Positions 1 to 64,000 of a DNA stretch of 64,000 nt are shown here, one piece after another. The DNA comes from Mangrovibacterium lignilyticum (GTDB lineage Bacteria; Bacteroidota; Bacteroidia; Bacteroidales; Prolixibacteraceae). Each line of letters starts with the position of its first letter. The first letter of the stretch is position 1. The notes below the pieces were generated by a model. The model saw only the letters and a list, made by a program, of their open reading frames with translations, was not told the origin of the DNA and did not search any database. The translations under genes and the position numbers were made by a program. Where the stretch lies: positions 1,572,021-1,636,020 of the forward strand of contig NZ_WKLH01000001.1 of the NCBI RefSeq assembly GCF_010882175.1, in the 5' to 3' direction.

Positions 1-351
1 CACAATAACTTCGTCACCTCTTTTGGTGAATGTCTCCATCACCAGGTTTAAACCCGCCACCACTCCCGGGCTGTACGAAATCCACTCCTTTTCAATATCC
101 CAACCATGACGCTGTTTCATCCAGTCGACAATAGACTGAAAATAAGACTCAGGCCGGAACGTATACCCCAGCACTTCGTGATTTAAGCGTTCACGAAGAG
201 CATCCAATATAAAATCGGGCGTTTTAAAATCCATATCAGCAACCCAAAGCGGCAAGATATCCTTTTTCCCAAATACGCGTTCACACGCATCATACTTCAA
301 ACTGTTTGTGCCTTCCCGCAAAACAGGTTCATCAAAATCATACTTCTTCAT
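1..351 (-). CDS. MalY/PatB-type PLP aminotransferase (C-S lyase), N-terminal part
   Basis: The window edge cuts this gene after its first 117 codons. The visible protein begins MKKYDFDEP and contains the motif LPLWVADMDFKTPDF near residues 37-51, then an LGYTFRP segment and YSPGVVAGLNLVME. These are typical of the N-terminus of MalY/PatB (class I/II PLP) enzymes, which act as cystathionine beta-lyases or aminotransferases. The catalytic lysine lies outside the window. The start ATG is at 351, 18 bases after the stop of the upstream ComB-like gene, so the two are probably co-transcribed. The exact substrate cannot be told from this fragment. Confidence 0.85.
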   Translation of the reverse strand, partial: MKKYDFDEPVLREGTNSLKYDACERVFGKKDILPLWVADMDFKTPDFILDALRERLNHEVLGYTFRPESYFQSIVDWMKQRHGWDIEKEWISYSPGVVAGLNLVMETFTKRGDEVIV

Positions 352-369
352 GAAAGTTCACTACTTATA

Positions 370-1059
370 TTATACTTCTATTTTTTTCAGGTAATTGCGC
401 TCGCGTTCTTGTTCAACCTTCAGCACAAAATCAAACCGGTTTAACTGCAGGCAAAGATCGAAATCAGCGGTAGGAGACCAACTTTGCTTTTCCGCCTCAA
501 AGAATCGCGCTCCTGCACCCAAACGTAATTGCGCCACCAGCTGTTCAAAATCAACAGGCTTTTCCTCCAACACAGCTTTAATATATTCAGCGAGGAAAGT
601 ATCCTCATCGGTCGGATAGCTGCAGGCATAGCCCATACAAACCAACGATAGCTGCTCGGGTTGTTGTTTTCGTATATAATTAATAATAGCCCCTGCGTTT
701 ACAAAACTTCCGGTAATCAACTCATCAGCCTGAAGCGCATTGGCTATTCCCTGCGTTCCGGAACTCGTTGTGTGCACCATTGTTTTAGCTGCTATGTCCA
801 AACGCAATAATTGCGACGGCGAATTCCCACAGTCGAAGCCCTCCGGTTTCTGCTCGTTCCGTTCACCAACCAACAAAAAATCGGGATTTTGCTCCTTTAG
901 TTGATAGGCATCCTCAATATTACCTACCGGGTAAATTCGCTGAACACCTCCCTCAAATGCATAGCAGGCTACCGAAAAAGCCCGAAATACGTCGATAATA
1001 ACGGTTAATCCCTTGGCGTTCCGGGCACCATCCAGTAACTGTAGAATTTCAATTTGCAT
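370..1059 (-). CDS. ComB-family 2-phosphosulfolactate phosphatase-like protein
   Basis: A 229-residue protein with the ComB-family landmarks in order: IDVFRA at residues 22-27, a GERN...GFDCGNSP stretch at 65-81, and TTSSGTQG at 97-104. ComB hydrolyses 2-phosphosulfolactate in coenzyme M synthesis. Many bacteria without that pathway carry family members, so the true substrate here is uncertain. The length matches the family. It precedes a PLP lyase/aminotransferase gene by 18 bases on the same strand, suggesting a shared transcript, possibly for sulfur-compound metabolism (inference). Confidence 0.75.
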   Translation of the reverse strand: MQIEILQLLDGARNAKGLTVIIDVFRAFSVACYAFEGGVQRIYPVGNIEDAYQLKEQNPDFLLVGERNEQKPEGFDCGNSPSQLLRLDIAAKTMVHTTSSGTQGIANALQADELITGSFVNAGAIINYIRKQQPEQLSLVCMGYACSYPTDEDTFLAEYIKAVLEEKPVDFEQLVAQLRLGAGARFFEAEKQSWSPTADFDLCLQLNRFDFVLKVEQERERNYLKKIEV

Positions 1060-1255
1060 ATTCTGCCACTTTAAAATAGCGTATCGCTCCTGATATTATA
1101 ATGTGCGATCACACGAAATAAAGGATAAAACTAAACATTCATTCCCGGATTAGGCAGCAACGAGCTATTTTATTTCCTGAAGGAAGCCAATACGGCAGGT
1201 GAAACATGAACTGTTATGAATTATAAAGAATTTTCGAGGGAGATATCTAACATAC

Positions 1256-1271
1256 TGCCACAAGTGTGGCA
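1256..1271. promoter_or_regulatory. Perfect 16-bp palindrome, possible operator
   Basis: TGCCACA-AG-TGTGGCA is an exact inverted repeat with 7-base arms in the long intergenic region. It lies about 310 bases upstream of the predicted start of transcription of the tandem secreted-protein genes and about 200 bases upstream of the divergent comB-like gene. The size suits a homodimeric DNA-binding protein. No regulator can be assigned. Confidence 0.3.
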
Positions 1272-1542
1272 AAAACACAGGAAATTTGGAAGGCCTGTAA
1301 CGCAAACGACTGACAAAAATCATGGTTTTAAAAGTTTCAGACCTTTTTGTGTTAAATACATGTTAATAGATACGAAATAAGTTTTAATTATCAAATTTTA
1401 TTTTTGAGGTAATTTAAATACTAAACGAGCAGGACAAAGCCTCATTTACACCTCTTTTTCAGAACATTAAAGATTATGGACTCAGTAATATTTTAAACAT
1501 ACATGCTGAAGAGCATATTTTTTAACCTAGCCTTAACGTGTG

Positions 1543-1577
1543 TTTTGCAGCAGGTTTTCAAATGCTATCTATATTTG
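1543..1577 (+). promoter_or_regulatory. Bacteroidota-type promoter (TTTTG / TATATTTG)
   Basis: TATATTTG at 1570-1577 matches the TAnnTTTG -7 element exactly. TTTTG at 1543-1547 is a plausible -33 element, with 22 bases between them. Transcription would begin near 1584, leaving a leader of about 24 bases before the ATG at 1608. Confidence 0.6.
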
Positions 1578-1607
1578 TACTGTGATTAACAATTTAAAAT
1601 TAGAACA

Positions 1608-2195
1608 ATGAAAACAATGAGAACATTTATCGCAATTTTTGCCTTAGTAGCTTCGGCAAACATCGCAATGGCAAGTGGAAACCTTCGCGTTGACATTTTA
1701 CCATTAACATCAGATCGTGCAGTAGTAGCAGTTTCAAGCAAAGCAGAATCACAATACGAAATCAGTATTGAAAATGCTTATGGAGAAGTGATCTACTACA
1801 AAGAAACAGAAGGTAACGTAACTGACTATCGCAAGGTATTCGATTTTTCAAAATTATCAAAAGGTGACTACAAAGTCGTAGCAACAATCGACGGTGCAAC
1901 CAGCGAACGTACTTTCAGTGTAGGTACAAAAGAAATTGCAGTTGGCGATTTGAAATATGTAGCTGATCCTGTATTCTCTTTCGACAAAGACATCCTGCGT
2001 GTAGCTTACTTGAACTACCCTGGTGAAAAAGTAAACCTTAAAATCTACGATGGCAACGATTTGATTTATTCAAAAGCAATCGATAGCAACTTTGCTGTAA
2101 ACGAAGGTTTGAACTTAGCAAAATTGAGAAGCGGTAACTACCAAGTAGTATTGGCAAGTGGAAACGAAGTATTCGATTATACTGTTCGCAAATAA
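1608..2195 (+). CDS. Secreted protein with tandem paralogue, family unrecognised
   Basis: A 195-residue protein with a clear N-terminal signal peptide ending around AMA (residues 20-22). The rest looks like two beta-rich repeats: each half contains a short I-N/D-x-x-G-x-x-I-Y motif followed by an L-x-x-G-x-Y motif (GEVIYYKE...LSKGDYKVV, then GNDLIYSKA...LRSGNYQVV). This resembles small Ig-like or T9SS sorting-domain folds, but there is no sorting-signal length or linker. It is closely related to the next gene. The high use of A-ending codons and the strong promoter suggest good expression. Function unknown, probably periplasmic or surface. Confidence 0.8.
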   Translation: MKTMRTFIAIFALVASANIAMASGNLRVDILPLTSDRAVVAVSSKAESQYEISIENAYGEVIYYKETEGNVTDYRKVFDFSKLSKGDYKVVATIDGATSERTFSVGTKEIAVGDLKYVADPVFSFDKDILRVAYLNYPGEKVNLKIYDGNDLIYSKAIDSNFAVNEGLNLAKLRSGNYQVVLASGNEVFDYTVRK

Positions 2196-2290
2196 TTGCG
2201 ACAGTATAATTCAAAGCCATAAAAACATACGGAAAACCGTAATTACAGAAACAGAATTTTCGAGTTGAACGATTTAGATTGAGTAGGATT

Positions 2291-2890
2291 ATGAAAACAA
2301 CAATGAAAATTACCGGACTGCTAGTTGTACTTATTTTTTCAGCGCAACTAACTTATGCCTTTGTAACTCCAAAGGTTGAGATGAAAGCAATGGCGGGTAA
2401 AAACGCAATGCTTCAAATTGAAAAAGAAAAAAGTGCCCCGCTTGAGATTGTTATCCAAAACAAATCAGGCGAGATTATCTACTACAGTGAAACTGAAGAA
2501 GACACATCGAAGTACCTGCATGTATACGACTTTTCGGAATACAAACCAGGTGTTTACGATTTGATTGTGACCAATGACAATGTTGTAACTGAACACCAGT
2601 TTACAGTTGCTGACAATGAAGTTAATGTTGGTGAAAAGCAAATGACACAGAAACCATTCTTTGCTTACAACACCGACGAAAATGTTATTCGTGTAGCGTA
2701 TTTAAATTATCCAGGCGAAAAAGTGAAGCTTAAAATTTATGAGGGGAATGAGCTTATTTATAACAAAGCATTGGATAATTCATTCTCGGTGAACGAAGGA
2801 CTAAACTTATCGAAACTTCAGGCAGGTCAGTACCAGGTAGTACTTGCAGCCGGATCGAAGAAATTCAATTATCCGGTTGAGATCAGATAA
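2291..2890 (+). CDS. Secreted protein, paralogue of the preceding gene
   Basis: A 199-residue protein from the ATG at 2291. An in-frame alternative start at 2279 would add MSRI before the signal peptide and is less likely. The signal peptide ends near TYA. It repeats the architecture of the gene at 1608, with near-identical C-terminal blocks such as YLNYPGEKVKLKIYEGNELI and VNEGLNLSKL. The two genes clearly arose by tandem duplication and lie about 95 bases apart. A strong terminator follows at 2920, so both are probably on one transcript. Function unknown. Confidence 0.8.
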   Translation: MKTTMKITGLLVVLIFSAQLTYAFVTPKVEMKAMAGKNAMLQIEKEKSAPLEIVIQNKSGEIIYYSETEEDTSKYLHVYDFSEYKPGVYDLIVTNDNVVTEHQFTVADNEVNVGEKQMTQKPFFAYNTDENVIRVAYLNYPGEKVKLKIYEGNELIYNKALDNSFSVNEGLNLSKLQAGQYQVVLAAGSKKFNYPVEIR

Positions 2891-2919
2891 AAAATGAACT
2901 TACTTATATAATGAGATCC

Positions 2920-2952
2920 AATGCGGTTATCGAAAGAGACCGCATTTTTTTT
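2920..2952 (+). terminator. Rho-independent terminator after the tandem paralogues
   Basis: AATGCGGT (2920-2927) pairs with ACCGCATT (2939-2946) around an 11-base loop and is followed by a run of eight T on the plus strand. It sits 30 bases after the stop of the second paralogue. Confidence 0.85.
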
Positions 2953-2955
2953 GCG

Positions 2956-3711
2956 CTAAACGAAAGGAGCAAACTTCAGTTTCCCAATCTTTTGGCGCAC
3001 CGTTCCGCGCTCCGTCAGCCTAACAACCGCCAATACAACTGTAGCAATCAAACCCGGATTGGTAACCACTTCGGCAATTTCACGAATCCGCCGGTCACGG
3101 GCACGCAGACAATCCAATTTCCCACTTTCGCCGACAGCTGCATATTCACCGGCAAATTTCCAGGCTCCATCGCGTGCCAGTTTCATACTAAAATCGACCA
3201 GGTAATCATCAACCTTCCCGGTCAGTTTCAAAATCCATTTCAAAAAAGGCCACACAGCCGACAGATTGTCCTGCACTTCATGCACCAAATCCGATAAAAT
3301 TTCATTGATCCGGTTAAAATCGTCCTTCAGATCATCGAGCTTTTGCCCGGCTGAAACTTCAGCTGCCGCAACACCCAGATCGAGGTTGATGTGAGCATTC
3401 ATTCCGGCAAGCATATGCTGCAACACAATCGGCCAGTATTGAGGACTGAGCTCAAATGCCTTTTGCCACGAGAGCGACATTTCCGATCCGCTTTTATAGG
3501 CTCGCCAAGCGTCAATGTAGCGTTGCGCAAACGCCACATCCAACTTTTCCATGCGCGGGCCATCGTCAAAATAACCATTCCCAATTCCTTCTTTCACTTT
3601 GATAGTTACCTTTTGGTAAAGGGCAGCAAAATAACCGGCCGGATCCTTGTTCTGCCCGGCATCGGCAATAATCGCAGCCAGTTGATCAATTACTTCGTCG
3701 ATATTTTTCAT
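2956..3711 (-). CDS. DUF5995 family protein
   Basis: A 251-residue cytoplasmic protein from the ATG at 3711 (MKNIDEVIDQ). The reading frame stays open further upstream but without family-like sequence. Landmarks of DUF5995 proteins are visible: GYFAALYQKVT, GIGNGYFDDGPRMEKLDV, YWPIVLQHMLAGMNAHIN and LDLGVAAAEV. Conserved His and Asp residues in MNAHINLDL suggest a metal or haem site, but the biochemical role of the family is not known to me. It converges on the secreted-protein pair and shares the terminator region with it. Confidence 0.75.
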   Translation of the reverse strand: MKNIDEVIDQLAAIIADAGQNKDPAGYFAALYQKVTIKVKEGIGNGYFDDGPRMEKLDVAFAQRYIDAWRAYKSGSEMSLSWQKAFELSPQYWPIVLQHMLAGMNAHINLDLGVAAAEVSAGQKLDDLKDDFNRINEILSDLVHEVQDNLSAVWPFLKWILKLTGKVDDYLVDFSMKLARDGAWKFAGEYAAVGESGKLDCLRARDRRIREIAEVVTNPGLIATVVLAVVRLTERGTVRQKIGKLKFAPFV

Positions 3712-4006
3712 TGAATGACCGTTTTCAGAATCAACAGCATCAACGCCAACCCGGTTCATACAGCCCTGTAAACTTTTCAGTTCTTCCGGCTGCCCGACCA
3801 CTCCCAAGCGATGCCCAAAGCAGTCAACTCCTACTTCCCGGAATAGACCGAAATCATTTTGCCAGTCGGATCGCCGGACTCACGCCATGTTTGTTATCCC
3901 CTATTTCCAAACTCAGATCATTTAACTTATTCAAAAAATTATTAATTTGGCTCGTACCAAAAAGTAAACCAGAAAAAGACCTTCAACCTTTAAAAACTTA
4001 CAACTT

Positions 4007-4894
4007 ATGTCACCAAAAATCGATTACCGGATTACCACCAAAGAGCGTGTCTATTTTTATATTCGACTATTCTTCAGTCTGCCGATGTATATTTTGATCA
4101 CAGCGGGCATTTATATGTCTTTCAAAACTGCTAACCCGCAGATGGCATCGCTGTATGTTCTCTACTTTTACCTTGGCGCAATTTTAATCTACCTTTTCTT
4201 CCGGTTGGGTGTGCTCATCGGTTACCTGAAAGGGAATGCCATTAAACTTAGCAAGGATCAGTTCCCCGATATCTACAAAGTTGCGCAGCTGCAAGCGGAG
4301 CAACTGGGATTAAAATCGGTACCAAGTATTTATATTTTACAATCGGGAGGCATGTTGAATGCCTTTGCGGCGCGTTTCATGGGCAGCAATTATGTGGTGC
4401 TGTATTCAGAGATTGTGGAGGCCGCCTACCAGCAGGATAGAGCGATGCTCGAATTCATTATTGGTCACGAGTTGGGCCATATCAAACGCCGGCACATGCA
4501 GAAAAACCTGTTACTGATGCCCTCCTTCCTCATCCCGTTTTTAGGCGCAGCCTACTCCAGAGCCTGCGAATACACCTGCGACAATATTGGTCATGCCCTT
4601 TGCCCGTCGGGTGTACAAAGCGGATTGCTGGTACTGGCTTCGGGCAAAACCATTTACCGGAAAGTTAACCTAAAAGCCTACCTGAGACAGGATACCAGTG
4701 AAGATGGCTTTTGGAAATGGTTTGCCGAAAAGGTTTCAACCCACCCGAACCTAACCAAACGGCTGGCCGTTTTTACCGACGTGCGAAAACTGAACACCGG
4801 GAAAAGCCGTCTTCAGATCATTGAAGAAACGGTTACCGAAGCGCCGGTCGAAGAGAAAAAAGAAGACGATTACAGCCGCTATATGCCGCAATAA
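4007..4894 (+). CDS. M48-family zinc metalloprotease (HtpX/Ste24-like)
   Basis: A 295-residue integral membrane protease. Two hydrophobic segments lie at about residues 22-38 and 50-72. The zinc motif HELGH is at 154-158, with the third ligand probably E188 in RACEYTCD, which gives the usual ExxxD arrangement. Such enzymes degrade or process misfolded membrane proteins, with the active site on the cytoplasmic side. The N-terminus lacks the long form of HtpX, and the C-terminal tail is acidic and probably flexible. It stands alone, upstream of a long hairpin. Confidence 0.85.
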   Translation: MSPKIDYRITTKERVYFYIRLFFSLPMYILITAGIYMSFKTANPQMASLYVLYFYLGAILIYLFFRLGVLIGYLKGNAIKLSKDQFPDIYKVAQLQAEQLGLKSVPSIYILQSGGMLNAFAARFMGSNYVVLYSEIVEAAYQQDRAMLEFIIGHELGHIKRRHMQKNLLLMPSFLIPFLGAAYSRACEYTCDNIGHALCPSGVQSGLLVLASGKTIYRKVNLKAYLRQDTSEDGFWKWFAEKVSTHPNLTKRLAVFTDVRKLNTGKSRLQIIEETVTEAPVEEKKEDDYSRYMPQ

Positions 4895-4935
4895 TCACCC
4901 ACAGATTGCTTCCTGAGGTTCGCCACAACGAAGGA

Positions 4936-4992
4936 ATCCGGGAAAATTAAAGGCCACCCTCGAAACGGAGATGGCTTTTAATTTTCCCGGAT
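4936..4992. terminator. Long bidirectional terminator hairpin
   Basis: Two 21-base arms (4936-4956 and 4972-4992) are complementary except for one G/A position, which forms a G-U pair in one RNA direction. The A/T-rich inner stem and the convergent flanking genes (protease ending 4894, lipoprotein gene ending 5043) fit termination from both sides. The loop (CGAAACGG core) and neighbouring GCCACC/GGTGGC-like bases resemble the hairpin at 6707-6737. Confidence 0.75.
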
Positions 4993-5042
4993 ACGCCGGA
5001 TGACTTGAGGTCTGCCGTAAATTTTTTAAGCATGAAGCCAAC

Positions 5043-5852
5043 TTATTCTGCTTCGTGATACGCCAGGTTGATCAGGGCAACCGTGTATTGATCGGGCTTT
5101 TCAGAATATTTGATCATGTATTCAGGCGCATACCAACCCGACATTTCATAGGCTTCAGGTTGCGGAATGGCAATCACATCGTCAGGCATACCCATCAGGT
5201 AGTCCAGTGTAATCATCGGTTCCCAGAAAATGAAGTGCCCTTCATACGATCCCCAAATAAAGGTGTAAGTAAAAGGCGTTCCGTTCAATTCGGGCGAGGT
5301 TACATCAACCCAATGTGCGCCCATTTCGGGAACCAGTCCCTGCAACAGGATGTAGTTGGCCGGCACATACATGTCGGCAGGTCTCGGATCTTCGTAAGGA
5401 GGTGCCATTGGAGGAATAGCCATACGCCCTTCGTTGCTGAGGGTGTAAAAGTGAAAATCGAAGTGCGGCACATCGTACACACCGGGAGGCTCGTGTCCGT
5501 GTGGGTTCCAATCAACCAGCGCATGTGTGTAAAACTGATGCCCCTTTGTTTTTGGCAATTCCAACACCAGTTGCACAACCTCATCGGGCAAATCCATTAA
5601 TGCCTTGGCCGAAAGATTGACACCCACGGCCATCGGGTCGCCCATTTTGTCGACCTGCACCCACGCGCGAACAACGCCATTCCCCAAGGGCTGCGTCGAA
5701 CTGTAGAAGACATTCATATCTGCCTTTTTCAAAACAGACGATGCGTCATTCAGATCCGATTGATCTGAAAAACCGGAGTCCTGACAAGAGGGTAGTCCCA
5801 ATATGGCTACCATTGCCAACATCCAAACCGCAATTTTAAAGAACTTCTTCAT
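5043..5852 (-). CDS. Secreted lipoprotein, TTHB210/DUF5602-like
   Basis: A 269-residue protein with a lipoprotein signal peptide (cysteine 23 in LGLPSCQD), so probably anchored in the periplasm or outer membrane. The mature part contains a HGHEPPGVYDVPHFDFHFY segment with five histidines around residues 119-136, which recalls the TTHB210-like/DUF5602 group and suggests metal binding. That family assignment is from memory and is tentative. It has no operon partner, and 3' it meets the hairpin at 4936-4992. Confidence 0.65.
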   Translation of the reverse strand: MKKFFKIAVWMLAMVAILGLPSCQDSGFSDQSDLNDASSVLKKADMNVFYSSTQPLGNGVVRAWVQVDKMGDPMAVGVNLSAKALMDLPDEVVQLVLELPKTKGHQFYTHALVDWNPHGHEPPGVYDVPHFDFHFYTLSNEGRMAIPPMAPPYEDPRPADMYVPANYILLQGLVPEMGAHWVDVTSPELNGTPFTYTFIWGSYEGHFIFWEPMITLDYLMGMPDDVIAIPQPEAYEMSGWYAPEYMIKYSEKPDQYTVALINLAYHEAE

Positions 5853-6160
5853 AACCTCTAATAATTAATGATTAACCCTGCAAGTTAGCACCATGCAGCG
5901 GCCAAAGTCAAGGTTACATGTTGTATAAAAGATGTTTTTATCTCATTTTACCGCCCTGTGAATCAATGTCATACTTTATAGTCGCCTAAAAATAGTGTCG
6001 TGCCGGAATGACGCTTGAGAGTGATGCCCCGAAGAAGCCCAAAGTACCCCCCAACACTATCCATTTGTTCAGTATTCAATTCAACAAGATCGCGTAACTC
6101 GCCCGTTCCCCGGCAACCCGCCCAAGCTGGCTTTCGCAACCAGTTTGCAAAGCCGCTGCC

Positions 6161-6482
6161 CTTCCTGTCCCATTTTTCGTTATCCTGTTACCAGTCGAAT
6201 CGCCCTGCCGGTTTTTTACCAGCCCTCTAATCCGGAAGCCTCCCTGCTAACATTTTGGCCTCCCTGCCCGAAAATTTCGCTCCCTGCTACCCCGGCAGTG
6301 CTCCCTGCCCGAATTTTTGTCGCCCTGCCCGGCAGGACGACCTCCCTTACCAGCAGGGAAGGTTACCCCACCAGCAGGGAGGCCGACTTTTCAGCAGGGA
6401 AGGGTGCCCCACCGGCAGGACGCCGAAAAAAGCAGCAGGGCGGGACTTTCTTTTGACAGGACTCACCGGTAATATAACAGGA
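6161..6482. repeat. Phased intergenic array A: CCCTG units, then inverted CAGGG units
   Basis: Ten units with the core (C)CCTG(C) are centred at 6165, 6185, 6205, 6225, 6244, 6264, 6284, 6305, 6325 and 6346 (two are degenerate, CCTC and CCTT). They are followed by seven units in the opposite orientation, core CAGG(G), centred at 6356, 6377, 6397, 6418, 6438, 6459 and 6480. The step is always 19-21 bases, two DNA turns, and the orientation flips at about 6351 across exactly ten bases. Several spacers are themselves dyad-symmetric about the midpoint between units, for example CGAAAATTTCG centred at 6274 and GGT-N6-ACC centred at 6366.5. This is not a simple tandem duplication, since spacers differ throughout. 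Confidence 0.8.
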
Positions 6483-6659
6483 AGGGCTTTTTGCGGGCAC
6501 AGCACCCACCGCCGACCTGACAAAACAGTGTTGACAATCGGCAGGCGGAATGCCGGGTTATCAGGATGGTACTATTTTGAAGCCTCGCCAGCCCAAAGAT
6601 TGCTTCTCCGGCAAAGCCGGATCGCAATGGCGGCCTCCATGTTTGCAGGAGAGTTGCGT

Positions 6660-6700
6660 GTCCCGTCATTCCGAGGAGAAACGACGAAGGGATCTCTACA
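6660..6700. repeat. Dispersed intergenic repeat remnant
   Basis: GTCCCGTCATTCCGAGGAG followed by AAACGACGAAGGGATCTCT resembles the widespread bacterial intergenic element that reads GTCATTCCGAG...GAAGGAATCT. A related piece (GGAATGACGCT) lies near 6006. I infer a decayed, non-coding genomic repeat. Only a whole-genome comparison would show its copy number. Confidence 0.4.
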
Positions 6701-6706
6701 AAAACA

Positions 6707-6737
6707 AAAGCCACCCTCCGAAACGGAAGGTGGCTTT
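6707..6737 (-). terminator. Hairpin downstream of mutB (second of two)
   Basis: Fourteen-base arms (6707-6720 and 6724-6737) with one mismatch and an AAA loop. The stem is AAAGCCACC-TCCG against CGGA-GGTGGCTTT and ends in T on both strands, so it can work in either direction. It lies beyond the first mutB hairpin. Confidence 0.65.
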
Positions 6738-6748
6738 CAATATTTCAG

Positions 6749-6781
6749 ATTCACCGGGTCACTTTGAGTCACCCGGTGAAT
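6749..6781 (-). terminator. Terminator hairpin directly after mutB
   Basis: ATTCACCGGGT (6749-6759) and ACCCGGTGAAT (6771-6781) are exact complements around an 11-base loop, 16 bases beyond the mutB stop codon on the minus strand. Confidence 0.7.
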
Positions 6782-6796
6782 TACAGGAATCAAGTT

Positions 6797-8950
6797 CTAT
6801 TCTTCGTGCGCTGAGATCAAAACCTCAAGGATTTTTTTACCGGCAGCAGCAACGCTTGAACCAGGTCCGAAGATGGCTACAACGCCTGCATCGTACAGGT
6901 ATTTGTAGTCCTGAGCAGGAATAACACCACCGGCAATCACCATGATGTCGTCACGACCCAGTTTCTTCAGTTCGGCGATAACAGCAGGAACCAATGTTTT
7001 GTGACCTGCAGCCAGGGAAGAAACACCCATCACGTGAACGTCGTTTTCAACGGCTTGCTTAGCGGCTTCTTCCGGCGTTTGGAACAAAGGTCCCATATCC
7101 ACGTCGAAACCAAGGTCGGCATAACCTGTTGCAACAACTTTTGCTCCGCGGTCGTGTCCGTCCTGCCCCATTTTAGCGATCATGATCCGTGGCTGACGGC
7201 CTTCCAATTCAGCAAATTTCTTTGCTAACTCCTGAGCTTCCTGGAAGGTTTTATCGTGTTTACTTTCGGCTGAATACACTCCTGAAATAGTTCTGATTAC
7301 AGCTTTATAACGGCCTGAAACTTTTTCGCAGGCATCTGAAATTTCACCTAATGAAGCACGCTTTTGAGCGGCTTTGATAGAGAGATCCAGCAAGTTACCT
7401 TCGCCGGTTTCGGCACATTTGGTAATTGCTTCCAGGGCTTGTTTCACATCATCCTCGTTACGCTCAGCACGCAGCTTATTCAAGCGATCGATTTGTGACA
7501 AACGTACAGCAGTGTTGTCGATATCCAAAATATCGATTGGATCTTCTTTTGCCAAACGATATTTGTTTACCCCAACAATTGTTTGCACACCACTGTCGAT
7601 ACGTCCTTGTGTACGGGCAGCAGCTTCTTCAATACGCATTTTAGGCACACCGGTTTCAATCGCTTTCGCCATACCACCCAGCTTTTCAACTTCTTCGATC
7701 AAAGCCCAGGCTTTGGTGTACAAGTCTTTTGTCAACGCTTCAACATAGTACGAACCGGCCCATGGGTCTACGCCACGGCAGATTTCAGTTTCCTGTTGAA
7801 TATACAACTGCGTGTTACGGGCAATACGAGCCGAGAAGTCGGTTGGCAATGCAATCGCTTCGTCCAGTGCGTTGGTGTGCAGCGACTGTGTGTGACCCAA
7901 TGCCGAAGCCATAGCCTCAATGGCTGTACGACCTACGTTGTTGAATGGATCTTGCTCAGTCAACGACCAACCTGACGTTTGCGAGTGCGTACGCAATGCC
8001 ATTGATTTTGGGTTTTTCGGGTTGAACTGTTTCACCAATTTCGCCCAGATCATACGTGCAGCACGCATTTTGGCGATTTCCATGAAGTGGTTCATACCGA
8101 TGGCCCAGAAGAATGACAAACGAGGCGCGAAAGCGTCAATGTCAATTCCGGCGTTGATACCGGTACGGATGTAATCCAAACCGTCAGCAAGGGTGTAAGC
8201 CATTTCGATGTCGGCTGTGGCACCAGCTTCCTGCATGTGGTATCCTGAAATTGAAATTGAGTTGAACTTCGGCATATTTTGAGAAGTAAACTCGAAAATA
8301 TCAGCAATGATTTTCATCGAGAACTCGGGTGGGTAGATGTACGTATTACGCACCATGAATTCTTTCAGAATGTCGTTCTGGATGGTACCTGCCAACTGAT
8401 CCATAGTTGCTCCTTGCTCCAAAGCCGTTACGATGTAGAAAGCCAAAACCGGCAATACCGCACCGTTCATCGTCATGGAAACAGACATTTTATCCAATGG
8501 AATTTGGTCGAACAGGATTTTCATATCCAGAATAGAGTCGATCGCCACACCAGCTTTACCCACATCACCAACAACACGAGGGTGATCCGAGTCGTAACCC
8601 CGGTGCGTTGCCAGGTCGAAGGCTACAGAAAGACCTTTTTGACCGGCAGCCAGGTTACGGCGGTAGAATGCGTTTGACTCTTCAGCAGTTGAGAACCCGG
8701 CGTACTGACGGATTGTCCAGGGACGCATGGGATACATCGCTGAGTAAGGTCCGCGAAGGAATGGTGGCAAACCGGAAGCAAAATTCAGGTGCTCCATGCC
8801 TTCCAAATCTTCTTTGGTGTAAACTGGTTTCACCGGAATTTGCTCCGGAGTCACCCAGTTTTTTTCAATTTTGTGTTCAGTAGCCCAGGCAGCGGCATCG
8901 GCTTTTGCCTGTGCTTCTTTAATATTTATATTTTTAAAATTCGGTTTCAT
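6797..8950 (-). CDS. mutB: Methylmalonyl-CoA mutase large (catalytic) subunit
   Basis: A 717-residue protein from the ATG at 8950. A TTG two codons earlier is possible but weaker. It interconverts succinyl-CoA and (R)-methylmalonyl-CoA with adenosylcobalamin, in propionate formation or use. The N-terminal TIM-barrel part carries [18 protein letters not shown], the substrate-loop region. The C-terminal B12-binding domain has the DxHxxG motif (D597-G-H599-D-R-G), whose histidine ligates cobalt. Length and motifs match the catalytic subunit of the bacterial heterodimer. The partner mutA lies upstream but is separated by a four-helix-bundle gene, so the operon is interrupted. Confidence 0.97.
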
Positions 8951-8983
8951 ATTCAATAGATTTTAGATTCTAGATTCTAGACA
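8951..8983. repeat. Seven-base tandem repeat flanking the four-helix-bundle gene
   Basis: On the minus strand this gap reads as tandem degenerate copies of TCTAGAA (TCTAGAA, TCTAGAA, TCTAAAA, TCTATTG). A looser version, TGTCTATTGTCTAAATTCTG, lies on the other side of the gene at 9342-9361. Such short AT-rich repeats around genes of this family suggest a shared insertion history (inference). Confidence 0.5.
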
Positions 8984-9334
8984 TTAGATTAAATTTTTCT
9001 GAAAAGCAATCAGCATTTTGACAATCTCCGAAGTTTTATCCAGTATTTCTTCTTTTTTACTCTCAGGGATATATTCCAGATCGCAGGCAAGAATCATCAA
9101 TGATTCAACTTCGAACAAAGATCCCTTTGTCATATCCAGAAAGTGATTGAAATCTTTATTGGTTCCTCTACCAGCTCCTTCTGCAACGTTCAACATCACA
9201 GAGACAGCCGCCTTTCGGGTTTGAGAAGTCAATCCATAAAGCTCTTCAGATGGAAATTGTTTGGTCACCAGGTAAACGTCCTTCACCAGGACTCTTGCCC
9301 GTTGCCAAATCTTTATTTCCCTGTAATTATGCAT
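8984..9334 (-). CDS. Four-helix-bundle protein (23S rRNA intervening-sequence type)
   Basis: A 116-residue protein beginning MHNYREIKIWQRAR and containing FPSEELYGLTSQTRKAAVSV and NVAEGAGRGTNKDF. These are hallmarks of the S23/IVS family, four-helix bundles first seen encoded inside 23S rRNA insertions and now known as stand-alone genes. Their molecular function is unknown. It sits precisely between mutA and mutB on the same strand, flanked by TCTAGAA-like repeats, and looks like an insertion into the operon. Transcription through it would be needed for mutB unless mutB has its own promoter. Confidence 0.9.
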   Translation of the reverse strand: MHNYREIKIWQRARVLVKDVYLVTKQFPSEELYGLTSQTRKAAVSVMLNVAEGAGRGTNKDFNHFLDMTKGSLFEVESLMILACDLEYIPESKKEEILDKTSEIVKMLIAFQKNLI

Positions 9335-9376
9335 CCTGAATGTCTATTGTCTAAATTCTGATGTCTTAATATCTGT

Positions 9377-11254
9377 TTATGCTATTCCCAATTTTGCATT
9401 ATATGCTTTCAAATCTTCCAGCACATTGCTCTTCACGTGAATGAAGTTTTCAATGCCTTTCGCTTTTAAATCATCCATGCAAGCAGGAGCACCAGCTACA
9501 ACGAAAATTCCTTCGCCTTTCATAGCGTCTAAAACAGCAGGAGCTAAGTCTACATATTCATCATCAGAACTACAGATCACAACAATCTCGGCACCGGCAG
9601 CTTTAGCTGCGGCAACACCTTCTTCAACTGTTGCAAAACCATTGTTATCCTTCACTTCGTAACCGGCAACAGCAAAGAAGTTGCAGGCAAACTGGGCACG
9701 AGCCTTACGGAATGTCAGGTTACCAATGGTCAACATGAATGCCAACGGACGTTTACCGGCTTTGGCAAATTTATCGGTAGCAGCACGCAGCTTTTCAAAA
9801 GCCATCGCGCCACGGTATGGTTTCAGTGTTTCAATTTCTGCATCTTCAGCAGTCAGATCAGTTGCGTCAAAAACAGCTTCATCCAGTTCCTTTTCCATTT
9901 TCTCCGTGAAATTCGGGAATTGGTTTGTTCCCAAAATATTTTCACGACGAGTGGCTACATTGATATCACGTTTTTTAGCCATCGCTTTAATTTCAGCTTG
10001 GATGAAACCTTCTTTTGCCGCTGCTAAGAAACCTCCTTTATCCTGAATAGTCAGGAACAGTTTCCAGGCTTCTTCAGCAATTGAAGCAGTCAACTCTTCA
10101 ATATAGTATGAACCGGCACCCGGGTCTACGATTTTATCGAAGTGCGATTCTTCTTTCAACAACAATTGTTGGTTCCGTGCGATACGATCAGAGAACGTAG
10201 TCGGATCTTCGTAAATCGCGTTGAACGGAAGCACAGCAATTGAATCGGCACCACCAAGAGCAGCACTCATCGCTTCAGTCTGGGTACGCAGCATGTTTAC
10301 GTAAGGATCGTAAACCGTTTTGTTCCATGTTCCGGTTTCAGCGTAAACATTCATTTTGCAGCAACCGTCGCATTTGGGTCCGTAAGCTTTTACGATTTGA
10401 GCCCACAACATACGACCTGCACGAAGTTTCGCGATTTCCATGAAGTAGTTCGCGCTAACGCTAAAATTGAACTTCATATTTTTGGAAACGGCGTTCACTT
10501 CCAGACCGGCCTCAGTCAAGGCTGAAAGATATTCAGCACCCTGAGCCAATGCAAAAGCTAATTCCTGAACTGCAGAAGCACCCGCGGCTCCGTAGCTTTT
10601 CGCGTTAACAGCGACCACTCGGTATTTCGGTAAGTTGGCTGATTTTTCAATCAGGTGTTTCACTTGCTCCACCGAACCTTCGAAGCCGTTTTTCATGCGA
10701 CCGTAAAGCAGGTAATTTCCGAAAGGATCGCAAGCAACTGATGCGACAACATTTTTCGGATCCCATTTTCCGGCTAACACATAATCAGCAAAGCTTTCTG
10801 CGATTTTGTTGGTGTAGCACTTGGCAACAAAGTTTACCTCTACCGACTCCAGGCAAATACCTTCGAGCAACACTGCCATGTCGTCTTTGGTAACATTGAT
10901 GCACTCATTAAAAACAAAGCCCAACGAGGTCACACCTTTCATCAATACGTCCAGTGCTTTCTTGTTGGCCTCGGCCAAATCTTTTACGATGATGTTCTGG
11001 CGAACATACCAATCGTTGTCATTTGTCTTGTTACCCCGAACAAATGGAAACTCACCGGGTAAGGTGTCCAGGTAGTTCAGGCTTGTCAAGTCTTCCTGAC
11101 GGTAATACGGTTGAACGGAGAAACCTTCGTTTGTCCTCCAGACCAGCTTGCGGTCGAAGTCAGCGCCTTTCAGGTCAGCAGTAATTTTTGCTTTCCAATC
11201 TTCGCTACTGACAGGAGGAAATTCTTCAAAAAGTTTGTTATATTTTTCTGCCAT
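9377..11254 (-). CDS. mutA: Methylmalonyl-CoA mutase small subunit
   Basis: A 625-residue protein from the ATG at 11254 (MAEKYNKLFEEFPPVS). The frame runs open to 11284 but would need a TTG start lying inside the promoter element. It is the non-catalytic partner of MutB: a related TIM barrel (for example GTWNKTVYDPYVNMLRTQ) and a degenerate B12-like domain in which the DxHxxG motif is absent (LTIGNLTFRKARAQF instead). It supports the catalytic subunit structurally. It is first in the operon, followed by the four-helix-bundle gene and mutB. Confidence 0.95.
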   Translation of the reverse strand: MAEKYNKLFEEFPPVSSEDWKAKITADLKGADFDRKLVWRTNEGFSVQPYYRQEDLTSLNYLDTLPGEFPFVRGNKTNDNDWYVRQNIIVKDLAEANKKALDVLMKGVTSLGFVFNECINVTKDDMAVLLEGICLESVEVNFVAKCYTNKIAESFADYVLAGKWDPKNVVASVACDPFGNYLLYGRMKNGFEGSVEQVKHLIEKSANLPKYRVVAVNAKSYGAAGASAVQELAFALAQGAEYLSALTEAGLEVNAVSKNMKFNFSVSANYFMEIAKLRAGRMLWAQIVKAYGPKCDGCCKMNVYAETGTWNKTVYDPYVNMLRTQTEAMSAALGGADSIAVLPFNAIYEDPTTFSDRIARNQQLLLKEESHFDKIVDPGAGSYYIEELTASIAEEAWKLFLTIQDKGGFLAAAKEGFIQAEIKAMAKKRDINVATRRENILGTNQFPNFTEKMEKELDEAVFDATDLTAEDAEIETLKPYRGAMAFEKLRAATDKFAKAGKRPLAFMLTIGNLTFRKARAQFACNFFAVAGYEVKDNNGFATVEEGVAAAKAAGAEIVVICSSDDEYVDLAPAVLDAMKGEGIFVVAGAPACMDDLKAKGIENFIHVKSNVLEDLKAYNAKLGIA

Positions 11255-11281
11255 AATGTAACTGTTAAGAAAATCAGGGGG

Positions 11282-11289
11282 CAAAATTA
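11282..11289 (-). promoter_or_regulatory. -7 promoter element of mutA
   Basis: The minus strand reads TAATTTTG, an exact TAnnTTTG match, 28 bases before the mutA ATG at 11254. No clear -33 TTTG is visible at the usual spacing. It supports the choice of the downstream start. Confidence 0.45.
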
Positions 11290-11534
11290 GTGGTTTTTAA
11301 GTATAGAATCCCATAAATAGTCAAGTTTTTAACAGCTTACTAACAAAAGTCAGTGTTTGATTTTCAATGTTTTACATATCGAAATCTCTACATGTATCCA
11401 TTTCCCAAATTCACTTTTAGCGCCGAACAACAACCCATTGATTAACATTTATTTAGCGAGCATAATTTCAGACAAAAATGCCTTTTTTTCTCTCATTTTC
11501 AAGCCAATTCGTATATTAACCATTTGTTAAAATT

Positions 11535-11566
11535 GAGAAGCCCCTTGCCAAAGGAAGAGGCTTCTC
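11535..11566 (-). terminator. Terminator of the efflux operon
   Basis: GAGAAGCCCCTT (11535-11546) pairs with AAGAGGCTTCTC (11555-11566) with one G-U pair on the minus-strand transcript. It lies 25 bases beyond the tolC-like stop and is followed in that direction by CAATTTTAAC. Confidence 0.7.
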
Positions 11567-11590
11567 GTATTCATCCTGTAACATGAAAAA

Positions 11591-12919
11591 CTACTGATAT
11601 AACTTTTCTCCGGTAGCGTGTTTCAGCTGATAACCGGCTAACAGATAGTCGATTTTTGTTTTGATTAATTCCAACTTACTGTCCTCCAAATTTGTGGAAG
11701 CGTCCAACAAATCAAGGTTTGTAATAGTACCCGACCGAAAGCTCACTTCCGCTAGCCTGTAGCCTTCGTTTGCTTGTTCAAATTGCATCTCGACCTGTTC
11801 TATTTTCAGTTTTGCCGCTTTGAGGTCTTCTATTGATTGAATCACTTCTTGCTTAACACCTTGTTTTGCCGATTCGGTTGCATAACGCAACTCTTCTTGT
11901 TTCGCTTGCTGAAGTGCCAGCTGATGTTTTGTTTTCGATGCACTGTAAATTGGAACCTGAACGCCTACGCCGACAGTGAAATTCGGTCTGATCTCCTGAA
12001 TATCCGGTTCAAACCCGTTTTTTACGCCAACCGTTGCTAAGGCGGAAATACTTGGATTGACCTGTGCATGAATCGCATTTGCCTGTAGGCTGGCAATATT
12101 TTCCTGTTCCTTTGCAATCTTAATTTGATCGCTATTGGCAAAAGCCTGCTCCAAAGCTTGCCCCAACTCTGCTTGAACAAGCAGCTGAGACAGCTCTTCA
12201 GGAAATTTTACCTGTGAATCAAAGTCGAGCCCAACCAAGGTCGACAAAACAGCCAATTCCTTTGTCCGAAGTGCCTCTAAATCGACGCGTTTACTTTTCA
12301 ATTTCGAAATACGGACTTGTGTCGAAAGCAGTTCGTATTTGGTCGACGTGCCGGCATCCAGCTTTTTAGTCACCGTCTGCTTATGTTCTTGCAGAGTTGC
12401 CATTTCTTCGTCATTGATTTCGATCGCATTTTGTAGAAATACAACCTGAAAATAGGAATTAATAAGCTTCAGACTCAACTGTTCCTGCAACTGTTCAATC
12501 GACTCATTCAGCAAAAGTTTTCGCGCTTGCTCAACAGCAACCAATTTGCCGGTACGCCCAAAATCGTACAGCGTTTGTTCGTAATTGATGCCTGCACTTA
12601 TATTATCGGCAGGGTTCAACTCTGCCTCTCCTATTCCCGGAAGATCAAATTTACTAATCGGTCCAACCCGGGTGTAGGATGCCCCCCCGGTGACCATCGG
12701 ACGCAAAGCTGACTGAACCAGCTGCATTTGTTCATCGGCCTGCACCAGCGACTGCTGCGCCTTCAACACAGCCGGATTGTTTCGAATCATTTGCTGCAAC
12801 AGGCTATCGAGTTCATATTGGCCGGAGCTACCTGCAGCCAGTGAAAAACCGGATGCACACAACCAAAGCAACACCGCCCCAAGTGTATTTTTCAGATATA
12901 ATCGTGTCATATTTTTCAT
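11591..12919 (-). CDS. TolC-family outer membrane efflux protein
   Basis: A 442-residue protein with a signal peptide (LLWLCASGFSLAAG, cleavage near residue 29). It has long heptad-rich helices typical of outer membrane factors, with two internal repeats: LLQQMIRNNPAVLKAQQSL early and LEQAFANSDQIKIAKEQE in the middle. It would form the trimeric exit duct of a tripartite pump. It is the last gene of the operon tetR-emrA-emrB-tolC, starting about 30 bases after the transporter gene. Alternative ATG at 12910. Substrate specificity is not evident. Confidence 0.9.
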   Translation of the reverse strand: MKNMTRLYLKNTLGAVLLWLCASGFSLAAGSSGQYELDSLLQQMIRNNPAVLKAQQSLVQADEQMQLVQSALRPMVTGGASYTRVGPISKFDLPGIGEAELNPADNISAGINYEQTLYDFGRTGKLVAVEQARKLLLNESIEQLQEQLSLKLINSYFQVVFLQNAIEINDEEMATLQEHKQTVTKKLDAGTSTKYELLSTQVRISKLKSKRVDLEALRTKELAVLSTLVGLDFDSQVKFPEELSQLLVQAELGQALEQAFANSDQIKIAKEQENIASLQANAIHAQVNPSISALATVGVKNGFEPDIQEIRPNFTVGVGVQVPIYSASKTKHQLALQQAKQEELRYATESAKQGVKQEVIQSIEDLKAAKLKIEQVEMQFEQANEGYRLAEVSFRSGTITNLDLLDASTNLEDSKLELIKTKIDYLLAGYQLKHATGEKLYQ

Positions 12920-12951
12920 AACAATGTTCTCTTAAATTATTCAATGCCGGC

Positions 12952-14574
12952 TTATTCGGCAGAAGAACCAATGACTTCAGCTTGATCCTTTTTTCGTGTT
13001 TTCAACGCGAGCACGGGAATAACAGCCAATACCGTTATCGCGGCAGCAATCAGAAAGTCATCTGAAATTCCCTGGATATAACCTTGATTCATCACGTGTT
13101 TAACCAGCAACATCTTTCCTTGCTGCATCGATTCACTCACCGAGCTCCCCGCCGCATGCACAATGTGTTGGGACATTCGGGAAAGTGACCCAAAAAATTC
13201 CGGCGAATTCCCGGCAAGCTGTTCACCAAACACTTGCTGGTGATAAATTGTGCGGGTGGTCAACAAGCTACTTAAAATAGCTACGCCGAAACTCCCTCCC
13301 AACTGACGGGTAACATTGAACAAGCTCGAAGCCTGAGCCATTTGGTCCCTCGGAATTTCAGAAAGTGCAATGGTGCTAAGCGGAGCAAACAGAATCCCCA
13401 TTCCAAGTCCCCTGAAATACAACATTGCCATAATGGCGGCATGTTCTGTTTGGTACGACAGGAAGTAGCCCATCACAAAACTTATTACAATACAAGCAAT
13501 ACCGGTTAGCAATACAATCTTTGCATTAATCTTCGTAACCAATTTCCCGGCCAACGGAGCAACCATTCCTTGTATAACCCCTACCGGAAGAAAAACGGAT
13601 CCAGCTTGTATGGCTGTCCATCCCAAAGAATTCTGAAGAAATAGCGGAAGGATAAAAGGAGTCCCAAACATGCCAATACCAAAAATAAACATGATCAGGT
13701 TACTCAATCCAAAGTTCCAATCTTTCAGCAGTTTTATATCGATAAAGGGATCTTTCACGTGCAACTCCGCTACAATAAAAACCGCCAGACTGATCAATGC
13801 GACAGCAAAACAGAGTAAAATATAAGGCGCCGTCCATCCTTCCGAGTTACCTACTGCTTTTCCCTCCGAAAGCGCGTAAAGCGTCACCGGCAGGAAAGCA
13901 ACAATGGAGAAAAACCCCCAGGGATCGAACTTGCGAACTTTCGGACTTTTATATTCCTGTTGAATCAGGTAGGTTACGAACAAACCGATCAAGCCAACCG
14001 GAACATTCACCAGGAAGATCAGCTGCCAGCTAAATGTGTCGACCAGGTAGCCGCCAATGAGAGGACCGAAAGAGACAGAACTGGCTGCAGCCACGGCCCA
14101 AAGCCCCAAGGCGACGCCGCGCTCCTTTGGCGGAAACTCGCGGCTGACAATCGCCATCCCCATCGGCATGATTGTTCCGGCACCAAGTCCTTGAACAATG
14201 CGCGATATAATCAGTGTCTGTTCACTATCCGATATTCCACAAAGTGCAGAACCAACCGTGAACAAGAGCAAGCCAGTAAAGTAAACTCGCTTATAACCGA
14301 ACCTGTCGGCCATCCAGCCGGCAATGGGAAGCACGACTGCTAACGATAAAAGATAAGCTGTGAGCACCCATTCGATTTGGTCGAGGCTGGCTCCAAAATT
14401 TGCCATGATCTTGGGCAAGCCCACATTCACAATCGTTGCATCGAGCACCGACATGAACGTACCAATCATCACATTGGCCAATAACCACCACTTATAAGAA
14501 TTTTTTCGGGGATGAAAAAAGGATGATCGCGGCCTTAAGTGCCAACGTATTCGATGTAAAAAAAGAGTCACCAT
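12952..14574 (-). CDS. DHA2-family MFS drug transporter (EmrB/QacA-like)
   Basis: A 540-residue proton-coupled exporter with about 14 membrane helices. Family motifs include FMSVLDATIVNVGLPKI in helix 1 (the D-x-T-I-V-N pattern of DHA2 pumps), GWMADRFGYKRVYFTG in the helix 2-3 loop (motif A), and SRIVQGLGAGTIMPMG in helix 4. It exports lipophilic compounds together with the membrane-fusion protein and TolC-like gene on either side. Its ATG is five bases beyond the upstream stop, so translation is coupled. A large loop near residues 420-460 precedes the last helix, as is common in EmrB relatives. Confidence 0.93.
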   Translation of the reverse strand: MVTLFLHRIRWHLRPRSSFFHPRKNSYKWWLLANVMIGTFMSVLDATIVNVGLPKIMANFGASLDQIEWVLTAYLLSLAVVLPIAGWMADRFGYKRVYFTGLLLFTVGSALCGISDSEQTLIISRIVQGLGAGTIMPMGMAIVSREFPPKERGVALGLWAVAAASSVSFGPLIGGYLVDTFSWQLIFLVNVPVGLIGLFVTYLIQQEYKSPKVRKFDPWGFFSIVAFLPVTLYALSEGKAVGNSEGWTAPYILLCFAVALISLAVFIVAELHVKDPFIDIKLLKDWNFGLSNLIMFIFGIGMFGTPFILPLFLQNSLGWTAIQAGSVFLPVGVIQGMVAPLAGKLVTKINAKIVLLTGIACIVISFVMGYFLSYQTEHAAIMAMLYFRGLGMGILFAPLSTIALSEIPRDQMAQASSLFNVTRQLGGSFGVAILSSLLTTRTIYHQQVFGEQLAGNSPEFFGSLSRMSQHIVHAAGSSVSESMQQGKMLLVKHVMNQGYIQGISDDFLIAAAITVLAVIPVLALKTRKKDQAEVIGSSAE

Positions 14575-14578
14575 ACGA

Positions 14579-15592
14579 CTAGTTGCGCTCTATTTTAACG
14601 ACCACTGACATCCCCGACAACAGTGGATATTTATTTGAATTTTCAACATCTTGAATACTTACTTTCAATGGAATTCGCTGGGTTACTTTCGTAAAATTCC
14701 CCGAAGCATTATTCGGCGGAATCAACGAGAACTGCGATTCTGTGCTCGCGCCTACGTAAATCACTTTTCCTTCAAAAGTCACATCGGGGTAGGCATCGAT
14801 GGTATATTTACTCTTACTGCCGTTATGAATACCGCCCAGCTTTGTTTCTTCCAAATATACTTTCACCCAGACTTCGTCATTCTCAACCACCGAGTAAACC
14901 GACTGTCCTGCCTGCACCACGTCTCCCTCCAGAAGCCATCGTTTAGCAATTACACCGCCCGAAGGCGCATAAACCTTCGCATCATCCAGTTTCGATTTTA
15001 CAAGCTCGATCTGGCTGAAAGCTGCCTGAACCGAAGCCTCTGCGCTTTTCTGCGCCGCTGCCTCAAGCGCTATGTCCTTTTGGCCTGACGCATAACGAGC
15101 CTTAGCTGCTTTGAACGAATCTTCAGCGTGATCATAAGCTTCTTTCGTAATCACTCCGCCTTTATACTGAACCTCGGCACGATGGAAATCCTTCTCCGTT
15201 TTGTCAACTTCAATTCCCAACACGTTCAACTGCTCTTTGCTCAACGCAAATTTCGCAGCTGTCTCCCGGGCCTTAGCCTCAGACTGAACTTGCATGCTTT
15301 GCAAATAAGACTTTTCAGCAACCAAATCGGTACTGTCAAGCTCAAAAAGCAGTGTCCCCGATTCCACGTGGTCACCTTCATCAACATACAACTTCGCGAT
15401 TCGCCCCATCATTTTAGGACTGGCCGTTACCATGTTAAATTCAACAAAAGCATCGTCAGTCGATGCATATTTCAAATAGTCCAGGTACCAATAAATACCT
15501 CCACCAATAACCAATACCAACACCAGTAAAACCGGAAGGTATACCGTTTTAAATTTTTTACTCATATTTCTGTTTTCTTGTTTAATTGTCAT
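14579..15592 (-). CDS. HlyD/EmrA-type membrane fusion protein
   Basis: A 337-residue periplasmic adaptor with one N-terminal membrane helix (residues 18-33). The biotinyl-lipoyl half-motifs are visible (ASPKMMGRIAKLYVDEGDHV and, later, VYAPSGGVIAKRWLLEGDVV), separated by an alpha-helical hairpin of heptad character. It links the inner-membrane MFS pump to the outer-membrane channel. The ATG at 15592 overlaps the tetR stop (ATGA), implying translational coupling. An internal ATG at 15565 (MSKKF) is an alternative start. Confidence 0.93.
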   Translation of the reverse strand: MTIKQENRNMSKKFKTVYLPVLLVLVLVIGGGIYWYLDYLKYASTDDAFVEFNMVTASPKMMGRIAKLYVDEGDHVESGTLLFELDSTDLVAEKSYLQSMQVQSEAKARETAAKFALSKEQLNVLGIEVDKTEKDFHRAEVQYKGGVITKEAYDHAEDSFKAAKARYASGQKDIALEAAAQKSAEASVQAAFSQIELVKSKLDDAKVYAPSGGVIAKRWLLEGDVVQAGQSVYSVVENDEVWVKVYLEETKLGGIHNGSKSKYTIDAYPDVTFEGKVIYVGASTESQFSLIPPNNASGNFTKVTQRIPLKVSIQDVENSNKYPLLSGMSVVVKIERN

Positions 15593-16215
15593 TCTGCAAC
15601 CCGCAGTCCTTTGCAGAAAATGTCGAGAAAAAGCTTGACTTGATCAAGGTGAGCACTCTTATCTTCCTCTTTCTGAAAAACGTGTTTACTGCGTAGATAG
15701 ATTATTCGTAACCCACGAACCAAGCCGTTAAAAAGGGCAGCAGTAGCACGTAGATCTTCTATTTGAAATTGTCCTTTCTCAACACCCAACTGCAAAATAT
15801 CTGCGATCAGTTCATCTTCCAACTGATTAAAGTCCTTCACAGCATCGTTCATAAAGCCCTGCAGATTTTTCTGATACATGCTCTTCATCCGTGAAAGATT
15901 AATCAAACGCTCGGTCATTTCCAAACGAGTCACCATATACTGATGAAGCATCTCATCCGGATCGGAAAGCTGCTCAATTTTAGCGCGGATCGTCTCGAGA
16001 AACTCATCCTTTTCCCGCTCAATTATCGAGCGGTACAACGCCTCCTTATCCGGGAAATAATAATAGAGCGAACCTTTCGACATCTGCATGTCATTGGCAA
16101 TTTCCTGCATGGTTGTTTTTTCAAAACCATATTGCGCAAACCGACTTTGAGCCACATCAATTATTTGCTTCCGTTTCTCCGACTGCGCATCTTCATTTCG
16201 AACGACACCTTCCAT
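15589..16215 (-). CDS. TetR-family repressor of the efflux operon
   Basis: A 208-residue regulator. The helix-turn-helix spans about residues 15-60, with FAQYGFEKTTMQEIANDMQM and SKGSLYYYFPDKEALY, the classic TetR signature. The C-terminal ligand-binding domain is unspecific, as usual. It is first in the operon it probably controls: the next gene overlaps it by four bases. An exact GACCGATCGGTC palindrome and a TAnnTTTG element lie just upstream, pointing to autoregulated repression relieved by a pump substrate (inference). Confidence 0.93.
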   Translation of the reverse strand: MEGVVRNEDAQSEKRKQIIDVAQSRFAQYGFEKTTMQEIANDMQMSKGSLYYYFPDKEALYRSIIEREKDEFLETIRAKIEQLSDPDEMLHQYMVTRLEMTERLINLSRMKSMYQKNLQGFMNDAVKDFNQLEDELIADILQLGVEKGQFQIEDLRATAALFNGLVRGLRIIYLRSKHVFQKEEDKSAHLDQVKLFLDIFCKGLRVAE

Positions 16216-16227
16216 TTGACCATTCTG

Positions 16228-16278
16228 TTTGATTAGTCAAATTTAAGATAAATCTATCAAATAGAAGACCGATCGGTC
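16228..16278 (-). promoter_or_regulatory. Promoter and TetR operator of the efflux operon
   Basis: The minus strand has TAAATTTG (16238-16245), a full -7 match, 22 bases before the tetR ATG. About 22 bases further upstream, where the -33 contact would be, lies the perfect 12-base palindrome GACCGATCGGTC (16267-16278). A second, weaker dyad TTTGA-TTAG-TCAAA (16228-16241) overlaps the -7. Binding at the palindrome would block the promoter. The assignment to the adjacent TetR is inference. Confidence 0.55.
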
Positions 16279-16422
16279 CTTTTCTCAGCTATCAGATCCA
16301 AAACTTTACATTAAATACATATTCATCGACGAAAATCAGGAAAAGAAAGCATGATCCGGTTGCTGAAGTAAAGCCAATCACCTATTTTTATCTTCCGCTA
16401 ACTGCATCGAATAAAACAGGAT

Positions 16423-16842
16423 ATGAAGCTAATTCCCCAAATATTACTCATACTGACTCTGTCTTTCTCAATGCATGCCTGCCAAAAGATTGAAGGCCCC
16501 GCGAAAAACATCTTCCAAACCTGGGAAGTCAAAGAGTTTGTTTCCACTGAATCAACAAACTACAGCAAAAGAGAAGACTCGCCAATCTACCTTACGATCC
16601 ATGAAGACCAGAGTTATTCGCTCAAACTTGATGCAAACATCTGCCAGGGCAGCCTCTTAAGAATCACGGATCTTTCCATTATTTTTGAATCACCGGCCTG
16701 CACCGAAATTTGCTGCGATAGTCCGTTCTCATCACACCTCGCTGATTTGCTACCTTTCATCTCCATGTATAAAGTTCAGGACAACATCTTGCGACTGTCA
16801 ATCAGCGATTGGGGATTCATCGAATGTGAGCGGGTCGACTAA
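16423..16842 (+). CDS. Small lipoprotein, lipocalin/META-like, unrecognised
   Basis: A 139-residue protein with a lipoprotein signal ending at C20 (SMHACQK). The mature region begins NIFQTWEVKEFV, reminiscent of the W-x-x-x-x motif opening lipocalin-like or META-type domains of Bacteroidota lipoproteins, and contains four further cysteines, CTEICCD among them. No confident family. It stands alone between divergent tetR and the following gene. Extracytoplasmic location is fairly sure, function unknown. Confidence 0.65.
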   Translation: MKLIPQILLILTLSFSMHACQKIEGPAKNIFQTWEVKEFVSTESTNYSKREDSPIYLTIHEDQSYSLKLDANICQGSLLRITDLSIIFESPACTEICCDSPFSSHLADLLPFISMYKVQDNILRLSISDWGFIECERVD

Positions 16843-16935
16843 AACCGACCAAAGGCGATTTCGTATCATTTCTAAAGAAATTCTAAACAACACGCGATTT
16901 TAGGGCATCAAAAAGGCGACTGCTCAAACTTTTTG

Positions 16936-16943
16936 TAGATTTG
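16936..16943 (+). promoter_or_regulatory. -7 promoter element before the PLP synthase/epimerase pair
   Basis: TAGATTTG matches TAnnTTTG exactly. It lies 88 bases before the ATG at 17032 and would give a leader of roughly 80 bases. No good -33 element is visible. Confidence 0.4.
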
Positions 16944-17031
16944 TCATACAACTTCACAAAAAAGACCAGATCAACAATGTGAGCTCACAGCCCGCTGGAA
17001 TCAGGCCTTTTAACTATTTAATAAGCTTAAA

Positions 17032-18138
17032 ATGATCACACTTGAAAGTAAAACGGGACCGAATATCACAATTGATCATACATCATATCATTATTTTGCA
17101 GGCAACAACTACCTGGGGCTAGCCAGCAATCCGGAGCTTATCAACAAGGCTATTGACGCCTTAATCCACTATGGAACGAACTTTTCAGCGTCGCGCCAAA
17201 CAACAGGAACAGCAGATATACACCTGGAGCTAGAAACGAAATTAGCCCGATTCAAAGTCAAGCAAGCCGCGGTGGTGTTTGCCTCCGGCTATATGGGAAA
17301 CAAACTGTTGATGGATTACCTAAAAAGCGAATGCCCGGTCGTACTGACCGATGCCATGGCACACTCCAGCATCATTGACGGTATTCCACGCGATATTGAA
17401 ACGATTGACACCTACAAACATCTCGACACAGTGCACCTGGAAAGCTTGTTGAAGAAGTATGCCGGGAAACGTGCATTAATTGCAAGCGACGGACTATTTG
17501 CATTGACCGGGGAAATTGCGCCACTGGACAAAATTCACCGTCTGGCAGAAAAATATGATGCCCTGATTCTGATTGACGATGCACACGCAACCGGTATCTT
17601 GGGAAAAAACGGACGAGGAACACCCGAGCATTTTGAGTTGGCTGATTCTCCTCGGATTTATCAAGCTGAAACCATGAGCAAAGCAATCGGATCCTACGGA
17701 GGATTCATCGCCGGAAGCACTGAAATGATTCAGATCATTCGGGGAAAATCCGCTTTTTACGGGGCTTCAACCTCACTCCCTCCGGCATTGGTCGCCAGCG
17801 GATCCGCAGCATTGGACTACATTAAAGAACACCCGGAATTGCAACAACAGCTCTTAGCCAACATTCGTTATCTAAAAATTGGAATCAAGCAGCTGGAACT
17901 CAAAACCTCCACCGCCGAAACTCCGATCATCCCAATCTTTTTTAACAAAAAGGCGGATGCTCAAAAACTGTCAACATACCTGAAAGATCATCAAATAATT
18001 GCACCGGCAGTCGATTACCCGGTTAAAACTGACCAATACATTGTCAGGCTGACTGTTTCAGCTGCGCATACACAAGACCAAGTGAAATACCTCATAAGCA
18101 CCTTAAAAACCTGGACCGAAGATTATGGAAGGAACTAA
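17032..18138 (+). CDS. Alpha-oxoamine synthase-like PLP enzyme (BioF/Kbl family)
   Basis: A 368-residue fold-type I PLP enzyme. Motifs of 8-amino-7-oxononanoate synthase and 2-amino-3-ketobutyrate CoA ligase are present: NNYLGLASNPEL near residue 25, HSSIIDG, LILIDDAHATGILGKNGRG with the PLP-binding Asp and His, and the Schiff-base lysine in ETMSKAIGSYGGF around residue 220. It is slightly shorter than BioF. It overlaps the following dipeptide epimerase gene by 14 bases, so the two are surely co-expressed. That context makes a biotin or threonine role less certain. The real substrate is open. Confidence 0.85.
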   Translation: MITLESKTGPNITIDHTSYHYFAGNNYLGLASNPELINKAIDALIHYGTNFSASRQTTGTADIHLELETKLARFKVKQAAVVFASGYMGNKLLMDYLKSECPVVLTDAMAHSSIIDGIPRDIETIDTYKHLDTVHLESLLKKYAGKRALIASDGLFALTGEIAPLDKIHRLAEKYDALILIDDAHATGILGKNGRGTPEHFELADSPRIYQAETMSKAIGSYGGFIAGSTEMIQIIRGKSAFYGASTSLPPALVASGSAALDYIKEHPELQQQLLANIRYLKIGIKQLELKTSTAETPIIPIFFNKKADAQKLSTYLKDHQIIAPAVDYPVKTDQYIVRLTVSAAHTQDQVKYLISTLKTWTEDYGRN

Positions 18139-19201
18139 AATAATAGCCGTTAGCATTGAAAAATTAAATATTCCGCTGGATGCCCCATTTACGATTGCAA
18201 CAGGCGCCAAATACCAAATTGAAAACGTACTGATCACGCTGACGCTTGAAAATGGCATTATGGGCTACGGCGAAGCGGCGCCCCTCGAACCGGTTAACGG
18301 TGAAAATCAAGGGACAGCGCTGGCGACACTCCTCAGCTGTAAGGATTATCTGAAAGGAAAGTCCGTATCCGACTATCGTCAAATATCGAAACACCTAAAA
18401 AGCGTCTTCTGGGCACAAGTCACCGCCCGTTGTACCATCGAGATGGCCTTGCTCGACGCTTACACCAAATGCTTGAATATTCCGCTTTACCAGTTTTTGG
18501 GTGGAGCTGAACGCTTAATTGAAACAGATTACACCATTGATATTGTCTCGGCAGCTACCGCCAAAACAAATGCTCAAAAACTAGCCGCCAAAGGCTACAA
18601 AACCTTGAAAACAAAAGTTGGAAAGAAGCTTCAGGACGACGTGGCGCGTGTTATTGCCATTAAAGAAGGGGCACCCGACTGCAAAATCATGCTGGATGCG
18701 AACCAAGGGTATTCACCAGCCGATGCCATCCACTTTCTGGAATTACTCGAAAAAAACGGTGTTCGGCCCGAGTTGTTTGAGCAACCTGTGGTGAAGCATG
18801 ATCTGCGGGGAATGAAACGAGTAAAGGACAGTACTTCTGTTCCAATTGCCGCTGATGAAAGTGTTTTTACCGCTGCCGATGCCCTGGCAGTAGCAAAAGC
18901 AGATTGTGCTGACCTGATCAACATCAAAATCATGAAGTCTGGAATTGTCGAGGCACTTGACATTGCGGCCATTGCGCGAACGGCCAATATGGGATTGATG
19001 ATCGGCTGCATGCTCGAAAGTAAACTGGGACTCGGAACATCTGTCCACTTTGCTGCCGGACTCGGCGGATTCAGCTTTATCGACCTCGACCCGCATATCG
19101 ATCCGGCCAAAGAACCATTTAGCGGTGGCCCAGACTTTTCGGATCCCTGCTATCGAATGAATGAACTTCCAGGAATTGGACTTACAAAGAACATATCTTG
19201 A
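18125..19201 (+). CDS. L-Ala-D/L-Glu (dipeptide) epimerase, enolase superfamily
   Basis: A 358-residue enolase-superfamily protein. The capping domain is N-terminal. The barrel carries the catalytic K-x-K in TLKTKVG (about residue 160), metal ligands Asp in MLDANQ, Glu in LFEQP and Asp in AADES, and the second lysine in IKIMKSG. The C-terminal DLDPHI and GGP are typical of L-Ala-D/L-Glu epimerases, which recycle murein peptides. Overlap with the PLP enzyme and proximity to mpl support murein-peptide metabolism. Other dipeptide specificities are possible. Confidence 0.85.
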   Translation: MEGTKIIAVSIEKLNIPLDAPFTIATGAKYQIENVLITLTLENGIMGYGEAAPLEPVNGENQGTALATLLSCKDYLKGKSVSDYRQISKHLKSVFWAQVTARCTIEMALLDAYTKCLNIPLYQFLGGAERLIETDYTIDIVSAATAKTNAQKLAAKGYKTLKTKVGKKLQDDVARVIAIKEGAPDCKIMLDANQGYSPADAIHFLELLEKNGVRPELFEQPVVKHDLRGMKRVKDSTSVPIAADESVFTAADALAVAKADCADLINIKIMKSGIVEALDIAAIARTANMGLMIGCMLESKLGLGTSVHFAAGLGGFSFIDLDPHIDPAKEPFSGGPDFSDPCYRMNELPGIGLTKNIS

Positions 19202-19232
19202 CTTAGCATAGAATACTTACAACAACCAACCA

Positions 19233-19263
19233 AAAGCCGGAACATCATTGATGCTCCGGCTTT
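19233..19263. terminator. Bidirectional terminator between convergent genes
   Basis: AAAGCCGGA (19233-19241) and TCCGGCTTT (19255-19263) are exact complements, with a further CATC/GATG pairing inside. It lies between the epimerase stop (19201) and the MBL gene stop (19271), with A/T tails on both sides. Confidence 0.8.
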
Positions 19264-19270
19264 ACTTATT

Positions 19271-20095
19271 TTAAAAAGGAAATTTGTCTTTCAGCTTTGG
19301 ACCGCGATCAGTCCATTCAACCGTTGCACACTCGGTATAATAATCGTGTTCAAAAAACAAGATGTAGTTTTTATCCGCTGCCTCCTTTAAGAAAGGTTCT
19401 TTTTCAGCCATCGAGCTAACCGGGTATAAATCGTAGGCAGCCAGCCAAACAATTGGCACATGCGCCGCTGTTGGTATGAAGTCAGCCATATAAACATAGG
19501 TTTTTCCATCAGCTTCAATAAATGGGATCATTTGTCCGGGCGTATGTCCATCATACATTCGAACTGAAAATCCGGGAAAAAGCTCACCATCATCCTCAAC
19601 CAGGTGCATTCTTCCCTCCTCTTTCAGAAAATTCAAGATATGATAGTGATAGGCTGCCCGCTCGCGCGGATTGGATATTTTACTGTGCTCCCATTGTTTT
19701 TGACTACACCAATGTGTGGCGTTCGGGAAAAGTAACTTCAATTCACCTTGCTCGCTCACAACTGCTCCGTTGCAGTGATCCCAATGCAAATGGGTAAACA
19801 CAACATCAGTAATATCGTCAACCGAATAACCCTTCGCGGCCAGTGACTTCGGCAGGGCATCAGTTTCCTCGTGACCATTGTTCCGTTTCACCTTATCTGG
19901 ATAATGATCGCCCACACCCGCTTCAATCAAAATCTTTCGTTCGCCCTGATCAATCAACAGGCAACGCATCGTTAGCCGGGTAACATTATTATCGTCTGAG
20001 GGATATACTTTCGACCACAAAGGTTTTGGAATGGCTCCAAATAAAGCACCTCCGTCGCAGGCAAAGTGCCCGCCGTGAATAGCAAATAATTTCAT
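19271..20095 (-). CDS. Metallo-beta-lactamase-fold hydrolase (AHL-lactonase-like)
   Basis: A 274-residue protein from the ATG at 20095. The frame is open to 20182, but that part covers a promoter element. The metal motif HLHWDH (HxHxDH), then DGHTPGQM and a late FEHDYY give the usual two-zinc ligand set. The DVVFTHLHWDHCNG context resembles quorum-quenching lactonases and related esterases. The substrate is not determinable from sequence. It converges on the epimerase gene and is divergent from mpl. Confidence 0.85.
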   Translation of the reverse strand: MKLFAIHGGHFACDGGALFGAIPKPLWSKVYPSDDNNVTRLTMRCLLIDQGERKILIEAGVGDHYPDKVKRNNGHEETDALPKSLAAKGYSVDDITDVVFTHLHWDHCNGAVVSEQGELKLLFPNATHWCSQKQWEHSKISNPRERAAYHYHILNFLKEEGRMHLVEDDGELFPGFSVRMYDGHTPGQMIPFIEADGKTYVYMADFIPTAAHVPIVWLAAYDLYPVSSMAEKEPFLKEAADKNYILFFEHDYYTECATVEWTDRGPKLKDKFPF

Positions 20096-20152
20096 CGTTC
20101 TATCTTTCTGTTCTGTATAACTTATTAACCCATTGATCCGGGATCGGTTCAG

Positions 20153-20160
20153 CAAAATTA
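20153..20160 (-). promoter_or_regulatory. -7 promoter element of the MBL hydrolase gene
   Basis: The minus strand reads TAATTTTG, a TAnnTTTG match, 58 bases before the ATG at 20095. Its position inside the longer open frame argues against the upstream start. Confidence 0.4.
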
Positions 20161-20202
20161 ACTCAAATGGGCTCGAATGCAAGGTGAAATCGTCCGAATG
20201 TT

Positions 20203-20210
20203 TATCTTTG
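20203..20210 (+). promoter_or_regulatory. -7 promoter element of mpl
   Basis: TATCTTTG matches TAnnTTTG exactly, 22 bases before the mpl ATG at 20233. The -33 region lacks a clear TTTG. Confidence 0.45.
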
Positions 20211-20232
20211 ATTTTTCAGCAAAACAAACAAT

Positions 20233-21603
20233 ATGCGCATTCATTTTATAGCAATCGGCGGTAGTGCCATGCACAACCTGGCCATCGCCTTGCACAAAAA
20301 AGGTTTTCAAGTTAGTGGAAGTGATGATGAAGTGTTTGAACCTTCAAAAGGCCGGCTACTGCAACACGGGTTATTACCGGACGATTTTGGCTGGCACCCG
20401 GAAAAAATAACCGATGAACTCGATGCCATCATCCTGGGAATGCATGCCCGCCCTGACAATCCGGAACTATTGCGGGCTCAGGAAATGGGTTTGAAAATCT
20501 ACTCCTACCCTGAATATCTTTACGAACAGACCAAAGACAAAACCCGCGTGGTGATTGGCGGTTCCCATGGCAAAACGTCCATCACCTCCATGATTATGCA
20601 TGTTTTAAAAACAAACCGCATTGACTTTGACTACATGGTTGGAGCAAAGCTGGAAGGTTTTGACACCATGGTATCACTGAGCCACGAAAGCGAAATTGCG
20701 GTCTTCGAAGGCGATGAATACCTCTCGTCTCCCATTGACCGCCGACCGAAGTTTCATCTTTACCACCCAAATATCGCATTGCTTAGCGGCATTGCCTGGG
20801 ATCACATCAACGTATTCCCGACTTTTGATAACTATGTCGATCAGTTCCGCATTTTTGTAGACCAGATCGAAGAAGACGGTTCCTTATTTTACTATGAAGG
20901 AGATACAAACCTTCAGGAGATCGCAACCCGCATTCGGACAGATGTTACGGCGCAGGAATATCGCGAACATCCGTCGGTGGTAGAAAACGGTGTAACTTAT
21001 CTGACCTCGGCCGATCATAAAATAAGACTACAGGTGTTTGGCGATCACAACCTGCAAAACATTGCCGGAGCAAAGCTGGTCTGTAACAAACTTGGCATTA
21101 GCGATGAAAAATTCTACCTGGCTATGAGCAGCTTTAAAGGGGCAGCGCGCCGCTTGGAAATTCTAGCCGAAAATCCAAATTGCACCGTCTTTTACGACTT
21201 TGCACATTCTCCGTCGAAGCTTAAAGCGACTACCGAAGCGGTCAAAAAACAATTCACAGATCGCCAGCTGGTTGCAGTGATGGAGTTACACACCTTCAGC
21301 TCTTTAAAGAAAGAATTTCTGCCTCAATACGAAGGATGTATGGCTGCAGCTGATGAGGCGTTTGTTTATTTCAATCCGGAGACCATTGAACACAAGCGAC
21401 TTGAACCCATCACCAAAGAACAGGTCGCTGAAGCGTTTGACTCCGAAGGGCTGCAGGTTTTTACCGACTCAGACGAATTGTTCGAAATCCTTCAGTCAAA
21501 AAACTGGGAAAATAAAAACTTGTTAATCATGACTTCAGGTAACTTTTCAGGAAAAGACATGAAAGAAATTGCCAGCTCAGTTTGTAAACCGGTGACGATA
21601 TAA
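20233..21603 (+). CDS. mpl: UDP-MurNAc:L-Ala-gamma-D-Glu-mDAP ligase
   Basis: A 456-residue Mur-ligase family protein. It starts with the MurC-like nucleotide fold MRIHFIAIGGSAMHNLAIAL. The ATP P-loop is GGSHGKTS, and a late FYDFAHSPSKLKATTEA marks the C-terminal domain. The H-G-K-T-S motif with absent MurC-type features and the length match Mpl, which reattaches recovered tripeptide to UDP-MurNAc in cell-wall recycling. Its proximity to an Ala-Glu epimerase is consistent with that job. It ends 9 bases before a perfect palindromic terminator. Confidence 0.9.
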   Translation: MRIHFIAIGGSAMHNLAIALHKKGFQVSGSDDEVFEPSKGRLLQHGLLPDDFGWHPEKITDELDAIILGMHARPDNPELLRAQEMGLKIYSYPEYLYEQTKDKTRVVIGGSHGKTSITSMIMHVLKTNRIDFDYMVGAKLEGFDTMVSLSHESEIAVFEGDEYLSSPIDRRPKFHLYHPNIALLSGIAWDHINVFPTFDNYVDQFRIFVDQIEEDGSLFYYEGDTNLQEIATRIRTDVTAQEYREHPSVVENGVTYLTSADHKIRLQVFGDHNLQNIAGAKLVCNKLGISDEKFYLAMSSFKGAARRLEILAENPNCTVFYDFAHSPSKLKATTEAVKKQFTDRQLVAVMELHTFSSLKKEFLPQYEGCMAAADEAFVYFNPETIEHKRLEPITKEQVAEAFDSEGLQVFTDSDELFEILQSKNWENKNLLIMTSGNFSGKDMKEIASSVCKPVTI

Positions 21604-21611
21604 ATCACAAA

Positions 21612-21651
21612 AAGATGGATTCTGCAACAAGCTTGTTGCAGAATCCATCTT
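21612..21651. terminator. Perfect 40-bp palindromic bidirectional terminator
   Basis: Two 20-base arms with no loop (AAGATGGATTCTGCAACAAG and its exact complement) lie between mpl (ends 21603) and the convergent lipoprotein gene (ends 21685). As RNA it forms a long hairpin in either direction. The T-run is short, so termination may rely on the stem. Confidence 0.75.
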
Positions 21652-21684
21652 ACCAATTAAAAAGCAATTCTGAAAAAGCGTTAA

Positions 21685-22647
21685 TTATTCTTTTAACGCG
21701 AAGCGCATCATCAGACTGATTTCCTTTTTGCCATAATCCATCGATTTTTGCGCATCGCTTCCTGATGACTTTTGTCCACCTGACATTCCACCGGAACCGC
21801 TGCCTGATCGTCCCATACCTCCATCGCGGGGAGGCATTCCTCCGGGACCGCCGCCTCCCATCATACCACCGGGACCTGCTCCACGTGTCTTGCCACCAGA
21901 TGAAGGACCATCGGGTCTGTCACCGCTGCCACCTTGTTTTGCACCTGGCTGATCTAACGCACTCAGCAAAAACTGAAAGTTGACCGGTTTTAGCGTATCG
22001 GCAGCTGTAATCTCTTCCTTATAGAAAGTCTTTAGCGGAATCTGCCCTTCAACAAATAACGTGCTATCCTTCAGCTGCATTGAAACAGCAATACCATATG
22101 GGTTGTGAACATCTAAAACAGAATCGGCCACTTCGGGGAAAAACCCTTTCACAAAAAATTTCTGCCTGGCTTCGAATTTGCCGCCTCGTCCGCCAAAACC
22201 ACCTTTTTGCAATCCATGCTCCCTTGATGGTTTCGAAGAAGTATGACTTTCGCTCTCTGTCATTTCGAAATCAGGCTGATTTCCCTGCCCCAAGCTATCC
22301 TTCGGATGTTTACCAGACAGTTCCTCGGAATAAGGGAATTTCACCTGAATCGGATAGTCTTTGCCGGCAGACATATCAATGCCAAAAGTCAAGCCCTTTT
22401 GCATTATTTTCTGCTGACTCGATTGATCCCGGGTTGAAATAGCAAAATACAAGTTTTGATTGTCGTTGTCGATTTCATAAAACATCTTGCTGTCTTTGTC
22501 AAAATAGCGTAGAAAATCACGCCAGTCATCCTGATGACCATCTATTGCAACTGGCTTTTCTTTCCACTCCAGTGCTTGGTAAGTCTTCCCCGAACATGCG
22601 CTCAAAAGCAGAGCCAGTCCAAAAATCTGAATAAATTGTTTCTTCAT
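21685..22647 (-). CDS. Lipoprotein with Gly/Met-rich segment, unrecognised
   Basis: A 320-residue protein with a lipoprotein signal (LLLSACSG, cysteine 18). Residues about 25-110 (VAIDGHQDDWRDFLRYFDKD...LYFAIST) look like the beta-sandwich of CBM9-like or DOMON-type domains, where I-D-G-x-x-x-x-W is a common opening. The region around residues 235-300 is low-complexity, very rich in Gly, Ser and Met. The final block returns to ordinary sequence (ISLMMRFALKE). Possibly a surface carbohydrate- or haem-related binding protein. No firm function. Confidence 0.6.
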   Translation of the reverse strand: MKKQFIQIFGLALLLSACSGKTYQALEWKEKPVAIDGHQDDWRDFLRYFDKDSKMFYEIDNDNQNLYFAISTRDQSSQQKIMQKGLTFGIDMSAGKDYPIQVKFPYSEELSGKHPKDSLGQGNQPDFEMTESESHTSSKPSREHGLQKGGFGGRGGKFEARQKFFVKGFFPEVADSVLDVHNPYGIAVSMQLKDSTLFVEGQIPLKTFYKEEITAADTLKPVNFQFLLSALDQPGAKQGGSGDRPDGPSSGGKTRGAGPGGMMGGGGPGGMPPRDGGMGRSGSGSGGMSGGQKSSGSDAQKSMDYGKKEISLMMRFALKE

Positions 22648-22802
22648 ATCCTTGTTTTCTATCGTTTACATCAAGGATAACCGAAACATCATCAACAGTC
22701 AAAAATAATCGATAGATTGCCGGATAACACCGATCGTTCGTCAGTCTTCACCGACCGGCAAAAAGCGGTAGAGGATCGTTGAAAAACGATCTATTGGGGT
22801 GA

Positions 22803-23243
22803 CTAATTTCGAAAAAACGGCAAGACGAAAACAGTATAAATTGTACAGCCGGCACAAAATGCGATGGCAAACTCCAACCCCGCAAAAACAACAAGGATTC
22901 CTGCGACAATTTTAGCTGCCAATTGATAGTCCGAAACAAATAAAGTTGTAAAAATGAGGACCATCATAAACCCCATTCGGGCTGCAAAGATTTTAGGTGC
23001 TTTATCAATTTTCTTTTCGGGTAATTTCAGAACCATCGTAATCCAATAAGCAACACAACTCAACGCACTAAATTTCAGCGTGGTGAACGCACGGATTGCA
23101 AAATCAGCCAAAAGAAATGTAAAAACCAGTACGGATTGCAATGAAAATCCGGTAATAACCAGCACGATAACCAACAAAGATGTCACCCGCGGCACCTGCT
23201 CGTTAATACGATCCGAAGAAATCGGACAAAAAATATTCTTCAT
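22803..23243 (-). CDS. DUF4395 membrane protein
   Basis: A 146-residue inner-membrane protein starting MKNIFCPISSDRINEQVPR, the CP-x-S...N-E-x-x-x-R opening of DUF4395. About four hydrophobic segments follow. Two cysteines lie in FCAGCTIY near the C-terminus, as in the family. Function unknown. Some relatives accompany sulfur or thioredoxin-like genes, which are not seen here. Confidence 0.8.
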   Translation of the reverse strand: MKNIFCPISSDRINEQVPRVTSLLVIVLVITGFSLQSVLVFTFLLADFAIRAFTTLKFSALSCVAYWITMVLKLPEKKIDKAPKIFAARMGFMMVLIFTTLFVSDYQLAAKIVAGILVVFAGLEFAIAFCAGCTIYTVFVLPFFRN

Positions 23244-23262
23244 ACATTAAAATTTAAGCGGA

Positions 23263-23270
23263 CAAATATA
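23263..23270 (-). promoter_or_regulatory. -7 promoter element of the DUF4395 gene
   Basis: The minus strand reads TATATTTG, an exact TAnnTTTG match, 20 bases before the ATG at 23243. Confidence 0.4.
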
Positions 23271-23396
23271 TCTCTTTTTCTCAAATTCATGACTTTTATC
23301 AGGAAAGCAGAAGCCGCTGTTAAGAATCGATTTATATCTCCAAAAAAATTCCTTATTTCAGCAATTCGAAACAATAATAACTTAAATACGATCAAA

Positions 23397-24686
23397 ATGA
23401 AGCTATTTCGCTTTTTTCTGTTCCTGATCTGTTTTTTGCCATTCACTACTCTAACAGCTCAGGACCTATTTCTGTTTATGAAGCAACAGGATGTTATTCA
23501 ACAAATCGAAGAAATTCCGGGAAACTCATTCTTTGAACACACTTATGTTGTCAAAATAAAGCAGCCGCTGAATTACAAGGATACCACAGCGGGTTATTTT
23601 CTACAGCGGGTGTTTATTGCCGAAAAAGGAAAGAGCCAACCAACTGTTCTAATCACGGAAGGCTATGCCGCCAACTACGCCAAGGCTCCAAAGTATATTA
23701 ACGAGTTGAGCGAAATACTGGATGCCAACCAGATTTGTGTTGAACACCGCTATTTTGGCGAATCGTACCCGGATTCGATTGTCTGGAAATACCTGACGGT
23801 TGAAAATGCCGCCAACGACCATCACCGCGTTGTTGAACTATTCAAACCCTATTTCGACCAAAAATGGCTGAACACAGGAATCAGCAAAGGAGGTCAAACA
23901 TCACTTGCCCACCGAACGTTTTTCCCCAACGATGTTGATTTAACCGTTGCTTATGTTGCCCCGCTAAATTTTGGTGTTGAAGACGGACGACACGAGCCAT
24001 TTTTGAAGCAGGTCGGAACTAAAGAGTGCCGCGATGCAATCTACAACCTTCAACTTGAAGTCCTCAAACGGCGCGAAGGGATGAAGGAACTTCTGCAAAA
24101 GTATTGCGAAACCAGAAATTATCACTCAGTACTCAGCTACGATGAGCTGCTTGATTTTGCTGTATTGGAATATCCATTTGCTTTTTGGCAGTGGGGCCAT
24201 TCTCAAGACGAAATTCCTCCGTTAACTGTCAGCGATGAAGAACTGTTTGCTCATTTCAGTCAAATTAGCGAACCAGACTATTTTACCATAGAAGGTGGTA
24301 AACCTTACGTCTCTTTTTTCTACCAGGCAGCACGTGAGCTTGGATACTACGGATACGATACCAAGCCGTTTAAACAAGACATCCCTGCTGAAATGGTCAA
24401 AGGTTGGGTAAATAAATACATGATCCCCGAAAATACAATGGTCACCTATCATCCGGAAACCTCGCTAATGGTGGACAAATTTCTGAAAACCGAAGCGCGA
24501 AACGTTGTGCTGATTTATGGAGAAATTGATCCTTGGTCGGCAACGGCAGCGACAATAAATTCAGATCCGTCAAACCTTAAAATTGTCGCACCAAATGGGA
24601 GTCATCGTACCCGAATAAATACCCTGTCTCCCGAATCAAAGTCAAAGGTGATTGAATACATCCAATCGAAAATGATCAATCAATAA
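23397..24686 (+). CDS. Secreted S37-type serine peptidase (prolyl tripeptidyl aminopeptidase-like)
   Basis: A 429-residue protein from the ATG at 23397, chosen because it gives a clean signal peptide ending at TLTAQD. The open frame reaches 23289 without family sequence. Alpha/beta-hydrolase peptidase features of the PS-10/S37 group are visible: EHRYFGESYPDS, then nucleophile S163 in NTGISKGGQT, D378 in YGEIDPWSA and H403 in NGSHRTRI. Such enzymes remove short N-terminal peptides, often after proline. It probably acts in the periplasm or outside the cell. Confidence 0.85.
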   Translation: MKLFRFFLFLICFLPFTTLTAQDLFLFMKQQDVIQQIEEIPGNSFFEHTYVVKIKQPLNYKDTTAGYFLQRVFIAEKGKSQPTVLITEGYAANYAKAPKYINELSEILDANQICVEHRYFGESYPDSIVWKYLTVENAANDHHRVVELFKPYFDQKWLNTGISKGGQTSLAHRTFFPNDVDLTVAYVAPLNFGVEDGRHEPFLKQVGTKECRDAIYNLQLEVLKRREGMKELLQKYCETRNYHSVLSYDELLDFAVLEYPFAFWQWGHSQDEIPPLTVSDEELFAHFSQISEPDYFTIEGGKPYVSFFYQAARELGYYGYDTKPFKQDIPAEMVKGWVNKYMIPENTMVTYHPETSLMVDKFLKTEARNVVLIYGEIDPWSATAATINSDPSNLKIVAPNGSHRTRINTLSPESKSKVIEYIQSKMINQ

Positions 24687-24859
24687 GAAAATTCCGACAA
24701 GGGGAAATTGTAAGTTTAACACCTTTTATACAACATATCGCAAAGCCGAAAGTTAACAAGTGATATTGTCGTTCGAAACGCAACTTTTTAGCAATTTTGT
24801 CGGCTGGTTGTTAAAAGTTGTTAAATTTACGAGGCTCGAAACAAAAACTAATCTGCTCC

Positions 24860-26977
24860 ATGTCGTCAAACCCGATTGAAAGAAGAAATTTTATAAAGCT
24901 ACTGGCTGCCGGTATCGGAAGCACTCTTTTGCCAATCAGATCATTAGCCGACTTACCGGTCGCTTCGGAGGCACCGGGACCAGTAAAATTCAAACTGGGC
25001 CAATCGGATTGGGTTCTGCATAGCGACGGAACCTTCGATTTGGTTTCCGGCTCAATCCGATTGCGAAATTGTCGTCCAACAATCGATGGACAAAGTATTT
25101 TTGTGCAAAATACCTTCATGGGAGATTCTCCAAAAGGTAAGCGTATCATCTACGAATTGGTCGGCAATAGTTTTGTTATGCTCGATCTGAAAATCTTCAA
25201 CGGATCGGTGTCTATCGGAATTGAGCTTAGTAATATGTCACGGGCTCCGTTTTACCTGTCGCCATTGGGCGAAGCCCGGGTTGAGGGAGTAGACCGATAC
25301 TTCAAGCAAGGGTTGGGACAAGGTGGTCCGTCCGGAATTTATAAAATCCCAACTCCGACAGCGGAAGATTGGGGAAATACTTCAGGTGAACAGGCCTGGT
25401 CATTCGATTCATACGTCACCACGGCTCTCCTTTCACCCCAAAATGAAACCTTAGCTTTTAGTGCTTACGAGCACTACGATTTTATTCAGAAAAGTACCAT
25501 CTACAACCGACCGCATCGCAAAGGTCTTTACGACCGTTATCCGGACAAAGAGGATATTTTCTTCGAAACCGGATTTGTGATGGAGAATATCCCGTTGCAA
25601 AATGAATTCATCAAACTGCCTGATATCTACATTGTAAAAGGAAACACTCCTTTTGACACGTTGCAACATATTGCCTGGAATATTTCGGAGAATATGGTGG
25701 CCCGAAAAGATACTAAAACCAGTTACCACTGGAATTCATGGTACGAGTACCAGCATGATTTTTCTTTCGAACAATTAAAGGAGGTCCTTCAGGGCTTAGA
25801 TGATATTAAACCGAAGATTCCGTTACAAACCATCCAAATTGATGATTGTTATTGCACACTTGGTGACTGGCTGGAAACAAATGAAAGATGGCCAAAGTCG
25901 ATGGAAGACCCGGCTCGTGAGATTTTCCAGCGAGGTTTTAGGGCTGGAATTTGGGTGGCTCCATTTGTTGTGGACGAAAATAGTAAGTTATTTAAGAATC
26001 ATCCCAATTGGCTCATTCGCGATCTTGATGGCGAACCGATCCAGCAACACAATTTCCGGGACAGCAAGCTTTATGCGCTTGATGGCAGTCATCCGGAAGT
26101 TCAAAAATACATTGCCCGGGTTTTCAGAACCTTCCGAAAAATGGGCTACACCTTTTTCAAAACGGCCTATCTTAGTTGGGGGCTAAAAGACGCTGCCAAC
26201 ATCCGCCGCTACGACCGCGATAAAACATCCGTTCAGATCTTGGTTGATGTGATGAAGATTATCCGCGAGGAAATCGGTGCCGGTGCATATTGGATGGCTA
26301 GTAACGCTCCTTTTGGTCCACTGATCGGATTTGTTGATGGCATGCGTATTTCCGCCAACGTTGACGCCGACTGGACACCCGGGGGAATTGGCAACATGTT
26401 CCAGGAATCATATAACTGCCAGTATTTCAACAACGTGTATTGGCAGAATGACCCGGACACTATTTTCTTGCGCGATGTTAACAATAACCTCACCGCTGAA
26501 GAAAAAGCCAGCATTGCCCTTTGGGATGGAATCATGGGAGGTACCGTTAACACATCAGACCGTTTCTCAACCCTAACCGAAGAACAATTGAACCTTTGGC
26601 GGTTCCTGCAACCACAGGATCGTCCGCAAAGCGCAGTAACTCCCCTTTGGAGCTACCGCGACACCGGCAAAATTGCTGTTCGCCGTTACAAATCAGAAAG
26701 AGCATGGGGCGTTTTAATTGTAAACGACACTGAAGAAAAACTGGAAGAGACCTATAAATTGGTCGATCTGACCGGAGAAGACAAGTGTTGGCTCTTCCGC
26801 TGGACTCCCGGGAATAGTATTGGACTGGGACATATGGAACAGGTGCAAATAACACTTAATCCACATGAGTCGATCTTGCTGTATGCCAGTGAAAATAATG
26901 ACGATCCACCCTCTGACCTGTCAATAAGTGGTGTAAAACTGGAAAAATACCTTCGCAAACATAACCTGATTGATTAA
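24860..26977 (+). CDS. GH36-like (alpha-galactosidase fold) protein, catalytic Asp residues apparently lost
   Basis: A 705-residue protein from the ATG at 24860. The N-terminus ERRNFIKLLAAGIGSTLLPI is a Tat-type signal. The fold matches GH36: beta-sandwich first, then barrel motifs IQIDDCYCTLGDW, WVAPFVVDEN, LDGSHPEVQKY and MASNAPFGP. In characterised GH36 enzymes the nucleophile is the Asp of K-x-D-x-L and the acid/base is the Asp of R-I-G-P-D. Here these read FFKTAYLSW (Ala436, codon GCC at 26165) and MRISANVDADW (Asn500, codon AAC at 26357). The frame is intact, so this may be a binding protein or an altered enzyme. The alignment is by eye. Confidence 0.75.
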   Translation: MSSNPIERRNFIKLLAAGIGSTLLPIRSLADLPVASEAPGPVKFKLGQSDWVLHSDGTFDLVSGSIRLRNCRPTIDGQSIFVQNTFMGDSPKGKRIIYELVGNSFVMLDLKIFNGSVSIGIELSNMSRAPFYLSPLGEARVEGVDRYFKQGLGQGGPSGIYKIPTPTAEDWGNTSGEQAWSFDSYVTTALLSPQNETLAFSAYEHYDFIQKSTIYNRPHRKGLYDRYPDKEDIFFETGFVMENIPLQNEFIKLPDIYIVKGNTPFDTLQHIAWNISENMVARKDTKTSYHWNSWYEYQHDFSFEQLKEVLQGLDDIKPKIPLQTIQIDDCYCTLGDWLETNERWPKSMEDPAREIFQRGFRAGIWVAPFVVDENSKLFKNHPNWLIRDLDGEPIQQHNFRDSKLYALDGSHPEVQKYIARVFRTFRKMGYTFFKTAYLSWGLKDAANIRRYDRDKTSVQILVDVMKIIREEIGAGAYWMASNAPFGPLIGFVDGMRISANVDADWTPGGIGNMFQESYNCQYFNNVYWQNDPDTIFLRDVNNNLTAEEKASIALWDGIMGGTVNTSDRFSTLTEEQLNLWRFLQPQDRPQSAVTPLWSYRDTGKIAVRRYKSERAWGVLIVNDTEEKLEETYKLVDLTGEDKCWLFRWTPGNSIGLGHMEQVQITLNPHESILLYASENNDDPPSDLSISGVKLEKYLRKHNLID

Positions 26978-27178
26978 CGGATAGCGAACCAATTCCATTG
27001 GGCTGGAACCGCAAAAAGCTTAGCGGAACACCCAAAAAGCGCTAGTAAGTGATAATGATTTATAGTGAAAACCACCCATTCATTAAATCATCATGCTGCG
27101 TGAACCTGACTCGCGTTTGAAAACTTTCTGATTTCAAAACTTAACGCTATTTTAGGGCTTGATTTTTAGCAATAGCAA

Positions 27179-27613
27179 ATGGATTATAGCCTATTAAATA
27201 CAAAAACACCAGTAGATTTATTAAACGCTTCAATGAAAGATAGTTTAATCAGCAACCTGGGAATTAAAATTGAATCGATCGATGATGGGGAAGTGACAGC
27301 AAGCATGCCGGTTTCTGAAAAAACGATGCGCCCCGGAGGTATTCTTCACGGTGGCGCCAGTTTGGCATTAGCCGAAACAATTGCAGGCCTGGGAAGTATC
27401 CTAATCATCGACGCGACAGAATATGACGCCAGAGGCATTCAGGTTACCGCAAATCATGTAGGTGGTATGACTGAAGGAACAGTGCTGGCAACAGCAAAAA
27501 TCGTACATCAGGGAAAACAAACCCACATTTGGAATGTTGACATTACCAATAAGGAAGGCAAATTAATTTCGACTGCGCGTGTGACCAACATGATTATAAA
27601 AAAGAATGATTAA
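27179..27613 (+). CDS. menI: PaaI/MenI-like hotdog thioesterase
   Basis: A 144-residue hotdog-fold acyl-CoA thioesterase. The helix motif PGGILHGGASLALAETIAG is characteristic of the PaaI/YbgC-related group acting on aromatic acyl-CoAs. It opens the menaquinone cluster and overlaps the menF start by eight bases. From that I infer it hydrolyses 1,4-dihydroxy-2-naphthoyl-CoA (the MenI step). Sequence alone cannot separate it from other phenylacyl-CoA thioesterases. Confidence 0.8.
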   Translation: MDYSLLNTKTPVDLLNASMKDSLISNLGIKIESIDDGEVTASMPVSEKTMRPGGILHGGASLALAETIAGLGSILIIDATEYDARGIQVTANHVGGMTEGTVLATAKIVHQGKQTHIWNVDITNKEGKLISTARVTNMIIKKND

Positions 27614-28778
27614 AGGGGAATTGTATAAAACATTTTTCGATCAACTTTTGAAGAAGAACAGGCCTTTTGCTGCCTGGTCTATGCCCGGTGAATCCGAACC
27701 TGAAATCTTGATCGGAGAACCTTCCGATATTCTTCAACTAGAAGACTTCAACAAACTTAACGGACAGGAAGGCTTCGTGTTTGCGCCATTTAGAATTGAA
27801 CCAAACGCGCCCCTGATTCTGTTAAAACCCGGCCTTTATTTAAATGGTGAAACGGACATACAATCCTTTGATCTTGATTCGCTGCCAACATTGGAATCCA
27901 ACACCTGTTCGGAAAAAGATTTTCATATTATTACCGAAGAGCAATACCTAAAAGACATCGCTGAAACGGTGCGGGTCATTCAAAATACAAAATTATCCAA
28001 GGTCATTGTCTCCCGCATCATCCAGGAAAAGAGAAAGGGTGAATCCATTGGGCAACTGTACATGCAACTGCGCGAACAAACTCCCAATGCATTTGTGTAC
28101 CTGGTAAATCTTCCGGAAAGCGGACTCTGGATGGGGGCTACTCCGGAAGCACTGCTACAGTCAAAAGGGAAAACGCTCGAAACAGTGTCGCTGGCTGGCA
28201 CCCAGTCGCGACGACAAGATGCTGATTACAGGTGGCATACCAAAGAAATTGAGGAGCAAGCGTTTGTTTCCCGTTACATGCTCGATGTTTTTTACAAATT
28301 CAACATTCACCCCTACGCTACGCAAGGTCCGGAGACACTAGAAAGCGGCAAAGTGGCTCACCTGAAAACAAGCTTCACGTTTTCGTCCAAAAAGGTTGAC
28401 GATCAACTGGGAAATTTTGTGGCCGAGCTACATCCTACACCAGCTGTTTGCGGATTGCCTAAGTCAAAAGCGAGTCGGTTCATCTCGACAATCGAAAAAC
28501 ACCAGCGCAGATATTACACCGGTTACCTGGGTCCGTGGCGAATGAACGATTGCGTCAGATTATTTGTAAATTTGCGTTGCATGGAAATCACCCCTGAGAA
28601 TTATATGTTGTATTCGGGTGGTGGAATCACAGGCAGATCAGTTCCTGCCGACGAATGGGAAGAAACAAAGAAAAAAGCAACAACTCTATTATCAGCTATT
28701 GAGGCTGTTCAGCATAATGATTTCAACAAAGAAACACATCCAACAACTGGCCTCTTTACTGCTGGCCAACAAAATTGA
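27606..28778 (+). CDS. menF: Isochorismate synthase
   Basis: A 390-residue chorismate-utilising enzyme. The C-terminal catalytic domain shows KVIVSRIIQEKRKG, GATPEALL, TVSLAGTQSR, ELHPTPAVCGLPKSKA and FVNLRCMEI, as in EntC/MenF/PabB relatives. Position at the head of menD makes MenF, the first menaquinone-specific step (chorismate to isochorismate), the natural reading. Its last 20 or so codons, beyond the end usual for the family, overlap the start of menD by 62 bases in another frame. Confidence 0.92.
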   Translation: MIKGELYKTFFDQLLKKNRPFAAWSMPGESEPEILIGEPSDILQLEDFNKLNGQEGFVFAPFRIEPNAPLILLKPGLYLNGETDIQSFDLDSLPTLESNTCSEKDFHIITEEQYLKDIAETVRVIQNTKLSKVIVSRIIQEKRKGESIGQLYMQLREQTPNAFVYLVNLPESGLWMGATPEALLQSKGKTLETVSLAGTQSRRQDADYRWHTKEIEEQAFVSRYMLDVFYKFNIHPYATQGPETLESGKVAHLKTSFTFSSKKVDDQLGNFVAELHPTPAVCGLPKSKASRFISTIEKHQRRYYTGYLGPWRMNDCVRLFVNLRCMEITPENYMLYSGGGITGRSVPADEWEETKKKATTLLSAIEAVQHNDFNKETHPTTGLFTAGQQN

Positions 28779-30399
28779 CGACATCATCATCTCGCCCGGT
28801 TCACGAAATGGTCCGATGACCCATACGTTTTCCGGCTACGGGCTTTTCAACTGCCGCAATATTGTAGATGAACGCAGCGCTGCTTATTTCGCGTTGGGTT
28901 TAGCACAAGCCAAGCAAAAACCGGTCGCTCTGGTTTGCAGTTCAGGCACAGCAACACTGAACTACGCCCCTGCTGTTGCCGAAGCATTTTACCTAAATGT
29001 TCCCTTAATTGTATTGACGGCAGACCGACCGGATTACTGGATTGACCAAGCCGAAAGCCAATGCATTCGCCAGGATGGCATCTACCGGAACTTCACAAAA
29101 AAAGAAATCAGTTTGCCATTGGGTGAATCGGAAAAAGAACTGTGGTTTGCAGCTCGTCAAATCAACGAGTGCCTGAATATTGCCGTGTCAGGAACACCGG
29201 CACCGGTACATATCAACATCCCATTGGAGGAACCGTTGCACGATTTAGTTGATGTGCAGTTGCCATCGACTAAAGTGATTGCTCAGGAAGGAACCGAGAC
29301 TGCATTAAGCGAATCGTCAGTGGAGAACCTGGCTACCGCTTTTAACAAAGCACCCAAGGTCTTGATTTTGGCCGGCCAGCTAATTCCCAATCCGGGATTG
29401 GAAAACGTTCTCTCCGAATTAGTCAACACAACCGGAGCAGTTGTTTTAAAAGAACACCTATCGAATCTGAATGACCCGCAATTTTGTGGCAACATTGATA
29501 CACTGATGGCCGCCATGCTGGAAGATGTGCCTGCTAAATATCAACCGGACTTATTGATTTCTTTCGGCGGACAATATGTGTCGAAAGCATTGAAACAGTT
29601 TCTGCGGAAGAACAAGGCCACTCAGCATTGGCACCTGACGCGATCCAACGAGCATTTCGACACCTATCAGTCGCTAACCAAAGTAGTCAATATCGATGCG
29701 GGCGACTTCTTCGAATTGCTCCTACCGAAACTGGCAGCTAAAGAAAAAGCCTATTTGCAGCTTTGGAAAAATAAGGAAGAGCAAGTCATGCAACTAAGTG
29801 AAAAATGTATCGCATTATCAGATTGGTCGGATCTAATCGTTTTTGACCAAATCCGGAAAGCCATTCCTGAAAATTCGGTGATTCACTTGGGCAACAGCAC
29901 ACCTGTTCGTTACGCGTTGATCTGCGACTCCGTTCAAGATGCGCACTATTTCAGCAATCGGGGTACCAGCGGTATCGATGGTCCAATGTCGACAGCTGTT
30001 GGATTCGCACATGAATCGGAAAAACTCAATACAATCATTTTGGGTGATCTGTCATTCTTTTACGACTCGAACGCTTTATGGAACAATTATATTGGCAACA
30101 ATCTTCGCGTGATTGTTATCAACAACCGGGGAGGTAACATATTTGGACTAATCAAAGGACCTTCAGATTCGCCAGCTTATCAGGAACATTTTTTCACCGA
30201 AAATAAATTTAAAGCTGAAGGAATTGCACAGACATTCGGGCTTGACTATTTTAAAGCTGAAAATGAAAATGAATTGCATGGAGCCTTAACCGAGTTTTAC
30301 TCAGCCAAACAACAAGCCCCTGCCCTGCTTGAAATTTTCACAGATGCGGAAATCAATACGAAAACATTCAGGGGACTATTCAAATTTGTCAAACAATAA
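28717..30399 (+). CDS. menD: 2-succinyl-5-enolpyruvyl-6-hydroxy-3-cyclohexene-1-carboxylate synthase
   Basis: A 560-residue ThDP enzyme, starting at ATG 28717 (MISTKKHIQQLASLL), where homology begins. The frame is open to 28618 inside menF. IISPGSRNGPMTHTF contains the substrate-binding Ser-Arg of MenD. NRGTSGIDGPMSTAVG, ILGDLSFFYDSNALW and VINNRGGNIF form the ThDP/Mg pocket (GDxx...NN). It joins isochorismate and 2-oxoglutarate. It is part of the men operon, with menB 12 bases on. Confidence 0.95.
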   Translation: MISTKKHIQQLASLLLANKIDDIIISPGSRNGPMTHTFSGYGLFNCRNIVDERSAAYFALGLAQAKQKPVALVCSSGTATLNYAPAVAEAFYLNVPLIVLTADRPDYWIDQAESQCIRQDGIYRNFTKKEISLPLGESEKELWFAARQINECLNIAVSGTPAPVHINIPLEEPLHDLVDVQLPSTKVIAQEGTETALSESSVENLATAFNKAPKVLILAGQLIPNPGLENVLSELVNTTGAVVLKEHLSNLNDPQFCGNIDTLMAAMLEDVPAKYQPDLLISFGGQYVSKALKQFLRKNKATQHWHLTRSNEHFDTYQSLTKVVNIDAGDFFELLLPKLAAKEKAYLQLWKNKEEQVMQLSEKCIALSDWSDLIVFDQIRKAIPENSVIHLGNSTPVRYALICDSVQDAHYFSNRGTSGIDGPMSTAVGFAHESEKLNTIILGDLSFFYDSNALWNNYIGNNLRVIVINNRGGNIFGLIKGPSDSPAYQEHFFTENKFKAEGIAQTFGLDYFKAENENELHGALTEFYSAKQQAPALLEIFTDAEINTKTFRGLFKFVKQ

Positions 30400-30411
30400 A
30401 AAACACGATAG

Positions 30412-31236
30412 ATGAGCACGACAAGAAAATGGGAAACCATTAAAGAATACGAGGATATCTTCTTCGACTATTTCGATGGAATTGGAAAAATCACCATCAA
30501 CCGCGAACAGGTACGGAACGCTTTCCGTCCGACAACTGTCAATAATATTATTGAGGCATTGCACATTTGCCGGGAAGATCAACACATCAATGTGATTGTT
30601 TTGACCGGTGCCGGCGACAAAGCATTCTGCTCCGGTGGCGATCAAAATGTAAAAGGAACCGGCGGTTATATTGACGAGAATGGTATTCCACGATTGAATA
30701 TTCTGGAAGTACAGAAACAAATCCGTAGCATGCCGAAACCGGTGATTGCCATGGTCAATGGTTTTGCCATTGGTGGCGGCCACGTGTTACATGTTGTTTG
30801 CGATATTAGTATTGCCAGCGAGAATGCCATCTTTGGACAAACTGGCCCTAAAGTGGGTAGCTTCGATGCCGGATTGGGATCATCGTACCTGGCCAGCATT
30901 GTTGGTCAGAAGAAAGCTCGTGAAATTTGGTTCATGTGTCGCCAGTACTCTGCTGCCGAAGCGCTTGAAATGGGCTTGGTCAATAAAGTGGTTCCTTTGG
31001 ACCAATTGGAAGATGAAGTGGTTGCCTGGGCACAAAAAATGCAGGAACACAGTCCGCTGGCACTGCGCATGCTGAAACTGGGATTAAATGCCGAACTGGA
31101 TGGGCAGATTGGTATTCAGGAATTTGCAGGAAATGCAACCTTATTGTACTACCTGACGGAAGAGGCTCAGGAAGGCAAACATGCATTCCTGGAGAAACGC
31201 AAACCCGACTTCCAAAAATACCCGAAATTCCCTTAA
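30412..31236 (+). CDS. menB: 1,4-dihydroxy-2-naphthoyl-CoA synthase
   Basis: A 274-residue crotonase-family enzyme that closes the naphthoquinone ring of o-succinylbenzoyl-CoA. Landmarks are [50 protein letters not shown] and [13 protein letters not shown], as in MenB proteins. The G-SFDAGLG segment carries the conserved Asp of the active site. It follows menD at 12 bases and is followed by a strong hairpin before menA. Confidence 0.97.
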
Positions 31237-31253
31237 TCTAAGAATAGATAACT

Positions 31254-31289
31254 AATGTTACAGAGAACTAAAAACCTCTCTGTAACATT
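31254..31289 (+). terminator. Hairpin between menB and menA
   Basis: AATGTTACAGAGA (31254-31266) and TCTCTGTAACATT (31277-31289) are exact 13-base complements with a 10-base loop and a T-rich tail (TTTCATTTT). It could end the menI-menB transcript or attenuate expression of menA, menC and menE. Confidence 0.7.
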
Positions 31290-31303
31290 TCATTTTAATT
31301 GCA

Positions 31304-32212
31304 ATGGCTACACCAAAAAGTTGGATTAAAGCAGCTCGACTGCGCACTTTGCCTCTGGCCTTATCCGGCATCCTGATGGGTTCGGCACTGGCCTGGTTTT
31401 ACGGGTCTTTTAACCTTGCCGTGTTTGTACTGGCTTTGATCACAGCCACACTCATCCAGGTATTTTCAAACTTTGCAAACGACTATGGCGATTTCCAAAA
31501 AGGGACCGATAATCATCAGCGACTCGGCCCAACACGCACCATGCAAGGTGGTGAAATTACGCCGGCAGAGATGAAAAAAGGGATGTGGATCATTGGTGGG
31601 TTGAGCTTTTTGTTTGGCATTGCGCTGGTCTATGTCGGCACTTGGGAATATTGCAAGATCGCATTCTCCGGATTTATCGGATTGGGAATTCTTGCCTTGC
31701 TCGCGGCCTATTTCTACACAGCAGGGCATAAATCCTACGGTTACATTGGGTTGGGCGACTTGTCGGTTTTCCTGTTCTTTGGTTTGCTGCCGGTTATTGG
31801 CGTTTTCTTTCTGCACGCAAATTATGTGGAAACAGCCATTATTTTACCGGCCATCAGCATGGGGTTTTTCAGCGCCGGTGTGCTTAACCTGAATAACATG
31901 CGTGATATTGAGAATGACCAGGAATCAGGAAAAATAACCTTGGCGGTAAAAATGGGAAGTCGCAACAGCCGAATTTATCACATCGCACTGATTTCGTGGG
32001 GGTGGGTTGCGGCCCTGATTTTTACGCTTCACCAACAGGAGTCTACCTGGCAATGGCTTTTTGTGCTCACATTCCCGCTGTTTTTGTTCGATCTGATCAA
32101 AATATACAACACCAAAGATGACCGGTTGCTTGACCCGTTTTTAAAGCGGCTCGCACTGGGAACACTGGCTTTCACAATCCTTTTCTCCATCGGACTAATT
32201 TTAGCATTCTGA
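31304..32212 (+). CDS. menA: 1,4-dihydroxy-2-naphthoate octaprenyltransferase
   Basis: A 302-residue UbiA-family prenyltransferase with eight or nine membrane helices. The two Asp-rich motifs are NFANDYGDFQKGTDN (N-D-x-x-D-x-x-x-G-x-D) near residue 52 and NMRDIENDQESGK near residue 200, both needed for Mg-prenyl diphosphate binding. It attaches the side chain to the naphthoate in the inner membrane. Its stop shares one base with the menC start (TGATG). Confidence 0.95.
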   Translation: MATPKSWIKAARLRTLPLALSGILMGSALAWFYGSFNLAVFVLALITATLIQVFSNFANDYGDFQKGTDNHQRLGPTRTMQGGEITPAEMKKGMWIIGGLSFLFGIALVYVGTWEYCKIAFSGFIGLGILALLAAYFYTAGHKSYGYIGLGDLSVFLFFGLLPVIGVFFLHANYVETAIILPAISMGFFSAGVLNLNNMRDIENDQESGKITLAVKMGSRNSRIYHIALISWGWVAALIFTLHQQESTWQWLFVLTFPLFLFDLIKIYNTKDDRLLDPFLKRLALGTLAFTILFSIGLILAF

Positions 32213-33237
32213 TGATCGGCTATTTCAAAAAATACGAATTAGAATTTAAGCAGGCTGCCGGTACGTCTCGGGGAGTCTTAAAAAACCGAACGGTTTGGTA
32301 TTTATACCTGGAAGAAAATGGCAAAACCGGTATTGGTGAATGCGCTCCACTACCGGGTCTCAGCAAAGAAAAGCCGGAGCAGATCGATTACCTGATTGAA
32401 GATGTTTGTTCTGATCCGATACACTTTTCTGAAAATGAAGAGTTGCTGATCGACTATCCGTCACTTCGATTTGCATTGGAGACCGCTCTGCTCGATTTGC
32501 AAAACGGCGGAAATCGGGTTTTGTATCCTTCTGCTTTCACGGAAGGACAAGCCGGAATCCCGATCAATGGATTGATTTGGATGAATGATGCTGAGACCAT
32601 GCGCCAGGAAATTGAACGCAAACTTGAAGCAGGTTTTCGATGCCTAAAACTGAAGATTGGTGCGATCGATTTTGAAAAAGAACTGGATCTGCTGCAGTCG
32701 ATTCGGGAGCGCTTCAGCCCTGACCAAATTACACTGCGAGTAGATGCCAACGGCGCCTTTAAGGTTGATGAAGCCAGGGAAAAGCTGAAACGTTTGGCCG
32801 AATTCGACCTGCATTCCATTGAGCAACCCATTGCGGCGGGTCGTTGGGCCGAGTTGGCAAAACTATGCGACGACAGCCCGTTACCGATTGCCTTGGATGA
32901 GGAGCTAATAGGCCTGAATAAACGTGAAGATAAGGAGCTGCTGCTCGATATGGTGCGTCCGCAATATTTGATTTTAAAGCCAAGCTTGCACGGTGGCATT
33001 TCCGGTTGCGACGAATGGATTGAACTGGCTGAAGATCGGGCTATCGGATGGTGGATTACCTCGTACCTGGAATCAAATATTGGACTGAATGCCATTGCAC
33101 AATGGGCTTTCACCAAGAATGTGACGATGCACCAGGGACTCGGAACCGGGCAACTGTTTACCAACAATATTGATTCGCCGCTCGAAATCCGGGGTGAGCA
33201 GCTTTGGTTTGACCCGGCGAAGGGGTTTGGCCTCTGA
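32212..33237 (+). CDS. menC: o-Succinylbenzoate synthase
   Basis: A 341-residue enolase-superfamily dehydratase. The K-x-K motif is in CLKLKIGA (about residue 145). Metal ligands follow in LRVDANGAF, HSIEQPI and ALDEEL, and the second lysine is in LILKPSLHGG. This is the MenC set, distinct from the epimerase at 18125 in the same superfamily. It is translationally coupled to menA by a one-base overlap. Confidence 0.94.
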   Translation: MIGYFKKYELEFKQAAGTSRGVLKNRTVWYLYLEENGKTGIGECAPLPGLSKEKPEQIDYLIEDVCSDPIHFSENEELLIDYPSLRFALETALLDLQNGGNRVLYPSAFTEGQAGIPINGLIWMNDAETMRQEIERKLEAGFRCLKLKIGAIDFEKELDLLQSIRERFSPDQITLRVDANGAFKVDEAREKLKRLAEFDLHSIEQPIAAGRWAELAKLCDDSPLPIALDEELIGLNKREDKELLLDMVRPQYLILKPSLHGGISGCDEWIELAEDRAIGWWITSYLESNIGLNAIAQWAFTKNVTMHQGLGTGQLFTNNIDSPLEIRGEQLWFDPAKGFGL

Positions 33238-33342
33238 GCGGCATTAAAGGTTAATCATCCTGACCAGGATTCAGGCTCCCTGGCCATTTGATGGAAGATC
33301 CCGCAATGAATTCGGGATGACGAAAAATTTGAAACTCAGAAC
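33238..33342. repeat. Intergenic repeat remnant between menC and menE
   Basis: This gap contains ATCCCG (33298-33303) and CGGGAT (33313-33318) followed by GACG, as in the dispersed bacterial repeat reading CGGGATGACG. Such pieces are usually decayed mobile hairpin elements. It separates menC from menE and leaves menE without an ATG at the expected place. Confidence 0.4.
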
Positions 33343-34380
33343 TTGGAACTATTTCCTTCACATATCACTTTAAACGGGCAACCAACCAAGGTTGAAAGTC
33401 TGCTTGCAAACCGCAAAAGCACCACCGACTGGGAGCGCGACTGGCTCGACTTTCTGTCGGAATGGTACAGTAATGATGACGTCATCCGGGTAAATACGTC
33501 GGGCAGTACGGGCGAACCGAAAACCATCGAGCTAAAAAAGGATTTTGTTGCAGCCAGCGCCATGCGTACCATCCGCTTTTTCAATTTAAACGAAGGGGAT
33601 AAAATTCTGCATTGCTTACCCAGCCGGTTCATTGCAGGAAAACTAATGGTTGTTCGGGCATTGATCGGCAAACTGGATTTGTATGTGATCGATCCGGCAA
33701 GTGATCTCCGGATTCTAAATGACGTTCAGTTTCGTTTTTCGGCGATGGTGACCAACCAGGTTGAAAAGTGTTTTAAATTTGGCCATTGGCAGTTGGATTT
33801 TCTCCTTTTGGGTGGCTCAGCCATTCCAACTCCGTTGGAGGCCAAATTGCAGACCATCGGCACAACCTGTTATTCAAGTTACGCCATGACCGAAACCGCA
33901 ACGCACATCGCTCTGCGCAAGTTAAACGGTGAAGGAAAGGACGCGTATTACCATTGCCTCGAAGACATCAACATTAGTCTGAACGAAACTGGTTGTGTGC
34001 GGATAAAAATGCCGGGCCTGGAGCATGGATTTCTTCAAACCAACGACCTGGGTGAATTGAAAGATGAGCATACTTTCCGGATCCTTGGACGGGCCGACAA
34101 CCGCATCATCTCCGGCGGATTGAAATTTTCGCCCGAGGAACTGGAGCAAAAACTTGAGGACAGCATCCCACAAGCTTTTTACATTTCATCCAAACCCCAC
34201 GACTCACTGGGGCAACAACTCGTCTTAGTGGTTGAAGGCAATGAAAATTCATCCCAAGTAAGCGAACTGAAGAATATCTGCCGGGAAAAGCTGACAAAAT
34301 ACGAACAGCCCCGCGAGATCATTTTCGTGAAACGACTGCCACGAACGGAGAATGGAAAAATAAGACGAATGCCGGTGTGA
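33343..34380 (+). CDS. menE: o-Succinylbenzoate-CoA ligase
   Basis: A 345-residue short adenylate-forming enzyme. The P-loop VNTSGSTGEPKTIELKK, YAMTETATHIALRK, ILGRADNRIISGGLKFSPEE and a C-terminal RTENGKIRRM with the catalytic lysine define the family. The N-terminal subdomain is reduced, as is usual for Bacteroidota MenE. I take TTG at 33343 as start. No ATG or GTG lies upstream in the frame before a stop at 33307, and the next ATG is deep in the protein. It activates o-succinylbenzoate for menB. Confidence 0.9.
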   Translation: MELFPSHITLNGQPTKVESLLANRKSTTDWERDWLDFLSEWYSNDDVIRVNTSGSTGEPKTIELKKDFVAASAMRTIRFFNLNEGDKILHCLPSRFIAGKLMVVRALIGKLDLYVIDPASDLRILNDVQFRFSAMVTNQVEKCFKFGHWQLDFLLLGGSAIPTPLEAKLQTIGTTCYSSYAMTETATHIALRKLNGEGKDAYYHCLEDINISLNETGCVRIKMPGLEHGFLQTNDLGELKDEHTFRILGRADNRIISGGLKFSPEELEQKLEDSIPQAFYISSKPHDSLGQQLVLVVEGNENSSQVSELKNICREKLTKYEQPREIIFVKRLPRTENGKIRRMPV

Positions 34381-34387
34381 TTTTTTC

Positions 34388-35398
34388 TTACGAATTATGC
34401 CCAAAGGATACCATTCGTTTCAACTTTTCATCCCAAAGTTTTAGTCTTAAGGACTTCAAACTACCCAGGAACGTAACCGGCGGAACTTCCTGGAAAATCT
34501 TATTTTCCTTGAAACATTTTTCAAGATTGTAGTTTGGAATTCGCGGATTTAAATGATGAATGTGGTGAAAGCCTATATTGCCGGAAAACCACTGCAGTAT
34601 TTTCGGAAACTTGATGTAGGAACTTCCATGTATTGCCACCTTCCTGAAATCCCAATCCTTGGTTCTGAACCACGAGACGTCGGAATACTGGTGCTGCAAA
34701 TAAAACAACCACAAACCGCTCATCGCTGCCACATACAAGATGGAGAGTTGAATGATCAGGAATGTCGTAAATCCGACCAAAAATCCCATGCCAACAAACA
34801 AGATCAACAGGACCAGGTTTGTAAAATACACATTCAATTTATCCTTGCGCGGCATATCTTTCCGGGCGAAACGATTTTGAATCAGGAAGACATACAATGA
34901 ACCCACACCGAAAATCGCCACCGGATTACGGTAAACCCGGTATTTGAGCCGCTCCCACCTTGAGCAAGCCAAATATTCCTCCCTCGTCATGACCCAAACG
35001 TCGCCATTCCCGCGTTTATCTAGGTTTCCGACAGTGGCATGATGCTCCATGTGTTGCCGATGCCATTTGTAGTAGGGCGTGAAAGCCAGGATTCCCAAAG
35101 TCATCCCAACAATGGTATTGGCCTTTTTGGATTGAAAGAAAGATCCGTGCCCGCAATCGTGGAAAATAATAAACATCCGAACAAGGAAGCCCGCTGCCAG
35201 TATAATCAGGAAAGCAGTCAGCCAGTAGCTAATTGACAAACTATAGATAATGAATACCCACGCAGCAAGGTAGGGAACAAATGAATTAATTACCTGCCAA
35301 ATACTTTTGCTTGTTTTTGATTTACTGTACGCTTCCATGCGTTTGGTGAGACTTTCCCAGGAGGAAAATTCGGTGTTGTGGTAATCTTGTGCTTTCAT
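34388..35398 (-). CDS. Fatty acid desaturase, membrane di-iron type
   Basis: A 336-residue membrane protein from the ATG at 35398 (MKAQDYHN). The three histidine boxes are present: HDCGHGS, WHRQHMEHH and GFHHIHHLNPRIPNY. Four hydrophobic segments flank them. These enzymes insert a cis double bond in membrane lipids or carotenoid-like substrates. The position of desaturation cannot be read from sequence. It converges closely on menE (7 bases between stops), and phased array B lies immediately upstream of it. Confidence 0.9.
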   Translation of the reverse strand: MKAQDYHNTEFSSWESLTKRMEAYSKSKTSKSIWQVINSFVPYLAAWVFIIYSLSISYWLTAFLIILAAGFLVRMFIIFHDCGHGSFFQSKKANTIVGMTLGILAFTPYYKWHRQHMEHHATVGNLDKRGNGDVWVMTREEYLACSRWERLKYRVYRNPVAIFGVGSLYVFLIQNRFARKDMPRKDKLNVYFTNLVLLILFVGMGFLVGFTTFLIIQLSILYVAAMSGLWLFYLQHQYSDVSWFRTKDWDFRKVAIHGSSYIKFPKILQWFSGNIGFHHIHHLNPRIPNYNLEKCFKENKIFQEVPPVTFLGSLKSLRLKLWDEKLKRMVSFGHNS

Positions 35399-35567
35399 AA
35401 TAAAACGACCTTCATTAAAACCGGTCCACATCTTATTTAAACGGATTTTCGATTTTGCGGGTTCTGAAAACGACCGGCAAAAATTGCAAAAGTCTGGTTC
35501 GCCGAACGGGACTACTTCCCGGGAACTGTCTAAAAAGGGAACTTAGCACGACTGCAGGTTTCGAAGG

Positions 35568-35882
35568 CTGTATAGCCTGTTTTGACGGCTGGATGAATCG
35601 TTGGGAAAGCTGTATAGCCTCCCGTTACGCCTGTATGACCTCCGGTGCGTTCTGGATGAGCTCCCGTTACGCCTGTATTGCCTTTGGGAAATCCTGTACA
35701 ACCACTTGTTACGCCTGTATAGCCTTCCGGAAAAGCTGTATGAGCACTCGCGAGCCCTGTATGACCTCCCGTTCAGTCTGGACGAGCTCCTGTTACGCCT
35801 GTACGACCTCTTGGAACTTCTGTATAGCCTTCCGTAAATGCTGTAAGACCTCTCGTGATCCCGGTACAGACTGCCGGAAAAC
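35568..35882. repeat. Phased intergenic array B: 15 units of exactly 21 bp
   Basis: Units starting CTGTAT or CTGGAT recur every 21 bases without a single indel, at 35568, 35589, 35610 and so on to 35862 (15 units). The first ten bases follow CTGTATRRCC. The other eleven vary strongly, roughly TYCCGKWAMGC. Some variable halves are self-complementary, such as TTCCGGAA in unit 8 and CTCGCGAG in unit 9, centred half a period from the conserved core. Units are too divergent for recent slippage, yet spacing is strictly kept. Confidence 0.85.
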
Positions 35883-35951
35883 CACTTTAACCGGGTTACA
35901 GGCAGGCCGTCACGCTTTAACCGGCCCTGGGTTCGACGTCATGTCCAAGTA

Positions 35952-35990
35952 TAAACTGCCGGAACGCCCGATTGTGGCTCCGGCAGTTTA
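35952..35990 (-). terminator. Terminator of the FAD oxidase gene
   Basis: TAAACTGCCGGA (35952-35963) and TCCGGCAGTTTA (35979-35990) are exact 12-base complements around a 15-base loop, 35 bases beyond the stop of the minus-strand oxidase gene. Confidence 0.7.
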
Positions 35991-36024
35991 ACCCAGGTTT
36001 CAATTATTCGTGATTCATTCATCC

Positions 36025-37407
36025 TTACGGCTTAATGTTTTGGTTCATGTGAAAAATATTGTCCGGATCGTACTTGGCTTTCAGTTTGGCCAAACGTTCG
36101 TAGTTCGGTCCGTAAGCTGCTTTAACACGGTCCTGCTCCTCTTCTGTCATGAAATTGACATAAGCGCCGGCCGAAGCAAAAGGTTCAGATGCTTTAAAGA
36201 ACTCACGCGACCACCCGATACATTTGTTATCATCGGCCTGGTTCTCCCAACGTCCGTGAACGTTCATCACAAATTTCATATCACGACCGCTGTAAGCCAT
36301 GGCATCAGCCGGAACGTCATTTAATTTACCGCCAACTGCACCGATAAAGATCTCGCAATGTGGAGACGGCATTTTACCGGCATATTCAATCATCGCATCA
36401 AACAAGCCATCACTCAACGAAGTGAAATTGTGTGATTTCCAATAGTTGCGGAATCCGGGAGTCAACAACGGATCAAAGGCTTGTTGCCAGCCTGTGTAAG
36501 GTGCCATTCCCAAGTGTTCGCCAACAGGATCGCCAAATTGACGAATCGGGTTTACTAAGTTTTCGCCACTTGCGGCATCACCAAAATGACAGATAGCCAT
36601 TACAACCACCTCGGTACCATGAACCGATTCGGGGAGGAATGGCAGGGGAGGCGCTTTACGCATCACAACCCAGTTATTAAATTCTTCGGGTGTTGACAAA
36701 ATATAATCGCGATACTGCTCCAGAATCTGTTTCGCTTGCGAAAAAGGAAAGACAATCAATCCGGAAAAGACCTCCGTTCCGATGTAATGCAAGTCAAACT
36801 CAAACTGGGTGACAATACCAAAGTTTCCACCGCCACCGCGAACAGCCCAAAACAAGTCGGTGTTTTCAGTCGAACTGGCATGTAGCATCACTCCTTCGGC
36901 AGACAAAACATCGACCGAGGCCAAATTATCGATCGTCATACCATGTTTCCTCGACAACCAACCAAAGCCACCACCAAGTGTCAATCCGGCAATCCCCGTT
37001 GTTGAGTTGATTCCCACCGGCATTGCCAAACCAAACTTTTGACATTCCTGATCGACATCGCCTAAGGTGGCACCGGGTTCAACAAATGCTTTCTTCTTAC
37101 CGGCATCGACACGCACCTGTTTCATTTGAGAAAAATCAATCAGCAATCCGTCGTCGCATAGCGAATTACCGGCAATATTATGTCCGGCACCACGGATTGA
37201 AATCTCCAGATCATTTTCCTTGCCATAACGAAGTGCCAATTGGGCATCGGCTGCCGCAGCACACTGAACGATGACAGCTGGTTTCCGGTCAATCATGGCG
37301 TTCCAGATCTCGCGCACCTCGTTATATTCCTTGTCTGCAGGCATAACTACCCGACCCTGAACTTTTTTCTTTAGGGATTGAACTGTTTCAGATAATGTTT
37401 CTTTCAT
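36025..37407 (-). CDS. FAD-linked oxidase (berberine-bridge-enzyme type)
   Basis: A 460-residue flavoprotein. The FAD-binding PCMH domain has ISIRGAGHNIAG, whose His is the usual covalent flavin attachment site, and INSTTGIAGLTLGGGFGWLSRKHG. In bicovalent enzymes a Cys sits where INSTTG stands here, so attachment is probably by histidine alone. The BBE domain at the C-terminus ends YDPDNIFHMNQNI, as in the family. Substrates range over sugars and phenolics. It follows a small ABM-like gene by 21 bases on the same strand. Confidence 0.9.
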   Translation of the reverse strand: MKETLSETVQSLKKKVQGRVVMPADKEYNEVREIWNAMIDRKPAVIVQCAAAADAQLALRYGKENDLEISIRGAGHNIAGNSLCDDGLLIDFSQMKQVRVDAGKKKAFVEPGATLGDVDQECQKFGLAMPVGINSTTGIAGLTLGGGFGWLSRKHGMTIDNLASVDVLSAEGVMLHASSTENTDLFWAVRGGGGNFGIVTQFEFDLHYIGTEVFSGLIVFPFSQAKQILEQYRDYILSTPEEFNNWVVMRKAPPLPFLPESVHGTEVVVMAICHFGDAASGENLVNPIRQFGDPVGEHLGMAPYTGWQQAFDPLLTPGFRNYWKSHNFTSLSDGLFDAMIEYAGKMPSPHCEIFIGAVGGKLNDVPADAMAYSGRDMKFVMNVHGRWENQADDNKCIGWSREFFKASEPFASAGAYVNFMTEEEQDRVKAAYGPNYERLAKLKAKYDPDNIFHMNQNIKP

Positions 37408-37428
37408 AATAAAACCTGTATGTAATTA

Positions 37429-37713
37429 TTAATGTACTTCTTTCTTAATATCCTCACCAAACCATATTTCGGGTGCACTGCTAACACCGGCACTTTGCAT
37501 GGCATCTTTCAATTCGGTGGAATTAAAAAACTCATTGGCATCTTTGACAGATTGAAACTGATGGGTCACGATTACCTGATCAGGAGCGTTTGGGTCGCGG
37601 AAAACATGTTCTGCCCGCACACCCTTCTCTTTTGCTTTTGGCATGAAATCATCATAAACAGTCTTCCAACTTGCAAAGTCTTTAACGGCATGCCTCACAA
37701 ATGTTGTTATCAT
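37429..37713 (-). CDS. Small dimeric alpha/beta-barrel (ABM-like) protein
   Basis: A 94-residue protein of the ferredoxin-like antibiotic-biosynthesis-monooxygenase type: MITTFVRHAVKDFASWKTVY, then a beta strand with DQVIVTHQFQSVKDANEFF. No catalytic residue can be proposed. It is 21 bases upstream of the FAD oxidase gene, so the two are probably co-expressed, perhaps acting on one small molecule (inference). Confidence 0.7.
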   Translation of the reverse strand: MITTFVRHAVKDFASWKTVYDDFMPKAKEKGVRAEHVFRDPNAPDQVIVTHQFQSVKDANEFFNSTELKDAMQSAGVSSAPEIWFGEDIKKEVH

Positions 37714-37802
37714 TATTGCACTAATTAGGATTGAAAAAAATAAAGGAATGAATCAACAACAGCTGAGAATTCAGGAGTTGAGATGAGAAGCGAATAGGAT
37801 TT

Positions 37803-37840
37803 CAGTTGCAAAGGCTGATTCGGGTCAACCTTTGCAACTG
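37803..37840 (-). terminator. Hairpin between the DUF1059 and ABM-like genes
   Basis: CAGTTGCAAAGG (37803-37814) and CCTTTGCAACTG (37829-37840) are exact complements around a 14-base loop. It lies about 50 bases beyond the DUF1059 stop, so that gene is probably a separate transcript. Confidence 0.65.
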
Positions 37841-37887
37841 ACCTCTTCCGGATAACCAGAAAACAAAAACACTGTATCCGGCATCAA

Positions 37888-38079
37888 TTAACTAACTTGT
37901 TCTTCTTCGTGAATGAGTGATCTTACTTTTGCTACCAGCTCGTCATTAATTTCCATGCCATGCACTTCTTTGGCATGTTTCCCCACTTGATTCAGCAAGT
38001 CTTCTTCGGATTCAGAGTGAGCAACAAAACTACAATCGAGACCAGCATCACTACAGCGTACTACTTTGATTTTTCCCAT
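37888..38079 (-). CDS. DUF1059 small protein
   Basis: A 63-residue protein from the ATG at 38079, supported by an unusually good GGAGG Shine-Dalgarno 8 bases upstream. Features of DUF1059 are CSDAGLDCSFVAHSESEEDL, a pair of cysteines in a short beta hairpin, then VGKHAKEVHGM with histidines that could complete a metal site. Role unknown. Relatives are often stress-associated. It precedes the ABM/oxidase pair but is separated by a hairpin. Confidence 0.8.
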   Translation of the reverse strand: MGKIKVVRCSDAGLDCSFVAHSESEEDLLNQVGKHAKEVHGMEINDELVAKVRSLIHEEEQVS

Positions 38080-38319
38080 AATTACGTCCTCCAAAATTTA
38101 AAACATTACGGGTATTTTTTAAACATCGCTATCCTGGCAGTAACTTCTTTACCGAAGTCTACGCCATAATTCGAAATAAGATACTTTTGTCTCTTTTTAT
38201 TTTTCAGGAAGTTCCGGCAAAAGACACTGATAAGGCTCAAAGTCCGGGGAATAAGCGGATTCAATTGATCACGGACAATCAAAAACGTGGAAGGAATAGT
38301 AAAAAAGAACCGTTCGGCC

Positions 38320-41076
38320 CTACTCCACCTTATAATTAAAGAAGCTGTTGTCCTCGTTTCCGACGAGAAGATTGAAATAGTCGTTTTCGCGACTCAGGTA
38401 GCCAATGCTGAAGTCAGTATTTCCTTGCAAGGGGAATCCATCGTAAAGCTTGCCATCGGTACTGACCAGGTAAACCCGGTTTTCGCTTCCACAAACAACC
38501 CCGATTTTCTTAGTGTTTCCGGAGAAGGTGTAAATATTCGGCCGACTGCTGATTGGGCTCGAAAAATCGGTCTCCATTATCTTTTTACCTTTGTCCGTGT
38601 AGGCCATCAGCTCTTTCCCATCGGCAATTACAAAATCCGACTGTCCATCGTTGTTCAAGTCTTCTGCAACAAAATAGTGCTCCTTGCCGAAATTCCCCAG
38701 ATCGACCTTTTTCGATTCTCCGGTGAAGTATTGCAAATGCACCAGCCCTTTGGTATCGGTGGTTGCCAGGGCAAACTGTCCGGCCTTAACCAAATAAATA
38801 TTGTTCCCCGAGTGTTCGAAATTATCCGAAGTTTTCACCCGGATATTTCCCTGACGGCTGAGTATATACGTTTTGTACCGGTCGGCACACACCAGGAAGT
38901 CTTTGCCGTCAACGCGAAAATGCTGTAACTGATCTGTTACTGTCCCATCGGTTTTGTCGGCTTTCCAACCGTCCACAATGCGGCCCTCGCGATCGTAAGC
39001 ATAAATCTGCTTATTCTCACAGGCCACAAAGTACCGGTAATCCCGGTTGTTATCGTAGTCGAACATGCCCACTCCGTTCGTTGCCGGTGAACGGAAACTT
39101 ACCGGGAATTTGGCGACATTATTACCGTTCCGATCAATCAGGTACAACTTTTCACGCGTATTGAACAGGTATTGCAATTTGCCATTCCGGTAATAATCGA
39201 TCTGGTACACCTCGCCTAGTATTTTACCCGACAGTTTAATTTTCCACAAGCGAACACCTTCCTTGTTGATCAGGTACAAATTATTCTTATTGTCCTGCAC
39301 AATAACCTCCTTGTGCAGGCGGTCGTTATGGTTGGTTACAACCTGTGGTTTAATCGAAATAGTTGTGTCCAGCTTGCTTTGCCACACCGTCTGTGGCTCT
39401 TCTTTCAAAACCGGGTCGAAACGCAAATAAAGGTTGTTCAAGAAGGCTCCGGAATTGGCTGATATTTGCCAGCCCAAAGCATAAAATTTCCGGAACAGCT
39501 GCTCATACTTTTGAACGGTAGCAAAAGTTTCCTCATCCAAATAGTAACCTCCAAGGTTAAAGTCTTTTGAAAAATTCAGGTAGCAATAGATGCTCGACCG
39601 GGAAGCCATTTGCTGATGAAACTTCTGAAAATGAATATCGTTTTCCATAGTAGCGGATAGCACAAGGTCGTGGATATAATTCTTCAAGGCAACTTCATTA
39701 TCCGCAAAAATCAGGTAATTATCGTAAAAACACAGGTAGTTGCATTCAACACCCGAAAACACCTGCCCAAACAGTAATCCCGCCAAATTTTTAACAGGAA
39801 ATTCGTAAATGGAATAAACCACATCCTTCTGCAACTGGTATTGACTTTCGGTATCTGCCAGCGATTTTTTCTCCGATTTGGCATAGTTTTCCAAAACAGG
39901 CAGCAATAATTCTTTTGCCGCCGACTGCCCTTTTATCTTCGCTATAAAAAACCTATTCCGGGTTGGTTCATTTTGCATAACAGCTCCGAAAGCCATGGCA
40001 AAATCGTTATCCGAGATTTCTTCAAACAACGGAATCAATGCCTTTTTGCCGGTTCGTTCAATTAGGGTCAACGAGGTTTCACGGTTATAAAAATCGCTTC
40101 CCTGTTTCTTCAAAAACTCAGCGTAATCTTCCTGATACCTGCTGAAACTCTCCAAATTAAAATTGACAAAGAAACTTGTGTTTGCCGAAAGCACCCGATC
40201 CATCCGAAATCGCTGACCTGTCTGGTTACGCAACACACTAAGAAAATTATCGTAGTTCTTCCCGGCAAAGCTGAAACCATTCAACCAAAATTCAGACGCC
40301 TTCATTGTAACGTCCAGCTCACTCCAGTCAGAAAAATTCGCATACTTGCGGACAATCTTCTGAAAGTCGGGTGCAATCAACTTATCGAGTAAAACAGCTA
40401 TTTTTTTATGGTTGACAAACAAATTACAATCGGAACTGGAGCTTACCGTGTTGTACAACTGTTTGAACTGCTCTTGGCTTAACAGGTTTTCGGAGCTGAT
40501 CTGACGGATCCCTTCTTCCACGAAAATGGCATTCCGACTAAACAGGAAAATCCCTTTCGATTCGGCATAATAAAAGGTTTCAGTTCCTGCATTGAATTGA
40601 TAAACCTCCTGACCATCATAATCCCTTTGTTTCACCGTCCCTTGTCCGGTTTGTTGCAGATCTTTGAAATAACGAATCAACGCATCACGTTCCGATCGGT
40701 TTTTCAAACTAAACGCAAACATGGCTCCAACGCCCGATTTTCCTTCAGCATTGAAAGCCACCAAAACGGATTTATATTGAATCGCTTGTCGCAAGGTTTC
40801 GTTTTCAGCCATCAGGTTCTCAATCATATCAACATCAGACCAAAAGGGCTGTAGAAATCCCGCTGTGCGCAATTCTTCCACCACCGGGTCAGTCGACCGT
40901 AAAGCTTTCAACAATGAGCGCATTTCAGGCAGCTCCACAACCAGCGGAGTTCGAACCGGAATTGCCTGGAAAGCTGAATTTTCCGAGTAACTAGTCGTTT
41001 CCCGAGCCATAAAATACCAGATTGACCCCAAGGCAACGATTAATACCAGTAAAAGAGGAAGAAGAAACTTACGCAT
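38320..41076 (-). CDS. DUF3352 protein with C-terminal beta-propeller-like region
   Basis: A 918-residue protein from the ATG at 41076. One N-terminal membrane anchor (LLPLLLVLIVALGSIWYF) precedes a DUF3352-type domain (VVEELRTAGFLQPFWSDVDM, YFAYAESKGI-like strands) of about 500 residues. The last 350 residues carry repeated strand motifs such as YQIDYYRNGKLQYLFNT and FDYDNNRDYRYFVACENKQI and read like PQQ/FG-GAP propeller blades, with ANLYLINKEG-like repeats. It is probably exported and anchored, facing the periplasm. Function unknown. Confidence 0.75.
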   Translation of the reverse strand: MRKFLLPLLLVLIVALGSIWYFMARETTSYSENSAFQAIPVRTPLVVELPEMRSLLKALRSTDPVVEELRTAGFLQPFWSDVDMIENLMAENETLRQAIQYKSVLVAFNAEGKSGVGAMFAFSLKNRSERDALIRYFKDLQQTGQGTVKQRDYDGQEVYQFNAGTETFYYAESKGIFLFSRNAIFVEEGIRQISSENLLSQEQFKQLYNTVSSSSDCNLFVNHKKIAVLLDKLIAPDFQKIVRKYANFSDWSELDVTMKASEFWLNGFSFAGKNYDNFLSVLRNQTGQRFRMDRVLSANTSFFVNFNLESFSRYQEDYAEFLKKQGSDFYNRETSLTLIERTGKKALIPLFEEISDNDFAMAFGAVMQNEPTRNRFFIAKIKGQSAAKELLLPVLENYAKSEKKSLADTESQYQLQKDVVYSIYEFPVKNLAGLLFGQVFSGVECNYLCFYDNYLIFADNEVALKNYIHDLVLSATMENDIHFQKFHQQMASRSSIYCYLNFSKDFNLGGYYLDEETFATVQKYEQLFRKFYALGWQISANSGAFLNNLYLRFDPVLKEEPQTVWQSKLDTTISIKPQVVTNHNDRLHKEVIVQDNKNNLYLINKEGVRLWKIKLSGKILGEVYQIDYYRNGKLQYLFNTREKLYLIDRNGNNVAKFPVSFRSPATNGVGMFDYDNNRDYRYFVACENKQIYAYDREGRIVDGWKADKTDGTVTDQLQHFRVDGKDFLVCADRYKTYILSRQGNIRVKTSDNFEHSGNNIYLVKAGQFALATTDTKGLVHLQYFTGESKKVDLGNFGKEHYFVAEDLNNDGQSDFVIADGKELMAYTDKGKKIMETDFSSPISSRPNIYTFSGNTKKIGVVCGSENRVYLVSTDGKLYDGFPLQGNTDFSIGYLSRENDYFNLLVGNEDNSFFNYKVE

Positions 41077-41094
41077 AGTTATGTGGCTTTGACT

Positions 41095-41102
41095 CAAAAA
41101 TA
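41095..41102 (-). promoter_or_regulatory. -7 promoter element of the DUF3352 gene
   Basis: The minus strand reads TATTTTTG, a TAnnTTTG match, 19 bases before the ATG at 41076. It supports that start over the longer open frame. Confidence 0.4.
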
Positions 41103-41244
41103 GAAAGTTTAGGAGGATTTATCAAAATGAATTGTCCTTCATCATCAGGAATTAACAGAATTCGCTTCAAGGGACATCGATTAAAGACTCCCGTCCGAAA
41201 TAAAGATCGATTCGCTCATTCGCAAATAAGCCCGCCGAAGCTGC

Positions 41245-42504
41245 TTATTTCCGATGTTTCACCTCACTGGCCGGAACAATTTTATACAGTTTATCGGAAC
41301 GTCTGATCTTCTCCGGAATCCGGACAGAAAACAGTTCTCCTTTTCGGGTTTCCTCAACAGGTTTCAGGTCAACGCGAATTTCCTCAACAACCGACTCAAC
41401 AACTCCGGAACTCGGCCCTGTAATCAGAATTTTATCGCCTATTTTCAACGAACCGGTTTCCATTTTAAACTCGGCCACGCCTATTTTCGGGAAGTAGTTC
41501 ATTCCCTTACCGAGGTATACTTTTCGCTCGGTCGCCAGCGAACCATAGTTTTTGCTCCACTCACCCAAGCGTTGTCCGGTATAATAGCCGTCCCAAAAAC
41601 CGCGGTTGAAAACTGTATTCAAGCGCGAATCCCAATCAGCTATTTTTTCGTCGGTAAATTTATCTTCGAAGTAGGCATCAACAGCCTCGCGATAGCATTC
41701 AACCACCGTTTTCACATATTCGGGAGCCCGTGCCCGTCCTTCAACTTTCAACACGGAAACACCGGCATCCAATAGTTTATTTAGAAAATGAATTGTCTTC
41801 AGATCTTTCGGAGACATGATGTATTCATTGTCAACCTCCAGTTCCGCTCCGGTCTCCTGATCGATAACGGTGTAGGCACGGCGACAGGTTTGCATGCAGC
41901 TTCCGCGGTTAGCCGAGCTGTTCATCTCGTGCAGGCTGAGGTAGCATTTTCCGGAAACAGCCATGCACAGCGCACCATGCACAAACATCTCCAGTTGAAC
42001 CAATTTGCCTTTGGGGCCACGAATATCCTGCTTTTCAATTTGCCGGCTGATTTCGGCAACCTTCTCCAAATCCATCTCCCGGGCCAGAACGACCACATCG
42101 GCAAATTGCGCGTAAAACTTGACCGCTTCAATATTGGTAATATTCACCTGAGTCGAAATATGCACCTCAACACCAATTGACCGGGCATACAAAATGGCTG
42201 AAATATCGCTGGCAATAATGGCAGAAATACCGGCTTCTTTCGCCGCCTGAATCACTTCGTGCAGCTTGCCCAGTTCCTGATCGAAAATAATGGTGTTAAC
42301 GGTCAGATAGGTTTTCACCCCATGACTGTGCGCCTTTTCGGCGATAGCCCGCAAATCATCCAACGTAAAATTATTCGACGAACGCGACCGCATGTTCAAC
42401 CCTTCAACACCAAAATACACTGACCCGGCACCTGCCTGAATTGCTGCTGCCAAGGATTCGTAAGACCCCACCGGAGCCATTATTTCTACATCTTTTCTTT
42501 CCAT
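41245..42504 (-). CDS. U32-family peptidase / tRNA uridine hydroxylase (TrhP-like)
   Basis: A 419-residue protein from the ATG at 42504 (MERKDVEIMAPVG). A promoter element at 42525-42532 rules out the longer GTG form. The U32 signature is clear: EMFVHGALCMAVSGKCYLS followed by SANRGSCMQTCRRAY, with four conserved cysteines that bind an iron-sulfur cluster. Family members such as TrhP hydroxylate tRNA wobble uridine using prephenate. Others act in ubiquinone hydroxylation. This length (about 420) with the C-terminal barrel fits TrhP best. It is immediately downstream of phased array C. Confidence 0.85.
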   Translation of the reverse strand: MERKDVEIMAPVGSYESLAAAIQAGAGSVYFGVEGLNMRSRSSNNFTLDDLRAIAEKAHSHGVKTYLTVNTIIFDQELGKLHEVIQAAKEAGISAIIASDISAILYARSIGVEVHISTQVNITNIEAVKFYAQFADVVVLAREMDLEKVAEISRQIEKQDIRGPKGKLVQLEMFVHGALCMAVSGKCYLSLHEMNSSANRGSCMQTCRRAYTVIDQETGAELEVDNEYIMSPKDLKTIHFLNKLLDAGVSVLKVEGRARAPEYVKTVVECYREAVDAYFEDKFTDEKIADWDSRLNTVFNRGFWDGYYTGQRLGEWSKNYGSLATERKVYLGKGMNYFPKIGVAEFKMETGSLKIGDKILITGPSSGVVESVVEEIRVDLKPVEETRKGELFSVRIPEKIRRSDKLYKIVPASEVKHRK

Positions 42505-42524
42505 TTTTTCTACTGAATCGGCCA

Positions 42525-42532
42525 CAAAATTA
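42525..42532 (-). promoter_or_regulatory. -7 promoter element of the U32 gene
   Basis: The minus strand reads TAATTTTG, an exact TAnnTTTG match, 21 bases before the ATG at 42504. Confidence 0.45.
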
Positions 42533-42654
42533 CATTTAATTTACGCATCAGACAAAAGCCATCTCCCTGAATTTAAATCTCCGGGAAGAATAACTGCCGA
42601 ATTAATTCTCCGGCAACACAAACCTAAATAGAATACATCTCGCTGGTCTGAAAT

Positions 42655-42810
42655 AGAACAGCGCGTGGCCTTCACAAAAATGAAGTGGTTTTTTTGTCGA
42701 AACCACACGTGATTCCAGGCAAAACCACACGTGATTTCCAGCAAAACAACAGGTGGTTTTCACTAAAACCACAGGTGGTTTCGATCAAAACAACGCGTTG
42801 TTTCTGAATT
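42655..42810. repeat. Phased intergenic array C: palindromic AAACCACnnGTGGTTT units
   Basis: Palindromic units close to AAACCAC-nn-GTGGTTT are centred at 42708.5, 42730.5, 42752.5, 42774.5 and 42795.5. The centre pairs are AC/GT, AC/GT, AG/GT, AG/GT and a CAACGCGTTG variant. Two worn half-units (GCGCGTGG and AAGTGG) precede, near 42664 and 42684. The step is 21-22 bases in the intact part. Each unit is a near-perfect 16-base dyad with no loop, which suits dimer binding to DNA rather than an RNA hairpin. Confidence 0.75.
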
Positions 42811-42855
42811 CCCCTAAAATACGGATGTGAGCGATTTAAATACTGAGCTGCAGGT

Positions 42856-45800
42856 TTACTGCGCGAGTGTAAAACGGAAGCTTAACCCAAAGCTGGTTGT
42901 TGCAGTCGGAAATGCCGAACTGGTGAATGGCTTGTTGATGACTTTATCGTAGTACATGCGTAACTGGAAGCGGTCGCTCAACATATAATCGGCTGAGGTT
43001 TTAATGGTAACCGCCTTCTGGCCGGCTGTCAACTGGTTGTCATCTTCATCTAGTTTGCGTAAGAGTGTTTTATTTTTCCGGAATGCCAGGTCAGCACGAA
43101 TGTTTAAGTCGTTGGAGTAGGCCTTTTGCCCGCCACGCGATTTAATAATCAAATCCATTCGCGGGAAACGGTATCCGAACCCGAATGAAAATTCATTACT
43201 CAAAACTTCAGTCAGCTGGTTATTGGCAAAGTTCAGGGTCAGGTTACGGCTTCGCTTAATTTCAGCGCGGGTCGACATGTCGTTCAGCCAGGTCACATCG
43301 ATATTAATAAGCGGGCTGAACTGCTCCGTAATACTGACTGCTGTAATGTCATATTTTGCAACAAAATCGCCGTTCAACTCATTCTGGATATAGCTCCATC
43401 CGTCGTCAAAATCCTGATCATCATATTTCAGATTCGTAACGTACGAACCAATATTATACGACGATCTGTAAGCGTGATTCAAATTGATAGACTTGGCCAC
43501 TTTATTCAATCCTTTAATCTTGGAAACAACGCCATCGTATGTTATCCGCCAGTTCGGACGCAAGTGTTTCAACGAAGGAAATGGCTCCAGTGACACTTTA
43601 TCAGCCGATTGGCCAGTGTAAGCCGCAATAAAGGATGGAATCAATACCTCCTGCGAAGTTGGCCCATACCCTACCGGGAAACCGGTTGCGGGATCGTTGT
43701 CAATAGGATCATATCCTGCTTCGGCGTTTGGCACCCGCCGGGCAGCCAATCGTCGTGCAATAATCTCGCGGTTGTCTAACATTTCCTGGTATGCCTTCGG
43801 CACTTTTACCTCGGCTCCACCCATTTTTGAGAAGGCCGTACTCCAGGTGTTGACCGACATGGTAAAGTTCCCCTTCAACGTTCGGTTTGTCGCATTAAAA
43901 TTACCGGTGTTAATATCGTAGAGGTAATATTCACTGGCATTCTCTGAAAACGATCGAATCGCATTCAGGTCAATCCGCAAAAATGGAATTGGTTCGAGAT
44001 CTGCTCTGAAACTCCAGGTTTCGTTGTGACTCATAACGTAGGGCGCATTCAAGGTCGTATCCTTTGTAATCCACCCTTTCTCGGCAGCTTTACGGGCAAA
44101 ATCCTCATCCTGCCATCCAAACAAAAAGCCTAAGCCCGGAGCATTTGACGAAGCTATCTGCCCGAACTTTGCTTGATCGGGGGTGTAATGCCCTGCCCCA
44201 AAAAAGCTTGGCTCAGGCATGTAACCGGGAAGTAATGTACCATCGGCAGCAGAATAAGTGACATTGAAATTCTTCACCATCATCGCTGTTCTGGCTGCAT
44301 ATTGACCGGTTTTGTACAGCCAATCATTCTCGATGCGACGTTTACCTGTTATTTCAATTCGCCCGGCATCAACTTTTGTCCGACTTTGAAAGCTGATTTG
44401 GTTATCATCGATCACTTTAACCGTTCCCCGTACCTGTTGTCCTTCAGCGTTGAAAACCTTCACCTGAACGTCCTTGGTTTTCATGCCGTGGTCCACAACC
44501 CTGGCCGTATTTGCTTCAAACGTAATCCGGTTGTCTTTATAGGAAACATCGCGAATGCGGAACTCTGCCTCTTTCTTTTGTTGCTGACCGGCAGCCTTGC
44601 TCCTGCTACTAGAGCTCCGGGCCGATCGTGTACTGGCTCCAAATTTCTGGTTCACTTCTTTCAGGAACGGAACTTTGTTGTACAGATTAATGAAAGACAT
44701 TTGTCCGTTCGCCTGCATGATTCGTGAGTTCTCGGCAACATTACCCAACTCGATGGTCTCATCGGTAATTGTTCCCGCCGTCCAGTCAAACATGGCCTGA
44801 TAACGCCCTGTTGCAGTCACCCAATTAAACAACGGAAATTTATTAAGCGGCACCTGGTAGGTTGCATTAAAGCTATGGTGATACAAAATTGGACGCCCCA
44901 GGTCGAAGAGGTTTTTAAGGATTGAATCCTTTTTCATTTGATAGTCGTCATCATTGCGGTTCATCCGGCCCAAAGGCTCATCAATACGTGCCGTACCCTG
45001 CGATGAGAAATCGATTTTCAACGATCGGGTCAGGTTATAGCGAAGATCGAAATTCCGTCGCCAAATAAAGTCCTTCTCAACTGTCAGCGGAATCTTGAGG
45101 TCCGGATTTGAAACATTCCGTGTTTGAACTTCTTTGTAGTACCGATACAACTCGTTCCGGTACGAAATCTGCGTTGGCATCAGATAGAAGTTGAAGTCCC
45201 GCACCAACCTCAAGGCATCGCCCCGAAGAAGCTTCGATCGTTTGAACGGCTCATAAAGTGTCGGTCGATTATTGAAGTTATAGTTGAGTGCAACGCGATA
45301 ACTCTTTTCAATGCTGTATGCGGTGTTCACATCACGCTCCCGTTGCTTATTCAGGGCAAATGAAGCTGAAAAGTTAGTTGGATCATACAGGCGTGGCTTG
45401 CCCGATTTATTCATTTTATCGACCTTCACATTGTTCAGCACAACGCTCGTTCGTTTGGTGAGATCCTGCGCCATATTTTTGATGGAATCCCGTTCTGCCT
45501 TTGAGCCGGCATTGGCCAATGACTGTTCCATGGTAATGTCCGGATCGAGCGGATTATATTTCGGATTGCTGACACTTTTTGAAACGCCAACATACAATGG
45601 AATCCGTACCTGTGCTTGTTTAGGGAAAAAACGCCCCAACTCAAAATTGGAAGAAATATCGTATTCAGTCAGGTCATCCATTGAGCGCTCGTTAGCACTT
45701 TGGTCAATACTACCAAAGCCAACTGAGCGGTGTCGACCAGCGACCACCACTGAACCGAAATCGGCCAACCGTGCCGAAACGCGCATATTGGCTGCCCAAC

Positions 45801-48800
45801 CTCCTTCATTTTCAAGCTCGCTCAACCGCAGTTCATTCGCCCAAACCTCTACAGACATGGGAAGCTCTGTCAGATCGCCCGACTTATGCCGAATCCCCAT
45901 CATCATCACCTCCACATCCCCCAGGTTGGGATTACCTTTTATTTTCACCCGGTTTTTATCGTCATTCCATCCTTCGTGAGCAAGCTCATAAATATCCGAA
46001 AATTGAATGGCCGATCCGGCTTGACGCATCTCTTCATTTCGCGCCAGTTTGGCCTCAGTAAACAGTGAAAGGGGGATATTAATTCTGTTCGCATCCGGCC
46101 AGACAGCCAGACGGTCGGCCTCAATATTACCGTTGTAAATGCCAGGATCAGTTAAGCTAAGCGGCAACTCGTATTCGTAATAATTGTAGTTGTAATCGGA
46201 ACCAATGCGGATAAAGAACGACAGATCGTCGTCGCGCAGATCCGAACCTTCGATTGCTTCCGCGTGAACTTCGAGTTTCAGTCGTTTGTAACGACGGAAG
46301 TCCATATTGATTGATTTGTAGGAAGCACGAGCATCTCCTTGTTCCAGTTCCGATACTTTCAATGTCATCGACTGTTCATTCAACTGCAACAACTGCGCAT
46401 TGGCCGGATCAATAACCCGATCAATCCCCGGAGGAAGCACGTAGTTAACTGGCTTCCGATCGCTGTTTTCTTCAATATTGACAGCCGAAATATCGAAGGT
46501 CGTATTCGTTCCCAGGTTATTGCTGTTCTCCTCCAAATCATCGGTATACCTGCGCCAGTCGGCCCGGACCAAATCCAACGTCGCAAAACGCAACACAACC
46601 GGATCCTTAAAACTACGCAGAAACATCCGCATAAAACGAATGGAGCTAAAGTCAGAAATATTACCAACTGCTTTCTGCGGCTGTTTGACCGGCACTTTAA
46701 ATTGGTACCATTTAACTTCACCTACAGTTCCGTTGGCCAATGTAACACTCGCAGTACGAACATCCGAAATATTATTCTGCCCTAACTGCATATCTTCGGG
46801 GCGAATGCTGACGCGATACTGGTAATAGCGTTCGTATTCACTCAGCGTATTGTCATTATTAATGTCTTCTCCATCGGGTAAGGTTGACGATGAAGTCGTA
46901 TACGATTCGGGGGAAAGGGATGCCGGTCTCGAGTTCCCTTCGGGGCCATTGTACTTTTTATACCGATCCAGGATACTGACTTCATTCTGATCGTAATCTG
47001 TTCCCCTGTAATAATGATAATCATCACCGGCTGGGTCTTCCAGAAAGCCATTAAAGGTTTCCGGATCCAATATGTTCTTGACTGCCGCCAGATACCCGTC
47101 GTAAAAGCTCTGCTCATCAGAACTCGACAATCCGTCAAAACCGACATCTTGCCGAAGAATTGCATCGGGATCCGTCACAAAACTGTTCGTAATTTGTGTT
47201 TTCGTTGAAACGCGTCCCCAAATGGTTGAATCCACATCTGTTATCAGGTCGGTTTCCGGCAAACCATTCTCAAACGATTTCCTTGAATCTTTCAACACAT
47301 CTTCAGAAACATCACCAAGGTTGAAATATAAATCACCTCCGGCCATCTCATTCAAGGTATCATTTACAAATGGGTCCATCACCCAGAACTCGATATACTC
47401 AATATTGGCTGCTTCAAAATCGGTGGTTTCAATCTTCCGCATGATACCTCCCCAGCGAGACTCCGGATCAGCCAGACTACCGTCCAAATTGATCCCGGCA
47501 GAATAAAAGGAAGGATTTGTATCGAAATTATAAGGCCCTCTTTCTGACGGATGAAACTGCAAATCCAACACCGAAATATTTGTAGGCACACCAATCTCAA
47601 CATCCTTATCAGGCCATATTTCCTGTTGATAAACCTCCCGCACTAAATGATTGGATTGCTGATCCTTATCTTGCTTAATATGACCTGGTGTTTGAGCGGT
47701 ATTTCGCAAGAAAAGCGGATCAATGACATACCAGGAAAAGTTTGCCCGGTTATAGCCATAGGCTAAATCGTCATCCAAATCGCCTTCGGGAAACAAATCT
47801 GTCTGATTTTGAGGGGTACTGGCCAACATCCAGGCTTGCCGTGCCCGCAAATCGATTGACGTTTGAGTCGATTCAAAATCATCAATATATACCGTTCCAT
47901 CTGTCACACTAGAGTTTCCAACAATCAACTTAGCAACTTCAGCCTCAACCGCAACTGTCGATTTTTCCTTGGTTTCAATAAATGGTAGCTTATCGACTAA
48001 GCGGGTCAGCAACTGCGATTCGGTATTATAACTCAAATCCATTCCGAGCATCGTATTCGAAATGGGATCTTCCCCATAGTTCACTTTTTGGGTCAATGGG
48101 CGTTCGCTCATGTGCAAGATCGTTCCACCCAGGTTGAAGTTATCCGAAAAGGCATAATTCGCATGGGTTCCCAATAACGTCTTTCGCTGCACCGAGAACA
48201 AATCTTCACTTTCGGTTGACACCTGCAAGGAAGTTCCCGATTCGAGATAAGTTGGGTTGATGATTTTCACCCGCCCCAACGTATAATCGACTGTGTAATC
48301 CAGCCCTTCTGTCAGCGTAATTCCACCGGCGGTGACGTTAACCGATCCTTGCGCCAGGTTAACTGTACCCAATGAGATTTCGGAACTTGAAGCCCCGCTA
48401 TAGCTTCCCTGAAGCACATATTTGTTGTGCTCAGCATCTTGCTGAGCGTATGTTTTTGTTGAGTCGTACAAACTTTGGTAAACGAACTTGTCCTTGTAAA
48501 CCTGGTCGGTGATTGAGTCGGCCAGGAAGGAACCAAAGGGCTCCACCGAAGGGAAAATAACGCGCCCCGTTGACGACTGCACCGTTACGCCTTCAATAAA
48601 GTCGAACAAACCGTTACTGCCGGGATCAAGCTGCGAATTCAGATTATCAAGATTCAGCACATTCAGTAAGATGTGTCCTTCCAGATTCGACGCTGGCAAA
48701 TAATTCACCAAGGTACCGGTTGATTCATTTTGGTAAAGCACGTGCAATTCAAAATCTTCACTATTCAGGGAATAAGCATTCAGATTATACACGTTTTTCA

Positions 48801-50400
48801 TCATCAGTTTCCAGGTCGGCAACTTCGGAGAAAGGTTGGTTCCCTTTAGCAATTTCAACACCAAAGTTTCAGGAGCATCAATTCCGTCGTTTGAAAATTC
48901 CCCAACCTGGTATGTTTTCCCATTAGCGGTATAGTTGTACGCAACCGCTAAAACCTCATCCGTATTTAAGGCCGAATTCAGCGAGATGTATCCCAATTGC
49001 AGGTTGACAGTATATTCAGAAGCACTCAACTTGCGAGCCTGTTCAATCTTTTCAAAATCCTGACCACCAACAAAGCCATCGGACGAAAAACTATTCATTG
49101 TCCGGGTAATTTTCGACACATCCCGAATATCAGAATAATTATCAATCAACTCCTTGTACATTTTATTCGCTTCACTGAATGGATAAATATTGTCAGGATA
49201 AGGCAAGCCGGTTTCACCCGCGAATGCCGGAACCCTATTGTAAATATTTTTCGTGTGTTCTGCCAGGTCCATTAACGCCAGAATATTCCGGGATTCGCTG
49301 TAATTTCCAGACTTATTGGTCACCCAAACTTCAATTTTATTGATGGTGATAGCCGATTGAACTACCGGTAAGTTTCTTAGCGCCTGGTCGTAGGTGTCGT
49401 GGAAATATTGAGAAAGGAAAAAATGTCGGTTGCCATCGTATTCTGAAGCTTTAAGCTCGAAAGAAGTTTTTTGTGCTCCACCTTCGATGTCCACGACTTT
49501 TGTTTCCCCTTTGTTTTGCGAGAAAACAGTTGAAACAAAAAGTTTCCCGAATTGCATATCGGTTTTAACCCCGAATAAATTGGTAGCCCCCGTTATTAAA
49601 GATCCGTTTAGCGGCAAAGAAACGTTTCCGGCATCAATCTTTTTAATGATCTCATCCTCATCGCCTGAGTACTCGAGGTTCATTTTATTCTCGTAGTCGA
49701 AGGTCGCCTCGGTGTTGTAATTCACCCTCATTTTCATCTTCTCGCCAATGCTACCATTGACATTCATCTGAATTTTCTGGTTGAAATCGAACGATGGAAC
49801 TTTGCGCAATCGCTCCGGAATGGACGGGTTTTCAGTTGAATTCATTTGATAACCAAAACTCACTTCAACAAAACCCTGTGGGGTAATATCAATGTTGTTC
49901 CCGCCGAATATCCGGTTAAAAGCCTCGCCACCAACAGACAGTCGCGGAATTAATCCTTCGCGAATTTCCTGATCCTGATCGCTGGTCCGTTTTCGCCAGT
50001 AGTTTTGAATCGAATTTTGAAAGTCGTAACGAACGTATTCTTCCAGCGACATTGCTTTGGGGAGCCGATAATTGAGATCACCGATTTTCTCCGTCAAAAT
50101 ATACTGTCCGGTAACCGGATCGTATTCTACTTCAGTACGAATATTGGAAGGTTGTTTCAGAAAGAGGCCTGATTTTTTATCGGCATCGGAGTAATCAAAT
50201 TCCTTTCGGTCTTCAAAAGGATAAACCAATACTCCGGTCGTATCAATATCGAGCGTGTCAACCCAACTAGTATCTGCAGGTACTGACGAGAATTCTCTTA
50301 ATCGATCAGCGGGGTCAATATTAGGCACCGAAGTCCAGCCCATAGCCAGAACCCCTGAAAAAATGACCGTGATCAATGAATTTCTCAGAAATGTTTTCAA
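42856..50400 (-). CDS. sprA: Cell-surface/type IX secretion translocon protein
   Basis: A 2514-residue protein, the expected size of SprA, the huge outer-membrane beta-barrel conduit of the Bacteroidota type IX secretion system (called Sov in Porphyromonas). The start appears to be TTG at 50400, giving MKTFLRNSLITVIFSGVLAM as signal peptide. The next internal Met would remove it. The C-terminus ends in beta-strands with aromatic residues (TTSFGLSFRFTLAQ). Linkage to ruvA is conserved in the phylum. The gene implies T9SS and probably gliding. Its partner components are outside the window. Confidence 0.97.
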   Translation of the reverse strand: MKTFLRNSLITVIFSGVLAMGWTSVPNIDPADRLREFSSVPADTSWVDTLDIDTTGVLVYPFEDRKEFDYSDADKKSGLFLKQPSNIRTEVEYDPVTGQYILTEKIGDLNYRLPKAMSLEEYVRYDFQNSIQNYWRKRTSDQDQEIREGLIPRLSVGGEAFNRIFGGNNIDITPQGFVEVSFGYQMNSTENPSIPERLRKVPSFDFNQKIQMNVNGSIGEKMKMRVNYNTEATFDYENKMNLEYSGDEDEIIKKIDAGNVSLPLNGSLITGATNLFGVKTDMQFGKLFVSTVFSQNKGETKVVDIEGGAQKTSFELKASEYDGNRHFFLSQYFHDTYDQALRNLPVVQSAITINKIEVWVTNKSGNYSESRNILALMDLAEHTKNIYNRVPAFAGETGLPYPDNIYPFSEANKMYKELIDNYSDIRDVSKITRTMNSFSSDGFVGGQDFEKIEQARKLSASEYTVNLQLGYISLNSALNTDEVLAVAYNYTANGKTYQVGEFSNDGIDAPETLVLKLLKGTNLSPKLPTWKLMMKNVYNLNAYSLNSEDFELHVLYQNESTGTLVNYLPASNLEGHILLNVLNLDNLNSQLDPGSNGLFDFIEGVTVQSSTGRVIFPSVEPFGSFLADSITDQVYKDKFVYQSLYDSTKTYAQQDAEHNKYVLQGSYSGASSSEISLGTVNLAQGSVNVTAGGITLTEGLDYTVDYTLGRVKIINPTYLESGTSLQVSTESEDLFSVQRKTLLGTHANYAFSDNFNLGGTILHMSERPLTQKVNYGEDPISNTMLGMDLSYNTESQLLTRLVDKLPFIETKEKSTVAVEAEVAKLIVGNSSVTDGTVYIDDFESTQTSIDLRARQAWMLASTPQNQTDLFPEGDLDDDLAYGYNRANFSWYVIDPLFLRNTAQTPGHIKQDKDQQSNHLVREVYQQEIWPDKDVEIGVPTNISVLDLQFHPSERGPYNFDTNPSFYSAGINLDGSLADPESRWGGIMRKIETTDFEAANIEYIEFWVMDPFVNDTLNEMAGGDLYFNLGDVSEDVLKDSRKSFENGLPETDLITDVDSTIWGRVSTKTQITNSFVTDPDAILRQDVGFDGLSSSDEQSFYDGYLAAVKNILDPETFNGFLEDPAGDDYHYYRGTDYDQNEVSILDRYKKYNGPEGNSRPASLSPESYTTSSSTLPDGEDINNDNTLSEYERYYQYRVSIRPEDMQLGQNNISDVRTASVTLANGTVGEVKWYQFKVPVKQPQKAVGNISDFSSIRFMRMFLRSFKDPVVLRFATLDLVRADWRRYTDDLEENSNNLGTNTTFDISAVNIEENSDRKPVNYVLPPGIDRVIDPANAQLLQLNEQSMTLKVSELEQGDARASYKSINMDFRRYKRLKLEVHAEAIEGSDLRDDDLSFFIRIGSDYNYNYYEYELPLSLTDPGIYNGNIEADRLAVWPDANRINIPLSLFTEAKLARNEEMRQAGSAIQFSDIYELAHEGWNDDKNRVKIKGNPNLGDVEVMMMGIRHKSGDLTELPMSVEVWANELRLSELENEGGWAANMRVSARLADFGSVVVAGRHRSVGFGSIDQSANERSMDDLTEYDISSNFELGRFFPKQAQVRIPLYVGVSKSVSNPKYNPLDPDITMEQSLANAGSKAERDSIKNMAQDLTKRTSVVLNNVKVDKMNKSGKPRLYDPTNFSASFALNKQRERDVNTAYSIEKSYRVALNYNFNNRPTLYEPFKRSKLLRGDALRLVRDFNFYLMPTQISYRNELYRYYKEVQTRNVSNPDLKIPLTVEKDFIWRRNFDLRYNLTRSLKIDFSSQGTARIDEPLGRMNRNDDDYQMKKDSILKNLFDLGRPILYHHSFNATYQVPLNKFPLFNWVTATGRYQAMFDWTAGTITDETIELGNVAENSRIMQANGQMSFINLYNKVPFLKEVNQKFGASTRSARSSSSRSKAAGQQQKKEAEFRIRDVSYKDNRITFEANTARVVDHGMKTKDVQVKVFNAEGQQVRGTVKVIDDNQISFQSRTKVDAGRIEITGKRRIENDWLYKTGQYAARTAMMVKNFNVTYSAADGTLLPGYMPEPSFFGAGHYTPDQAKFGQIASSNAPGLGFLFGWQDEDFARKAAEKGWITKDTTLNAPYVMSHNETWSFRADLEPIPFLRIDLNAIRSFSENASEYYLYDINTGNFNATNRTLKGNFTMSVNTWSTAFSKMGGAEVKVPKAYQEMLDNREIIARRLAARRVPNAEAGYDPIDNDPATGFPVGYGPTSQEVLIPSFIAAYTGQSADKVSLEPFPSLKHLRPNWRITYDGVVSKIKGLNKVAKSINLNHAYRSSYNIGSYVTNLKYDDQDFDDGWSYIQNELNGDFVAKYDITAVSITEQFSPLINIDVTWLNDMSTRAEIKRSRNLTLNFANNQLTEVLSNEFSFGFGYRFPRMDLIIKSRGGQKAYSNDLNIRADLAFRKNKTLLRKLDEDDNQLTAGQKAVTIKTSADYMLSDRFQLRMYYDKVINKPFTSSAFPTATTSFGLSFRFTLAQ

Positions 50401-50413
50401 TACCGCGTCTTAT

Positions 50414-50421
50414 CAAAGTTA
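50414..50421 (-). promoter_or_regulatory. -7 promoter element of sprA
   Basis: The minus strand reads TAACTTTG, an exact TAnnTTTG match, 14 bases before the predicted TTG start and overlapping the end of ruvA. It suggests sprA can be transcribed independently of ruvA, with a very short leader. Confidence 0.4.
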
Positions 50422-51003
50422 CAGGCTCTTTAGGGCCGTTTTAATCATCTGCTCAACGGTTACTCCAGGATTTGATTTCAAAATTTTATCGATTTCCTTT
50501 TCCACATTCTTGCGAGTAAAACCGAGCATGACTAAAGCAGATAACGCTTCATCGCGGATAGTATTGTCTGCGCCGGTCATTAAAATTTGATCGCTGGCCG
50601 GCAGTTTGCCTATTTTATCTTTCAGATCGATGATCACTCTCTGAGCGGTCTTTGCGCCAATCCCCTTGATACTTTTCAGCAAATTGACATTTTCTTCTAA
50701 AATGGCTTTTCGGATTTCATCAGGAGTTAGCGACGAAAGCATCATCAGCGCGGTACTAGAACCAATTCCACTGACAGAAATTAATAGCCGGAACAACTCC
50801 CGCTCATCGTGATCGGCAAAGCCATAGAGCAAGTGAGCGTCTTCGCGAACGACCTGGTGAAGAAATAATTTAACGGTCTGCTGCCCGTTGACAGCAGAAT
50901 AGGTATTGAGAGAAATATGGAGAAAATAGCCGATTGAGCCAGCCTCAATAATGGCAGTAGCCGGAGTCAAACCGGCTATTTTCCCGGAGATATATTCATA
51001 CAT
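50419..51003 (-). CDS. ruvA: Holliday junction branch migration protein RuvA
   Basis: A 194-residue protein with the three RuvA domains: an OB fold (MYEYISGKIAGLTPATAIIE), two helix-hairpin-helix motifs (LISVSGIGSSTALMMLSSL and LKSIKGIGAKTAQRVI) and a C-terminal UBA-like RuvB contact (EALSALVMLGFTRKNVEKEI). It clamps four-way junctions for the RuvB motor. It ends 18 bases before the sprA start, a neighbourhood conserved among Bacteroidota. Confidence 0.97.
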   Translation of the reverse strand: MYEYISGKIAGLTPATAIIEAGSIGYFLHISLNTYSAVNGQQTVKLFLHQVVREDAHLLYGFADHDERELFRLLISVSGIGSSTALMMLSSLTPDEIRKAILEENVNLLKSIKGIGAKTAQRVIIDLKDKIGKLPASDQILMTGADNTIRDEALSALVMLGFTRKNVEKEIDKILKSNPGVTVEQMIKTALKSL

Positions 51004-51094
51004 AACAGAGCATTATTGTTGGAAGTAGCGAACTACTTCCATTATCGATTCATACGAATGAATGGTCGTGAAGAATTACTTCCACAGGAACCAA

Positions 51095-52192
51095 CTAAAG
51101 CGTTGGTTCTTCATCCACGAAATCAACACTTTCGTCTACCTGATTCGGGTTAATTTCGTATCTTTTCAAGGGATTCTTGCTGATCTCACGATACAGTTCA
51201 CGGCTTTTGTGAACATCGATTGCCAAGTACATCGCTTCGCGGAACGATTCCGGAGATGCTTTTCCTTCACCGGCAATATCGAAAGCAGTTCCGTGTGCAG
51301 GAGATGTCCGAATCACGGGCAACCCAGCAGTGAAGTTAACTCCCCGTTCAAATGAAATGACCTTGAACGGCGTTAAGCCCTGGTCGTGATACATGGCCAA
51401 AATCGCATCAAACTTCGTATAATCACCTGATCCGAAGAAACCATCACAAGGATATGGTCCAATAGCCAAAATACCTTCTTCTTTAGCTTGTTCGATAGCC
51501 GGAATGATAATCTCTTTTTCTTCCGAACCCAATAAACCACCATCGCCGGCATGCGGATTTAATCCCAAAACAGCAATCCGTGGTTTTTTAATGCTGAAAT
51601 CCTGCTCCATCGAAGCAGAAATAATCCGTAGCTTCCGAACAATAGCCTCCTTGGTTATCAACTCAGTTACTTTAGTCAGCGGCACATGGCTTGTTACAAC
51701 ACCAATTTTCATCATTTCGCTAACCATCAACATCACATAGTTCTTCGTATCGAATTGTTCGGCCAAAAACTCGGTATGTCCGGGAAAATTGAATTTTTCG
51801 CTTTGAATGTTGTCTTTACTGATTGGGCCTGTTACCAAAGCATCAATATTTCCTGCCTTCAGGTCATTCACTGCAGCATCCAAAGCCATGTAAGACGCTT
51901 CACCGGCAACATCTGAGATTTTACCTAATTCAACACGGATATTGTCGTCGATGCAATTAATAATATTGGCTTTCCTGGAATCTGCTTCGCCGGCATGTTT
52001 GATGGAATTGAAGTTGAAATGATCCATATTCAGCGCCTTGCGGTGATAAGCTGCCACCTTTGGAGAACCATACACAATGGGCGTACACATTTCAAGGATC
52101 CGTGGATCGCTTAAGGTTTTCATAATCACCTCGTATCCAATGCCGTTTATATCCCCTTGAGAAATCCCTATTTTTATTTTATTTCTGCTCAT
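51095..52192 (-). CDS. pdxA: 4-hydroxythreonine-4-phosphate dehydrogenase
   Basis: A 365-residue PdxA. GISQGDINGIGYEVIMKTL opens the protein. FNFPGHTEFLAE with the metal His and NPHAGDGGLLGSEE, MYHDQGLTPFKVISFERGVN and TSPAHGTAFDIAG are the family blocks. It oxidises 4-phosphohydroxy-threonine in DXP-dependent pyridoxal phosphate synthesis. It lies 91 bases upstream of ruvA on the same strand. Confidence 0.96.
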   Translation of the reverse strand: MSRNKIKIGISQGDINGIGYEVIMKTLSDPRILEMCTPIVYGSPKVAAYHRKALNMDHFNFNSIKHAGEADSRKANIINCIDDNIRVELGKISDVAGEASYMALDAAVNDLKAGNIDALVTGPISKDNIQSEKFNFPGHTEFLAEQFDTKNYVMLMVSEMMKIGVVTSHVPLTKVTELITKEAIVRKLRIISASMEQDFSIKKPRIAVLGLNPHAGDGGLLGSEEKEIIIPAIEQAKEEGILAIGPYPCDGFFGSGDYTKFDAILAMYHDQGLTPFKVISFERGVNFTAGLPVIRTSPAHGTAFDIAGEGKASPESFREAMYLAIDVHKSRELYREISKNPLKRYEINPNQVDESVDFVDEEPTL

Positions 52193-52380
52193 TTTTACTT
52201 TTGCTATTCGTTATAACCACAAACTCACAATCCTTTTCGATTGTTTAGTACCGTGTAAATTTAATTCTAAAATCTACTTTATCAAAAAAGATTACTGAAG
52301 CACACTTTGTTGTTGCACTGAAGTCAGAATCTGACTAAAAACACATGCATTTTCGATCGGGCAACAAAGGCGCATCCCGA

Positions 52381-52914
52381 CTATTCCGATCTATCTGTAA
52401 ACTTATTTAAATGAATTTTCTCCCATTGTAAATCCGCAGCATCTTTAGCTTGACGCTCCTTTACCGGATACCCAATAGCGATGATGCTCAACACTTTCAA
52501 GTTTGAAGGAATTCCCAATAAGGACTGCACATAACTTTCGGCGTTCAGTCCTTCGCTGTGTTCCCGTCCGTGAATTTGAACCCAACAGCTACCCAAACCG
52601 AGAGATTGGGCAGTCATTTGCAAAAAAATAGATGCTACAGAACAGTCTTCAACCCAAGCTTCCGTTTTGGTATCGTCTGCAGCCACAACAACAGCCAGCG
52701 GAGCTGTTTCCAGAAATTTACTCCCAAATGGTTTTGATGCAGCCAGCCCTTGAATCAATTCCATATCCTGCACAAAAACAAACTCCCAGGCATTGGCATT
52801 TTTCGAAGCTGGTGAACGCAATGCCGCTTCTTGCAATAGTTTCAGTTTTTCGTTGTCAACAGTTTTTTCTGTGAATTTGCGGATACTCCGTCTTTGGCGA
52901 ATAATATCGATCAT
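52381..52914 (-). CDS. Nitroreductase-family FMN oxidoreductase
   Basis: A 177-residue protein of the short nitroreductase type: MIDIIRQRRSIRKFTEKTV with the Arg pair that binds FMN phosphate, ALRSPASKNANAWEFVFV, and GLGSCWVQIHGRE. It probably reduces quinones or nitro compounds with NAD(P)H as a homodimer. It has no operon partner. Confidence 0.9.
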   Translation of the reverse strand: MIDIIRQRRSIRKFTEKTVDNEKLKLLQEAALRSPASKNANAWEFVFVQDMELIQGLAASKPFGSKFLETAPLAVVVAADDTKTEAWVEDCSVASIFLQMTAQSLGLGSCWVQIHGREHSEGLNAESYVQSLLGIPSNLKVLSIIAIGYPVKERQAKDAADLQWEKIHLNKFTDRSE

Positions 52915-53033
52915 GACTTTTGGTTCTTAATTTTGATTGACAAAACAAATACATTTCAACGACATATCCACATGTCAGCGATTGGCCGACAAAAAGGAAA
53001 GGAAATTTTAAAGGAAGAAGAGTTTGTTGGTCA

Positions 53034-53534
53034 TTAAATCAGGACAAACAGCACAACCAACAATATAAACAGCATGAACAAAACCAACTGATTTCGAACA
53101 AACAGCCCGAGCAAGATCAATACTTCCAACTCTTCCGCATCAGCTGAATAAATATCAATCACTCCCCGATCTTTTGTAAGAAATTCGTGACTTTGAAAAA
53201 CGATTATTTCTTGTCCGTTGTATTTCCACGACCAGCGCGATTGCCAGAAATTCTTTATTTCCAACTCAAAACGTTTTCCATTTAACACCAAATCGCTTTT
53301 GGGATTGAACAAGTTAATCATGATTGTCGCCAAATGCGCTTGGTTGGTGGCATCCGAAATCTCCAACTTCGACAGGAAAAAATCCCGACTCAACACAAAT
53401 CGCCGCCCATTGATGGTGGCCAAAGCATCTGAGCTGAAAAAATTGTTCCAGTCAATCACCCCAATCTGATCACCATTGCGGGTAATTGTCAGTTTATTCT
53501 TAAATAATCCTTTTGACCAAACCAATCTATCCAT
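53034..53534 (-). CDS. Hypothetical protein with C-terminal membrane anchor
   Basis: A 166-residue protein from the ATG at 53534 (MDRLVWSKGLFK). The open frame goes further but loses plausibility. The first 130 residues are strand-rich, with repeated short patterns (ITRNGDQIGVIDW, LVLNGKRFELEIKN, WKYNGQEIIVFQS) that resemble tubby/LURP-like beta barrels of membrane phospholipid-binding proteins (speculative). Two very hydrophobic stretches end the protein. Function unknown. Confidence 0.6.
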   Translation of the reverse strand: MDRLVWSKGLFKNKLTITRNGDQIGVIDWNNFFSSDALATINGRRFVLSRDFFLSKLEISDATNQAHLATIMINLFNPKSDLVLNGKRFELEIKNFWQSRWSWKYNGQEIIVFQSHEFLTKDRGVIDIYSADAEELEVLILLGLFVRNQLVLFMLFILLVVLFVLI

Positions 53535-53795
53535 ATCATCCACTTTTTTTTGGAAAATGAACTGCAATTTAACTAATTTGAAACAAATCCAGATAAGGAA
53601 ATTCAATAACTAAATGCTTAAAAATGTTAAAAATTGCCGTGAAAAATCGTTCAAAATGACTTTTGGTAATAGAATTCACCAAAATGTAATCCCGAAAATT
53701 AAGATAAATGCAAAAAAGCAGGCCCCAACAATAAGCGAAAAAGCGCCTTCATGTTTCAAGAAGAAGCTCATAGGGATATTTTCCACCTGCGGGAA

Positions 53796-54809
53796 TTAAC
53801 TCCTGTACCTCCCTTGCCGCTCTATCATCCAACCGGGATACTCGGGCGGCAATTTGCTAATGTCATTCAACTCTTCCAATTCCTCACCGCTCAACTGCAC
53901 GTCAATCGCCTTTAAGTTGTCTTCCAGCTGACTCATTTTCTTGGCCCCTACGATCACCGATGTAACTACCGGTTGATGACGCAGCCAAGCCAATGCAATT
54001 TGCGCGACACTAACCTCTTTGCTTTCCGCTATCTTTTGCATGACATCAATGATGTCAAAAGCTCGTTCTTTATTTACCGGAGGGAAATCGAAATTAACGC
54101 GACGCCCTTCCTCGGTAGTGGCATTGCGACTGTATTTTCCACTCAGTAAACCGCCGGCCAGCGGACTCCAGACCATCAATCCCATCTTCTGGTCCAACAA
54201 CATCGGAACGACTTCACGCTCCAAATCCCGACCTGCAACCGTGTAATAAGCCTGAAGCGAAACAAACTTCGCCAAGCTATTTTCTGCCGAAATACCTCGG
54301 GCTTTCATAATTTGCCAAGCCGCCAGATTCGAACATCCAATATGGCGAACTTTACCACTTTTCACCAGTGAATCCAAGGCATCCAGCGTTTCCTCAAATG
54401 GGGTGAACGGATCGAAACCGTGAATTTGATACAAATCGATGTAATCCATCTGAAGTCGTTTCAAGCTTTCATCAGCTTGCTGCAAAATGTGCTTCCGGCT
54501 CAAACCTGCCATGTTGGGCCCTTCTCCCATTGGTCCGAGTACTTTTGTGGCTATCACCAAGTCATCGCGATTCAAGCCCAAATCACGAATTGCCTGACCG
54601 GTCATGATCTCGCTTAAGCCTTCACTGTAAACATTCGCAGTGTCAATGAAATTAATCCCGGCGTCAACCGACGTTCTCACCAACGCATTGACCTCTTCCT
54701 GTGGTAAGGTGCCAATAGCCGTCCACATGCCACGACCTCCAAAAGTCATGGTTCCCAAACAAAGCTCGGACACCTGAAGTCCGGTGTTTCCTAACAAATT
54801 GTATTTCAT
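53796..54809 (-). CDS. Aldo/keto reductase
   Basis: A 337-residue NADPH-dependent (beta/alpha)8 reductase from the ATG at 54809 (MKYNLLGNTGLQVSELCLGT). The catalytic tetrad is visible: Asp and Tyr in FIDTANVYSEG, Lys in VIATKVLG and His in LYQIHGFD. The C-terminal VIVGAKKMSQLEDNLKAID binds the cofactor. It reduces aldehydes or ketones. The specific substrate is unknown. A matching -7 element lies 26 bases upstream. Confidence 0.93.
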   Translation of the reverse strand: MKYNLLGNTGLQVSELCLGTMTFGGRGMWTAIGTLPQEEVNALVRTSVDAGINFIDTANVYSEGLSEIMTGQAIRDLGLNRDDLVIATKVLGPMGEGPNMAGLSRKHILQQADESLKRLQMDYIDLYQIHGFDPFTPFEETLDALDSLVKSGKVRHIGCSNLAAWQIMKARGISAENSLAKFVSLQAYYTVAGRDLEREVVPMLLDQKMGLMVWSPLAGGLLSGKYSRNATTEEGRRVNFDFPPVNKERAFDIIDVMQKIAESKEVSVAQIALAWLRHQPVVTSVIVGAKKMSQLEDNLKAIDVQLSGEELEELNDISKLPPEYPGWMIERQGRYRS

Positions 54810-54834
54810 TGTTTCGTGTTTTTTGTTTGTCAAA

Positions 54835-54842
54835 CAAAGTTA
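54835..54842 (-). promoter_or_regulatory. -7 promoter element of the aldo/keto reductase gene
   Basis: The minus strand reads TAACTTTG, an exact TAnnTTTG match, 26 bases before the ATG at 54809. Confidence 0.45.
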
Positions 54843-54943
54843 AGGCAGAAAGAACAAACCACCGCTATCGTTTGCTTTCCGATTCCTGTCAAATTCCTCC
54901 CAGAACTGAGAAGAAAGAATTTCGCCAATAAAATTCTATGCTA

Positions 54944-55969
54944 TTAGTTCTTTACCAAAGCCTTGGTCGATAGCAATCCACAAGCGGCATAAATATCCTG
55001 CCCGCGAGATGCGCGGATGGTTGTGGTGATGCCCTTTTTCTCCAGCCCCTCTTTGAATTCAACCAGCGTTGCTTCATCGGTCGCTTTCAGTGGAGTATCG
55101 GGAATCGGGTGAAAACGAATCAGATTGATACGACATTTGATGCCATCGAGCAATTTAGCCATCTCGCGAACATGCGCGGGTGTGTCATTCAATCCGTGGA
55201 AGACAATGTATTCGAACGAAACACGCCGTTGGCGGCCAAAATCCCAGTTGCGAATTTCATCCAACACTTCATCCAAGGGGTAAGCAATTTCCACTGGCAT
55301 AAGCTTTTGACGTTCTTCGTGAAAGGGCGTATGCAGACTGATGGCCAGATGACATTCACTTTCATTCAGGAAACGCACCAAGCCGGGAACAATCCCGATC
55401 GATGAAACTGTGATTCGGCGCGGACTCATCGCAAAGCCCCACTCGGAGGTCATAATCTGGGTACTTTTCAACACTTCATCCAGGTTATCGAAAGGCTCAC
55501 CCATGCCCATGTAAACGATATTGGTAACTTCTTCCCACTCGGGGATATTTCGGATTTGATTGACAATCTCACCAGCAGTGAGCTGCCCCTGAAACCCTTG
55601 TTTTCCGGTCATACAAAACAGACAGCCCATTTTACACCCAATTTGGGAAGATACACAAACCGTTTTGCGGTCCTTATCCGGAATCATCGCGGTTTCCACA
55701 AACTTTCCGTTACTTGTTGGGAACAAATATTTCTTGGTTCCATCGACGCTTTCCTGAACGCGGGTCGATTCAATCAAGCCAAACGTGTACTTTTCATCCA
55801 GAACCTCACGTGCTTTTTTGGAAAGATTCGTCATCTCCTCAATGCTCGACACGTGCTTTTTATAAAGCCAGTCGGCTACCTGCTTGGCTGCAAATTTCGG
55901 CAGTGCCAACTCGGCGCAAATGCCCTGCAATTCCTCTAATGTCTTTCCAAATAAAGCCTCTTTTGCCAT
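54944..55969 (-). CDS. rlmN: 23S rRNA A2503 / tRNA A37 C2-methyltransferase
   Basis: A 341-residue radical-SAM methyltransferase from the ATG at 55969 (MAKEALFGKTL). The radical-SAM cysteines are in CKMGCLFC. The GMGEPFDNLDEVL block, TVSSIGIVPG and a late AACGLL (the resolving cysteine) are typical of RlmN. It methylates C2 of adenosine in the ribosomal peptidyl-transferase centre and in some tRNAs. It is downstream of the ferredoxin reductase-like gene by about 20 bases, and has its own -7 element. Confidence 0.96.
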   Translation of the reverse strand: MAKEALFGKTLEELQGICAELALPKFAAKQVADWLYKKHVSSIEEMTNLSKKAREVLDEKYTFGLIESTRVQESVDGTKKYLFPTSNGKFVETAMIPDKDRKTVCVSSQIGCKMGCLFCMTGKQGFQGQLTAGEIVNQIRNIPEWEEVTNIVYMGMGEPFDNLDEVLKSTQIMTSEWGFAMSPRRITVSSIGIVPGLVRFLNESECHLAISLHTPFHEERQKLMPVEIAYPLDEVLDEIRNWDFGRQRRVSFEYIVFHGLNDTPAHVREMAKLLDGIKCRINLIRFHPIPDTPLKATDEATLVEFKEGLEKKGITTTIRASRGQDIYAACGLLSTKALVKN

Positions 55970-55984
55970 CGTGTAAATTTTCTG

Positions 55985-55992
55985 CAAAGTTA
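55985..55992 (-). promoter_or_regulatory. -7 promoter element of rlmN
   Basis: The minus strand reads TAACTTTG, a TAnnTTTG match, 16 bases before the rlmN ATG and overlapping the stop of the upstream reductase gene. Confidence 0.35.
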
Positions 55993-56670
55993 GAAATAAA
56001 TCTCCGCAATAATATTTTCATACGGAACACCTTTGTTAATCAACAAATCGCGCACCTCAACCACCATGATCGCTTTCCCGCAAAGAAAATATTGCACGTC
56101 CGTAGGCAGATCACTTTTGCCCTTCAGGAAATCAGTCACACGACCAGGGAACGCATCACACGATTTCTCGCGCGAACAACAGCGCTGGTAGTTCTTCCCC
56201 ATTGCCCAGTCCAGCTCATCTTCAAAATAAAACTGGTTCAGGTAACTCACCCCGTGAATCAACATTTTATTGTCCGACAATCCGGATTGAAACATGCTGT
56301 AAAAAGGGGCAATTCCAGTTCCCGTGGCAATCCACCAAGCCGGTTTTTGACTACCAATAAAACTTCCGTAAGGCTCGGTCAGCAGTACTTTATCGCCGGG
56401 AATCAAGCTTGCAAGCTTAGGGGTCAGGTATCCATCTTCTTTAATATTGAAAAGAACGCGTAACTCCTCTTCGTGGTTGCCGCTACAAATACTGTAAATA
56501 CGTGGTGGCTGAACCCGGTCAACAGCCAATTTCACCACCTGCCCGGGCAAAAAATCCTTTCTGCGCTTCACTGAAAGCAGAAAAACACCCGGCGAAATCT
56601 CTACATTTCCGACGACTGTATCCTCATACAGCTTGTGATCCTTCTTAATATACTCTTCGGCTTTGGCCAT
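55990..56670 (-). CDS. Ferredoxin-NADP reductase-like flavoprotein
   Basis: A 226-residue FNR-type protein from the ATG at 56670. A longer open frame to 56778 has no family sequence. The FAD motif RIYSICSG (R-x-Y-S) and the NAD(P)-binding WWIATGTGIAPFYSMF are present, with a C-terminal SREKSCDAFPGRVT segment. It lacks fused ferredoxin or haem domains. It probably passes electrons between NADPH and a small redox protein. It could be considered a redox partner of rlmN (speculative). Confidence 0.85.
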   Translation of the reverse strand: MAKAEEYIKKDHKLYEDTVVGNVEISPGVFLLSVKRRKDFLPGQVVKLAVDRVQPPRIYSICSGNHEEELRVLFNIKEDGYLTPKLASLIPGDKVLLTEPYGSFIGSQKPAWWIATGTGIAPFYSMFQSGLSDNKMLIHGVSYLNQFYFEDELDWAMGKNYQRCCSREKSCDAFPGRVTDFLKGKSDLPTDVQYFLCGKAIMVVEVRDLLINKGVPYENIIAEIYF

Positions 56671-56789
56671 GTTTTCTATTTTGTCTGCCACTAAAACACG
56701 AAGACTCCCATTTGGTTCTTCGGGAAACACATTTTTCGTTTCGTTGAAACCATTCCATTTAATTACCTTTGCCAGCAAATCAGGAATAG

Positions 56790-57074
56790 ATGCAGCGCGT
56801 GATTAGATTCATATTAAAGCTTTTGGGTTGGATTCTCTTGGTCCCGATCTACTTTTACCGGGGCGCCATCTCTCCGATTCTGCCCAACTCGTGTCGCCAT
56901 GTGCCAACCTGTTCCCGATATGCGATTGAAGCCATCAAAGTCCACGGGCCATTCAAAGGTTTTTACCTCGCCACTAAACGCATTTTACACTGCCACCCTT
57001 GGGGAACACACGGCTACGACCCGGTTCCTCCCCGCGGACAGATTAAGGTGAAAAAGATGGATCTGAAAAAATAA
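56790..57074 (+). CDS. yidD: Membrane protein insertion efficiency factor
   Basis: A 94-residue protein with the diagnostic YidD motifs: [38 protein letters not shown] and [13 protein letters not shown]. It is a small inner-membrane-associated protein that helps YidC insert proteins. In many genomes it lies beside rnpA/yidC. Here it does not: its neighbour is divergent. Confidence 0.95.
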
Positions 57075-57255
57075 ACCGGGTTTGGTTTAACCACAGAAAA
57101 CGCAATGTGATAAATTGTCGTTCCCTCTTTCAGGTTTATATCCACTTCATATTTCGCGACCGATCACTTTCTCAAAGCTCCGTCCCCCGAGATTATTGAA
57201 GGACACCCACAGCTTTAAATTTAACATTGCATTAACCATAAAATCTCTTTCCGAA

Positions 57256-57287
57256 TTGCTTTTGACGAGGTATTAGCACTACCTTTG
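57256..57287 (+). promoter_or_regulatory. Promoter of the TauE/SafE gene
   Basis: TACCTTTG (57280-57287) matches TAnnTTTG, and TTG (57256-57258) lies 21 bases upstream. The gene ATG is at 57324. Confidence 0.45.
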
Positions 57288-57323
57288 ATACGCATTTATA
57301 CTTACCGTATATTTTAAGCGATT

Positions 57324-58058
57324 ATGGAATGGATAATTAGTGTTATTGTGATTCTGATGGCGTCTTTACTGAAAGGAATGACCGGATTTGGTTTCGCCTT
57401 GCTGGCTTTACCAATATTAACCATCTTCTTCCCCATGCAAGTCTTGGTACCGGCGATGACACTTTTCAACCTGTTTACCTCTTTATACATTCTGGCTAAC
57501 ATCAAACTAAAAATTGATTACAAATACCTCATTCCAATGCTACTGGCCAGCTTTATCGGGATACCGGCAGGCGTGCAAATTTTGCAATACCTGCCCGAGC
57601 GAACCATGGAATTGACCACCGGAATCTCAATTTTCTCACTCTCCATGGTCTTTTTGCTGAGTAGCAATAAAGAAGTTCCGGAATCGCGCAAAACGAAGCC
57701 AATTGTTTTCGCCGGCTTCCTAAGCGGATTAATGGGCTCAAGCATGTCAATCGGGGGGCCACCAATTGCGTTGGCGATGAACCGCAAAGGATACGCCAAA
57801 GAACGGTTTCGAAAAATGTTCGCTTTGATGAGCGTCATCAATGCTGTCATTGCCACGGTGCTCTATGTCTCCAAAGGAATGTTCCTGGCTTTTTCGCTGA
57901 AGTTCGCCATCTTTCTGTTTCCGGTGATGTTGTTGGGTTCGAAACTGGGCGATGTTCTTTCTAAGAAAATCAACCAGATCCAGTTCAAGCGCATGATCCT
58001 TTACCTGAATATGGTGTTGGGATTATTCATCGTTGCCCGCATCTTACTCCATCATTGA
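57324..58058 (+). CDS. TauE/SafE-family anion permease
   Basis: A 244-residue membrane protein with about eight helices. Both repeats of the family are visible: MTGFGFALLALPIL in the first half (K-G-x-T-G-F-G) and SGLMGSSMSIGGPPIALAM in the second. Family members export sulfite or organosulfonates, or import others. The substrate is unknown. It stands alone before the metal ABC operon. Confidence 0.9.
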   Translation: MEWIISVIVILMASLLKGMTGFGFALLALPILTIFFPMQVLVPAMTLFNLFTSLYILANIKLKIDYKYLIPMLLASFIGIPAGVQILQYLPERTMELTTGISIFSLSMVFLLSSNKEVPESRKTKPIVFAGFLSGLMGSSMSIGGPPIALAMNRKGYAKERFRKMFALMSVINAVIATVLYVSKGMFLAFSLKFAIFLFPVMLLGSKLGDVLSKKINQIQFKRMILYLNMVLGLFIVARILLHH

Positions 58059-58135
58059 AAATCGTCTTCGTGTTCAACAAATCAGGTCCTTTCCGGTTAA
58101 TAGTCGGGTGAACAAGATAATTCCATCCGACTTAT

Positions 58136-58143
58136 TATCTTTG
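58136..58143 (+). promoter_or_regulatory. -7 promoter element of the zinc ABC operon
   Basis: TATCTTTG is an exact TAnnTTTG match, 31 bases before the znuA-like ATG at 58174. A Zur-type operator is not obvious. Confidence 0.45.
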
Positions 58144-58173
58144 AATTGAAAATTGAGAACACAGAAAACATTC

Positions 58174-59040
58174 ATGAGAAAACTTTTAGCCGTCATATTG
58201 ATAGCCATATTGGGCTGTACCGGCCCTCAAAAATCGGATAAACCAACCGTTGCTGTTACCATTCTGCCGCAAAAATATTTTGTCGGGAAAATTGCCGGCG
58301 ATCTGGTTGAAGTCAATGTTCTGGTGCCACCGGGAGCGAGCCCGGAGTTATATGCGCTGATGCCTTCGCAAATGACCGGTTTATCGACAACCCTGGCTTG
58401 GCTGGGAATCGGGAAAATCGGGTTTGAAGAGGGCTGGGTTGATAAAATACAACAGAGCAGTCCCAAACTAAAGTATTTTGATACCTCGAAACAAGCCGAT
58501 TGGATTGCTGCGGAAGAAGAACAACATGGCGACCACGTGCATTTGCATGGTGTCGATCCGCACCTCTGGTCCGCTCCGGATGAAGTAAAAAAGATTGCCG
58601 AAGAAACTTACAAAGCCCTGGTTCAGGTTTTGCCCGGGCACAAACAAGTGCTCACGGCCAACTATGCCAAATTTCAAGCTGAAATAGACTCGCTGGATGC
58701 TGAACTGAAAGCCACCTTCGACCAATTACCATCGAAGAAATTCCTGATCTTTCACCCTTCCCTCACCTACCTGGCGCGCCAATACGGCTTGGAACAGGTG
58801 GCAATGGAACTGGACGGCAAAGAACCTTCACCCAAACACCTGAAAGATTTGGCTGAATTGGCGAAAAAAGAAAATATAAAAGCCATTTTTGTACAAAAGG
58901 AATTCAACATGGATAATGCACGGCAAATGGCCAACGAAATTGGCGGTGAAGTCATCCAAATTGATCCCTTAAATGAAAACTGGGCTGACGAACTGCGGAG
59001 CATCGCAAGCAAAATTGCCGAGGCAGAACATTTGCAGTGA
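58174..59040 (+). CDS. znuA: Zinc/manganese ABC transporter substrate-binding lipoprotein
   Basis: A 288-residue cluster A-I binding protein from the ATG at 58174 (a longer frame starts at 58153). The lipoprotein signal ends at LGCTG. Metal-site features are DPHLW after a histidine-rich loop GDHVHLHGVD, the FHPSLTYL histidine, and late Asp in IDPLNENW. The first ligand position, usually His in G-A-S-P-H, is Glu here (PPGASPELY). It delivers zinc or manganese to the permease encoded downstream. Specificity for zinc is inferred from the His loop. Confidence 0.88.
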   Translation: MRKLLAVILIAILGCTGPQKSDKPTVAVTILPQKYFVGKIAGDLVEVNVLVPPGASPELYALMPSQMTGLSTTLAWLGIGKIGFEEGWVDKIQQSSPKLKYFDTSKQADWIAAEEEQHGDHVHLHGVDPHLWSAPDEVKKIAEETYKALVQVLPGHKQVLTANYAKFQAEIDSLDAELKATFDQLPSKKFLIFHPSLTYLARQYGLEQVAMELDGKEPSPKHLKDLAELAKKENIKAIFVQKEFNMDNARQMANEIGGEVIQIDPLNENWADELRSIASKIAEAEHLQ

Positions 59041-59078
59041 TCAATCGCATTAGCAGCAACAAGAAGCAAGCAACCAGC

Positions 59079-59849
59079 ATGAACAAACTGCTCGAAATAA
59101 AGAACCTTACTGTCAGTTACGACCACGATGTGATCCTGAAGGATGCCAACCTGGTTGTTGAGAAGGATGACTTTCTGGGCGTGATTGGGCCCAACGGAGG
59201 TGGCAAAACCACGCTGATCAAAGCCTTGCTGGGCTTGGTAAAACCGGCGAAAGGGGAAATTGTGTTTCACATTCCCGAAACCCGCATTGGCTACCTGCCG
59301 CAAATTAACCAGATCGACAAGCGCTTTCCAATTACTGTGCTCGATGTGGTGCGTTCCGGCAAAACCGACCGCCGCAGCTTCAGTCTTTTCAGCAATAGTA
59401 AAGAAGAGATTTCCCACGCTGACAGCCTGCTCAAAGAGATGGGTGTGTTGCATTTGCGCGACAAAGCTATCGGAGAATTGTCGGGCGGACAAATGCAACG
59501 CGTGTTCCTGTGCCGCTCGCTGATGAACCGTCCGGAACTGCTGATCCTGGATGAACCCGACACCTTTGTCGACAACCAGTTTGAAAGCGAACTGTACGAT
59601 AAGCTGAAAGAATTGAACGAGCGCATGGCCATCATCCTGGTGTCGCACGATGTGGGAACAATTTCCTACTATGTGAAAACCATCGCTTGTGTCAACCGGG
59701 GAGTGCACTACCACCCAAGCAACGTTATCAGCACCGAGCAGCTGGCCTCGTACAACTGTCCGCTACAAATTATCACACACGGCGAAATACCGCACACCGT
59801 ATTAAGCTTGCACGAAAACCACGATCATAACCATGGGCACCATCATTGA
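59079..59849 (+). CDS. znuC: Zinc-type ABC transporter ATPase
   Basis: A 256-residue ATPase from the ATG at 59079. GTG at 59037, overlapping the preceding stop, is a weaker alternative. Walker A is GPNGGGKTT, the signature is LSGGQMQRVFLCRSL, Walker B is LLILDEPDTFVD and the switch His is in VSHDVG. The tail ends HENHDHNHGHHH, a histidine-rich extension that probably binds zinc. It overlaps the permease gene by 17 bases. Confidence 0.93.
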   Translation: MNKLLEIKNLTVSYDHDVILKDANLVVEKDDFLGVIGPNGGGKTTLIKALLGLVKPAKGEIVFHIPETRIGYLPQINQIDKRFPITVLDVVRSGKTDRRSFSLFSNSKEEISHADSLLKEMGVLHLRDKAIGELSGGQMQRVFLCRSLMNRPELLILDEPDTFVDNQFESELYDKLKELNERMAIILVSHDVGTISYYVKTIACVNRGVHYHPSNVISTEQLASYNCPLQIITHGEIPHTVLSLHENHDHNHGHHH

Positions 59850-60669
59850 TTTATTTCACTACGACTTTTTCCTGAACGCCTTTTGGGCCTCGCTGTTCGC
59901 GGCGATTACCTGTGGTATTGTGGGAACCTACATTGTTGCCCGACGCATCGTTTTTATCAGCGGCGGTATCACCCATGCCTCGTTTGGCGGCATCGGAATT
60001 GGTTACTTTCTGGGCTGGAATCCGTTATTTGGAGCAGCTATCTTTTCGGTGCTTTCCGGGCTGGGCATTCAATATTTCACCCGGGCCGGGCGGCTTCGCG
60101 AGGACTCCTCCATCGCTATTTGGTGGTCGCTGGGCATGGCCATCGGGATCATTTTTATTTACTTGTCGCCTGGCTACGCACCTAACCTGATGAGTTACCT
60201 TTTTGGAAGTATCCTCACTGTTTCGTCAACCGAAATATGGATTATGGCCGGGCTATCGCTGGTACTGGTCGCCTTTTTCACCTTAATGTACCGGGCCATT
60301 TTGTATGTCGCCTTTAACGAAGAATTCGCCAAAACTACCGGATTACCCGTCAACCTGATCAACTACATCCTCATCAGCCTGATCGCTGTGACCATTGTGA
60401 TGAACATCCGTGTCGTCGGCATCATCCTGATCATGTCGCTGCTGACATTGCCGCAAGCCACAGCCAACCTGTTCACACACGACTTCCGCCACATGATGCT
60501 CTACTCGGTCGGTTTCGCTTTTATCGGCTCGTTTGCCGGCCTGCTTTTCTCGTTTTATGCTGACATTCCTTCGGGCGCCTCCATCATTTTCACCCTCGTT
60601 TTGCTCTTCGGAATCATGAAAGGCGTAACTTTATTGCTGAATCGCCAAAAACGAAACCATGCCCGCTGA
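59833..60669 (+). CDS. znuB: Zinc-type ABC transporter permease
   Basis: A 278-residue ABC-3 family permease with about eight membrane helices. GIVGTYIVARRIVFISGGITHASFGGIGIGYFLGW is the typical cytoplasmic coupling region (split here: ARRIVFISGGITHASFGG). RVVGIILIMSLLTLPQATA follows in the second half. It completes the importer with the upstream binding protein and ATPase and overlaps the next small gene by 11 bases. Confidence 0.93.
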   Translation: MGTIIDLFHYDFFLNAFWASLFAAITCGIVGTYIVARRIVFISGGITHASFGGIGIGYFLGWNPLFGAAIFSVLSGLGIQYFTRAGRLREDSSIAIWWSLGMAIGIIFIYLSPGYAPNLMSYLFGSILTVSSTEIWIMAGLSLVLVAFFTLMYRAILYVAFNEEFAKTTGLPVNLINYILISLIAVTIVMNIRVVGIILIMSLLTLPQATANLFTHDFRHMMLYSVGFAFIGSFAGLLFSFYADIPSGASIIFTLVLLFGIMKGVTLLLNRQKRNHAR

Positions 60670-60838
60670 CGAACATATCATTTGCCCGAACTGCGGAACC
60701 CAGTTCATGAAAGACGAACTGGAACGCGACTGCAGCAACTGCTTTGCCTGCACGGGTTGCGAATGCTACATCTGCTCCAATTGCAGACACGAGATTGTGG
60801 TGAAACCCGCAAAAAAACCGGGACTCAAAACGGATTAA
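60659..60838 (+). CDS. Small Cys-rich zinc-binding-type protein in the zinc ABC operon
   Basis: A 59-residue protein starting at ATG 60659, inside the last 11 bases of the permease gene (translational coupling). It starts MPADEHIICPNCGTQFMKDE and has nine cysteines at positions 9, 12, 25, 28, 31, 34, 36, 39 and 42, in CPNC, CSNCFACTGCEC and CSNC patterns, then a Lys-rich tail. It could bind two zinc ions. I do not recognise a named family. The operon context suggests a cytoplasmic zinc acceptor, buffer or sensor linked to uptake (inference). Confidence 0.75.
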   Translation: MPADEHIICPNCGTQFMKDELERDCSNCFACTGCECYICSNCRHEIVVKPAKKPGLKTD

Positions 60839-60945
60839 AATCGCGCCGGCGATTGAAAACTTCAGCTTGATCTGGTTAAGCTTTAGCAGAATTTGGTAAA
60901 TTCGGGCGACAAAAAGAATTACCAAACATACCCAACACAAACCCC

Positions 60946-62037
60946 ATGAACATTTTCAAAGGAACACTCCTTATTGTGGCCGCTTTGCTTTTCGCGGCAG
61001 CATGTACCGACAAACACGATTTAGTTGTCAAGTATTCGAGCCCCAACATCGATTATTCGGGACGGATTGACACAACCACACACCCCGCTGCCGATTTATT
61101 CTGGTCGGGCACCAGCATCCGGATTAATTTTGAAGGTGAATCCATTTCAGCCTTGTTTCAGGAAGAGAGAGGCGATAACTATTACAATGTGTTCGTCGAC
61201 AACGACAGTGCCTTTGTGCTGCGCCCGGATACAACGAAGCAATACTACCAACTGGCTTCGGGTCTGGCAGCAGGAAAACACACCGTAGAACTATTCAAAC
61301 GTACCGAATGGGACCGCGGCGTGAGCACCTTCTATGGTTTTCGGATTAGCGGAAACGCGAAGGTGCTCCCCAAAGCCGACGCGAAGAAGCGGAAAATAGA
61401 GTTTTACGGCAACTCCATCACAGCCGGTTATGCCGTTGACGATTTCTCGGGGAAAGACCGTTCCGACAGCATCTTTACCAACAACTACGAGAGCTACGCA
61501 CGGATTACAGCGAGCCATTTCGACGCCGACTACCGATGCATATGCAAAAGCGGCATCGGAATTACCGTCAGTTGGTTTCCGCTGATCATGCCGGAGATGT
61601 ATAACCGCTTAGACCCGAACGATCCGGACAGCCGCTGGGATTTTTCGCAATACACCCCCGATGTGGTTGTGATCAACCTGTTTCAGAACGATTCGTGGAT
61701 CGTGAACATCCCGGACAACGCGGAGTTTAAGCACCGCTTTGGCACAGAAGCGCCGAGCAAAGAATTCATCGTTCAGGCTTATGCCGATTTTGTGCGCTCC
61801 ATTCGCCGGGAATACCCCAATGCCCAAATCATCTGCGCCCTGGGAACCATGGACGCCACCCGCGAAGGATCGGAATGGCCGGCTTATGTGCAGCAAGCCG
61901 TCGACCAATTGAACGACGCGAAAATATACACCCATTTCATACCTTTTAAAAAGACACCGGGACACCCCAGTATTGCCGAACAGCAAGAAATGGCCAACAG
62001 CCTCATTCAGTTTATCGACGAGCGTATTGCCTGGTAA
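60946..62037 (+). CDS. CE2-type SGNH carbohydrate esterase lipoprotein
   Basis: A 363-residue lipoprotein (signal ending AAACTDK, cysteine 20). An N-terminal beta-sandwich with W-S-G-T-S-I-R-I-N-F-E-G precedes an SGNH hydrolase domain. The catalytic Ser is in FYGNSITAGYAV, and the His is in KTPGHPS near the end. The combination is typical of CE2 esterases, which deacetylate xylan or glucomannan or related glycans. It is probably on the cell surface. It is not in an obvious PUL. Confidence 0.85.
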   Translation: MNIFKGTLLIVAALLFAAACTDKHDLVVKYSSPNIDYSGRIDTTTHPAADLFWSGTSIRINFEGESISALFQEERGDNYYNVFVDNDSAFVLRPDTTKQYYQLASGLAAGKHTVELFKRTEWDRGVSTFYGFRISGNAKVLPKADAKKRKIEFYGNSITAGYAVDDFSGKDRSDSIFTNNYESYARITASHFDADYRCICKSGIGITVSWFPLIMPEMYNRLDPNDPDSRWDFSQYTPDVVVINLFQNDSWIVNIPDNAEFKHRFGTEAPSKEFIVQAYADFVRSIRREYPNAQIICALGTMDATREGSEWPAYVQQAVDQLNDAKIYTHFIPFKKTPGHPSIAEQQEMANSLIQFIDERIAW

Positions 62038-62060
62038 ACGGCAACACCGATAGCAACGGG

Positions 62061-62096
62061 AAAGGATCCGATCTTTGAAACAGATCGGATCCTTTT
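62061..62096 (+). terminator. Terminator after the CE2 esterase gene
   Basis: AAAGGATCCGATCT (62061-62074) and AGATCGGATCCTTT (62082-62095) are exact 14-base complements around a seven-base loop, followed by further T, 24 bases after the stop. Confidence 0.9.
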
Positions 62097-62192
62097 TGTT
62101 TCCTTCAACCCGATGCCCTAACCGGCCCCCGTAACCCATTCAACTCTTGTGCTATAAAACACAAATGGCCATTTTTCTGAATACCATGCCGC

Positions 62193-62209
62193 TAGTTTTG
62201 ATAAATTAG
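62193..62209 (+). promoter_or_regulatory. Promoter block before the HNH gene, repeated at 63386
   Basis: TAGTTTTG (62193-62200) matches TAnnTTTG. Bases 62194-62209 (AGTTTTGATAAATTAG) recur exactly at 63386-63401, and both copies are followed within a few bases by ACAAAC-GAAA. This could be a conserved promoter of related units. The second copy leads into the array D region without a nearby gene. Confidence 0.4.
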
Positions 62210-62278
62210 ACGTCAACAAACCGAAAAACAGTTCCTGAAGTTGAGAACAAATCAAACTAACCAATAAATCGCAATAAT

Positions 62279-62584
62279 ATGGTACGAAACTACAACACCG
62301 ACAAAGAAGGGAATTCATGGTCGGAAGAAACAAAACGAGCGGTATGGGACAAAGGACGAAACATTCCGGAATTTGCACCCGACCAATGGAGATGGGACGT
62401 CGCCGGCAAGGTGATGAAATACGACGACTACGGCGACCGCCAGTCGGAATACGGATGGGAAATTGACCACATCGACCCGGTTGCAAACGGAGGTACCGAC
62501 GATATCAGCAACCTTCAACCCTTAACCTGGAAACACAACACGCATAAGGGCGATATCCTCGACTGGACTGTTTCGAAAGGATAA
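62279..62584 (+). CDS. Stand-alone HNH endonuclease
   Basis: A 101-residue protein, essentially one HNH domain. The motif is in YGWEIDHIDPVANGGTDD (the H of DHI is the general base), followed by NLQPLTWKHNTHKGD with the second Asn/His. The N-terminus (SEETKRAVWDKGRNIP) resembles the lead-in of HNH domains in secreted toxins and phage-like nucleases. No immunity, restriction or secretion partner is adjacent. It could be a solitary nuclease or a remnant of a larger system. Confidence 0.85.
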   Translation: MVRNYNTDKEGNSWSEETKRAVWDKGRNIPEFAPDQWRWDVAGKVMKYDDYGDRQSEYGWEIDHIDPVANGGTDDISNLQPLTWKHNTHKGDILDWTVSKG

Positions 62585-62733
62585 CAGGCGATTCGATTCG
62601 TTTAAACTAAATTTGCCTGATCATTATAAGTTAATCCCTCGCCAATTCGAACTGACGGCGGGGGATTCATTTTGCATTTTTGTTAACTTGCGCCGATTAC
62701 ATCAGTTAAAATAGCCAACGCCGAAACCACGCC

Positions 62734-63216
62734 ATGTTTAAAGTTGAAACAAGCAAAACCATCGCCCCCGAAATGCTGCAAAGCGGCCGTTCATCACTTC
62801 CCGAACGGATCGGGGCCAAGTTGAAGGCAATCGGTTTCATCAACATTACGCAGCAAGGCAATAAAATTTCGTTTCACGCCAACCTGACAGATCCTGATGC
62901 GGAATCCTTTCAACGCAAATACGGCAACGGCGAGCTCTATATTTCCGACGGCGCGCAGCCCACGATTCGCGTGGTAACCGACAAAACCAGAGACGCCGTA
63001 TATTCCGTTTTGCTGAGCCTGCTTATTTTTATCGCCGCTAACTACGGTTTCATTTTTCGTTCCGATGTTGGCCTGGCTTTCATCCTGGTGTTCAATGCTA
63101 TTCTTATTCCGGTGAGCGTGATGCAGGTGCTGCGCAACCGCTGTAACTGCAAAGGCAAACAGGAAGAATTGCTCGATTTGCTCGAAGAAAAACTAAAAGC
63201 AGACAGCCAGCAGTAG
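62734..63216 (+). CDS. Hypothetical protein with a two-helix membrane segment
   Basis: A 160-residue protein. The first 90 residues look soluble and beta-rich, with QGNKISFHANLTD and ELYISDGAQPTIRVV. Then two hydrophobic segments (AVYSVLLSLLIFIAANYGF and LAFILVFNAILIPVSVMQV) are followed by a charged tail (EELLDLLEEKL). A CNC motif follows the second helix. No recognisable family. It is independent of the HNH gene by about 150 bases. Confidence 0.65.
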   Translation: MFKVETSKTIAPEMLQSGRSSLPERIGAKLKAIGFINITQQGNKISFHANLTDPDAESFQRKYGNGELYISDGAQPTIRVVTDKTRDAVYSVLLSLLIFIAANYGFIFRSDVGLAFILVFNAILIPVSVMQVLRNRCNCKGKQEELLDLLEEKLKADSQQ

Positions 63217-63929
63217 CCAAGGCCGCAGAAATTCCCGTCAAGTTCCCCAAAATCATTGAAATAGCGAACGAATGTTTGCCCGGAAAAGGTGATTATTTTT
63301 TCGTTTATGCAGTCAAACGCCCTCTTCGTCACGCCAAACAGCTCGTTCATGAAAAAGACGATCAAACATAACTTAACCCTCATTCAGTTTTGATAAATTA
63401 GCTATAACAAACTGAAAGATAACAAACAGGACCAACCAGATGCTTTCCACATGCCCGAGATTAGACCACGAAAGCCGCATTAGCTTCTGAATTTTTCTGC
63501 CACGCACGATTTGAAGAGACGATTTTTCAGTTCGGATTAAACGTTTGCCCCAATTTCCGGGATCTCAATTTTTCATGAAGAGCAGTTTTAGCGCAAACAA
63601 GTCGCTGAAAATTTCGAAAACGCCAAAAGACGACGCGCGATGCTGTCGAAAATTTCGACAACACCAAATGGACCCTTTTGGCCCCGTCGAAATTTTCGAC
63701 AGCATGAAATGGACCCATTTGGTGCTTTCGAAATTTTCGAAAGCATGAAAAGACTCCGATTGGCGCTTTCGAAATTTTCGACAGCATGAAAAGGACCCGA
63801 TTGGCGCTTTCGAAAATTTCGACAAGAAAACAACGGTCGCAAACAACAACATTGAATTTTCAGGATTCCCGGCAGGGATCGATCTCTTGCCGTGAACCGC
63901 CATATTTTTTCACTTTAAAAAAAAGCACG
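63217..63929. other. Gene-free region with promoter copy and phased array D
   Basis: About 700 bases lie between two plus-strand genes. It contains a second copy of AGTTTTGATAAATTAG (63386-63401) and array D (63600-63826). Open frames crossing array D are products of the repeat. 63217-63380 and 63420-63590 show no gene or structure that I recognise. The former has codon-like composition but no start. Confidence 0.7.
63600..63826. repeat. Phased intergenic array D: CGAAAwTTTCG palindromes every 41 bp
   Basis: Six palindromes CGAAA-w-TTTCG are centred at 63611, 63652, 63693, 63734, 63775 and 63816, a step of exactly 41 bases each time. The arms extend to ten bases at 63734 (GCTTTCGAAA-T-TTTCGAAAGC). 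Halfway between them, at 20.5 bases, lies a second imperfect dyad (AAATGG-AC-CCATTT at 63713.5, similarly near 63672.5). The array is therefore two alternating palindromes every 20.5 bases. Flanks such as GCATGAAA and GGCGCTTT are partly shared. Confidence 0.85.
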
Positions 63930-64000
63930 ATGGATATTAAAACTTTCTCCCCTTTGTATGTTGGCCGACTTGGCATTAATGATTTGTTCTCGCTCAACCA
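63930..64000 (+). CDS. Start of an unidentified gene, cut by the window edge
   Basis: An ATG at 63930 opens a frame that continues to the end of the window, giving MDIKTFSPLYVGRLGINDLF and a few more residues. It is too short to assign. The opening loosely resembles enzymes that begin with a ...F-x-P-L-x-V-G-x-L... strand. A short frame can be chance, so the call is provisional. Confidence 0.4.
   Translation, partial: MDIKTFSPLYVGRLGINDLFSLN

Follow-up and report, generated by a model that had tools for sequence, protein, structure and literature searches.

Intergenic arrays of short core sequences with a pitch of about two helical turns in the genome of Mangrovibacterium lignilyticum

INTRODUCTION

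A 64,000 nucleotide stretch of the Mangrovibacterium lignilyticum genome (positions 1,572,021 to 1,636,020 of contig NZ_WKLH01000001.1; the window) contains four gene-free segments in which short degenerate units recur at similar intervals, although the units themselves differ in sequence between loci. These arrays raise the questions of whether the shared period is real, whether it extends beyond the window and what maintains it. A first-pass annotation, made from the sequence alone, proposed that the four are unrelated and that selection has acted on their pitch, and knew of no described element of this kind; our literature search likewise found no title describing such arrays.

RESULTS AND DISCUSSION

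Four periodic arrays in the window

The four arrays, designated A to D (Table 1), are all significantly periodic when autocorrelation at lags 1–66 is compared with 1000 dinucleotide shuffles per locus, and they bear out the periodicity that had been claimed (41/20.5 in A, 21/42 in B, 22/44 in C and 41 in D). The z-scores are 6.5 at lag 41 and 4.3 at lag 20 for array A, 14.3 at lag 42 and 11.4 at lag 21 for B, 8.6 at lag 22 and 7.0 at lag 44 for C, and 14.7 at lag 41 for D; the top values among all shuffles are 4.2, 5.3, 4.3 and 4.8 respectively, and the 20-base peak of array A is therefore barely above its shuffles. All four are also called by Tandem Repeats Finder, with periods of 41 for A (right half), 21/42 for B, 22 for C and 41 for D, and the coordinates first assigned to the arrays are off by a few tens of bases at most.

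Array A consists of two opposed rows of cores in steps of 20–21, CCCTGC forward and then GCAGGG reverse, with the flip in orientation located between the cores at 6323 and 6332 and one decayed forward core near 6222. The dyad centres of array D (63611, 63652, 63693, 63734, 63775 and 63816) are exactly 41 apart; the left flank of the first dyad is decayed, and a weaker second dyad lies between the main ones. Such second dyads at the half-period had been offered as evidence in their own right, but a periodic array with one dyad must have another half a period away, and they are thus not independent. The D core family is present at three further places in the source genome. The gene after array D, encoding a DUF6261 protein, is on the + strand and starts at about 63932 of the window.

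Table 1. Arrays and adjoining genes in the window
Feature	Coordinates	Strand	Details
Array A, forward row	6203..6328	+	CCCTGC cores at 6203, 6242, 6262, 6282, 6303, 6323
Array A, reverse row	6332..6440	-	GCAGGG/GCAGGA cores at 6332, 6353, 6374, 6394, 6415, 6435
Methylmalonyl-CoA mutase gene	6797..8956	-	Array A on its 3′ side
Array B	35568..35882	+	~15 CTGTATRRCC units, pitch 21.0; 3′ of berberine-type oxidoreductase gene
FAD/berberine-bridge-type oxidoreductase gene	36025..37407	-	Array B on its 3′ side
Array C	42690..42805	n/a	Palindromic AAACCACnnGTGGTTT units, pitch 22; 3′ of sprA
Array D	63600..63826	n/a	Six CGAAAWTTTCG dyads

An array class in the source genome

When 389 intergenic intervals of the source genome, about a quarter of the genome, were scanned de novo for periods of 8–80, 28 matches were found. 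An open frame runs through the scanned stretch in ten of these, and translation of 16 matches, judged by eye, gave no convincing frame except in L154; this match and two others (L166 and L170) were left out as probably coding, and 25 arrays were kept. One of them, L021, overlaps a 128-codon ORF and is retained with that caveat. The units of all 25 are 21–22, 41–43 or 62–63 bases long, the longer ones being multiples of the two-turn pitch. Fifteen arrays have a period that is not divisible by three and hence free of any codon effect, and the restriction of periods among these 15 has p = 2×10−14; a coding heptad repeat was rejected on the same count. Among 221 Markov-shuffled intervals there was no match. 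Arrays A–D belong to a class that is spread throughout the sampled quarter of the source genome, and extrapolation from this part gives about 90 arrays per genome.

Cores, spacers and dyads

The cores (6–11 bases) are highly conserved among units and the spacers are often near random, and adjacent-unit permutation of 23 arrays or half-arrays finds core/spacer heterogeneity at p < 0.05 in 19; simple decay of duplications therefore does not explain the arrays. The cores or spacers had been described as often palindromic, and a test for local dyads against 60 shuffles per array upholds this for C and D; A, B, L017, L022, L036 and L039 are not significant, the best scores of A and B falling within the shuffle range. 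Dyad centres are 41 apart in 32/32 steps (eight arrays in three genomes), and the flanking letters at ±4, ±5 and ±6 covary on both sides between families (0/500 shuffles each, a figure that is not a probability because the sequences are related). In L016 the core family switches within the array, and 82 bases, or 2 × 41, separate the last centre of one family from the first centre counted in the other. Several core families recur, each at 2–4 loci, and the earlier suggestion of locus-specific proteins was accordingly worded too strongly.

Sister species and other genomes

In M. marinum the orthologues of the methylmalonyl-CoA mutase and oxidoreductase genes that adjoin arrays A and B converge on a single array, M76; the four arrays of the window are thus not wholly unrelated. 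The arrays at this locus in the source genome, M. marinum and G002 have in common a central flip and a pitch of 20–21. Those of M. marinum and G002 can be aligned without a gap over 257 columns, of which 178 are identical and 79 are substituted, although with lax gap costs the pair can also be aligned with eight one-base gaps that cancel mutually. The core is CCCTGC in array A and CCTGTG in M. marinum, a difference seen in most units at once. At the Omp85-gene locus the array period is 41–42 in the source genome and 41 in M. marinum and the letters have diverged; the alignment here has 16 gap events with 63 substitutions, little below non-array controls. The pitch is shown to persist in sister species at these two loci, which upholds in part the expectation that relatives would conserve it. 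At three of the five loci compared (C, L034 and L159) the corresponding site of the relatives examined has no array, and a third sister species, G003, has none at any of the five; the arrays come and go among sister species. Near the G002 orthologue of the L159 gene there is a stretch of period 23 (L197), and an 8-base run lies beside the M. marinum sprA orthologue.

The proposal of selection for pitch is supported by the exclusive periods of the non-coding matches in the source genome, by conserved cores beside diverged spacers, by the unbroken series of 41-base steps in three genomes, by the gapless alignment of two species and by the pitch kept at two orthologous loci with changed letters.

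Arrays were found in 2/124 intervals of G003, one of the two in a stretch that had been selected because it contains the D motif, along with two further matches of periods 14 and 52; in M. marinum 8/18 scan matches have other periods. The loci L077–L153 gave 31 matches in 434 intervals, eight with periods of 20–23 or 40–42, five with 11, two with 33 and the rest with others, and exclusiveness of period is therefore a property of the source genome rather than of the order. One of those eight, L123, is an 8-base run. A phylum sample of 20 stretches, 16 of them long enough for the scan, gave seven matches in 105 intervals (four are 7-base runs, and the other three have periods of 22, 63 and 21), and the 19 intervals of G005/G013 gave one match, of period 42, which has an open frame.

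Genomic placement

The preferred site of the arrays is between convergent genes. Twelve of the 22 arrays that could be typed are in convergent gaps, as compared with 36/319 (p = 4×10−6), eight are in co-oriented gaps and two in divergent gaps; three are untyped. Placement between genes of the same strand, noted previously, is true of A–D but does not hold for the class. An association with a conserved gene was not borne out, since 27 proteins scanned, mostly direct neighbours of arrays, have no common family; a GDSL lipase domain was seen twice.

Nature of the arrays

We infer, with a probability of roughly one half, that the arrays are helically phased rows of sequence-specific sites for cooperative DNA-binding proteins, with several core families. 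The pitch, the core constraint, the placement and the sister-species persistence at two loci are observed; binding, cooperativity and a structural role are proposed, and each protein dimer (or monomer) would cover about two helical turns. Cores on one face of the helix are a natural inference for such putative proteins: neighbours would touch only with every core on the same side of the DNA, and because contact needs same-side cores, selection would keep the core letters and the pitch (20–22 bases, or units two or three times as long) and let the spacer letters drift. Each core family would presumably have its own reader protein and occupy one to a few loci. HU-HIG paralogues were considered as binders, and matches number six in the source genome, four in G001, one in G002 and two in G003, a count from few genomes. 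Since the rows are mainly downstream of genes, above all convergent ones, a structural role (nucleoid folding, insulation, or a supercoil or transcription boundary) is more likely than promoter control.

A rather unlikely alternative is that the arrays are BIME-like supercoil sites, at which gyrase or another topoisomerase wraps phased DNA between convergent genes and the letters matter little. Convergent placement and gyrase targeting in E. coli are reported for REPs (PMC3733652), and REP/BIME elements as described resemble the arrays in being intergenic, in preferring convergent or downstream sites, and in their palindromic units, several families per genome and regular spacing (PMC3733652; PMC2817692). 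Convergent or co-oriented gaps hold 20/22 typed arrays, and an A+T/G+C periodicity near 10.5 is strong in B, L017, L036 and L037; it is, however, weak in D, L020 and L039, the conserved cores exceed the needs of shape recognition, and the change of core between array A and its M. marinum counterpart in most units at once also argues against indifference to letters. Most arrays lack a tag tetranucleotide once per unit and some cores are not palindromic: of the two tags at the base of REP palindromes, GTAG/CTAC occurs 0–3 times per array and is absent from 18 of the 25, and CGTC/GACG recurs from one unit to the next in L034 (12), L027 (9) and, in part, L157b (5) and in no other array. The reading CGTCGAAA is seen in some D units, and an M. 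marinum family, CTACC..GGTAG, does contain GTAG. Here, unlike in REP/BIME systems, one geometric rule, a two-turn pitch, extends over unrelated cores, and a single Y1 transposase gene was found in the source genome; membership of the REP/BIME group is not supported.

A mutational origin without selection, by tandem duplication in whole-turn steps and subsequent decay, is already disfavoured and appears improbable. Recently duplicated units are present in L157 and L034, and the multiples of the pitch among longer units would fit such growth, but core columns are far better conserved than spacer columns, core orientation flips mid-array in A-type arrays, one array pair has the same length in two species despite its many substitutions, and 250 kb of E. 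coli contain no intergenic array, the sole match being inside a gene. VNTR and minisatellite arrays are made of tandem units and grow by whole units; in the arrays described here, by contrast, spacers have diverged while cores and pitch persist. The TAACTGA heptamer arrays are also intergenic direct-repeat arrays and occur in some Bacteroidetes, but they are described as contiguous 7-base units of a fixed heptamer, and in the genome at the centre of that study most of them lie directly ahead of start codons (PMC4679880).

It is similarly improbable that the arrays are mobile or owe their spread or construction to Y1/HUH (RAYT-type) transposases. Fourteen Y1_Tnp genes were found (one in the source genome, six in G001 and seven in G003), of which 11, from the source genome, M. 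marinum and G003, were examined, with L383 left out. Arrays of period 21, 22, 41 or 42 are within 2.5 kb of six of the 11, where about one is expected from the sampled array densities; the choice of the M. marinum stretches behind these densities was guided in part by known arrays. The idea itself was prompted by two of the six (L375 and L376 of G003), and the figure without them is 4/9. The array-rich source genome nevertheless has one Y1_Tnp gene and the array-poor G003 seven, and some Y1 genes adjoin repeats of their own with a spacing of 52–62. In M. marinum palindromic repeats of other spacing are found beside some Y1 genes. RAYT repeats are not the same repeats as the arrays, and the proximity to Y1 genes remains a lead.

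A role as RNA elements, either 3′ UTR hairpins or binding sites in transcripts, is very unlikely. The arrays are downstream of genes, and in folding tests on both strands (40 shuffles each) C, D, L012, L016, L021, L028 and L034 are more stably folded than their shuffles on one strand or both (z from −4.0 to −6.8). B, L017, L022 and L039, however, show no such advantage on either strand (z −1.4 to 0.4), and RNA structure is therefore rejected as a common denominator; flexible RNA, moreover, needs no exact steps of 20–21 bases, and several arrays are beyond a terminator-like hairpin, as judged by eye. Rfam gave no match within the window.

Plasmid iterons and centromere repeats such as F sopC are likewise rows of cores about two or four helical turns apart, with their own letters in each system, and direct cores 21 apart are found in B, L017 and L167. 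The arrays differ in being chromosomal, in numbering an estimated 90 or so per genome and in having no Rep/Par gene among the neighbours scanned. It is highly improbable that they are captured plasmid or phage sequences serving as decoy iterons or centromeres, as no replication initiator is among the 27 proteins scanned, D has no match in plasmids or phages, the L037 family and B have no plasmid match, and, among viral contigs, the D pattern and the L037 pattern each match one and the M. marinum family matches none; iteron membership is not supported, and a plasmid or phage origin has nothing beyond these isolated pattern matches. Matches to the A-core pattern are among the viral contigs listed, although this pattern is too short for meaning.

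Returning to phased rows of protein-binding sites, we suggest, more tentatively, that the arrays may form a class of chromosomal elements defined by geometry, with about 90 members per genome and many unrelated core families, all at a two-turn pitch and sometimes in two opposed rows, in which core letters turn over between species and the pitch stays. They could be platforms for phalanx-forming DNA-binding proteins that organize the spaces between convergent genes. A repeat class conserved in spacing would escape sequence-similarity searches and, if general in the Bacteroidales, the arrays would be probes for such proteins, for colliding transcription and for the handling of supercoils.

Periodicity of the four arrays

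The first-pass annotation had claimed four intergenic arrays with unlike units and a pitch of 20-22 bases, and all four proved periodic when their autocorrelation was compared with that of 1000 dinucleotide shuffles, the highest z from any shuffle being 5.3 over all four loci and 4.2 for array A. The fitted pitch is 20.1 bases in A, 21.0 in B, 21.9 in C and, for the half unit, 20.4 in D. The window lies on a contig of 1.89 Mb in a genome of 5.63 Mb, and it contains no match to an Rfam family. A DUF6261 gene lies directly past array D (window position 63932 onward), and a tRNA with a stop-type anticodon called by ARAGORN at 61893-61986, inside an esterase gene, is almost certainly false.

Positions, periodicity and core geometry of the arrays of the window (A-D) and of further arrays with opposed rows of cores
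Array	Position in window	Autocorrelation	Cores (forward/reverse)	Steps (bases)	Flip spacing
A, own genome	6161-6482	lag 41, z 6.5; lag 20, z 4.3	CCCTGC/GCAGGG	20-21, one 39 across decayed core	9
B	35568-35882	lag 42, z 14.3; lag 21, z 11.4
C	42655-42810	lag 22, z 8.6; lag 44, z 7.0
D	63600-63826	lag 41, z 14.7
L159			CCCTGTT/AACAGGG	20-21, one 40	8
M76, M. marinum			CCTGTG/CACAGG	20, one 40	28
L190, genus mate G002			CCCTGTG/CACAGG	20-21, one 40	28

Census and placement in the genome

Intergenic intervals no shorter than 110 bases, as defined by a simple custom gene-caller script, were scanned in segments of at most 160 bases for periods of 8-80 with a cut-off of z > 5, the sample being the window and 60 stretches of 20 kb from contigs C8 and C9 only (57 roughly evenly spaced, three picked for D motifs). 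Matches were found in 28 of 389 intervals, 18 of the 28 lacking an open frame through the scanned segment; L154, L166 and L170 were removed as probably coding, which left 25 arrays, including A-D and three from the D-chosen stretches. Read by eye, L170:3684-3950 is probably a missed gene for a cysteine-rich repeat protein. The best periods of the 25 are 21 (three arrays), 22 (two), 41 (11), 42 (six), 43, 62 and 63 (one each). Periods of 21, 42 and 63 are also possible in heptad-coding DNA; those not divisible by three all (15/15) fall within six allowed of 49 possible values (p = 2e-14). Lowering the threshold to z > 4 admits further periods (12, 13, 24, 37 and 69), as expected of noise. Densities rest on samples: the 57 spaced stretches, 1.14 Mb in all, supplied 18 arrays, and extrapolation gives a genome total of about 90, provided that the remaining contigs are similar. 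The concern that shuffled intergenic sequence might be equally periodic was not borne out in the two samples shuffled by a Markov model, with none of 97 (C9) and none of 124 intervals (genus mate G003) above z 5, and five 50-kb stretches of Escherichia coli K-12 gave one match in 81 intervals, within the annotated gene gfcA.

The 25 arrays lie between convergent (12), co-oriented (eight) or divergent genes (two), with three untyped, against 36, 214, 69 and 45 respectively for the other intervals, the three dropped matches included; the convergent excess is significant (Fisher p = 3.6e-6). The direction is the same in Mangrovibacterium marinum (3/10) and is not significant (p 0.16). The suggested association with a conserved gene found no support among 27 scanned proteins, mostly direct neighbours, which had no family in common, a GDSL lipase domain occurring twice.

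Unit families and geometry

The D-type unit is 41 bases long, with CGAAAWTTTCG and a weaker dyad at mid-unit, and recurs at C8:323.7k, C8:673.7k and C9:399.7k. At L016 it is followed by a TTAAAWTTTAA family, which stands alone in L020; from the final D centre to the first centre counted for this second family the distance is 82 bases (2 x 41). Among these two families and their M. marinum relative TGAAAWTTTCA the centre-to-centre step is 41 in 32/32 cases, and the letters 4, 5 and 6 from the centre vary jointly on both sides; because the sequences are related, the count from shuffles cannot be read as a probability. A-type arrays consist of two opposed rows of cores (see table); in L190 three middle cores are decayed and their direction is uncertain. 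Other families are ACTCGCGAGT (pitch 21, two loci), CTACC..GGTAG (41-base units, three M. marinum loci) and CTAACCT, common by eye to L164 in the M. lignilyticum genome and L382 in G003.

When units are stacked at the pitch, identity is 76-100 % in the best third of columns and 19-62 % in the worst; these thirds are sorted by outcome, and only p-values serve as a test. Column permutation of adjacent-unit matches was significant (p < 0.05) for 19 of the 23 arrays or half-arrays and not for L027, L034, L168 and Gm_L337. Neutral decay of duplications would not yield this contrast between conserved cores and diverged spacers.

Arrays in related genomes

M. marinum gave 18 matches in 112 intervals, ten with periods of 20, 21, 41 or 42 and eight with others (14 four times, 8, 9, 18 and 30), at least two of the 16 stretches having been picked for known arrays (L325, L341). 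G003 gave four in 124, two of the same type (one from a stretch picked for its D motif) and the rest at 14 and 52. Loci L077-L153 gave 31 in 434 (eight at 20-23 or 40-42, five at 11, two at 33). Some of them follow the same pitch rule with other letters, among them TCCACAC..TGTGTGGA at 22 in L126 and an 11-base array in a Paludibacteraceae MAG (L143:14290-14449), in which the pitch stays constant as the unit changes by steps from TCTAGTTCCTA to CGTGTATCCTA. A sample of the class and phylum gave seven in 105: four 7-base runs and a single match at each of 21, 22 and 63. Period 14, often with 21 and 28, is seen in L327, L330 and L338 (M. marinum), L347, L350 and L356, which by look have 7-base units and are a different repeat kind. 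In a Prolixibacteraceae MAG (L080:8440-8640), 11-base units [CATACCTCTTT]n[CAAATTCGAAA]n are followed by their mirror image; the resulting inverted repeat is almost perfect and well over 150 bases long (fold z -13.8 and -15.8).

Five loci were compared with their orthologous places in genus mates. The methylmalonyl-CoA mutase (MCM) and oxidoreductase genes, about 27 kb apart in the M. lignilyticum genome and bearing A and B, converge on M76 in M. marinum; G002 has an array on a contig carrying parts of both genes, and G003 has none at this locus. The M. marinum and G002 rows of cores align gap-free over 257 columns, 178 of them identical and 79 substituted; lax gap costs give 65 substitutions and eight mutually cancelling one-base gaps. 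This is 0.12 gap events per substitution, against 0.33-0.83 in five non-array intergenic pairs from these two species (5-221 gapped bases), a comparison of few pairs with one aligner. Array A aligns less well with both and needs gaps, and its core differs in most units (CCCTGC versus CCTGTG). At the Omp85-gene locus units of 41-42 bases in the M. lignilyticum genome correspond to 41-base units of diverged sequence in M. marinum, the 16 gap events per 63 substitutions (0.25) being slightly under the controls, and neither G002 nor G003 has an array. The places of C, L034 and L159 in the genus mates compared have no corresponding array, apart from two stretches, the 23-period L197 near the G002 orthologue of the L159 gene and an 8-base run beside the M. 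marinum sprA orthologue. G003 carries two sprA copies about 8 kb apart (G003:C1:2850772-2860316), 72 % and 84 % identical to the C-terminal part in the window. Across the five loci, arrays are thus gained and lost, but at both loci that retained them in relatives the pitch was kept.

Relation to known repeats and possible function

REPs share their placement with the arrays (PMC3733652); unlike REPs, most arrays here are without a per-unit tag. Palindromic repeats at 52-62 spacing adjoin some Y1 genes in these genomes and are set apart from the arrays; at L371:2700-4400 (M. marinum) many GGTGCAGCGCACC palindromes with periods of 52-58 precede a Y1 transposase gene in a REP/RAYT-like cluster. 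Heptamer arrays (PMC4679880) differ in unit and location. Close repeats and palindromes in prokaryotes have been surveyed (PMC4060949), the portion seen describing no comparable pitch, and a literature search by title and opening of the abstract, with most subscription papers outside its reach, found no description of such arrays. We file them under the broad kind of regular intergenic repeat arrays.

A role at the RNA level shared by all arrays is unlikely. Arrays lie near Y1 transposase genes more often than a rough expectation, a hint that is partly post hoc, and matches to HU-HIG proteins (six in the M. lignilyticum genome, four in M. marinum, one in G002 and two in G003) are only a hint of array binders. 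Since core letters are kept, spacers are free and steps are even and helical multiples, the sequences point to the arrays as candidate protein-binding rows, in which proteins would sit side by side along a single face of the B-DNA helix.
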